From a virus: a DNA stretch of 31,970 bases. Under the pieces are notes generated by a model that saw only the letters and a list, made by a program, of their open reading frames with translations, was not told the origin of the DNA and did not search any database. Shown one piece after another: positions 1-31,970 of the stretch. The stretch is from positions 1-31,970 of the IMG/VR virus record IMGVR_UViG_3300025132_000016; one strand, written 5' to 3'. The first letter of the stretch is position 1. Each line of letters starts with the position of its first letter. Position numbers and translations under genes: made by a program.

Positions 1-99
1 AAGTCAAATTCAATTTCTTTTGTTTCATCATCAAATGCACCACCAACATAATATTCAATTAACACCTCAAACCGTGTTACGTTAGTTGCATACACACCA
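1..99. repeat. Terminal direct repeat, left copy (circular assembly overlap)
   Basis: Bases 1-99 are identical to 31872-31970. A perfect 99-base end repeat is what a k-mer assembler leaves on a circular or circularly permuted molecule. It also lies inside a coding region that reads straight through the joint, so it is an assembly overlap rather than a biological terminal repeat. The unique length is about 31,871 bases. Circular permutation by headful packaging is one explanation, but no pac or cos site could be recognised. Confidence 0.95.
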
Positions 100-296
100 A
101 AACTTTTTACACCCCACGATCGCATTTCAATATAAAACTCCCAATCAAATGCAAAATATGGTGTTATTGTATCCACCTCCCAATCTTTCCATTTGGTTTT
201 GTTTAACCTTAAAAACTTTTCAAGGCCATTTAATTGCACATCAACGTTTGCGTTTTCGTGCCTACTGCAATCCGTATTAAAACTTGTATTATTCAT
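1..296 (-). CDS. Hypothetical protein, N-terminal part of a gene split by the window ends
   Basis: The ATG at 296-294 opens a frame that runs to base 1 and continues in frame at 31871, stopping at 31739. The joined gene has 143 codons (142 residues). I do not recognise the family. The protein is acidic and rich in Trp, Tyr and Phe, with a segment of alternating hydrophobic residues suggesting beta strands. Its ATG overlaps the stop of the preceding gene as ATGA, which indicates translational coupling. The gene belongs to the short operon that starts at the promoter near 1327. The uninterrupted frame across the joint is the best evidence that the genome is circular. Confidence 0.85.
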   Translation of the reverse strand, partial: MNNTSFNTDCSRHENANVDVQLNGLEKFLRLNKTKWKDWEVDTITPYFAFDWEFYIEMRSWGVKSFGVYATNVTRFEVLIEYYVGGAFDDETKEIEFD

Positions 297-766
297 TTTA
301 TTAATTCTTTTGGGTTTCTAAAATAATATTTTATTTGTTGCCACTTACGTTTAAACCTATTTATTAAACTGCGGTTAATAATATGTGTGCCGTGTTCATT
401 TAACATTTCATTAACGAAATCATTTATTTCATCTAAACCGCATTGCTCAATGTATTCATCTAACGGTTGTGTGTAATAAGTTTGGTAAACACTTTCCGTT
501 GCGTAATCCCAATTGTCTGTAAAATATTCGGTATCCCTTGTTTCTGCAAACGATCCAAATTTACTTGTATCAATGTAACGTTTTGCGTCCCCGTGCCAAT
601 CACAAAATTGTGCAATTTCAATAATATCATTTTCGTAATAATACATTAACTCGTATTCCGCACCACCAATATTAATTGTGGTTTCAATAGTTGGGTAACA
701 ATTGTCGTGTGTAACCCAAAATTGCTTGTCGTATTGTTTAAACTTATTTGCCATCAGTCCACGCAT
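293..766 (-). CDS. Hypothetical protein, 157 aa
   Basis: I do not recognise this protein. It is rich in Tyr, Trp and Asp, begins with about 15 polar residues, and has a strongly basic C-terminal helix (around residues 133-157) with an Arg-Phe-Lys-Arg-Lys-Trp stretch. The start at 766 is preceded by an A-rich run, the usual context here. A second in-frame Met at 754 would shorten it by four residues. It overlaps the upstream gene by 23 bases and the downstream gene by ATGA, so it is the second cistron of a coupled operon. No membrane segment or signal peptide is visible. Confidence 0.75.
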   Translation of the reverse strand: MRGLMANKFKQYDKQFWVTHDNCYPTIETTINIGGAEYELMYYYENDIIEIAQFCDWHGDAKRYIDTSKFGSFAETRDTEYFTDNWDYATESVYQTYYTQPLDEYIEQCGLDEINDFVNEMLNEHGTHIINRSLINRFKRKWQQIKYYFRNPKELIK

Positions 767-1229
767 TTTTTGTTAAACCACTTGCCAAATTTAAAATTGG
801 CCTTTGGTAAAAATATGCACTACAACCATTTCGTCCACTACTTGTGTGTTCGTAACTGTATTGTAATTCAATTGCATTGGTTATAAGTTTTAATTTGGGT
901 TTATCTTTAATTGTGTCAATAACCACTTCAAAAACTTGTGAAATTTTTACAATTAATGTCATTGCCTTTATTGCGTGGCCAAATGCACCAAATGTTTTTG
1001 GGTCTAAAATTATTTCTTTTTCCTCGTTTTTAAAAAATACCTTATCACCGGTTTTACTATCGTTTGCAAAATCTGTTTCCGTTGCTAAATTTTCACATAA
1101 TAGCATTAACTCGTATGTATGTATTGGTAAATCAAGTGTAATTAATTTTGCTTCTAATTGCTTTAAACTTGCTTTTGGGTAAACTGATGAATCTAAATTT
1201 GATGCATTAAATACTGAAACTTTTTTCAT
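744..1229 (-). CDS. Hypothetical protein, 161 aa, first gene of a short operon
   Basis: The frame is open up to 1352, but I place the start at the ATG at 1229. It has an A-rich leader and lies about 90 bases downstream of a strong promoter match (boxes at 1355-1358 and 1327-1334); the longer reading would overlap that promoter. The protein, from MKKVSVFNASNLDSS onward, has mixed alpha/beta character. Its middle (about residues 58-95) contains a DKVFFKNEEKEIILDPKTFG segment. I cannot assign a family. It leads the transcription unit that continues through the 157 aa gene, the split gene and the two small genes up to 31244. Confidence 0.75.
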   Translation of the reverse strand: MKKVSVFNASNLDSSVYPKASLKQLEAKLITLDLPIHTYELMLLCENLATETDFANDSKTGDKVFFKNEEKEIILDPKTFGAFGHAIKAMTLIVKISQVFEVVIDTIKDKPKLKLITNAIELQYSYEHTSSGRNGCSAYFYQRPILNLASGLTKNAWTDGK

Positions 1230-1326
1230 TTTATTGGTTTTTTTGGTTTTTGGCAAAATTGCCGGTTGTTGTTTTGCGGTTTGAAATTGCTTTGGTGCTC
1301 TTTCCTCAGTCGGTCGGGTTAGTTGC

Positions 1327-1358
1327 CAAATATATCTCCCCGCTAACAACAAAACAAA
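1327..1358 (-). promoter_or_regulatory. Host-type Bacteroidota promoter upstream of the 1229 gene
   Basis: On the minus strand TTTG (1358-1355) is followed by exactly 20 bases and TATATTTG (1334-1327). This matches the Bacteroidota consensus TTTG, 19-21 bases, TAnnTTTG without mismatch. Transcription would start near 1320 and give a leader of about 90 bases to the ATG at 1229. Confidence 0.65.
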
Positions 1359-1389
1359 GATCGGATAAATTTCTAACTCACCAAACTTT

Positions 1390-1406
1390 TTTGCATAAAA
1401 TGCAAA
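1390..1406. promoter_or_regulatory. 17-base palindrome, possible operator
   Basis: TTTGCAT-AAA-ATGCAAA is a perfect inverted repeat with 7-base arms and a 3-base spacer. It sits about 70-86 bases upstream of the predicted start from the 1327 promoter and outside any gene. Its size and symmetry suit a dimeric regulator such as the Cro-like protein at 3657-3878. Function is inferred. Confidence 0.35.
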
Positions 1407-1426
1407 TTTATTTTAGTTATCAGGTT

Positions 1427-1490
1427 AAAAAAAGGGGAAAATTGGTTACTAATAGGGCGTTTACGTGCGTGACTTTCACCAATTAATCCC
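1427..1490 (-). terminator. Terminator after the replication operon
   Basis: On the minus strand, 9 bases after the nuclease stop codon, GGG..AATTGGT (1490-1472 region) can pair with ACCAATT..CCCC (1446-1434). Seven Ts follow (1433-1427). The loop is long, about 31 bases, so the hairpin is not ideal. Position, G/C closure and T tract fit an intrinsic terminator separating the replication operon from the next promoter. The 1230-1498 gap therefore holds terminator, palindrome and promoter, with no further gene seen. Confidence 0.45.
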
Positions 1491-1498
1491 TTTAAATA

Positions 1499-1852
1499 CT
1501 AAACTTCTTCGTTTAAATATGCGGTTATTTGTTCAATTGCTTCATCAAACCCCTTACAAATTACGGCATAATAACCACGTTGGTTTAACTTTTCAATCCA
1601 AACCTTTTGCTCTTTGGTTGCATAACTTTTTTTGTCTGCCTTTAACTCAATAAACATACCGTTGTGGTTGTTTGTTGGGTGCATAAGTTGCAAGTCCGGC
1701 ACACCTTTAACATACCCACTTGCCTTCATTTTTTTGGCAACACTTAACGTTGTCCGCATACCACCGGCACTTGCACAATATAGCATTTCCGGAAAATTTA
1801 ATTTAATCCACTTAACAACTGCAATTTGAACGTGTAACTCCCTTTGTGCCAT
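1499..1852 (-). CDS. VRR-NUC family nuclease
   Basis: This 117-residue protein has the size of stand-alone phage VRR-NUC enzymes, a PD-(D/E)XK branch that cuts DNA structures such as junctions and flaps using Mg2+. The core is visible: an N-terminal helix with Glu5 and Gln9, then GVPD (residues 50-53, catalytic Asp53), then FIELK (67-71, catalytic Glu69 and Lys71), and a conserved C-terminal helix-strand-helix. It is the last gene of the replication/recombination operon, one base after the initiator, and a terminator follows. A role in processing replication or recombination intermediates is inferred. Assignment is firm; exact substrate is unknown. Confidence 0.85.
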   Translation of the reverse strand: MAQRELHVQIAVVKWIKLNFPEMLYCASAGGMRTTLSVAKKMKASGYVKGVPDLQLMHPTNNHNGMFIELKADKKSYATKEQKVWIEKLNQRGYYAVICKGFDEAIEQITAYLNEEV

Positions 1853-1853
1853 A

Positions 1854-2969
1854 TTATATTATTACAATGCTTTCCAAATCTACTTTTTTTTCTGCTAAAT
1901 CTTTCAACGTTAGTTTTATTAATTCAATTTCTAAATTTACTTTATTATCATCAACACCCATTGTGGCTTGTAATGCGTTACGCAAACGGCCACGCCCATT
2001 TTTCTTTTGTTCTTTTTTTTGTGCAATTTGTTTTTTAATTTCATTAATAACCTTTGCATCATTAAATAACAATTTTTGTTTTTCCAATTCCTTGTAAACA
2101 ATGCCACCAAAATTTTGTATTTGACCAAATTGTCCCGTTTCAATAAATCGTTGGTATGGTTTTAATAATTGGTCTTGTAAAAACTTATTGTGTAAACGCT
2201 TTTTTTCTGCATCACTAATTTCCGGTTTTACAAATTCTTTTTTTGGTTTTGGCGGTTTAATATGTTGTGGTGTTTGCCTTCCCCATTGGTCATTTCCAAA
2301 CTTGCGGTTTTTTGCAACTTCTATTTTTGCCCAATTAAGAAAATGCGACTTTGTTTCTTTTATACTTTTAAACGCATCATCTTTTAATTGTTGCTCATCA
2401 ATAAATTGTTTTAACAAGGTGTTTACCCAATGCAAACTCAATTGCAAGTAACGGGCACAATGTTCCAACCAAATTGATTCGTTTTTAAGATCCTCAACAT
2501 TAATACAAACCGCACCACTTGTAATATCATTAATTTTCTTTTTTTCGTTAATACCTAAATTTTCATCATTTAAAACCTTATTAATAATATTCTTTTTAAG
2601 TGTTTTATTCTCTGTTATGTTCTTTGTTTTATTATCCTTTAATTTTTCTTTAACTCTGCTTTTATCTTTTTTTAAACCCATACTTTTAAATTTCTTTGAG
2701 TCTGCCTTTAAAACTCGGGTGCGACCATCAAAGGATATTTGCTTAACTAACCCCATTTGTTTTAAACGTGAAATGCTTGTTGAAATGGTTGTTGTGGTTA
2801 CCGCTAAAAACTCGGCAAAATAATCATTAGATGCGAAACAACCTTTTTCGTTGTCTAAACTATGTATTTCAACTAATAATATTTTTTCCGTCCACGTTAA
2901 ATCTTTGTTTAGGTAAATGGCACGTGGTATCCATATTCCTAAAAATTGGCGTTTGTTTTTATTTTCCAT
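1854..2969 (-). CDS. Replication initiator-like protein with N-terminal winged helix
   Basis: The 371 aa protein begins with a helix-turn-helix of the kind found in phage replisome organisers (about residues 24-100, with FASNDYFAEFLAV followed by a helix rich in Thr/Ser and RLKQMGLV). A long Lys/Asn-rich linker (about 95-150) follows. A second helical domain (about 160-215) resembles the DUF7833-type domain common in Bacteroidota phage and mobile-element replication proteins. The C-terminal third is Lys/Gln-rich. Such proteins bind the phage origin and recruit host helicase; that role is inferred from the family. No polymerase, helicase or primase was found, so host machinery must be used. 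It lies between small unknown genes and the VRR-NUC nuclease. Confidence 0.65.
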   Translation of the reverse strand: MENKNKRQFLGIWIPRAIYLNKDLTWTEKILLVEIHSLDNEKGCFASNDYFAEFLAVTTTTISTSISRLKQMGLVKQISFDGRTRVLKADSKKFKSMGLKKDKSRVKEKLKDNKTKNITENKTLKKNIINKVLNDENLGINEKKKINDITSGAVCINVEDLKNESIWLEHCARYLQLSLHWVNTLLKQFIDEQQLKDDAFKSIKETKSHFLNWAKIEVAKNRKFGNDQWGRQTPQHIKPPKPKKEFVKPEISDAEKKRLHNKFLQDQLLKPYQRFIETGQFGQIQNFGGIVYKELEKQKLLFNDAKVINEIKKQIAQKKEQKKNGRGRLRNALQATMGVDDNKVNLEIELIKLTLKDLAEKKVDLESIVII

Positions 2970-2972
2970 TGG

Positions 2973-3167
2973 TTATTTGGCTTTTAACATACCTAAATAA
3001 TACTTCATAAATCGATCGTATTCTAATTGGTATATTGGTTTTAATTTGTAACTAACATATTCATTATAATTTTGAATATACATATTTACATCGGGATACA
3101 TTTTCTCTAACTTTTTAATTGTTAAATTATGTGCCGTTGTCTGTTGTTTTATTTCTTTAATTGTCAT
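2973..3167 (-). CDS. Small hypothetical protein, 64 aa
   Basis: The frame is open up to 3257, but that part overlaps the SSB-like gene. The ATG at 3167 lies one base after that gene's stop codon and follows an A-rich stretch, so I use it. The product is basic and tyrosine-rich, with a predicted helix near the start (MTIKEIKQQTTAHNLTIKKL) that could be a small helix-turn-helix or helical hairpin. I do not recognise the family. Its place between the SSB-like gene and the initiator suggests an accessory role in replication, but nothing in the sequence shows what it does. Confidence 0.6.
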   Translation of the reverse strand: MTIKEIKQQTTAHNLTIKKLEKMYPDVNMYIQNYNEYVSYKLKPIYQLEYDRFMKYYLGMLKAK

Positions 3168-3168
3168 A

Positions 3169-3471
3169 TTAAAATGGTAAACCATCACCACTTTGGCTTT
3201 CGCCAAACCCTTGTTGGCTTTGTGGTGCTTGTTGTGCCGGTTGTTCTTTTGGCACAAATGTATTTAATTGTAAATAATGCGTTAGGCCATTGTCGGCCTT
3301 GTTCATACGTTCTTTCAAATCCAATGTAACTTTCCCGTTACTGTTTGCGTGTTTAATAAGTTGGTCGGCAAACTCACTTACGTTTGGTATTTCTATTTTA
3401 ATAATTGAGCCACCGTTATCAAATTGCTTTTCACGTATAAATACGCCATTAATAAATGTTTTATTATCCAT
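3169..3471 (-). CDS. SSB-like single-stranded DNA-binding protein
   Basis: The 100-residue protein has a compact N-terminal domain (about 1-75) with alternating hydrophobic residues. A Gln/Pro/Ser-rich linker (76-93) and a short acidic tip ending GDGLPF follow. That tail resembles the DDDIPF-type end of bacterial SSB, which docks partner proteins. The N-terminal part is shorter than a classical OB fold, so this is more likely a diverged phage ssDNA-binding protein than a true SSB homologue. It sits in the replication/recombination operon with the annealase-like gene and the initiator. Its start overlaps the upstream stop by 8 bases. Function is inferred from tail, size and context. Confidence 0.5.
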   Translation of the reverse strand: MDNKTFINGVFIREKQFDNGGSIIKIEIPNVSEFADQLIKHANSNGKVTLDLKERMNKADNGLTHYLQLNTFVPKEQPAQQAPQSQQGFGESQSGDGLPF

Positions 3472-3682
3472 AATTTTCTTCGTTTTTATTTGTTATTACT
3501 TTGTTTTCTATATTATACCGTGTTTCAAATATTTTGTTAATTGTTGGCACGGTTAAATTAAAATGTAAACTCGCTTTACTTATTGCATTTCCACTTACAA
3601 TAATCCAATTTAGAATTTCATCTTTTTCTTTTTCACTTAATTGTGCAAACGGTTTTTTACTTGTTGCCCTTTTGTTTCCCAT
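3464..3682 (-). CDS. Small helix-turn-helix protein, 72 aa
   Basis: The middle of the protein (about residues 34-52, ISKASLHFNLTVPTINKIF) reads as a homeodomain-like helix-turn-helix. It is preceded by a KDEILNWII helix and a basic, disordered N-terminus. The product may be a small DNA-binding regulator or a DNA-binding adaptor. It overlaps the Cro-like gene upstream by 26 bases and the SSB-like gene downstream by 8 bases, so it is translated as part of the same coupled block. No exact family can be named. Confidence 0.6.
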   Translation of the reverse strand: MGNKRATSKKPFAQLSEKEKDEILNWIIVSGNAISKASLHFNLTVPTINKIFETRYNIENKVITNKNEENYG

Positions 3683-3878
3683 TTACAATATTTTCAATTT
3701 CGTTTAACTCTTTGTCGGTTAATTTGCAAATTGTTTTTAAATGCTCTAACCTAAATTTTGTTGGGTTTTCACAATACGTTTTAATCGTGGGTTGGGATAA
3801 ACCCAATTTAGTTCCCAACTCCCGTTTACTTATCCCGTAAAAACGTAACGTTGCTTTAAAATTATTATCATTTTCCAT
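3657..3878 (-). CDS. Cro/C1-type helix-turn-helix regulator
   Basis: This 73-residue protein is the size of phage Cro-like proteins. Residues 15-52 form the XRE-type fold, with GISKRELGTKLGLSQPTIKT as the helix-turn-helix (recognition helix around 28-35) and a following helix containing LEHLKTICKL. It would bind a short palindromic operator as a dimer. The palindromes at 1390-1406 and 14028-14043 are candidate sites, though this is inference. It sits inside the replication operon, not opposite a divergent repressor gene. I see no lysogeny module, so it more likely adjusts early gene expression than controls a lysis/lysogeny switch. Confidence 0.65.
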   Translation of the reverse strand: MENDNNFKATLRFYGISKRELGTKLGLSQPTIKTYCENPTKFRLEHLKTICKLTDKELNEIENIVNGKQKGNK

Positions 3879-3881
3879 AAA

Positions 3882-4166
3882 TTATTTTTTACTGTTATTA
3901 TTAAAAACGCCTTTACGGCACATATCTTTAAATTGCTCACGGCAATCCTTGTGGTTTTGGTTTTCCTTGCACCACGCAAGTAATGCGTCCATTTCACTTT
4001 TACGCATTGTGTTTAACTTTTCAATTGTAATACTTTGATCGTTGCCGTCCATAATACTACCCATAACCATACTCTCAACAAATGCCATATAACCAAATGC
4101 GTTTGTTTCACTTACTATTGGATCTTCCGGCTCACCGTCTAATATTTCATCTAACCAATCAGACAT
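3882..4166 (-). CDS. Hypothetical acidic protein, 94 aa
   Basis: The protein starts with an acidic segment (MSDWLDEILDGEPEDP), continues with a Met-rich hydrophobic middle (about residues 24-40) and ends with a helical region holding two Cys (around 66 and 75) and a third near residue 83. The hydrophobic part is short and interrupted by Asp, so I do not call it a membrane segment. I do not recognise the family. The gene follows the membrane-anchored Lys-rich protein without a gap (TAA then ATG) and precedes the Cro-like regulator by three bases, so it is firmly within the operon. Confidence 0.65.
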   Translation of the reverse strand: MSDWLDEILDGEPEDPIVSETNAFGYMAFVESMVMGSIMDGNDQSITIEKLNTMRKSEMDALLAWCKENQNHKDCREQFKDMCRKGVFNNNSKK

Positions 4167-4544
4167 TTATTTTTTCTTTTTTGCTTTTGGTTTCTTTTTT
4201 GCTTTGGCTTTTGGTTTTGCTTTTGGTGTTTGCTTTTCACCTAATACATATTTATTTAAATCATCTAACTTGCCGTCTTGTATATCTTTTAAAAACTGCA
4301 TACGTTCTTTGTATTTATTATCAATAACACCCTCCTCGTGTTTTAAATAAATACTTTTAAAATTTGCATCAATATTTGGATCGTCTTTTACTAATTTATT
4401 AATTAGGTTTTTTTCAAACTTTGTGCGTTCTGCGTTTTTGTAACTAAACAAACGGGTTGCTCTAATAAAACCCGCCATATAACCCATCAAGGCCAAAAAG
4501 AATGTGCCAAAAACAATGGCAATAATAATAAGTGTTTTAATCAT
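4167..4544 (-). CDS. Membrane protein with Lys/Ala/Pro-rich tail, 125 aa
   Basis: The frame is open to 4673, but the extra N-terminus lies entirely within the annealase-like gene. The ATG at 4544 has the usual A-rich leader and puts a single membrane helix at residues 3-25. A soluble helical region follows, then a C-terminal tail of about 24 residues made almost only of Lys, Ala and Pro repeats, like histone H1 tails. The topology suggests a protein anchored in the inner membrane with a nucleic-acid-binding cytoplasmic tail. It could tether DNA or replication proteins to the membrane; that is inference. It starts four bases after the annealase-like gene. Confidence 0.65.
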   Translation of the reverse strand: MIKTLIIIAIVFGTFFLALMGYMAGFIRATRLFSYKNAERTKFEKNLINKLVKDDPNIDANFKSIYLKHEEGVIDNKYKERMQFLKDIQDGKLDDLNKYVLGEKQTPKAKPKAKAKKKPKAKKKK

Positions 4545-4548
4545 AATT

Positions 4549-5013
4549 TTAATTTTTAATGTCTTTAATAACTTCCTCCGGTGTTTCTTCATTACCATTA
4601 CGTTTAAAATCATCGGCCTCAACTTCACTATAAACTCCCAAACTATAAAAATTTGTAATTTGCAAAACGGCACGTGCTTTTGAACGTTTTTCGGCCATTT
4701 CTAAATAATAAGTTGATTGACAATTTTTAGGTTGTGCGGTTGCATACGTTTCAATGTAAACGTTGGCCGGTGATGTGGCAATACATTTAACGGCACAAAA
4801 GTCACGCTCACACGTAACAATTTCGTATTTAAGTTGCAACCCGTCTTTTGCCATTATTTTTTCAATGCCGGTGCGTGTTACAATAACAAAACCAAACGTT
4901 TTGTGCTTAAATATATCCTCTTTATTTAATTCATAATGAACAAATAACTCCTTTAACCTTTCACGGTTAGTTTTTTGGTTTGTGGTTTTTTCAACCTCGT
5001 GTTTTTTTTCCAT
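4549..5013 (-). CDS. Putative Rad52/Erf-like ssDNA annealing protein
   Basis: This 154-residue protein has the arrangement of phage single-strand annealing proteins of the Rad52/Erf group: a beta-rich core (about 38-92) followed by a helix with MAEKRSKARAVL (106-117) and a GVYSEVEADDF segment (126-136). Erf/Sak-type annealases carry a similar helix with conserved Lys/Arg, then an acidic stretch. They coat ssDNA and pair complementary strands in recombination-dependent replication. It lies in the same operon as an SSB-like protein, an initiator and a VRR-NUC nuclease, which fits. The match is by motif only, and the protein is shorter than Erf. It is the first gene after a host-type promoter at 5037-5067. 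Confidence 0.45.
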   Translation of the reverse strand: MEKKHEVEKTTNQKTNRERLKELFVHYELNKEDIFKHKTFGFVIVTRTGIEKIMAKDGLQLKYEIVTCERDFCAVKCIATSPANVYIETYATAQPKNCQSTYYLEMAEKRSKARAVLQITNFYSLGVYSEVEADDFKRNGNEETPEEVIKDIKN

Positions 5014-5036
5014 AATAGTATGTTTGTTTTAAAGTG

Positions 5037-5067
5037 TAAATGTAATAAATATTTGTATTGTGTGCAA
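5037..5067 (-). promoter_or_regulatory. Promoter of the recombination/replication operon
   Basis: On the minus strand TTG (5067-5065), 20 bases, then TACATTTA (5044-5037), close to the Bacteroidota form TTTG/TAnnTTTG. The upstream part contains TTGCACACAATA, which is repeated base for base at the same place in the 8192-8222 promoter. It lies in the 54-base gap before the annealase-like gene. Confidence 0.5.
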
Positions 5068-5334
5068 TTAATTTGTAGCATTTAAGGCATTACCCGCATA
5101 ACGTGGTCGGCTATCTGCATCAATAAGGCCTTTGGCTTTTACACGCAAACCCTTTACAAGATCGCCACGCTTTATATTGCTAACACATTTTTGCCATTGT
5201 GCCCAATTGCGAAACGTTGTATCAACACAACATTTATAACTCCGCTCACCGTCTGTAAAAAATAAATAATACATTATTCCGCCAAACCGGCTTTGCACTT
5301 GTTTTTTGTTTTTAAACTCGAATGTTTTTTCCAT
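5068..5334 (-). CDS. Hypothetical small beta-rich protein, 88 aa
   Basis: The frame extends to 5418 inside the PLP-enzyme gene. The ATG at 5334 has the AAAACAAAC-type leader also found before the 5013, 7528 and 28601 genes, so I start there. The sequence alternates hydrophobic and polar residues, with a conserved-looking segment around residues 50-78 (GDLVKGLRVKAKGLIDADSR) that resembles one face of an OB-fold. A nucleic-acid-binding role is possible but unproven. It is the last gene of the methyltransferase/PLP transcription block, just before the promoter of the recombination operon. Confidence 0.65.
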   Translation of the reverse strand: MEKTFEFKNKKQVQSRFGGIMYYLFFTDGERSYKCCVDTTFRNWAQWQKCVSNIKRGDLVKGLRVKAKGLIDADSRPRYAGNALNATN

Positions 5335-5354
5335 AATAATTGTTTGTTTTAAAT

Positions 5355-6122
5355 TTATAATACGTTCCAAAATAGAACTTTTGTTTTTGGGTTTTTGTTT
5401 TCCTGATGCACCATACAATACTCAAACGCCTTTAAATCATAATTTGGCATTGATGGAAACGGTGCTTTGTATTTACTAACCTTATCAAATGTTTTATGGT
5501 ATTTTAAAATGTTTAAACGTTGAATTTTGTTAAACGTGTTGATATCTAAACTTTCATTTTTAAATCTGTAATATGTGTTTGTGAAATTTGTGCCCTTATA
5601 TTCTGCTCCAACTTGCACACCATACACGTTTGCACTTGTTGTGCCCATAACAATACTTTCGGCCAATAAACCACTCCCAACGGCACACCATACTTCATCA
5701 AATTTAAACTCCATTATTTTTTCCACGTGCATCATACGTTGTGCCAATAAAACACGATTGCGATCTGTTTTTGCACCCCAATTAATTTTGGTTGCACCAC
5801 TTGCATTGCAATAATCACGTGCACGTTTTTCCACCACACTTAAATAACCGTGTGCCACTTCAATAACCTTTGCACCTAACTCAATACAACGCAATGTGTT
5901 TACGTGTTGCACCTTACGTTTGGCACAAAATATTGTTGCTTTTTTACCAATGCTTTTACAATAACTTGCCAATGCAATTTGAAAACCACCGTAAACCGGT
6001 GTCGCATAAACATACTCGTTTGCATCGCCAATAATGTGTGGCATTAACACACTTTTTGTGCCACCGGCCAACATATCATCACGCAATACATAAATATTAT
6101 TTCCTAACGGTTCAACTACCAT
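5355..6122 (-). CDS. PLP-dependent enzyme (tryptophan synthase beta/ACC deaminase-like fold)
   Basis: The protein has marks of the fold-type II PLP family, which includes ACC deaminase, threonine synthase and cysteine synthase. VLRDDMLAGGTKSV (residues 12-25) carries Lys23 as the likely PLP-binding lysine. TPVYGGFQIALA (41-52) occupies the place of the substrate-binding SxNHGxA loop. VGSGL (148-152) is the phosphate-cradle loop. At 255 residues it is shorter than typical cellular members (300-400), and it ends in a hydrophobic VLFWNV motif that I associate with phage versions. The substrate is unknown. It starts two bases after the DNA methyltransferase stop, so the two are very likely co-translated. 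A role in DNA base modification or amino-acid metabolism is inference. Confidence 0.75.
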   Translation of the reverse strand: MVVEPLGNNIYVLRDDMLAGGTKSVLMPHIIGDANEYVYATPVYGGFQIALASYCKSIGKKATIFCAKRKVQHVNTLRCIELGAKVIEVAHGYLSVVEKRARDYCNASGATKINWGAKTDRNRVLLAQRMMHVEKIMEFKFDEVWCAVGSGLLAESIVMGTTSANVYGVQVGAEYKGTNFTNTYYRFKNESLDINTFNKIQRLNILKYHKTFDKVSKYKAPFPSMPNYDLKAFEYCMVHQENKNPKTKVLFWNVL

Positions 6123-6124
6123 AA

Positions 6125-7006
6125 TTAAACTTTTTTAAATATTAACACGTTTTCGTGCACTTTAGTTAATTTTTTACCGGCCTCAAATATTTTACCGGCA
6201 CGTAACATTGCAGTCCCTAACGGTTGCAATAATATCCCCTCATTATACAATGGGCAACCCGCATCAATAAATGCTTGTTTGGTATGGCTAACAAAGTCAC
6301 GATAAAAACCTTTTTTATCACGTATATCACCCACCACAAAACACGCATACGCATCAACCTTTAATAACGCACACGCCTTTTTAATAATGCTTTTGTATGC
6401 AACCATAAATGTATCATAATCCATATTTGAAACATCACCCTCCAAATCGCTATATACTTCCAAATCTGCGTATGGCGGACAACTAAAAACAAAATCAAAT
6501 TGGGCGTTAAAGTTATTTAAAACAACATCACTATCGCCCACATACCAATTTGGTTGGTTATCTACTTTTAAAAGGTCTAACGCTTGTTCACGGTTACTGT
6601 CAATTTGTTCTTGCCTAATATCAATGCCGGTATATTTAAACCCTAAATAATTTGCAATAATACCACGCACACTCCCACCGGCAAACGGGTCAAGTATTGC
6701 ACCGCCTTCGGGACAATACCAATGGTAAAGTAACTCGCACAATGCGGGATCAAAAATACTAACACCCGTCATTGGTTTTCGGCCATATTTATTTAAACCG
6801 TTTTCATCCAAATCACCGCCAAACTCGGCATTACACTTTGCATCACGGCCAACCTCACTTTTAATGCCTAACGCTTTCCACATTCTTTTACGTTTTTGCC
6901 AACTACCATTTTTTGTATCTAATACGCTAAATGGCGGTTCTAAAAACTTATCACGCAACAATGGGTTCTTCACCACTACATTGCCAAATATATCAAACTG
7001 ATCCAT
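6125..7006 (-). CDS. DNA methyltransferase (amino-methyltransferase type)
   Basis: The 293 aa protein has the SAM-binding motif I ILDPFAGGS (104-112) followed by the acidic GIDI end of strand 2 (127-130), then catalytic motif IV SCPPY (175-179). Motif I before motif IV is the alpha/gamma order. CPPY replaces DPPY/SPPY of the classical N6-adenine and N4-cytosine enzymes and is common in phage methylases. The N-terminal PPFSVLD...QKRKRMWKALGI...EVGR block (24-54) is a recurring feature of this phage subfamily. It could protect phage DNA from restriction or help install another modification with the adjacent PLP enzyme. No restriction endonuclease is nearby, so it is an orphan methylase. Target base and sequence cannot be read from the protein. 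Confidence 0.85.
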   Translation of the reverse strand: MDQFDIFGNVVVKNPLLRDKFLEPPFSVLDTKNGSWQKRKRMWKALGIKSEVGRDAKCNAEFGGDLDENGLNKYGRKPMTGVSIFDPALCELLYHWYCPEGGAILDPFAGGSVRGIIANYLGFKYTGIDIRQEQIDSNREQALDLLKVDNQPNWYVGDSDVVLNNFNAQFDFVFSCPPYADLEVYSDLEGDVSNMDYDTFMVAYKSIIKKACALLKVDAYACFVVGDIRDKKGFYRDFVSHTKQAFIDAGCPLYNEGILLQPLGTAMLRAGKIFEAGKKLTKVHENVLIFKKV

Positions 7007-7007
7007 T

Positions 7008-7163
7008 TTACTTAACTGTTATGCGTATTGTGTTGTGCCAATTGTCTTTGGTGTGCACACACGTTATGCCGGTTGGTAATTCTATTTCTTGCTCAATTGT
7101 ATAACGGCCAATGTTATTAATGTAACATTTAATGCGGTTATATAAATAATGTAAATAATTCAT
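7008..7163 (-). CDS. Small hypothetical protein, 51 aa
   Basis: The open frame reaches 7205 but overlaps the preceding gene. The ATG at 7163 lies in an A/T-rich leader (a run of ATTATT before ATG) and gives a 51 aa product. The N-terminal half is Tyr/Asn-rich and the second half looks beta-stranded (YTIEQEIELPTGITCVH). No family can be named. It is tightly packed, ending one base before the methyltransferase start, which supports expression with that gene. Confidence 0.5.
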   Translation of the reverse strand: MNYLHYLYNRIKCYINNIGRYTIEQEIELPTGITCVHTKDNWHNTIRITVK

Positions 7164-7180
7164 AATAATAATTTTTTGGT

Positions 7181-7528
7181 TTATACTGTTATTGGTTTTT
7201 GCCATTGTTTACCGTGTATATTGCTTTGGTAAACACCTTTATTTGGTGCGTTGTAAATATCTTTCCAAACCGCTTTTACATCAACTTGCGAAACGCAATC
7301 CAATATATGTTTGTCAATATCCTCACAACACATTTCATAAACGTATGGTGCACGGTCTTCCTTGTAACTAACACATTCATCGGTTAAGTTTAAAATCATA
7401 TAAAACTCACGTGTTGGATCAATCCCTAATATTTGGGCACTTACAATGCCGTTGCTCCATTCTGTATTAACGGTGTTGTCTTTATACCATACAACCATTC
7501 CCGTTTTTAATTTACCTTTTTTTGCCAT
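7181..7528 (-). CDS. Hypothetical protein, 115 aa
   Basis: The start at 7528 (MAKKGKLKTGMVVWYKDN) is chosen because it has the AAAACAAAC leader and because the longer frame to 7561 runs through a terminator hairpin. The N-terminal part resembles a small beta-barrel opening. A Cys pair (CCEDID) lies in the second half. I cannot name a family. It is the first gene after the terminator at 7548-7567 and is followed by the 51 aa gene, methyltransferase and PLP enzyme. It may therefore be part of the modification block, or depend on read-through from the 8192 promoter, because no separate promoter is evident. Confidence 0.65.
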   Translation of the reverse strand: MAKKGKLKTGMVVWYKDNTVNTEWSNGIVSAQILGIDPTREFYMILNLTDECVSYKEDRAPYVYEMCCEDIDKHILDCVSQVDVKAVWKDIYNAPNKGVYQSNIHGKQWQKPITV

Positions 7529-7547
7529 TTTAGTTTGTTTTAAAATA

Positions 7548-7567
7548 GGCGGGTATCTCAACCCGCC
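7548..7567 (-). terminator. Hairpin terminator after the 8142 gene
   Basis: On the minus strand GGCGGGT-TGAGAT-ACCCGCC is a perfect 7-bp, G/C-rich hairpin, 17 bases after the stop of the 185 aa gene and followed by TATTTT. The T tract is interrupted, so termination may be partial and allow read-through into the methyltransferase block. Confidence 0.55.
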
Positions 7568-7584
7568 CGTTATTATTTTATTAA

Positions 7585-8142
7585 TTATAATTGGTATTCA
7601 CTTGTGTATGTCGGTGCATCATACTTTGCACATATTTGTTGTATTTCGTATGCAAAATCGCTCCCGCAACTATTTACACTTTTAGAAAAAAGTAAATAAC
7701 CGTAGTAACCGTCTTTGCGTAAACCTAATTTTTTTGCAATACGCCACATTTTGTTTGGCAACTTAACGCCAACCCAATTTGCATCTTGTGCGTTGTGTGT
7801 TTCTTCCCAATCACTCGCCAATGTGTTTAACTCACTTTGCAATTCTTCTAAAACTTCAATTGTTTTGTCTTGCTTTTTATTTGGCTTTTTGCCTTTTAAT
7901 ATATCAATTAATTTATTGGTTAGTTCCGGCGTCATAAATTCAAACGTAAATGTTTCATCACTATTTAACCACGTTTTTAATTCACGTTTTACTCTTTTTA
8001 ATGTGCGGTTTGTTTTTGTTCTATCTAATTTGATAAATTTATTTGTTTGCGGTGATATTAACGCAACAAAATGTGTTTCAATTCCTATGCTTACAATTAC
8101 GTTTCCAATTTGTAATGAGGTGTTTGGTTTTAAATTATTCAT
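7585..8142 (-). CDS. Hypothetical protein, 185 aa
   Basis: The frame extends to 8205, but the ATG at 8142 has the A-rich leader and lies just downstream of the promoter at 8192-8222, so it is the likely start. The N-terminal 40 residues look beta-rich. A very basic helix follows (about 42-55, with KRVKRELKTW), then an acidic helical segment around 93-115. The C-terminal half holds a LPNKMWRIAKKLGLRKDGYYGYLLF stretch interrupted by polar residues. I do not recognise the family. As a monocistronic early gene with its own promoter and terminator, it is a candidate for takeover or counter-defence functions, but that is only context. Confidence 0.7.
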   Translation of the reverse strand: MNNLKPNTSLQIGNVIVSIGIETHFVALISPQTNKFIKLDRTKTNRTLKRVKRELKTWLNSDETFTFEFMTPELTNKLIDILKGKKPNKKQDKTIEVLEELQSELNTLASDWEETHNAQDANWVGVKLPNKMWRIAKKLGLRKDGYYGYLLFSKSVNSCGSDFAYEIQQICAKYDAPTYTSEYQL

Positions 8143-8191
8143 TTTTCGGTTTTTTTGGTTTTGCTTGTTGCTTTGTGCATCAAACTTGTGG

Positions 8192-8222
8192 TAAAAGTAA
8201 AACAATTTTTTATTGTGTGCAA
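8192..8222 (-). promoter_or_regulatory. Promoter of the 185 aa gene
   Basis: TTG (8222-8220), 20 bases, TACTTTTA (8199-8192) on the minus strand. The first 12 bases, TTGCACACAATA, are identical to those of the 5037-5067 promoter, with the same spacing to the downstream box. It lies in the 126-base gap between the metallophosphoesterase and the 185 aa gene. Confidence 0.5.
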
Positions 8223-8242
8223 CTATTTTTTAATAAATATGC

Positions 8243-8269
8243 AAAAAAAATGTGTTTATATGGGTAAAC
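8243..8269 (-). terminator. Weak terminator after the metallophosphoesterase
   Basis: GTTTA-CCCATA-TAAAC on the minus strand (8269-8254) can form a short A/T-rich hairpin right at the stop codon. It is followed, after four bases, by eight Ts (8250-8243). The stem is only 5 bp, so confidence is low, but the position at the end of the late lysis operon is right. Confidence 0.35.
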
Positions 8270-9522
8270 TAACGTATTAAATTGTGTGAAAATTGGCATA
8301 TTAACCCCTCTTTTTCGCACCAAATAAACGCCTCACACGCTTGAACTGCACCTTTAAAACCCTTTAAATTGTGCCACGCATCTGTCCCGCTTAACGATCG
8401 CATATACCTAACCGTTACGCCTTTATGTTCTTGCGTAGACATATATTTTATTTCCTTTTTATGGTGTAAATGGCCAATATGTATTTCCCTAAATTGTGTT
8501 TGTGCCCATAATCTTGGCTCTTCCGTTGCAACTAACAATGGTAAATCGGCCACTTTTTCATTATTACCGTGCGTGTAACTAATTAAGCAATTGCCAAACT
8601 TGTAATGTTTACGTGGTGTTGGTTGGTTGTTTACCTTAACATTATCATTGTTATTATACCAACACTCTAAAACATCACCAACGTAAAAACTACGTTCCCA
8701 ATCGTGGTTTCCTTGCACCACAACAACATCAACCGGTGCAACTTGTGATAATAAGTCAATGCCATCAATTAATAGTTCCCGACCGGCCTTAAATGTTTTT
8801 TGCCACCTAACGTCTTCATCTTGCCACGTTCCATTACTTGTTTCGTTACGCCTTGTGTCTGAATTAAAAAAGTCATTTCCAACGGGAAAAACAACCCGTT
8901 TAATGTTGTAACCCTTTGAACGTGTAATAATGGCGGAAATGGCCGTTAAAAACCGTTTACGGGCAATTTTAGTATCGTAGTTGTCCCCCGTTTCCAATCC
9001 CCAACATAATTTACCGAAATGCAAGTCAAAAATATTAACCTCCAATAATTGGCCGTGTTCTATTTTTTCGTATTTAATTGGCTTGTATTGTGGTGCAAAC
9101 TTTTTTGCCTCTTGCATTAAATTATCACGCAGTTTTTTAAAGTTAAAAACGTTTGTGTGCTTTTTTAACCACGCTTTAATTTGAAACAACGGCTCAACAA
9201 TTATTTGGCCATCTACATTTGAGCCAACTTCCCATTTGTTTACAACATACCTATCAACCTCCCAAACATCAACATCAATTTTGCATTCCTTTATTAAATC
9301 ATCAATTGTTTTAATACGGCTTGACCGTTTGCTTGTTAGTGTTGCACCTTGTTTGTTTTTATCAAGTGTTATTTCATTACCCGCATTTGCACTTTTTACG
9401 ATTAACTCTAAATAATGTTTTTGGATATGTTTTGGGTGTTGGCGTAATTGCGTTATTAAAGGTTGTAAACTTTCCTCCCAATGTGGCCGAAACTGTTTGT
9501 ATTGCTTTTTCAAAACAACCAA
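8269..9522 (-). CDS. Calcineurin-like metallophosphoesterase
   Basis: All five metal-binding blocks of the family are present: DLH (166-168), GND (215-217), GNHD (271-274), HGN (318-320) and GHLHH (350-354). A catalytically active two-metal phosphoesterase is therefore likely. About 130 residues precede the domain, including SRIKTIDDLIKECKIDVDVW (68-87), a segment recurrent in phage members. Substrates could be DNA ends, nucleotides or cyclic-nucleotide signals; the sequence does not decide. There is no ATG. An in-frame stop lies two codons upstream of the TTG at 9522, so translation must begin at TTG 9522 or at TTG 9513, which overlaps the spanin TGA. It follows the lysis genes. Confidence 0.85.
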   Translation of the reverse strand: MVVLKKQYKQFRPHWEESLQPLITQLRQHPKHIQKHYLELIVKSANAGNEITLDKNKQGATLTSKRSSRIKTIDDLIKECKIDVDVWEVDRYVVNKWEVGSNVDGQIIVEPLFQIKAWLKKHTNVFNFKKLRDNLMQEAKKFAPQYKPIKYEKIEHGQLLEVNIFDLHFGKLCWGLETGDNYDTKIARKRFLTAISAIITRSKGYNIKRVVFPVGNDFFNSDTRRNETSNGTWQDEDVRWQKTFKAGRELLIDGIDLLSQVAPVDVVVVQGNHDWERSFYVGDVLECWYNNNDNVKVNNQPTPRKHYKFGNCLISYTHGNNEKVADLPLLVATEEPRLWAQTQFREIHIGHLHHKKEIKYMSTQEHKGVTVRYMRSLSGTDAWHNLKGFKGAVQACEAFIWCEKEGLICQFSHNLIR

Positions 9523-10004
9523 CGTTTAATTATACCACGCAAACCAAAATAACCGGCAACCAATAACAATATTGTCCACAACCAATTGTTAAGTGACTTT
9601 GTTAATGGCGGTTTTTGCACTACTATTTTTTCAACCGGTATTTCCTTTTCAACATATATTGTATCACCAATGCAATCCGCAGTTATATAAACCAAACTAT
9701 CTTTGCGGATATACTTTATTTTTACTTTTTCACGTTCTAATATTACCGTGTCGGGCGTTAAAAAATCGGTGTTAAATACAAAAGTTGTATCAACTTGAAC
9801 AGTTGGGATCGTAATTGTTTCCATTAACCTTATTGTATCCGGTGTTTGAATAAGTTCCGGAAATTTTTTAGTTAAAACAATTATTTTTTCTTCTGCTCGT
9901 TCTTTATTACACTCATACCGTTTTAACGGTGATTTTAACGCACAACAACCCGCAAATAAAACAACAGTAAAAAAGTAAAAAAAAAGTTTATTTATTGCAT
10001 TCAC
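9510..10004 (-). CDS. Candidate u-spanin (lipoprotein with C-terminal membrane helix)
   Basis: Starting at the GTG at 10004, the product (164 aa) opens with NAINKLFFYFFTVV and a lipobox LFAGC, a typical lipoprotein signal ending at the Cys that would be lipidated. A periplasmic region of about 110 residues rich in Thr, Val and Ile follows, with beta-strand character and several VDTTFVF/PDTVILE-like repeats. The last 28 residues contain a membrane helix (NNWLWTILLLVAGYFGL) and a basic end. Outer-membrane lipid at one end and inner-membrane helix at the other is the layout of unimolecular spanins such as T1 gp11, which fuse the two membranes in lysis. Position after amidase and holin supports this. 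The frame is open to a TTG at 10052. Confidence 0.65.
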   Translation of the reverse strand: MNAINKLFFYFFTVVLFAGCCALKSPLKRYECNKERAEEKIIVLTKKFPELIQTPDTIRLMETITIPTVQVDTTFVFNTDFLTPDTVILEREKVKIKYIRKDSLVYITADCIGDTIYVEKEIPVEKIVVQKPPLTKSLNNWLWTILLLVAGYFGLRGIIKRWLF

Positions 10005-10263
10005 CACATTGTTTACCACTTGGCCGTTTAGTTTCCCCGTATATATAACCAATCACAAATGGTGATAATGAAACAAAATATGCGGAGAAATTACCCATAT
10101 CCGTTCCATTTTTAATGCCTATATAACCAAACACCACCCACGCAATTGTGATCACAACTGTCATTAACGCCCTTTTGCTTTTAAATACTGCAAACACGTT
10201 ATTTACTAAATCAAGGATATTTGTAAATATCCCAACTAATTTATTTAATATATTTTTCAACAT
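9988..10263 (-). CDS. Putative holin (two membrane helices)
   Basis: The 91-residue protein has an amphipathic N-terminus (1-28), a membrane helix at about 33-50 (ALMTVVITIAWVVFGYIGI), a short polar loop, a second helix at about 58-76 and a charged C-terminus ending CGECN. Size, two-helix topology and gene position match class II holins, which collect in the inner membrane and open it at the lysis time. It overlaps the amidase by 23 bases and is overlapped by the spanin candidate, completing a compact lysis cassette. The CxxC near the end is unusual. Assignment rests on topology and context. Confidence 0.65.
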   Translation of the reverse strand: MLKNILNKLVGIFTNILDLVNNVFAVFKSKRALMTVVITIAWVVFGYIGIKNGTDMGNFSAYFVSLSPFVIGYIYGETKRPSGKQCGECNK

Positions 10264-10756
10264 AATTATCGTTTTTAAAATTTATATTTTTCATTTTTAA
10301 TCCTATTTGGCAACCAAAATCGGGCACATTAAAACTCGGACAGGCCTTTGCACTAAATTGATTGTGTCCCGCAATTTGTATATCGGGGTGTCTTAATATT
10401 TCGTGTTTAATGTATATTTCTAAAGTTTCTATTTGCTCCGGTGTCATTGTGTTTTTTGCGTTTTTATCCTTATCAACGCCACCAATATAACATACGTGTT
10501 TGGATACTGAATTTTGTCCCCTAACACCCCACGTCATTTCAGAACTTTCAATAAAATTATCATACGGGTTTGTGCCTTTTGCAAAATGTATGTTATGCAA
10601 TGCACCATCTAACGTTATTATATCACTATAACCGGCACGTGACCAACCACGCCCACTTTTACTCGTGTGCCATTTAACTATGGTTTCCGGCCTTATATCA
10701 ACGCCTTCATAAGTTGCCGAGCAATGTATAACCAAATATTTATATGGTTTTGCCAT
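10241..10756 (-). CDS. N-acetylmuramoyl-L-alanine amidase (endolysin)
   Basis: This is an Amidase_2/PGRP-type enzyme of 171 residues, close in size to T7 lysozyme. Visible zinc ligands are His11 (YLVIHCSAT), His131 (AGHNQFS) and Cys139 (AKACPSF). Tyr43 (SRAGYSD) and Lys137 match the T7 catalytic Tyr and Lys. It would cut the amide bond between muramic acid and L-alanine in the host cell wall. There is no signal peptide, so release depends on the holin encoded next. The 10761-10796 promoter places the start codon only four bases after its downstream box, so the mRNA may begin at the ATG itself. Confidence 0.92.
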   Translation of the reverse strand: MAKPYKYLVIHCSATYEGVDIRPETIVKWHTSKSGRGWSRAGYSDIITLDGALHNIHFAKGTNPYDNFIESSEMTWGVRGQNSVSKHVCYIGGVDKDKNAKNTMTPEQIETLEIYIKHEILRHPDIQIAGHNQFSAKACPSFNVPDFGCQIGLKMKNINFKNDNYVEKYIK

Positions 10757-10760
10757 ATTG

Positions 10761-10796
10761 CAATATTAGGTAAACCGCTTGTAATACTATCGCAAT
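10761..10796 (-). promoter_or_regulatory. Candidate late promoter of the lysis cassette
   Basis: Minus strand: ATTGCGATAGT (10796-10786), 17 bases, TAATATTGC (10768-10760 region), then AAT and ATG. The same architecture with the same spacing occurs at 16783, 29029 and 31209. The upstream box ATTGCGAYAGT is nearly identical to the one at 29054-29064. Confidence 0.55.
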
Positions 10797-10802
10797 AAAT
10801 GG

Positions 10803-10937
10803 TTATCGGCCTTGTCCCTTGTAACGTTTTTTGTAGTTTTTAGACGTTTTTGATTGTGATGTTTTGCTTTTGGCGTGTATGCCTTTGCGGGTTTTTTTAG
10901 GTGTTGCAACGTGTGTTACTGTATTACGCTTTGCCAT
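10803..10937 (-). CDS. Small, very basic protein, 44 aa
   Basis: The ATG at 10937 overlaps the preceding stop by 14 bases and opens a 45-codon frame. It encodes MAKRNTVTHVATPKKTRKG, a Ser/Lys/Thr-rich middle, and the ending NYKKRYKGQGR. Roughly a third of the residues are Lys or Arg, with almost no acidic residue. I recall similar 40-50 aa basic proteins ending YxGQGR near virion or lysis genes of Bacteroidota phages, with no assigned function. Binding to DNA or RNA in the virion is a reasonable guess. Its stop codon lies just upstream of the conserved ATTGCGATAGT promoter box. It is below the usual length cut-off of gene finders. Confidence 0.7.
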   Translation of the reverse strand: MAKRNTVTHVATPKKTRKGIHAKSKTSQSKTSKNYKKRYKGQGR

Positions 10938-11115
10938 TTTTATTCCAATCTCTAATTTCTTTTGCCACACGTAAAGTTGTCCAAACTATGGCAACAAAGT
11001 ATGATAATAACTTTAAAGCAACCTCAACGTCTGTTAAAGATAATCCAATTGCCATTGTGTTTATTGCTAATGTTTGCGGACAAACCCTACTGCATATCTC
11101 TAACATTTTTTCCAT
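10924..11115 (-). CDS. Small membrane protein, 63 aa
   Basis: The protein has two Cys near the start (8 and 12), a moderately hydrophobic segment (13-27) and a clear membrane helix (about 32-50, ending YFVAIVWTTLRV), then a charged tail. It could be an antiholin or a second holin because the lysis genes are close by, but that is inference from topology and position. It lies one base downstream of the fibre-like gene and overlaps the small basic gene. Confidence 0.6.
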   Translation of the reverse strand: MEKMLEICSRVCPQTLAINTMAIGLSLTDVEVALKLLSYFVAIVWTTLRVAKEIRDWNKNGKA

Positions 11116-11116
11116 T

Positions 11117-11764
11117 TTAATTTTCTATTAATATTTGTGCGTGATACGTTATTGCATTTGCCGTAGATGTTTGTATTAACGGTATTAAAATATCACCCTT
11201 TGTTACTGCATAACTACCGGCAACCTCAAAACAATTGTAACCCTTTGTGGCCGTAACGGTTGCCGTGCATAATAATTCAATTTTATTTGGATCGGTTGGT
11301 GTGCAATCCGGTGTTGTTACGCCTATATGTAAAGCCACATCGCCCGTTGCTAACGCATTAAATCCACCACTAAACAAAACAACGTTGCTATCTTTTGCAA
11401 CTGTTATTTCTGATGCAGTTAATATAACATCGGTCGGTATTGGTGTTATTGGGAAAGTTGATACGCCTAAATCCGTTCCGTGATAAAAATCTGAGTAACG
11501 TATTTCCTTGCAACCCAATTGCCTTGCAAATAAATTACTAAAACTTGGAGGCGGTGCTTTTGATTTGGATGCTTTGGGAGCCGGTGTTTCCACGCAACCA
11601 CGAAAACTTTGTTGTAAATAATCTTTTGATGCACCACCCGAATCATCAACCCACGCAATTTGTCCCGATGCGTTTTTCGTTAAACGTGTTGAGTTACTTG
11701 CACCCGTAAACCCTTTTGGCACGTGCAATTGTGAATCATTTAAATCTTTGTGTAAATTACTCAT
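11117..11764 (-). CDS. Virion fibre- or appendage-like protein, 215 aa
   Basis: The first 40 residues, MSNLHKDLNDSQLHVPKGFT then GASNSTRLTKNASGQIAWVD, resemble an N-terminal anchor that I recognise from small fibre or head/tail appendage proteins of Bacteroidota phages. A Pro/Lys/Ser-rich hinge follows (about 58-75). The C-terminal domain (about 95-215) is Thr/Val/Ala-rich and predicted mostly beta, as in a trimeric fibre head or carbohydrate-binding tip. It may be a receptor-binding or decoration protein; the exact location on the virion is unknown. It overlaps the 99 aa gene upstream by 8 bases. Confidence 0.5.
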   Translation of the reverse strand: MSNLHKDLNDSQLHVPKGFTGASNSTRLTKNASGQIAWVDDSGGASKDYLQQSFRGCVETPAPKASKSKAPPPSFSNLFARQLGCKEIRYSDFYHGTDLGVSTFPITPIPTDVILTASEITVAKDSNVVLFSGGFNALATGDVALHIGVTTPDCTPTDPNKIELLCTATVTATKGYNCFEVAGSYAVTKGDILIPLIQTSTANAITYHAQILIEN

Positions 11765-12056
11765 TATATTTGTTTTTATATGTGAATTTAATTACCATTT
11801 CCGTTCCCTTGCCATCTGTTTGTGTTACATACAACACACCGTTTTCGTGCAATTCCTCCATTTCTTTTTTGGTAAAATTATATTCGTGATCAAAATCTAT
11901 TTCGTTTTTTGGTTTGTCTTTATCTTCAAATAAATTAATGCAAACCGCAACCCGTTGTGATAGGTTTGGAAATTCACTTGTTGTTACATTATCCTCAATG
12001 CAACGTGAAACAAATTTATCACGTGATTCGTCCTTATTTGGTTTTGGTAATGGCAT
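11757..12056 (-). CDS. Head-associated small protein, 99 aa
   Basis: Residues 1-45 (MPLPKPNKDESRDKFVSRCI, then EFPNLSQRVAVCINLFE) match a short motif often found beside, or fused to, capsid and prohead-protease genes of phages: a PKPxxxES start, a Cys in SRC, and QRxAVC. The function of that motif is not established to my knowledge. The C-terminal half (about 60-99) is a charged alpha/beta segment ending in alternating hydrophobic residues. It sits between the connector candidate and the fibre-like gene, consistent with a structural or assembly role. Confidence 0.5.
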   Translation of the reverse strand: MPLPKPNKDESRDKFVSRCIEDNVTTSEFPNLSQRVAVCINLFEDKDKPKNEIDFDHEYNFTKKEMEELHENGVLYVTQTDGKGTEMVIKFTYKNKYNE

Positions 12057-12058
12057 AA

Positions 12059-12601
12059 TTAATATATTATCATTCCGTGTGCTTTTGTAACGTTGTTTGT
12101 GCTACGTCCACACGTTTTATCTACGTCCGTATTGTTTTTGTATTCCGGAAATTCTGATGCGTTATCATCTAAAAATTGCACCAACTGTTTTAACATAACA
12201 TTTCCACGTCTGTATGTATCTTGTTTATATACGTTTAATTCTTTTGGCGTTACAACTTTACTAAAATCAGGTATTGCACTAACAATACCACTTGAAGTTG
12301 AATTGTCTTGTATTTCATTTATTACCTCAAAACGCACAAACCACGCAAACGTTGGTATTAACCATTGTGCCATAAAATTATCTTCTGCGGTTGTTCCCGT
12401 TCCACCGGTGTCATAAGTTTCTTTTAAATGCAAATAAAACTCATCACCCAATGGCAATTTTAAATGTGCCAACTCGGACATTTGTATTAAATTATTGCTA
12501 ATTAATGTTGTATCGGTGTTTTGGTTTGTAAATGCGTATTCAATTACCTGACTTGCAGTAATTAAAGGATCATAACCAATGTAATTATTTATTATTGCCA
12601 T
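12059..12601 (-). CDS. Putative head-tail connector/adaptor protein, 180 aa
   Basis: The gene directly follows the portal gene with a two-base gap, the usual place of the first head-completion protein. The protein is largely helical (about 15-60 and 80-105), has a Gly-rich loop around residue 65 and ends with a Cys-containing tail. The size and helical bundle fit adaptor proteins of the HK97 gp6 type, and it reminds me of the DUF6712 proteins of Bacteroidota phages. That comparison is by general pattern, not by a diagnostic motif. It would form a ring below the portal. Confidence 0.45.
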   Translation of the reverse strand: MAIINNYIGYDPLITASQVIEYAFTNQNTDTTLISNNLIQMSELAHLKLPLGDEFYLHLKETYDTGGTGTTAEDNFMAQWLIPTFAWFVRFEVINEIQDNSTSSGIVSAIPDFSKVVTPKELNVYKQDTYRRGNVMLKQLVQFLDDNASEFPEYKNNTDVDKTCGRSTNNVTKAHGMIIY

Positions 12602-12603
12602 AT

Positions 12604-13842
12604 TTATTCAGTTTTTTCGTTTTTACCTAACATACGATCGCCATATTCAGTTGCCTCAAAACCTAATAACTCACGTTGTTCATTAATTGTTAAAACTTGG
12701 TTTGGCACAATATCACTAATAAAACTAACCGGAGGCTCATATACTATTTGAAAATCATCAATATTTAAGTTGGTTTGTTCCTTTAACACTTGTTGTATTT
12801 TATTAAACAACAATTCTTCTACGTCTTTAATAATTGTGCCCATAACCATCTCCCACGCAATACGTATTTCATTACCCGTGTTGCTCATTTTACCCGCACT
12901 AACAATACCACTCATTGCCGGTTGCCAACGGTGCGATGTAATAATATTTTGGCTTGTTAAACGTTGCAACTCCATAAATGAGCCATCACTATTGTCGCTT
13001 AATACGGTAACATTTGCGGGTGATGTATCACCGTTTTTAACTAAAAATAATATTTTACTATTGTTACCCTTACCCGTCCAACGCTTTTGTGCGTCTTTAA
13101 CTAATTGCTCGGCTTCTTCTTCGCCCATATCACCATTAATTTCAACAATGGCACTTGGCGTAAAATTGTTTTTAAATTTACTATGGTTATACGATTGTAA
13201 TTCCCAATCTATGGCCAACCATTCTAACGAGGCCACAAAATCAGGTAAACCGTAATAATTAAAAGTTGGCTCATAATCTTTAAAATGTATAATTGCGGTT
13301 TTCTTTTCAAACTTTGGGTAAACCGGCACAACAACCGTATCCTCTTTTGAACTGTTATATTTTGCCCAATTTGGGTGTATATAAACGTGTTGTTGGTTTT
13401 TACTAATACGACATTTAGTTGCATCAATGTGGTATAAATTAACACCCGCATCGTGTTGAACAACTTGCAAATATGCGTTACCAAACGAATAATAATCGTC
13501 CATTAAACGCCCGTAAACTTCACGCATTGAATCGCCCGTATTTACGTCATCAATAAACCTTTGCACAAACGGATCTTCTGATGCAAATTGTTTACCAATT
13601 GACAATATTTTCTTTTGCCCTAATATTGCACGGTGCGTTGGTGATTGCCTTTTTATTTCTGCTAAAAATTGCGGAAACAAATTATCATCGCCAAATGGTA
13701 TAAATGGCGTTCTAATATTTTTTAAATCTACGTTTTCACGTATTTTTTCGGGCACACCAATATTAAAAATATCAAATTTGGTAAACCCCAACTTTTTACC
13801 AACGCTTTTAATCGTTTGCGTTGTCGTTTTCTTTCGTGCCAT
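12604..13842 (-). CDS. Portal protein
   Basis: At 412 residues this has the normal size of HK97/SPP1-type portals. Recognisable features are the N-terminal FGDDNLFPQFL segment (about 50-60), a helical MREVYGRLMDDYYSFGNAYL region (about 105-124) and the Asp-Ala-rich wing with HIDATKCRIS. The long stem/crown region holds EWLAIDWELQSYNHSKFKNN (about 208-227) and NIITSHRWQPAMSGI near 304. It forms the dodecameric ring through which DNA enters and leaves the capsid. Its position after the tail tube and terminator, far from the terminase, is unusual. The start overlaps the 66 aa gene by 35 bases. Confidence 0.85.
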   Translation of the reverse strand: MARKKTTTQTIKSVGKKLGFTKFDIFNIGVPEKIRENVDLKNIRTPFIPFGDDNLFPQFLAEIKRQSPTHRAILGQKKILSIGKQFASEDPFVQRFIDDVNTGDSMREVYGRLMDDYYSFGNAYLQVVQHDAGVNLYHIDATKCRISKNQQHVYIHPNWAKYNSSKEDTVVVPVYPKFEKKTAIIHFKDYEPTFNYYGLPDFVASLEWLAIDWELQSYNHSKFKNNFTPSAIVEINGDMGEEEAEQLVKDAQKRWTGKGNNSKILFLVKNGDTSPANVTVLSDNSDGSFMELQRLTSQNIITSHRWQPAMSGIVSAGKMSNTGNEIRIAWEMVMGTIIKDVEELLFNKIQQVLKEQTNLNIDDFQIVYEPPVSFISDIVPNQVLTINEQRELLGFEATEYGDRMLGKNEKTE

Positions 13843-14008
13843 CGTTTACCGGTTTTTTAGGTTCTTTCAATTCTGTTACTTGCCTATATCCATTTTTATA
13901 CAACTGTTTTAACTGCTCTTGTGTAACATTACGTGTTACATATTTAACACCATTATATCTAAATGAAGTTGCCTTTGCTACCGGTTTTTTCAATTTATAC
14001 TTTGCCAT
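13808..14008 (-). CDS. Small basic protein before the portal, 66 aa
   Basis: The N-terminal half is Lys-rich with alternating hydrophobic residues (ATSFRYNGVKYVTRNVT), and a helix follows (QEQLKQLYKNGYR). This resembles small beta-hairpin-plus-helix proteins found near head genes. The C-terminus is acidic and Asn/Asp-rich. I cannot name a function. It starts a transcription segment just after the terminator that closes the capsid/tail-tube operon and overlaps the portal start, so it may set portal translation. Confidence 0.6.
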   Translation of the reverse strand: MAKYKLKKPVAKATSFRYNGVKYVTRNVTQEQLKQLYKNGYRQVTELKEPKKPVNDGTKENDNAND

Positions 14009-14027
14009 ATCAAATTATTTTTTATTT

Positions 14028-14043
14028 GTTGTAAAAATACAAC
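14028..14043. promoter_or_regulatory. 16-base palindrome upstream of the portal operon
   Basis: GTTGTA-AAAA-TACAAC (plus strand) has perfect 6-base arms. It lies between the terminator at 14055-14089 and the 66 aa gene and includes TATTTTTA on the minus strand, which could be a weak downstream promoter box. An operator-covered promoter is possible, but no good upstream box was found. Confidence 0.3.
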
Positions 14044-14054
14044 ATTTTTTAAAC

Positions 14055-14089
14055 AAAAACGGGAGATATCCGTATTGAATATCCCCCGT
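14055..14089 (-). terminator. Intrinsic terminator after the tail tube gene
   Basis: Minus strand: ACGGGGGATAT, loop of 9, ATATCTCCCGT (14089-14059), an 11-bp stem with one G-U pair. Four Ts, G and three Ts follow. It closes the protease-capsid-tail tube unit, 43 bases after the tail tube stop. It is the strongest hairpin terminator in the window. Confidence 0.8.
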
Positions 14090-14132
14090 CAAATTGTGGG
14101 TAAACTTAAAAAAACATTTACCAAATATTTAA

Positions 14133-14693
14133 TTAAGGAGTTACGGGTATTGTTCCCGTAAATTCTCTTGGATATTCACCTTGTTGTGTTGTCAAAGTAA
14201 TTTGCGTTCCGTTTGCGTCTTGTAACGCAATACCCGTTGTTTGCTCACCACTTGTAAACTCCATATATGCAGTTTCTTCAAATATTTCGTCCCAACCTAA
14301 AACAAATTTATATGTTTCAGCCGGTGATGCACAATCGTCCGCATAAGTTTCAACAATTGCAGTAATACCACAACTTGTTACAAGTTCCATTAAATCGTGA
14401 TTAACTTCACACGTTACCTTTGGTATGTAAAATTCCAAAGAAATTTCAATAAGTGTTGAACCATTTTCACGTGTTGCACTTGCAGTAAAACCCGCAGTCC
14501 CTCTATCAAATTCCCATTTGTAGAAAATGTCCGATGCGTCTACCATTGCAACGGCATTATATGCGTGTAAACACCCCGTATCTTCCGGTGTGAACGCATC
14601 AATTTGATCCGTATTTGCTAAATGTATTGCTTTTAAACCGCCTCGTCTGTTCCTGTCGCAACAAACGACCGTATGTCCTGATGTAATTGCCAT
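14133..14693 (-). CDS. Putative major tail tube protein
   Basis: The 186 aa protein is mostly beta-strand, with repeated Thr/Glu-rich strands and a final stretch (about 145-186) typical of tail tube subunits: a FVLGWDEIFEETAYMEF strand pair, a Gly-Ala loop, and an ending with REFTGTIPVT. It follows the major capsid gene and precedes a strong terminator, the place of a very abundant structural protein. It contains six cysteines, including an early CC pair (residues 11-12), which is unusual for a tube protein. A capsid decoration protein is the alternative, but length and strand pattern favour the tube. Confidence 0.6.
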   Translation of the reverse strand: MAITSGHTVVCCDRNRRGGLKAIHLANTDQIDAFTPEDTGCLHAYNAVAMVDASDIFYKWEFDRGTAGFTASATRENGSTLIEISLEFYIPKVTCEVNHDLMELVTSCGITAIVETYADDCASPAETYKFVLGWDEIFEETAYMEFTSGEQTTGIALQDANGTQITLTTQQGEYPREFTGTIPVTP

Positions 14694-14712
14694 ATCTAAT
14701 CTTTTTTATTTA

Positions 14713-15690
14713 TTAATAACCTATTTGTGTCAATGAATCGTGTAAAAACTGAACACCCAACTTGAAGTATGATCTTACGTAAACTTTTTCAGTTAAATCA
14801 TCGTAAAACATTTTCATTTCACCTTCAAAATCGTTTGTGTCTGTTCCAACTGCTAAATTTTGTTTTGCAGTAAATACACCACAATTATCATCACTTACAC
14901 TTAATTGTGAAATTGCAGTATCCCAATCATACATTGGTATTACTTCAATACCTCTAAAGTATAATTTTAAACTACCATCAACCATTTGAGAAAAACCTTC
15001 TGCGTTTCCTAAATCTTCTAATTTACCCATATAACCTTGATAAATTGATCTTGTTACATAAAACGCCTTTTCGTTATTTGGCACACCGTGTAATGCACTT
15101 GGTGCATCGTTGTATAAACCACGTAACGCATCTAAACACGCATCATCAGTTAATGCACCGTCTGCAATTGCCGTTTTTCTATTGTTAATTACTGAATCCG
15201 CTTTTAATAGTTTCCACCAACCATCAGTTTGGTCATAACAAGTTGAGTGATCACCACTTGCACTTGTATCACCCCACCACGCAATTCTCACAACATCACT
15301 TGATATTCCGTTTCTAACGTTTGCCAATACTGTGTCCATTAATTGTGTGCCTTCAAGGTTGAAAACATTAATACCATTTTTAAAACTTTCTTCAATATAA
15401 GTTCCAAAAAATTCCTTTTGACATTGGGAAACCGCTACACGCATTCTTCCCGCCTCAATTACTTTATCATTTACATTAAAATCACCACTTTCTGCGTCAT
15501 TACAACCCGTGTATTTTTTTACAATACAAGATAATGAATCCGCAGTATAAAGGTTCATTTTGTGTTTTACGTTAGGTATTACCCTAAATTGAAATAGATC
15601 CGAATCTCTAAAAATCGGCTCTAAAAATAACTCGCTAAATTGTGCACCGCTATACGTTGCCGAGATATTGTCTAATGCTACATTTGCCAT
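14713..15690 (-). CDS. Major capsid protein (HK97 fold)
   Basis: This 325-residue protein directly follows the prohead protease and has the pattern of HK97-fold capsid proteins. The N-terminal arm contains TYSGAQFSELFLEPIFRDSD. A beta-rich E-loop/P-domain with VIEAGRMRVAVSQCQKEFFG (about 77-96) follows, then a long spine helix region (LMDTVLANVRNGISSDVVRI). The A-domain strands are near the C-terminus (LYFRGIEVIPMYDWD at about 244-258, and FKLGVQFLHD). There is no large cleaved delta domain at the N-terminus, in agreement with a separate scaffold nested in the protease gene. Seven cysteines are present, more than usual for a capsid protein. Confidence 0.85.
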   Translation of the reverse strand: MANVALDNISATYSGAQFSELFLEPIFRDSDLFQFRVIPNVKHKMNLYTADSLSCIVKKYTGCNDAESGDFNVNDKVIEAGRMRVAVSQCQKEFFGTYIEESFKNGINVFNLEGTQLMDTVLANVRNGISSDVVRIAWWGDTSASGDHSTCYDQTDGWWKLLKADSVINNRKTAIADGALTDDACLDALRGLYNDAPSALHGVPNNEKAFYVTRSIYQGYMGKLEDLGNAEGFSQMVDGSLKLYFRGIEVIPMYDWDTAISQLSVSDDNCGVFTAKQNLAVGTDTNDFEGEMKMFYDDLTEKVYVRSYFKLGVQFLHDSLTQIGY

Positions 15691-15715
15691 AACTTTACTT
15701 TTTTATTATTATTAA

Positions 15716-16159
15716 TTATTTACTTCTTTTTATTGCCTTAACCATTGCATTAAAAAACGCCATATTAGGATCAACCGTTGCCTCACCTAACGTTGGGTCT
15801 GCATCTGCTTTAACATCAGTTTTAACCGCTTTTAGTTTTGCAATTTCGTTTGACTTGTTCTCTAATTCAATATTTTTATTTTCAATTTCCTTTTGTGCGT
15901 TTTCAATTTCCGCATCTTTAAGGCCAATTGCTTCTTCAATTTTATGAACTGCGTCCTCAAGGTTTTTCACTTGGTCTTTTAATTCTTCATAAGTTTTTGC
16001 CCAATCTGTTTCTTCGGCTAAACTTTCCTCGTGCCCTTCTTCGTGTTCATTTGTAGGTGTTACACCTAACATTGATTTAATTTTACCAATTAACGTTGCG
16101 TCGTTTGTTGGTGCGTTGTCTTTATTTTCAACAACTTCTTTTGCAGTATTTTCCGCCAT
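15716..16159 (-). CDS. Nested scaffold protein (internal start in the protease gene)
   Basis: Within the protease frame, Met207 (ATG at 16159) is preceded by an A-rich leader whose last bases AAAGTTATGGC are the same as at the capsid gene start. Translation there would give a 147 aa, acidic, Glu/Lys-rich protein. It has a predicted coiled coil (about residues 255-320 of the full protein) and a basic C-terminal tail (MVKAIKRSK). This is the layout of lambda C/Nu3, where scaffold is made from an internal start in the protease gene. The internal start is an inference from sequence context. Confidence 0.5.
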   Translation of the reverse strand: MAENTAKEVVENKDNAPTNDATLIGKIKSMLGVTPTNEHEEGHEESLAEETDWAKTYEELKDQVKNLEDAVHKIEEAIGLKDAEIENAQKEIENKNIELENKSNEIAKLKAVKTDVKADADPTLGEATVDPNMAFFNAMVKAIKRSK

Positions 16160-16777
16160 AACTTTTGTGTTTTGATTATTGATTACTAAATTAATTTTAT
16201 CGCTTGTAATATTGTTAAACATTGAAACATCATAATTGTTTTCAATTTTTAACGGCTCAGTAATGCCATTAATTAAACCCAACTCCAATGTTTCTTTTGA
16301 ATTAAACCACGATTCAACGTCCATTAAACTTATGTAATGGTTTGCATCGTGTTTACTTTTACTTGCATATATTTCCGCAATTTCATTCCTTATTTTATCA
16401 AGTATGTTTGCAGTTTTACGCAACTCGTTAGCATCACCACCGGTTTGTGCAAATGGGTTATGGATCATAAATAATGAATTTTCCGCCATTTCTATTTTAT
16501 CACCCGCCATTGCAATAACACTTGCAATTGATGCACATATCCCCTCAACTTTTGTTGTAACTGTTTTGGTGTGGTTTTTTAACGCATTGTAAATTGCTAA
16601 ACCATCAAAAACACTACCGCCCAAACTATTAATGTGAACGTTAATATTTTTGTTTTTTAAATCTTGTAAATCTTCAATGAAATTTTTTGCGTTGGTATCA
16701 TAACCACCCACCTCGCTATAAATAAAAATATCTGCGGTTTCGCTCTTGGCGTTATTTTGTATGTCATACCAATTCAT
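15716..16777 (-). CDS. ClpP/S49-like prohead protease with C-terminal scaffold domain
   Basis: Residues 1-175 form a ClpP-type serine protease domain. The oxyanion loop is near HINSLGGSVFDGL (48-60). The catalytic serine is Ser83 in EGICASIASV, with His106 in SLFMIHNPF and Asp153 in LMDVESWF. Residues 180-353 are low-complexity, acidic and coiled-coil, as expected for a scaffold. The enzyme would process or remove scaffold during head maturation. At 353 aa it resembles lambda gpC-type fusions. The gene starts five bases after the TATTTTTG box of a candidate late promoter and is followed by capsid and tail tube genes. Confidence 0.88.
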   Translation of the reverse strand: MNWYDIQNNAKSETADIFIYSEVGGYDTNAKNFIEDLQDLKNKNINVHINSLGGSVFDGLAIYNALKNHTKTVTTKVEGICASIASVIAMAGDKIEMAENSLFMIHNPFAQTGGDANELRKTANILDKIRNEIAEIYASKSKHDANHYISLMDVESWFNSKETLELGLINGITEPLKIENNYDVSMFNNITSDKINLVINNQNTKVMAENTAKEVVENKDNAPTNDATLIGKIKSMLGVTPTNEHEEGHEESLAEETDWAKTYEELKDQVKNLEDAVHKIEEAIGLKDAEIENAQKEIENKNIELENKSNEIAKLKAVKTDVKADADPTLGEATVDPNMAFFNAMVKAIKRSK

Positions 16778-16782
16778 ATTCG

Positions 16783-16818
16783 CAAAAATAAAAACAATAA
16801 AAAAATTGTTTACGAAAT
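16783..16818 (-). promoter_or_regulatory. Candidate late promoter of the capsid operon
   Basis: Minus strand: ATTTCGTAAAC (16818-16808), 17 bases, TATTTTTGC (16790-16782), then GAAT and the ATG of the protease. Both boxes and the spacing are identical to the site at 31209-31244, although the 17-base spacers differ. It fills the 50-base gap between two genes. Confidence 0.65.
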
Positions 16819-16827
16819 AAATGGAAA

Positions 16828-17199
16828 TTAGATTTTGGCTTTTTTGTTTCGCTTTTGGTTTTTTAATTTAAGTTTATACTCGCCAACAATATTTTGTGTG
16901 CGTGAAAACTTTGGTCGGTATTTATAGACAATGCCTTGTATTTGTCTATCGCTTAAATTGTATTTAATAGATAAGTCCATAAACGTATGTGTGACGTGGC
17001 CTTCGTTTTTCCTTAACAAAACATCAAAATCATAAATAATTAAATAGTTACGCACACGTGTTGGCTCACATAAACCCTTTTCCACTAAATGATAAACAAC
17101 GTCTTTTGGTGTTGCAAACTCGCCAAAACGTGTTTCCACTTCACTCCACATTATGTCAATGAAATCAATAACGTAATTTATGTTGTTTGGTTTTGCCAT
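16828..17199 (-). CDS. Helix-turn-helix-like protein, 123 aa
   Basis: The C-terminal half contains a candidate helix-turn-helix (FMDLSIKYNLSDRQIQGIVY, about 73-92) followed by a very basic tail (KLKLKNQKRNKKAK). The N-terminal half is helical (about 8-50). It could be a transcription regulator or a DNA-binding packaging accessory protein. It lies immediately before the capsid-operon promoter, so control of that promoter is worth considering, though nothing proves it. It overlaps the upstream gene by 22 bases. Confidence 0.55.
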   Translation of the reverse strand: MAKPNNINYVIDFIDIMWSEVETRFGEFATPKDVVYHLVEKGLCEPTRVRNYLIIYDFDVLLRKNEGHVTHTFMDLSIKYNLSDRQIQGIVYKYRPKFSRTQNIVGEYKLKLKNQKRNKKAKI

Positions 17200-17486
17200 A
17201 TTTTATTTATGTCGGCCATATACGTTACCATTTTTTGTGCACAACCACCACAACCAAATAAATTTGGTGATGCTTTTGGATCAACGTATTTTTTAAAATA
17301 TGCAAACAATTCTAATCCCGTTTTTTGTGGCACTTTCCAACGCCCACGTGCGTCCCGATGTTTTTTAAACAATAACATCAAACGTTGTATTTCTTCTTTA
17401 TCCTCCCCGCTTATTGTATTTGCAATTTCTGTTTTTTTATCAGCCATTTTATCAATAATACTTTTTTTCGCTATTGGTAACGTCAT
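17178..17486 (-). CDS. Hypothetical protein, 102 aa
   Basis: The frame is open from a TTG at 17495, but the ATG at 17486 (MTLPIAKKSIIDKMAD) is preferred. The protein is helical and basic in the middle (KKHRDARGRWKVP) and ends with a CGGC motif (about 80-83) followed by a helix. The CGGCAQKM stretch could bind metal or form a disulfide. No family can be named. It lies between the Cys-rich 61 aa gene and the helix-turn-helix gene, in a run of small genes separating the tail module from the capsid module. Confidence 0.6.
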   Translation of the reverse strand: MTLPIAKKSIIDKMADKKTEIANTISGEDKEEIQRLMLLFKKHRDARGRWKVPQKTGLELFAYFKKYVDPKASPNLFGCGGCAQKMVTYMADINKIWQNQTT

Positions 17487-17522
17487 AATATACAAATTAT
17501 TTTTAACAAATGTATGTTAATT

Positions 17523-17708
17523 TTACCACTTACCCAACGGACATTTGCCATCAAATTCTGCCGTTACACTTGTTTTGGCATTTAATAAGCATTTGCAAAC
17601 GCTACAACTATCATAATTAAATAACCATAAAAATTTATTTGAACGTTTGTCACATTTACGGCATATTGCTAACCGCTTTTTTTTAATTTCTTTACTAACT
17701 GTAAACAT
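17523..17708 (-). CDS. Small zinc-ribbon protein, 61 aa
   Basis: Six cysteines at 16, 19, 35, 38, 40 and 56 form CRKC, CSVCKC and a final CPLGKW. This is a pattern that I recognise from small phage proteins downstream of the tape measure gene. Four of the Cys probably bind one zinc ion. The function is unknown. The gene follows the tape measure by 10 bases and belongs to the same transcription unit. Confidence 0.7.
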   Translation of the reverse strand: MFTVSKEIKKKRLAICRKCDKRSNKFLWLFNYDSCSVCKCLLNAKTSVTAEFDGKCPLGKW

Positions 17709-17718
17709 AATTTAAAAT

Positions 17719-20700
17719 TTAAAATGTTATTCTACTTTCAATATTCCTAACCGTTTTTTGGCTTTGTGTAACATCGGCCTCAACTAATATTACTTGTTGG
17801 TCTGCATTTTGTGTTGCTATTGCTTCCGCCAATGCGTTATCACTTTCCAATACATCGGTGTTAAACACTAACCCACCATCGGCAAATTTACGGCCACCTC
17901 CGGCAACATTCATTTGTGATAACATTGGTTTAAACATTGCCGTTGAACGTTTATTAATAACGGCCTCACCGCCTTCCAATTCAACCACACGGCCACCAAC
18001 TGCAAATTTTTCTCCGCCTTGTGCGTGTGATCGACCTTGCACCATACCGCCTTGTTTGAAAAAGTTGTTGTCCATTATACCACCCAACTCGGCCGTTGGC
18101 GGTTTTTGTGCTTTTATCATTGCGAGTTGTATTCCGGTTGTTGCTACTGTCCCCGCAATTAATATTGCTTTAATAATTGCATCGGCAATAACGTTACCAC
18201 TTGCCTCACCCGCTAAAATATTCATTACGGCTTGTGCACCTGACATCAACGCTTGAGCAACGGCTAAATTTTGATCTTTTTTAAATTGCTCAATTTTTAA
18301 TTTTAACATTGCGTCATCGTGCTTTGTTTCAATGTCTTCAATTTTTTGTGCCTTTTCTTCTTCCGTCATCATTTCGGCCTCCGCACTATTTTCAAATTCT
18401 TCCACCTCTTTTTTCTTGGCATCTGTCATTGTTGCCAAACGGCTTTGCAACCTTTGTTGTTGCAATTGATTCATTGCATCTAAACTCGCATTAACTTCAT
18501 TAAACGTGGTGTTTATTGTATTGACTAAATCTTGGCCGGTAAATGGCTCACCGGTTTCGGGATCGCTCCCCCACAATGCGTCTTGTAAAAAACCACCACT
18601 TTTTTCATCATCACCGTCTTTTTTACCAAATTCATCAAGTTTACCCTCCAATACTTCAACATCTTCAATTAACCCTTTTATATTATCTAAAGTTGCTTTA
18701 GTTGTGTCATCACTTGCTTGTGCGGTTTTTAATGCTAAATCTAATTCCGCTTTTGCAATTCTTAATGCTAATTTTAATCTTTCCTCCGCATATAATTTAT
18801 AATCATCTTCAAGTTTAACAAATAATTTTAATTGGTCTTTATCTGCATCAATTTGTTCACGTGTTTTTGCAATTGATTTTTCTAAATCCCTTGCCCTTTT
18901 GTTTGTGCCTTCTGCAATTTTATCGTTTTCCTTATTTATTTTTTCATCAACTTTTAACAACGCATTTTTTGCCACAATAACTTTATTGGTTGCCGTTTGT
19001 ATTTTATTGGCGGTATCATTTTCAATTTCTGCAATACGTGCGTTACGTTCTTCAACTGACATTTCTTTGGCTTCTTCTGATAATAAAAATTGTGCAACAC
19101 GTTGTTCGCCCAATACCACCTCATCTTGTAACGCTTTTGTTGCATCACGCACACTATCTTTCAATAAACCGTATGCCGTTGTTTGGCTTTTTAAACTATT
19201 ATTATTGTTCTTTGTTGTAACATTTAATTTTGATAATAAAACTTCTTGTTTACTATACAACTCGTTTATTTGTGTTGTAATGGCATCATTTTTTAATTGA
19301 ATAAAGTTGTATGAATTTTGTGCATTTGTATTGTCTTCAGTTGCTTGTCTAACATTTGATGCACTTTGCACAACCGCAGAAGAAGTGGCATCAATACCCT
19401 TTATATTAATACCAAACATTGCGTCATCGCCATCTAATACGGCATCTTCTAAATTGGTTTTAATTGTTTCGGTTTGTATTGCGGTGTTTTTCCATTCACG
19501 GTTTTGATTAACAACGCTTTCGCTAATAAAATTGCTAAGAGCCAAATTATCACTTTGTAATGATGCTTGGTCTTCATAACTCTGAATCATTTGTTGGTTT
19601 CTCTTTTCGGTTTTAGTTAGTATATCAAATGAGCCATCGCCTAACACTTGGTTGTCTTCAATTAATTGTTCATTACTACGCAAATTGTTATCAATACGTG
19701 TTTGATTAATTTTATCATAACGTTCTGTTGCATCGTTTAATCGTTGTTGTGAGTTTTCGGCTTTTTCCTTTTTTTCATTTAATTCATCTTCTAACGCCAA
19801 TTGTTGTTTAATTAACTCAGTAACTTGCGACTCGGTTGATTGTAAAATTATTTTTCTTTTAATTGCATCAACCGCACTATCGTATGCAACCTCAAGGTCT
19901 TTGGCTAATTTTGCCTCATCTGTTAAATTAGTTAAATTTGTTCCGGCCAATTTGTTAAATTCTTCCAACGCATTTTTTCTTTCATCTAAAGTTTTATTTC
20001 CGTTTTGTATTTCTTTTGTTAATGCTTTTAAACGGGATATTTCATTGGCTTGATCTTCTTTTGCCTTTTTCTTTATTTTTTCAATTTCAGTTAATTCCTC
20101 AACTTGACTTTCCAACTCTGCGTTTAAATCTGTTGTTTCATCTGATGCTTCACTTGAGCTAAACGCCCAATCTGCTAAAAACCCAATACCCAACGCCAAA
20201 CCACTAACCAATAAACCAATTGGGTTTGCTTTAATTGCGGTATTAAACGCCCTTGTGGCAATGGTTGCACCTACGGTTGCCACTCTGTATGCAACTTGAG
20301 CAATACGTGATGCATTTAATGCGGTTGTGAAACCAACTTGTCTTGCGGTTGCAAGTGTTGTAACGGTAACGTATGTTCCAACGGCAATGGCTATTTTACC
20401 GAAATTTTCTACGGCTATACTTAACACGTTAAATAATGCACTAATTGTATCAACAATCAATGTTATTGCGGGTTCTAACCTATCAATTAACTCGATCATA
20501 AAACCTTCCGCACTACTTTTAGCCTCGTCCAAACTACCTTTTAAAGTATCACGCATTGCATCGGCAAAACTTCGTGCCGTGCCTTCTGCATTTAATAATT
20601 CTTTATTTAATACTTCAACATCGTCCGCACCATTTAATAATGTTGCAAACGCAGTTACAGAACGTTGGTCGGTTAGTTCTAACATTTCCGTTACATCAAT

Positions 20701-21825
20701 ACCACTTGCCTCCAACTCTTGTAATGCCGGTATTAATTGGTCGGCACTTGTTACCGAGCCACCTAACGCAATTGATAATTCACTTGTATCATCGGCCAAC
20801 TTTAACATTATGTTTTTTAAACTTGTTCCAATTACACTTGCATCAATTTGTTTATCTGCTAAATTACCCATTAAGGCAACAACACCCTCCAACTCAAAAC
20901 CAACCGTGTTTGCAACTGCACCAACCTTTGGAAATGCGGTGTTAAATTTATCCATATCTAACGCACTTGCCGAAAATGCTTTTGCCAAAACATCGGTTAC
21001 ACGTGTGCTTTCACTTGCATCAAGGTTAAACGACTTTAAAACACCACCAATACTTTCACCCGCAGTTGCCAAATCAATATCAAACGCAAACGCAAGATCT
21101 AACGCACTTTCAGTCATATTCTGTATTTGTGTGGGGTCAAACCCTAACTTTGCTAATTCCTTTTGAAAACCGGCAACCTCACCCGCACTAAACGCAGTTG
21201 TTGATCCTAAATCCTTTGCTTGTTGTTCTAACAACTCCATTTCTTCCGCAGTTGCACCGGATATTATTCCAACTTGTTTTATTTGAAACTCAAAATCAAC
21301 AAACACACCAATTGCACGTTTCATTGCTTGAAATGCTAATATTGCACCACCAACAATGCTAACCATTTTTGTAATTGATGCACCGTAGTTTCCAACGTTT
21401 CTTTGGTTACGACCCATTTGGGCGTCCATATTTTTTAAACTTGCGGTGTTTTGATTTATTTGACTGGATAACTTTTTAAATTCTTCTTTGTTTTTACCTA
21501 ACGGGTCGGGTAATTTACGCAGTTGTTGTGATAAATTGGCGTTTTGTTTAACCAATGAATCATAACTTTTACTCGCATCGCCAACCGCTTTTGCGGTTTT
21601 CAGTAACTCGGTTTTACTTTTATTATACTCACCACGTAAACCCTTTAATTTAGTTTCGGCCGTTACAACTTTGGCGTTGAATTGCTCTTGCGTTTCACCG
21701 GCTTTTTTGCCGTCCTTTTGTAAATCTTTTAATTTTTTCGCAGTTGTTTCAATTTCCGTTTTCAACTTAACCATTGAATCCGTGCCTTTAACTTCTATGT
21801 TTAAAATTGTATCTAATGTTGCCAT
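17719..21825 (-). CDS. Tail tape measure protein
   Basis: The 1368-residue protein has the layout of TP901-type tape measures. An N-terminal coiled coil (about 15-150) is followed by the conserved core (about 175-400). The core contains ISGATAEEMELLEQQAKDLG, AFSAGEVAGFQKELAKLGF and the VIGTSLKNIM segment. Hydrophobic segments (around 475-560, including PIGLLVSGLALGIGFLADW) come next, then long coiled coils (about 570-1150) and another hydrophobic stretch near 1200. The Gly-rich end contains GGMVQGRSHAQGGEKFAVGG repeats. It sets tail length and is ejected at infection. At about 0.15 nm per residue it predicts a tail near 200 nm, which supports siphovirus morphology. Confidence 0.95.
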   Translation of the reverse strand: MATLDTILNIEVKGTDSMVKLKTEIETTAKKLKDLQKDGKKAGETQEQFNAKVVTAETKLKGLRGEYNKSKTELLKTAKAVGDASKSYDSLVKQNANLSQQLRKLPDPLGKNKEEFKKLSSQINQNTASLKNMDAQMGRNQRNVGNYGASITKMVSIVGGAILAFQAMKRAIGVFVDFEFQIKQVGIISGATAEEMELLEQQAKDLGSTTAFSAGEVAGFQKELAKLGFDPTQIQNMTESALDLAFAFDIDLATAGESIGGVLKSFNLDASESTRVTDVLAKAFSASALDMDKFNTAFPKVGAVANTVGFELEGVVALMGNLADKQIDASVIGTSLKNIMLKLADDTSELSIALGGSVTSADQLIPALQELEASGIDVTEMLELTDQRSVTAFATLLNGADDVEVLNKELLNAEGTARSFADAMRDTLKGSLDEAKSSAEGFMIELIDRLEPAITLIVDTISALFNVLSIAVENFGKIAIAVGTYVTVTTLATARQVGFTTALNASRIAQVAYRVATVGATIATRAFNTAIKANPIGLLVSGLALGIGFLADWAFSSSEASDETTDLNAELESQVEELTEIEKIKKKAKEDQANEISRLKALTKEIQNGNKTLDERKNALEEFNKLAGTNLTNLTDEAKLAKDLEVAYDSAVDAIKRKIILQSTESQVTELIKQQLALEDELNEKKEKAENSQQRLNDATERYDKINQTRIDNNLRSNEQLIEDNQVLGDGSFDILTKTEKRNQQMIQSYEDQASLQSDNLALSNFISESVVNQNREWKNTAIQTETIKTNLEDAVLDGDDAMFGINIKGIDATSSAVVQSASNVRQATEDNTNAQNSYNFIQLKNDAITTQINELYSKQEVLLSKLNVTTKNNNNSLKSQTTAYGLLKDSVRDATKALQDEVVLGEQRVAQFLLSEEAKEMSVEERNARIAEIENDTANKIQTATNKVIVAKNALLKVDEKINKENDKIAEGTNKRARDLEKSIAKTREQIDADKDQLKLFVKLEDDYKLYAEERLKLALRIAKAELDLALKTAQASDDTTKATLDNIKGLIEDVEVLEGKLDEFGKKDGDDEKSGGFLQDALWGSDPETGEPFTGQDLVNTINTTFNEVNASLDAMNQLQQQRLQSRLATMTDAKKKEVEEFENSAEAEMMTEEEKAQKIEDIETKHDDAMLKLKIEQFKKDQNLAVAQALMSGAQAVMNILAGEASGNVIADAIIKAILIAGTVATTGIQLAMIKAQKPPTAELGGIMDNNFFKQGGMVQGRSHAQGGEKFAVGGRVVELEGGEAVINKRSTAMFKPMLSQMNVAGGGRKFADGGLVFNTDVLESDNALAEAIATQNADQQVILVEADVTQSQKTVRNIESRITF

Positions 21826-21827
21826 AA

Positions 21828-24800
21828 CTAAATTATATTTTCATTTTGTTTAACCACCCTTGCGTATGTGTATTTTTTATGTGCACTTCTATCCAAATCA
21901 AATATTTCAATGCCGGTAATAACTTCCTCAATACGTCCGGTTGTTGCATCTTCATAATACACAACGCCACCGCCACCCTCTAAAAACATTCCGTTATTAA
22001 TACCAACGGCCGTTCTATTGCCACTTGTTAATTGTATTTCCTGATTGTTTTTTGGGTTGTTTTGTCCACCAATAATAATATTGCCACTTTTATTACCCGT
22101 TATGTTTTCACCAATTGTTGTTACACCAATATTAAAATTTTTGTTATTACCAATGTTTGCACTTTGGTTAAACTTTGCATTTACGGGTGCTTGTGTGCCG
22201 TCATCAAAATAATTTGTATTTGTTGCCGTTTTATAATTTTTGGCACTACCTTTTATTGTTGGTGTATTAATACCGGTTTCCAAAACTGCATTGCCCTTGC
22301 CCGTGTAAATACCTAACGTTGTATTAATATGGTTGTTTGTTATTTTACCGTCTTGCACTAACACGTGAACGTAATCACTATCAAATGGAGTTACATTGCC
22401 ACCAAACCCAACACCAATTGTAGGAAATTTAGTTTTTAACGGCCTTGCGTTTGCATATTGAAATAACTCAACTTGCGTTAAATTGTTTTTACCTACTTTA
22501 TAATCAATTATTTTATTTATTATCCAATATGTTCCCGATTGTGCACTTTCAATATATATTAATTTTCTAAAATCTAAACTCGCAATATCAACCGGTGTTA
22601 ATTTCATAAACACGGTTTTTATACGTGGCCGTTCTAATATTGTTAAAATGTTATATTCCCAAAACATTTCATATAAACCGTTTGACATATCATAAGGCGG
22701 TGCACCACCCGTTGCATTAATTGCAGAGTTTTCAAAATATAAAGAAGGATTGTCAAAAGTAACCGCACCAATTTGTAGTGAGCCACCTAAATTACCGTCT
22801 TGGTCTGCAAACGTTCCCGCAAACGGGTAACGTGTTAATTCCTGATAAGGTGATGTGTTGTTATCAAAACCCCATTTCCACGTGTTGGCATTTGTTGAGC
22901 CATCGTTTTGGTTTAAAGGTTGGTAACCATACCAAACCAATATACGTGGTGCAAAGTCAATAACCTTTTCGGGTTGGTTTACGTTTACGGTGTTATTCCA
23001 TATTGGGTTGTATTCACCGTGTATAACGGGGATCCACGGTTGTTTGTATGCACCATTGTTTGTTGATATTGTTTTATCATACATCATATAAGTTGGTGCG
23101 TAAAAATCTGATCCAATTTGTTGGTCTTCGTTGTTATATAACTCCCCTAAATTCATTGCGTGTGAACCTAATTCGCACACTTGCCCACGCCTACGGTTTC
23201 TTTCCTCAACAAAACCGTCCGCACCGTCATTGGTGTATGTAAAACATAAGTTACGTTGCAACGCATCATAAACGAATGTGTTCTTTTCTGTTTGGCCTTT
23301 GTCAAGTTTATCCGTCCAATCAATTGCTTGTGTTGCGGGTAATATAAAATTATCACGGGGCTCAACTGTTACCACTTTACTTTGTTCATCACTTTGCCAA
23401 AACAAATTAAATAAACCGGTTAAACCATTTATCCACTCTAATTGCGTCATATCACACGGTAATAAACTTGCCAAATTAACCGAACCACCTTCAATTATAT
23501 CCGGTGATAAACTACCATTAAATTCACTTTTTGTAATACGGTATTTTGCTTGACACATTGACATAACTTTTTGGCTAAAACTAAACCCCGTATCTTCATT
23601 GTGCCAACGTTCCATTGTAACCTCAGTATAAACAAAAACTTTATCATCTTCATCTAAAATATCAATTTGCACACCCGACCAATTTAAATCAAACTCAAGG
23701 TTTGGCGATGCCGGTAATGGATAAGAGTTACAGTAAAAACCCGCATAAAATAATGGTTGGTTTGTTGGGTCGTATTTCCTATCACTATCAACGTGTATTA
23801 AATGCCAACGGTCGGTTGATTTTTTGTAATGCACTAAATATGCGTTTGCAACATACGTGCAACCATTCCACTCACACTCGGTTATTCCATCGGCCGTTTG
23901 GCAACCGTAACAAGGTGTTATGCCAACACCACCATCGGCCGTTCCGTTTGGCCAAATCCAAAGGGGTGCGGGATCAACTGCGGAAACGGGGTTACTTAAA
24001 ATATATTGGTTATCCATTTCAACATTTAATGAGCCATTAAAAATGTAACGCCCTAAAAAATCAGTTTGAAAAGTATCGGTGTTTATTTGGTAACCGTTTT
24101 GGATCGGAAACGGAGGAGGTGATGTGTTTGGGTTTAAATTAATACAATCCCAATCCCAACCAATAATTTGGTTTCCACTACCACACGGGTTTGGTAAAAA
24201 ATACGGCACACGATAATCATAATATGCACCCCACCACCAACCGGCAACCGTTTTTTCATTTGTTGTTGGTAATGCAAACCACGATATTGGTGATGCCGGA
24301 TCAAATTTTGGTGTTAAAAATTGTGATGTAATTAAACCACTTGGGTCGCACGTTGGGCAAACAACACCACTATACATTAAACCGCCATCAAAGTTGTTAC
24401 CCGAAGTTGGTGTGCCACTTGCCGAGTAATAATTTAATGGTGTTTTCCAATCCGTTGGTTGTGTGCCTTCATACTCAAAAGAATATTGCTCAATAACTGC
24501 ATCGCTATTTTGAAACTTTTCTTTTGGTAATAAACTAACTAAACGTTTAAACCAATCTGTTTCAAAAAAATTTGAGTTAAGTGTGTAACCTTGTGCACCA
24601 AAAATACACTTTAACATATTATAAAAATAAAACGACGGCATCATATCACTTGGTGCAACAAAGGCATCACCAAAATTGTTATTGTTCCATTGTCCCGTAT
24701 TTACTAACGGATAAACTATGTGTGTTTGTGCACCACCTATTGTTTCACCCGCAATGCCAAATTGCCACGTATCCATAATTGCATCACGGCCAAAGTTTGC

Positions 24801-25262
24801 AAGTAATGGTGCGTCCGGAAAAAAGTTTCCCGCACTAAAATCAATATCACATAAATTTAATTCACTCAACGCATTTACCCACTTGTAATTTGCACCATAT
24901 ACATTGGCCTCATAATATTGTGGAATGCCTTTATATTCTGTTCCTTTAACTTGAAATTTACCTTGCAAAACCAACATACCGTCAACAAATATTTGCACAT
25001 CTTGGTCTTCTACATATTGAAATGTTTCGTATAAACTATCCGAGTAAAGGTTTTTTAATATTGCGTTATTATGCTCGGTTGCGGGTAATTTAAAAGTTTT
25101 GGAGAAACTACCTTTTGAACTTTGCGGGTCTTGCACGTCCTTAATGCTATATGTTAAGGCCAATGGAAAGTTGGTAATATCTTCAATTTCAAGATAACCG
25201 GTAACACCGGCCGTTGTGCTATCTACAATTATAAACTCTATATTTGGTGTATATTGGCTCAT
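21828..25262 (-). CDS. Large tail-tip/baseplate hub protein, 1144 aa
   Basis: The N-terminal domain (about 1-140) contains GSFSKTFKLPATEHNNAILK, a hub-like signature found in tail-tip proteins of Bacteroidota phages. The middle (about 270-520) is rich in Trp, Tyr, Pro and Gly and has several Cys pairs (CPTC, CYGC, CEWNGC), suggesting disulfide- or metal-stabilised surface domains. About residues 560-800 look like another hub domain. The last 200 residues are Asn/Gly-rich with short repeats (NIGNNKNFNIG) and end in a fibre-like segment. It probably joins the tail tube to receptor-binding parts. The preceding gene ends as TAATG, sharing one base with this start. Confidence 0.65.
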   Translation of the reverse strand: MSQYTPNIEFIIVDSTTAGVTGYLEIEDITNFPLALTYSIKDVQDPQSSKGSFSKTFKLPATEHNNAILKNLYSDSLYETFQYVEDQDVQIFVDGMLVLQGKFQVKGTEYKGIPQYYEANVYGANYKWVNALSELNLCDIDFSAGNFFPDAPLLANFGRDAIMDTWQFGIAGETIGGAQTHIVYPLVNTGQWNNNNFGDAFVAPSDMMPSFYFYNMLKCIFGAQGYTLNSNFFETDWFKRLVSLLPKEKFQNSDAVIEQYSFEYEGTQPTDWKTPLNYYSASGTPTSGNNFDGGLMYSGVVCPTCDPSGLITSQFLTPKFDPASPISWFALPTTNEKTVAGWWWGAYYDYRVPYFLPNPCGSGNQIIGWDWDCINLNPNTSPPPFPIQNGYQINTDTFQTDFLGRYIFNGSLNVEMDNQYILSNPVSAVDPAPLWIWPNGTADGGVGITPCYGCQTADGITECEWNGCTYVANAYLVHYKKSTDRWHLIHVDSDRKYDPTNQPLFYAGFYCNSYPLPASPNLEFDLNWSGVQIDILDEDDKVFVYTEVTMERWHNEDTGFSFSQKVMSMCQAKYRITKSEFNGSLSPDIIEGGSVNLASLLPCDMTQLEWINGLTGLFNLFWQSDEQSKVVTVEPRDNFILPATQAIDWTDKLDKGQTEKNTFVYDALQRNLCFTYTNDGADGFVEERNRRRGQVCELGSHAMNLGELYNNEDQQIGSDFYAPTYMMYDKTISTNNGAYKQPWIPVIHGEYNPIWNNTVNVNQPEKVIDFAPRILVWYGYQPLNQNDGSTNANTWKWGFDNNTSPYQELTRYPFAGTFADQDGNLGGSLQIGAVTFDNPSLYFENSAINATGGAPPYDMSNGLYEMFWEYNILTILERPRIKTVFMKLTPVDIASLDFRKLIYIESAQSGTYWIINKIIDYKVGKNNLTQVELFQYANARPLKTKFPTIGVGFGGNVTPFDSDYVHVLVQDGKITNNHINTTLGIYTGKGNAVLETGINTPTIKGSAKNYKTATNTNYFDDGTQAPVNAKFNQSANIGNNKNFNIGVTTIGENITGNKSGNIIIGGQNNPKNNQEIQLTSGNRTAVGINNGMFLEGGGGVVYYEDATTGRIEEVITGIEIFDLDRSAHKKYTYARVVKQNENII

Positions 25263-26662
25263 TATAATCTTGGTGTTCGTTGGTTAATACTTTGCTCAAA
25301 ATTAAATTTAACTCGGTAAACATTTTCGGTTGTTTTAACTATTTCGGTTGTTGCTTGATTTATTTTTATAGGTTTAAACCAATTTGGTTGCTCAAGTATT
25401 GCAACGGCCAAATCACTATCAACAACCTTTTTATTTGCGGTGTTTTTGTGCCTTAAATAAACATCGGTTGAACTTAACATTTCAATAAAATGTTCCGCAT
25501 ATTCTTTACGCATTGGGTGTGTTGTAACTGAATATTTAATAACACTTTCATTTGCAAAATTAACCGCACCATAATCCATTGCATTATTCCAATTATTGTA
25601 ACCCGTGCTCTTTGTATAACTTAACATATCGTTTTTAATTGTTTTACGGTATGAGCCATCGCTTGTAACCATATCATATCCACCCAACATATTTTTAAAT
25701 GCAAAACGCAAATAACCTTTACCGTTACAACTGCGATCGACTGTAAAACTATACAACGTTGAGTTTAATGTATATGCACACGGTGCGGTTGTTACTGTTC
25801 CCGCCTCCACGCCAACTTGGTAACTTAATACATTTTCAAAATCTGTCCCCTCTGCTCCGTTTGCGGTTAAACCGTCAATAATGTCTTTAAAACCACACAT
25901 AAAAGTTACAACATTACGTGTTTCGGTTAATGTTAAATAATGTGTGTTTAATGTGCCCGATGCACCAAACGTTTTAATGGATACACGATAACCACAATAT
26001 GTTGTTGATAAAGGCCTACACATTAACATATAACTTTCCGTTGGCTTTATTGTCACTTTACTTAATGGCTTTCCGCCACTAACTGAAATTGGATAATTAG
26101 TAAAAAACCTTTTATATTGTGCACCGCTTGATGACCAATTTAAGTTAAAGTAAAAAAACGTTGAGCCATCTATACTGTTTGATGATACTGCACTATCTAA
26201 CCACGCTTGTTCCGGACACCCCTCGTGCACGTAAAATGTATTGGATTGTTTAGGCAATGGATCAACTTCAATAAGGCCGGTTGTTGCGTCTAAATATTCA
26301 CGGTAAAAATAAACATAACATTTAAACACCGCCACATCTTCCCAATTTACAACGGTGTTACTTAATACCGTATTTAATTCACCCAAAACAAAATTGCTTG
26401 GAAAATCTATTAAAGTGTATTTGGTAACGGTGTTATATATTTCACTCGCATCAAACTTAAATACATCAGCATTTGCCAAACTTGGTGCACACCTATACTC
26501 GCCACCAACTTGCGTTGCCACACCGGTTGTTTGGTCTTGAACAAAACACTTGGCAATAATGTTTGTTGTGTTTGATGTTGTTTCATACACATTAAACGAT
26601 ATGGGTATTAATGTTGAACATAATCGGTTTGCCTTTGGTTGTATTGTTAATGTCATTGCCAT
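25262..26662 (-). CDS. Minor tail/baseplate protein, 466 aa
   Basis: The protein is beta-rich and Thr/Asn/Cys-rich. Its most telling part is the C-terminal third, where YLRFAFKNMLGGYDMVTSDG (about 320-340) matches a motif that recurs in tail proteins of Bacteroidota phages, including crAss-like ones (a LRF..N.LGG.D pattern). The last 70 residues contain HFIEMLSSTDVYLRH and end with NFEQSINQRTPRL. It may be a distal tail or tail-tip structural protein. It is coupled to the larger hub gene by TAATG and follows the tail-completion genes. Confidence 0.6.
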   Translation of the reverse strand: MAMTLTIQPKANRLCSTLIPISFNVYETTSNTTNIIAKCFVQDQTTGVATQVGGEYRCAPSLANADVFKFDASEIYNTVTKYTLIDFPSNFVLGELNTVLSNTVVNWEDVAVFKCYVYFYREYLDATTGLIEVDPLPKQSNTFYVHEGCPEQAWLDSAVSSNSIDGSTFFYFNLNWSSSGAQYKRFFTNYPISVSGGKPLSKVTIKPTESYMLMCRPLSTTYCGYRVSIKTFGASGTLNTHYLTLTETRNVVTFMCGFKDIIDGLTANGAEGTDFENVLSYQVGVEAGTVTTAPCAYTLNSTLYSFTVDRSCNGKGYLRFAFKNMLGGYDMVTSDGSYRKTIKNDMLSYTKSTGYNNWNNAMDYGAVNFANESVIKYSVTTHPMRKEYAEHFIEMLSSTDVYLRHKNTANKKVVDSDLAVAILEQPNWFKPIKINQATTEIVKTTENVYRVKFNFEQSINQRTPRL

Positions 26663-26664
26663 AA

Positions 26665-27195
26665 TTATATTGTTATTGAAATGTTATTTGGTAAACCACT
26701 ATCCATTATTCTTATTATTTCTTTTTCGTATGCTTTGCTCACTTTGCTTAACTCGGCATTTATTGCCGGTGAACTTTTACGGACAAAACCTAATTTATTT
26801 TTATCTATTGGGTTGCCTAAACCATAACCACCACGTGATGTTGCGGTTTGTTTTGTTGCAATGGCAAAGGCAATACCACGTATTGTATCGTTATCACTTG
26901 CAATCCCTTTTACTTTGATCCAATTAATTAAACCATTTATGTAATCACTATTTCCCGCATTTGTTCTAACACTTGCATCATACGGCACGTTTTGTGCGGG
27001 GACACCATACTCAACCACACGCCAATAATTTAAACCCATTATTTTTAATGTGAAACTTTCTTGGCCTTGTGGTATAACGCTACTCACTAAACTGTTAATT
27101 AGGTTTCCCGTTGCTTTACGATTTAAGTTTAGCAATTCCGTCCCTAATAAAACGGTTATGTTTGTGCCAATATTTTTTAAATCATCAATTAACAT
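26665..27195 (-). CDS. Putative tail completion protein (HK97 gp10-like)
   Basis: The 176 aa protein starts with a helix, then a beta region with SFTLKIMGLNYWRVVEYGVP, a pattern like the ARVVEYGT strand of HK97 gp10/minor tail proteins. A basic segment with KTGKP-like content (GYGLGNPIDKNKLGF) and a C-terminal helix follow. Proteins of this family join head and tail. It follows the tail terminator candidate with a one-base gap, a common gene pair. Assignment is by pattern and order. Confidence 0.55.
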   Translation of the reverse strand: MLIDDLKNIGTNITVLLGTELLNLNRKATGNLINSLVSSVIPQGQESFTLKIMGLNYWRVVEYGVPAQNVPYDASVRTNAGNSDYINGLINWIKVKGIASDNDTIRGIAFAIATKQTATSRGGYGLGNPIDKNKLGFVRKSSPAINAELSKVSKAYEKEIIRIMDSGLPNNISITI

Positions 27196-27196
27196 A

Positions 27197-27679
27197 TTAC
27201 CTTAATATTAAACAACCACGATAAAAATCTAATCCAAATGTGGCCTTTAAACCTAACAACCGATCGTTTGATGCCTCCTTTAACCTTGTAACATTTAACG
27301 GTGCGGTTTGGTTTAATATTTGCCCGTTATTTTCAAATGTATTACACACGCTTGAATACCACAACAACAAAAGGTTTTCCATTGTATCCCATAAACCCAA
27401 TATGGCTTGGTCATCTGTAACATTGTATGTTGAAGGCAAGTTGTTGTAAATAACAACCGTCCAATTGGTTTTTGCTAACCATTGTGATGATTGTATATCT
27501 TTTGTTTCAAACCTTGTATCCGGTATGTAAACCATCATCATTGGCAACGCCTTGTTATGTATGTTGTCCACCTCTTGCGGTGTGCCAAAATGGAAAGTTC
27601 CAAAATCTGGTGCGGTTTGTCCATTCCACGCACTTTCCATTGCACTAACTATTTCCGTTGTTGTTGTTATATTACTCAT
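27197..27679 (-). CDS. Putative tail terminator protein, 160 aa
   Basis: The sequence starts with a long helix (about 6-18). Strands and helices follow in the alpha/beta order seen in tail terminators (lambda gpU-type): an MMMVYIPDTRFE strand, a NWTVVIYNNLP strand, a helix with LWDTMENLLLLWYSS, and a final ATFGLDFYRGC strand. Size and position next to the gp10-like gene fit. It would cap the tail tube before head joining. No diagnostic motif exists, so this is moderately confident. Confidence 0.5.
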   Translation of the reverse strand: MSNITTTTEIVSAMESAWNGQTAPDFGTFHFGTPQEVDNIHNKALPMMMVYIPDTRFETKDIQSSQWLAKTNWTVVIYNNLPSTYNVTDDQAILGLWDTMENLLLLWYSSVCNTFENNGQILNQTAPLNVTRLKEASNDRLLGLKATFGLDFYRGCLILR

Positions 27680-27681
27680 AA

Positions 27682-27900
27682 TTATTTACGTTTTGCGTTT
27701 GCTTTTGCTTTTGCCTCTTTTTCCATTCCTTCCCTTACTGCATTTTCATATTCATTTTTTGCACTACTATAACTTAAATATGTAAACACAACATACAAGT
27801 TTTCGTGCCTTACACTATCAATTGCATTGTGCGGTGCTTGTGTAAACAAACCCGTTTGTGCAACGTTGTATAATGTATTCAACCACCCATAAGGTTTCAT
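27682..27900 (-). CDS. Tail assembly chaperone, second frame (gpT-like part)
   Basis: The frame is open to 28017, overlapping the upstream chaperone gene by 121 bases in the -1 frame. An ATG at 27900 overlaps the upstream stop as ATGA and would give 72 aa by re-initiation. Alternatively, a -1 shift on a run of ten Ts would join this frame to the upstream product. The sequence, with KPYGWLNTLYNVAQTGLF followed by a LSY...E helix, resembles the short C-terminal domains of chaperone fusions (the lambda gpGT type). The end is Lys/Ala-rich. Confidence 0.6.
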   Translation of the reverse strand: MKPYGWLNTLYNVAQTGLFTQAPHNAIDSVRHENLYVVFTYLSYSSAKNEYENAVREGMEKEAKAKANAKRK

Positions 27901-28601
27901 AATTTCCCAATTTTCGGTTGCGTGTCTATTGCCGTTTCTTGCACCGCTTTTGAATACATTCGGATATGTGGTGTGTAGGTGTTTATTTGTTTCGTCAAAA
28001 AAAAAACAAAACCCCACACCGTTTCCATACTTAACTCACCAAACAACCTTTTTTTCTTTTTTACTAATTCTTCATTATAAACTTCATCTTTTTCTCTACA
28101 TAATATTGCCATTTGTTCCGCTATGTGATCAAACCTACTTGTTTTTTGTTGCTCGGCTAATATGTCTAATTGTGCCGTTTCAATAAAATCACCAAACGTT
28201 GAGTTTTGCATATACATTTGCGGGTAATAATATGTCTTGCCTTTTAGTTTAAATTTATTGTTTACTTCATTTTTACTAATTGAGTCCACGCTTTGGTTTA
28301 AAAATTTGTTCATTAATTCTAAAACCTTTTCAACTTGTTTACTATTTGTGTTGTTTAACACTTCCTCACTAATACCACTAAACTCGGAAAATACTTTACG
28401 ATTTAATTTAACGTTATGCAATAACCTTTGGTTATCTAACGTTGTTTGTTCCTCTTTTGTTAGTGGTGCATCTTCTTCAGTTGGCTCAATAAACTGATTT
28501 GTTTTTATTGATGAATATATTTTTGAATATTCTTTTAATGTAATTTCACTCCAACACTCGGGCAACTTAACATTGTGTTTACCAACTTTTAAATTAATCA
28601 T
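27897..28601 (-). CDS. Tail assembly chaperone, first frame (gpG-like)
   Basis: The 234 aa protein begins LPECWSEITLKEYSKIY (13-29), the WxEITLxE start of chaperone-like proteins in Bacteroidota tail modules. FKLKGKTYYYPQMYM (117-131), TFGDFIETAQL (135-145) and a helix around AEQMAILCRE (161-170) follow. Such proteins bind the tape measure during tail assembly. The codons for residues 199-202 lie in a run of ten Ts (28006-27997), an obvious slippery site, and the -1 frame stays open to 27682. Shifting there would give about 306 residues. It is the second gene after the candidate late promoter at 29029. Confidence 0.65.
   Translation of the reverse strand: MINLKVGKHNVKLPECWSEITLKEYSKIYSSIKTNQFIEPTEEDAPLTKEEQTTLDNQRLLHNVKLNRKVFSEFSGISEEVLNNTNSKQVEKVLELMNKFLNQSVDSISKNEVNNKFKLKGKTYYYPQMYMQNSTFGDFIETAQLDILAEQQKTSRFDHIAEQMAILCREKDEVYNEELVKKKKRLFGELSMETVWGFVFFLTKQINTYTPHIRMYSKAVQETAIDTQPKIGKL
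27997..28006 (-). promoter_or_regulatory. Poly-T slippery site for -1 frameshifting
   Basis: Ten consecutive Ts on the coding strand, read as GTT TTT TTT TTG in the upstream frame, allow T-TTT-TTT slippage into the -1 frame, which is open for 105 more codons. The location inside a tail chaperone gene matches the conserved lambda gpG/gpGT frameshift. A sequencing error in the homopolymer is the alternative. Confidence 0.5.
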
Positions 28602-29022
28602 CTTTTGTTTGTTTTATAATGTTTTTTAGTAATGCGTCTTTTTTGTTTTTAATAAACTTGTGTTCGTTAATCATTTCCTCCAACTCACAAATTGTTTCGC
28701 TTATTAATATAAATAAATCTTCAGTTTCATCATTTATTAAATCCTCGTTTTCTTTTGTTTTAATTGCACTTGCAAAACCTATACCGGCAAACAATAAGTA
28801 ATTTGGAAACATATACGCCCACTCGCTTTCATCAATATTCATATTATCAATTTGTTTACCAATATTGTTATGCAGTTGTTTGGCATTACTAATAACCGGT
28901 TGAAAGTTATTATATGCACCAAACTTTTGGTCTTCCGTAATACGGTAAATAAACCCCTCAATTTCCTTGACAAACAATTCCAATATTACTTGGTGTTTTT
29001 TATTTATTGATTTAAGTTCCAT
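28594..29022 (-). CDS. Hypothetical helical protein, 142 aa
   Basis: An upstream TTG at 29031 also opens the frame, but the ATG at 29022 lies six bases after the TATTTTTG box of a candidate late promoter, so I use it. The protein is almost all helix and charged, with the middle hydrophobic segment YMFPNYLLFAGIGFASAI (about 70-87), perhaps membrane-associated, and a Lys-rich C-terminus. It overlaps the chaperone gene by 8 bases. Function is unknown; its place as the first gene of the tail operon suggests an assembly role. Confidence 0.65.
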   Translation of the reverse strand: MELKSINKKHQVILELFVKEIEGFIYRITEDQKFGAYNNFQPVISNAKQLHNNIGKQIDNMNIDESEWAYMFPNYLLFAGIGFASAIKTKENEDLINDETEDLFILISETICELEEMINEHKFIKNKKDALLKNIIKQTKDD

Positions 29023-29028
29023 ATTTTG

Positions 29029-29064
29029 CAAAAATAAAAATTTGTTTTATTATACTGTCGCAAT
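29029..29064 (-). promoter_or_regulatory. Candidate late promoter after the terminase
   Basis: Minus strand: ATTGCGACAGT (29064-29054), 17 bases, TATTTTTGC (29036-29028), then AAAAT and ATG. The downstream box equals those at 16783 and 31209. The upstream box differs from the amidase one (10786-10796) at one base. It lies in the 48-base gap between the large terminase stop and the next gene. Confidence 0.6.
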
Positions 29065-29070
29065 AAAAAG

Positions 29071-30372
29071 TTATCCAAAATAAACAATACGGCTTTTGTT
29101 AATTTCATAAAACACACGCATAATTAATGCATCAGCAATATCCGGTGATCGCCCTAACAATTGTTTTACCTTGTCTTTGGGTGTAATTGATAATTTATTG
29201 TCTTTATCAATGTCGTGTTGCTTAACCATTTCAAACTCTGTTATTATTTGATCTTTTTTACTTTGGTTACTTATACGCACTTGGCCGTTGTTTACCATTT
29301 GGGCAAACTTGTAATAACATTGTGTTTTTAAGTTTTTGTAATTTTCATTGTTTAATGCTTTTGATCCATTAACAAATGATTTGCACCCTTTAATTAAATC
29401 AACAAACCCACCACCCACGCCATCACTATCCGCAACAATGTTACTACGTTGCACGTTGTGTTGCTTTGCAAGTTCTAAAACCTTGTTGGCTAATTCATCA
29501 ATTGCGTTTTTATCAATAACAATAATATCAATGCAATGCCAATTATCCCAAATACATATTACAGATTTATCACGGCCATAACGTGCCACATCAACACTTA
29601 TATACTTAACACCGTTGCCCGTAATATAATCATTGGTAAACATATTCATTAAACCGTCTATTGTAAACAACTGCGTATCATCATCGCTATATTCCCAATC
29701 ACCAAACAATAAACGTTTTTGGTTTAATACGTCCAACCGTTTTAACTGTTCAATATAATGTTTGGAAATGTTGGGGTTGTCGGTAACTAACGAACGTATA
29801 AACTTATGGTTATTTGGTAACTCGCTTTTTACATAAGGTTTGTAAAAACTTGTATATATCCAACCCTTGCTCGGATTGCACGTCATTAACAATTTAGGTA
29901 TTAACCCGTGTTTGTCTAATTTATAACGCATACGGCTTTGTATTACGTTATATGCCATTGGTGTTATTTCCGTTGCCTCATCAATAAATGCACCGGTTAT
30001 TTCCATTGAGCCCAAACTATCAAAATTTGGATCGCTTGGATAATGAAATAAATCTTTTAATAGTATTTCCGATTTGGTGTGTGTTAATGTAATAACACTT
30101 TTGGTTTCGTTATATACAAAATCAACATTGGCATTTAAACCTTGCATACTGCATACCTCAAAGAAACTTTTTAATGTGGTTTCTTTTAAGTTTTTTAAAC
30201 GTGACCGGCCAATAACATAACGTGTGTTTGGATACTTTAAACATTGTTTTAAAACCCAATAACAACCCAATAACGATTTACCACCACCCGCACCACCACC
30301 GTATAAAATTACGTTAGTGTTTTGGTCTTGTAAATAATCAATTGCCGTTGTCTGTTTTATTGATAGAATCAT
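29071..30372 (-). CDS. terL: Terminase large subunit
   Basis: The ATPase domain has Walker A GGGAGGGKS (about 25-33 from the ATG at 30372), Walker B GAFIDEATEI (about 127-136) and the coupling motif TCNPSKGW. The nuclease domain has VDVARYGRDKS, ADSDGVGGG and a final DIADALIMRVF, giving the three acidic metal ligands of the RNase H-like fold. At 433 residues it is full-length. It cuts and pumps phage DNA into the prohead. A GTG at 30396 would add eight residues, but the ATG at 30372 with GGAAA before it is the better start. It overlaps the small subunit by 35 bases. Confidence 0.95.
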   Translation of the reverse strand: MILSIKQTTAIDYLQDQNTNVILYGGGAGGGKSLLGCYWVLKQCLKYPNTRYVIGRSRLKNLKETTLKSFFEVCSMQGLNANVDFVYNETKSVITLTHTKSEILLKDLFHYPSDPNFDSLGSMEITGAFIDEATEITPMAYNVIQSRMRYKLDKHGLIPKLLMTCNPSKGWIYTSFYKPYVKSELPNNHKFIRSLVTDNPNISKHYIEQLKRLDVLNQKRLLFGDWEYSDDDTQLFTIDGLMNMFTNDYITGNGVKYISVDVARYGRDKSVICIWDNWHCIDIIVIDKNAIDELANKVLELAKQHNVQRSNIVADSDGVGGGFVDLIKGCKSFVNGSKALNNENYKNLKTQCYYKFAQMVNNGQVRISNQSKKDQIITEFEMVKQHDIDKDNKLSITPKDKVKQLLGRSPDIADALIMRVFYEINKSRIVYFG

Positions 30373-30739
30373 TTTCCACGTATGTTTTGGTTTCACTCCA
30401 ATTAATAGGTTTGCCGTCCATACCGGTTAATTCCTGTCGCTCTACATAACCACGTGTTTTGCCTTTAGTTTTTAAATAAAATAATATTGCAGTTGCGTTT
30501 CCATCTTTAATTAGTTTCCACAATTCCGCCTCACATATATCAATTGCCAACTCTTGTATTTCATCAACCCTTTGTTTAAACTCAACGTCATTATTGTAAT
30601 AACGGTAAAACGTGCTCCGGCTACATTGTGCAAAGTTACACGCCAACGTTACATTGCCAATATTTTGCTCTAAATGTTTTAATAAAACATCTTTAGTAAC
30701 AACGGTGCGTTTCTGTTCCTTTTTTTTAGTGTGTGCCAT
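30338..30739 (-). CDS. terS: Terminase small subunit
   Basis: The 133 aa protein has a basic start and an N-terminal helix-turn-helix (about 28-48, with TLACNFAQCSRSTFYRYYN). A long central helical segment (53-92) for oligomerisation follows, then a C-terminal tail with GYVERQELTG, a phrase common in terminase small subunits. It recognises the packaging site and activates the large subunit, whose gene overlaps its end. A TACTTTTG box 21 bases upstream of the ATG could provide extra transcription. Confidence 0.85.
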   Translation of the reverse strand: MAHTKKKEQKRTVVTKDVLLKHLEQNIGNVTLACNFAQCSRSTFYRYYNNDVEFKQRVDEIQELAIDICEAELWKLIKDGNATAILFYLKTKGKTRGYVERQELTGMDGKPINWSETKTYVENDSINKTDNGN

Positions 30740-30760
30740 TTTGTAACATTTTGTTTAATA

Positions 30761-30768
30761 CAAAAGTA
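30761..30768 (-). promoter_or_regulatory. Possible promoter box upstream of terS
   Basis: TACTTTTG on the minus strand matches TAnnTTTG, but no TTTG/TTG or ATTnCG box is found at the proper distance. It lies in a very AT-rich 70-base gap and is only a weak candidate. Confidence 0.3.
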
Positions 30769-30809
30769 ATTAAATAAATTAAATAATCTTTTATTTAGTA
30801 ACAATAATT

Positions 30810-31109
30810 TTAATTGTCCATATCATAACCCTCGTGGTTGTAACCACCTAAACTTGCAATTGGCACGTTTAAACATTCAACCATTGCAAACTCAAACACT
30901 TTTGCTTTATTGTCGTAACCTAATACCTCACCCCAATTATCACATAACTGTTCCCACATTTCTTTTGTTTCCGCACTAACCTTTATTGTTATTACTTTAT
31001 CAAACTTTTCATTGGCCGTTAGATCCAAATCCTTTTTATCCGCCTCAATATATTTATCCAAACTTTCGTATTTATCAAAATTTGGTATTAAATTTTTATT
31101 TTTGTCCAT
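30810..31109 (-). CDS. Ribbon-helix-helix-like protein, 99 aa
   Basis: The frame is open to a TTG at 31211 but passes through a terminator hairpin. The ATG at 31109 has the TTTAAAACAATTATT leader found before other genes, so I use it. Residues 37-80 fit a ribbon-helix-helix fold: strand KVITIKVS, helix AETKEMWEQLCDNW, loop, then helix KAKVFEFAMVECLN. Such proteins bind operators as dimers. The N-terminus is Lys/Asp-rich and the C-terminus acidic. Standing first in the terminase unit behind an attenuator-like leader, it may regulate late genes or its own leader; this is inference. Confidence 0.6.
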   Translation of the reverse strand: MDKNKNLIPNFDKYESLDKYIEADKKDLDLTANEKFDKVITIKVSAETKEMWEQLCDNWGEVLGYDNKAKVFEFAMVECLNVPIASLGGYNHEGYDMDN

Positions 31110-31121
31110 AATAATTGTTTT

Positions 31122-31151
31122 AAAAAAAGAACGGGAGCAACCACGCTCCCG
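31122..31151 (-). terminator. Hairpin terminator or attenuator before the ribbon-helix-helix gene
   Basis: CGGGAGC-GTGGTT-GCTCCCG on the minus strand (31151-31132) is a perfect 7-bp hairpin followed by TTC and a run of seven Ts. It lies downstream of the promoter at 31209, so it either ends the preceding small-gene operon or attenuates the 31209 transcript, or both. Confidence 0.75.
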
Positions 31152-31152
31152 C

Positions 31153-31197
31153 TCAACCAAAAAAACCAACACGGGGTAAAACAAACAAAACCCGCAT
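31153..31197 (-). CDS. Possible 14-residue leader peptide
   Basis: Between the 31209 promoter and the terminator, an ATG at 31197 opens a short frame, MRVLFVLPRVGFFG, whose TGA is at 31155-31153, one base before the hairpin. The ATG is 11 bases after the TATTTTTG box. Short frames arise easily by chance, so only its exact placement makes it worth listing. Confidence 0.25.
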   Translation of the reverse strand: MRVLFVLPRVGFFG

Positions 31198-31208
31198 TGT
31201 AGTAATTG

Positions 31209-31244
31209 CAAAAATACGTTTGTTTTTTATTCCGTTTACGAAAT
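31209..31244 (-). promoter_or_regulatory. Candidate late promoter of the ribbon-helix-helix/terminase unit
   Basis: Minus strand: ATTTCGTAAAC (31244-31234), 17 bases, TATTTTTGC (31216-31208). The boxes and spacing equal those at 16783-16818, with a different spacer sequence. Transcription would start near 31200 and run through a roughly 90-base leader holding the short frame and the hairpin terminator. Confidence 0.6.
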
Positions 31245-31525
31245 TAGTTTAATTTCTTTTGCTCAACCTTTTTCCGCTTGTTCTCGTTATCCTTCTGTAA
31301 TTGGTCTTGCACTAACCCCATATTTTTAAATAAACCGTTTAAACGTGTTTGTCTTGCCATTTCAATATCTAACAATGTAACACCAATATTAGTATCACCG
31401 TGTTTATTAATGTAGTTGTTAATCATATTTTGGCAACTGTCTAATTTGTCTTTAGTCCTTGATCCCCAAATGCAACGCATTATATGTAACATTTCATCAC
31501 GGGCACTTATTGTTTCTTTTGTCAT
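31244..31525 (-). CDS. Hypothetical helical protein, 93 aa
   Basis: The protein is predicted as a set of helices with two Cys (about 18 and 30), and the C-terminus is a charged coiled-coil-like stretch ending in KRKKVEQKKLN. I do not recognise the family. Its ATG overlaps the preceding stop as ATGA, so it is translated with the zinc-ribbon gene. It is the last gene of the short operon that begins at 1229 and crosses the cut. The following late-promoter box overlaps its stop codon. Confidence 0.65.
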   Translation of the reverse strand: MTKETISARDEMLHIMRCIWGSRTKDKLDSCQNMINNYINKHGDTNIGVTLLDIEMARQTRLNGLFKNMGLVQDQLQKDNENKRKKVEQKKLN

Positions 31526-31734
31526 TTTTTAAATTTTTTTAATTGGTTTAACCTTATTTTAAATAATTTTGTTTTTGGCTTTTTATTATATGTGCCAACC
31601 GTTTCCGGTTCTTCATCTTCATAATAACTTGTGTGCTCTTTGCAACTACTGCAAATCATATAATCATCGTAAACCGGTGCACCGCAACAACTTGATGCAC
31701 CACTTGTAAAAAGAAATTCGTCTTGTCCATTCAT
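31522..31734 (-). CDS. Small zinc-ribbon protein, 70 aa
   Basis: SSCCGAPVYDD (Cys16, Cys17) and ICSSCKEH (Cys28, Cys31) form a CxxC-type zinc ribbon, of the kind seen in many small phage proteins. An acidic linker (about 37-45) and a strongly basic tail (KKPKTKLFKIRLNQLKKFKK) follow, which could bind nucleic acid. The function is unknown. It starts five bases after the split gene's stop and overlaps the next gene by four bases. Confidence 0.7.
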   Translation of the reverse strand: MNGQDEFLFTSGASSCCGAPVYDDYMICSSCKEHTSYYEDEEPETVGTYNKKPKTKLFKIRLNQLKKFKK

Positions 31735-31738
31735 AATG

Positions 31739-31970
31739 TTAAAAATAAACTGTTATTTTTTTATCGTTAAAATCAATGTCCACCATATTTGGTTGATACA
31801 TATCCCGTGCCTCATAATTTGGGTTTGGTAATGTTTCCGTTTCCATTTCAAAATCAGCAATTAAACTTAACAAGTCAAATTCAATTTCTTTTGTTTCATC
31901 ATCAAATGCACCACCAACATAATATTCAATTAACACCTCAAACCGTGTTACGTTAGTTGCATACACACCA
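31739..31970 (-). CDS. Hypothetical protein, C-terminal part of the split gene
   Basis: The frame enters from the window end and stops at 31739. Bases 31872-31970 duplicate 1-99, so only 31739-31871 add new codons to the gene that begins at 296. A GTG at 31966 is not a real start: the joined frame continues upstream for about 65 codons to an ATG. The C-terminal part is acidic with alternating hydrophobic residues (LIEYYVGGAFDDETKEIEFD) and ends KKITVYF, suggesting a beta-rich domain. No family is recognised. Confidence 0.85.
   Translation of the reverse strand, partial: GVYATNVTRFEVLIEYYVGGAFDDETKEIEFDLLSLIADFEMETETLPNPNYEARDMYQPNMVDIDFNDKKITVYF
31872..31970. repeat. Terminal direct repeat, right copy
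   Basis: This is identical to bases 1-99; see the left copy. Together they show that the sequence closes into a circle. Confidence 0.95.

Follow-up and report, generated by a model that had tools for sequence, protein, structure and literature searches.

Little is known about the timing of late-gene expression in phages of Bacteroidota, bacteria that dominate in the sea and in the gut and whose members have an unusual sigma factor and do without Shine-Dalgarno signals. Four similar intergenic sites, all upstream of late genes in the stretch of DNA analyzed here (31,970 nucleotides; hereafter the window), raise the question of which proteins read the late promoters of such a phage. In the papers that we searched on late promoters of Bacteroidota phages, nothing comparable was found.

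The window is a fragment or a near-complete genome of an uncultured phage. Its recognized genes all lie on the minus strand, in the order TerS/TerL, tail genes with the tape measure, a 123-aa helix-turn-helix (HTH) gene, head protease, capsid, portal, amidase and replication genes. The terminase large subunit is closest to those of Flavobacterium phage 11b and Cellulophaga phage phi10:1 (48%), and we infer for this reason that the host belongs to Flavobacteriia-like Bacteroidota. A search with the portal protein retrieved 80 relatives among metagenome viral contigs, with identities of 52-82%. An accessory block at 5355-8205 (minus strand) holds a DNA methyltransferase (6125-7006), a threonine-dehydratase-like protein (5355-6122) and two genes of no known kind (7181-7561 and 7585-8205); these four genes have no counterpart among the 20 relatives compared, while a small gene inside the block (7008-7205) does match relatives in this set.

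Four sites and their upstream box

The preliminary description reported the pattern ATTnCGnnAnn, followed after exactly 17 bases by TAnnnTTGC, on the minus strand at 31244-31208, 29064-29028, 16818-16782 and 10796-10760; both the coordinates and the spacing proved exact. The four sites, which we call P1 to P4, precede late genes as had been stated, namely TerS/TerL (by way of a structured RNA and a ribbon-helix-helix (RHH)-like gene), the tail operon, the protease/capsid/portal operon and the amidase. A search of the window finds these four matches only, all on the coding strand, whereas 100 dinucleotide shuffles contain none; the reversed pattern has no match in the window either.

Table. Promoters, genes and other features of the window discussed in the text.
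Feature	Position	Strand	Details
P1, late promoter	31208..31244	-	ATTTCGTAAAC, 17 bases, TATTTTTGC; before the structured RNA, then RHH-like gene, TerS, TerL
P2, late promoter, tail operon	29028..29076	-	GGATAAC-N6-TTGCGACAGT, 17 bases, TATTTTTGC
P3, late promoter, protease/capsid/portal operon	16782..16827	-	TTTCC-N6-TTCGTAAAC, 17 bases, TATTTTTGC
P4, late promoter, amidase/lysis	10760..10808	-	CGATAACC-N5-TTGCGATAGT, 17 bases, TAATATTGC
Conserved structured RNA after P1	31122..31201	-	80 bases, two hairpins, T run after each
RHH-like small protein, after P1 and structured RNA	30810..31109	-	followed by TerS (30338-30739) and TerL (29071-30396)
First tail-operon gene, after P2	28594..29022	-	ATG 6 bases past TTTG
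Candidate late activator, 123 aa, C-terminal HTH	16828..17199	-	directly upstream of P3
Arg85 codon, start of recognition helix (SDRQ)	16945..16947	-	Ser in phages with box G/T for C
Head maturation protease, first after P3	15716..16777	-	ATG 5 bases past TTTG
Amidase (lysis), first after P4	10241..10756	-	ATG 4 bases past TTG

Comparison with related loci extends the upstream element by about 10 bp beyond the part first noted, to a further half-site, TTTCC or TAAC. The complete box thus reads TTTCC-N6-TTCG or TAAC-N6-TTGCG and stands 24-25 bases before the -7 box, in the place of a -33 element. It spans approximately -49 to -35 and is composed of two conserved half-sites 10 bp apart, centered near -42, which are without clear inverted symmetry and look like direct repeats. 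A 53-base position matrix, trained on other phages only and scored over both strands of the window, ranks the four sites first to fourth (33.8, 29.3, 23.8 and 15.0; next-best position 11.9). Its most conserved columns are CC/AC at -34/-33 and TTGCG or TTCG at -27 to -23 (both counted from the T of TA) as well as TAnnTTTG; the remaining spacer positions vary freely. In 60 simulated windows the best score averaged 12.9 and reached 23.2 at most. The amidase site, whose score falls within this null range, is therefore weak when taken alone, and its case rests on conservation of the box upstream of the amidase in 12 relatives.

All four sites are kept in place in close relatives. The box, spacing and near ATG of P3 recur at nearly every relative locus in which the region is present (approximately 290 related loci); the 283 loci that were scored correspond to 111 distinct protease promoters. 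Among these 111, the C of the box precedes the T of TA by 24 bases in 100 and by 25 bases in 11, and the gap from TTTG to ATG is 4-6 bases in every one. The P2 box is found upstream of the tail gene in all relatives with that gene, and the P1 box in the same place in seven of eight close relatives, where the -7 box is often TATTTTTA, ending in A. Among TAnnTTTG elements, presence of the box is linked to a nearby ATG (28 of 71 sites, as against 14 of 507 other ones). Some groups of relatives (Ser type, SERQ type) possess a clear putatively leaderless promoter at the protease only. This comparison across some 290 related loci supports the proposal that the late promoters form a phage-specific class in which the spacing is fixed and the upstream box is non-host.

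In relatives, a sequence some 1.4 kb ahead of the protease (TATTTTTGA) resembles a promoter but was discarded, as it is coding sequence of the orthologue of the gene at 17178. Three relatives (G001, G005 and G006) carry a near-leaderless promoter TAATTTTGTaaaATG with a different box, e.g. CGGACGACGATATGCC, before a gene of 376-386 aa, probably the orthologue of the replication protein; this promoter is possibly a second regulated class.

The host-type element and the start of transcription

The downstream box, TAnnnTTGC, had been described as part of the pattern of a phage-specific promoter class. This part of the description has to be revised: while the upstream box is indeed non-host, the downstream box is the ordinary -7 element of the host, TAnnTTTG, which in Bacteroidota lies at -12 to -5 and is recognized by sigma-A 4-5 bases before the start (PMC6847099, PMC9723704). 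Three of the four sites in the window have TATTTTTG and the fourth, that of the amidase, has TAATATTG; nearly all of the 111 distinct promoters of relatives conform to TAnnTTTG. A -33 element, sought as TTTG or TTG at 17-23 bases, occurs in none of the 111 distinct protease promoters, where 10.9 would be expected, although the box itself forbids part of these occurrences. Because the -33 element is weak even among host (Flavobacterium) promoters (PMC6847099), its absence says little. In relatives, candidate early promoters upstream of the orthologue of 4549-5013 (e.g. L012:16584 and L014:17211) have a different form, TTG-N19-21-TAAnTTTG with a leader of about 20 bases, unlike the late class.

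Near-leaderless starts were also part of the first account, and as a prediction they hold for the tail, protease and amidase sites, where ATG follows 4-6 bases past TTGC. They do not hold for the site at 31244, which is followed by the structured RNA and then by a leadered gene: the first ATG (31197) opens 14 codons only, and the actual gene starts at 31109. In F. johnsoniae, transcription starts 4-5 bases past the -7 element (PMC6847099). Given this gap and an ATG 4-6 bases past TTTG, the predicted start falls at, or within 1-2 bases of, the A of ATG, and the mRNAs are expected to be leaderless. Leaderless transcripts make up 5.5% in F. psychrophilum (PMC9723704).

The RNA behind P1 folds with a z-score of -5.4. 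Across nine phages, both sides have changed in a compensatory manner at 12 of its 20 pairs, and covariation is 0.56 compared with 0.25 after shuffling. A search of Rfam with this RNA returned no match. Its loops, TTTTGTTTGTTTT and GGTTGA, are conserved, and loop sequence TTTGTTTGTTTT is complementary to a conserved AAACAAACG in the promoter spacer. Possible functions are those of a small RNA or of a terminator or attenuator in tandem; transcription continuing past the element would extend into the genes of the RHH-like protein, TerS and TerL.

A candidate reader of the upstream box

The preliminary description left the choice between a phage-encoded activator and an altered RNA polymerase. As the -7 box matches the sigma-A consensus of the host, an altered polymerase is not needed, and neither is a phage sigma factor, for which no gene was seen. 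The activator, on the other hand, now has a named candidate, the 123-aa protein encoded just upstream of P3. The stop codon of its gene abuts the TTTCC half-site of P3, and across relatives the gene ends directly at the box or a short way before it. With 51-82% identity in relatives, the gene ranks with the best conserved ones. The protein is predicted to be all helical (pLDDT 82) with a C-terminal HTH whose recognition helix would begin near SDRQ. Homologs were found neither among isolate phages nor in the cellular genomes searched, and a sequence search of the PDB with the activator profile gave nothing.

Protein and box are also linked by a covariation of one residue with one base. Among the 283 protease loci, Arg85 is accompanied by C in the box in all 187 cases and Ser by G or T in all 96. 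The tail box, located about 12 kb away, follows the same rule: it has C in 21 of 21 genomes of the Arg type and TTGTG, with T, in seven of seven of the Ser type. That two separate promoters track one residue is as expected for a single trans-acting protein. What tempers this result is the Arg/Ser tree, which needs only one or two changes, so that the correlation stands for one or two events, not hundreds, and a clade effect is possible.

Taken together, we put a probability of about 0.8 on the reading, drawn from comparison of sequences, that the late promoters are read by host sigma-A polymerase in dependence on the 123-aa phage activator bound at the upstream box, giving mostly leaderless mRNAs. 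According to this model, sigma-A of the host polymerase would recognize the ordinary -7 element, and the 123-aa protein would bind the bipartite box (about -49 to -35) as a dimer, replacing the -33 element. The bound activator would then touch the polymerase and so supply the contact that sigma-A lacks at these promoters, turning on the tail, head, lysis and terminase operons, presumably late in infection. At three of the four promoters transcription would begin at, or within 1-2 bases of, the ATG. The gene itself comes last in the tail operon, which is putatively under the control of its product. For the first synthesis of the activator, no conserved host-type promoter was found in relatives; one candidate near 17507 (TTG-N20-TACATTTG) was ruled out, as it is not conserved there.

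Three other interpretations were weighed against this model. It is improbable that the promoters depend on an activator but that a different phage protein reads the box, such as the Cro/C1-type HTH protein (3657-3878), the zinc-ribbon protein (17523-17708) or the RHH-like protein. The first two, too, are conserved in every group, and phage P2 is a case in which small zinc proteins activate late genes. Yet of all candidates only the 123-aa gene is situated just before the protease box, and the recognition-helix residue of its product tracks the box base; the RHH-like protein is rejected, since its gene is missing from the Ser-type group, which keeps the promoter. Regarding the other two, the Cro/C1-type gene belongs to the early region (minus strand), as does a second small HTH-like protein (3464-3682, minus strand), and both may be early regulators; the 61-aa zinc-ribbon-like protein (CRKC...CSVC...CPLGKW, minus strand) is encoded near the activator gene.

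Less probable again is a role of the 123-aa protein in repression or autoregulation, in which its binding to the box would block sigma. In favor of such a role, sigma region 4 has a position that a box at -49 to -35 overlaps, and autoregulation is common where a regulator's own gene adjoins its site, as is the case here. However, promoters of which none in 111 has a TTG at -33 are expected to have low basal activity, the targets are all structural, packaging or lysis genes, and the same geometry serves activation at the Mu promoter Pm (PMC4390567). Finally, we give very little credence to the view that the sites are host sigma-A promoters of the ordinary kind, AT-rich upstream, whose box similarity is inherited and owes nothing to a phage factor: this would agree with the host-consensus -7 element and with the weak -33 element of Flavobacterium (PMC6847099), but the box is the most conserved upstream part, stands at fixed spacing, occurs at four non-homologous loci and at two of them changes together with the protein residue.

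Implications and comparison with known systems

Beyond the single phage, we lean towards the view that these proteins represent a new family of phage late activators, widely distributed among uncultured marine phages of Bacteroidota, which would supply the missing upstream contact, direct leaderless late mRNAs and pair one residue with one base (Arg85 with C, Ser with G/T) in a code that was changed jointly at unlinked promoters. The analysis names a candidate gene, predicts where its product binds and specifies which residue should go with which base. The box also provides a way of locating late operons in uncultured phages from sequence only, and the activator-promoter pair could become an orthogonal switch for Bacteroidota genetics. 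If late mRNAs are indeed leaderless as a rule, this would contrast with approximately 5% in the host.

What is more challenging is the family assignment. PHROG 836, annotated as late transcriptional activator, a name that Mor and C of phage Mu carry, is matched by 20 of 28 members of the 123-aa family, in the HTH only and with a best E-value of 0.0026. Profile-profile comparison of the family with Mor/C gives a probability of 41% over 49 columns (P = 2.8e-4), compared with P = 0.045 for an unrelated HTH family. The Pfam family Mor does not match the 123-aa family, a Foldseek comparison of the predicted structure does not match the Mor fold (1RR7: rank 26, E = 3, probability 0.11, TMt 0.34), and the N-terminal half of the protein does not align with the N-terminal dimerization domain of Mor. 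We propose a similarity in mode of action, by analogy and apart from any established family membership: the 123-aa protein may work like Mor/C. At Pm of Mu, a Mor element centered at -43.5 replaces the -35 element (PMC4390567). Common to both systems are a small phage HTH protein, an element near -42 in the place of the -35 and retention of the host sigma factor, although the HTH similarity is weak. They differ in that Mor has an N-terminal dimer domain and inverted repeats, whereas the phage half-sites look direct and are combined with a Bacteroidota -7 element and predicted leaderless starts.

The middle promoters of phage T4, where MotA and AsiA appropriate sigma, are a second parallel: an activator box replaces the element of sigma region 4, and the host -10 is kept. 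The box described here likewise stands where sigma region 4 would otherwise have its element, with the host -7 kept, but it is located further upstream, and an AsiA-like partner was not identified in the phage. With the sigma-A promoters of Bacteroidota themselves (TTTG/TAnnTTTG), the late sites share the -7 element and, as predicted, the short gap to the start; they differ from them by having an upstream box and no -33 element.
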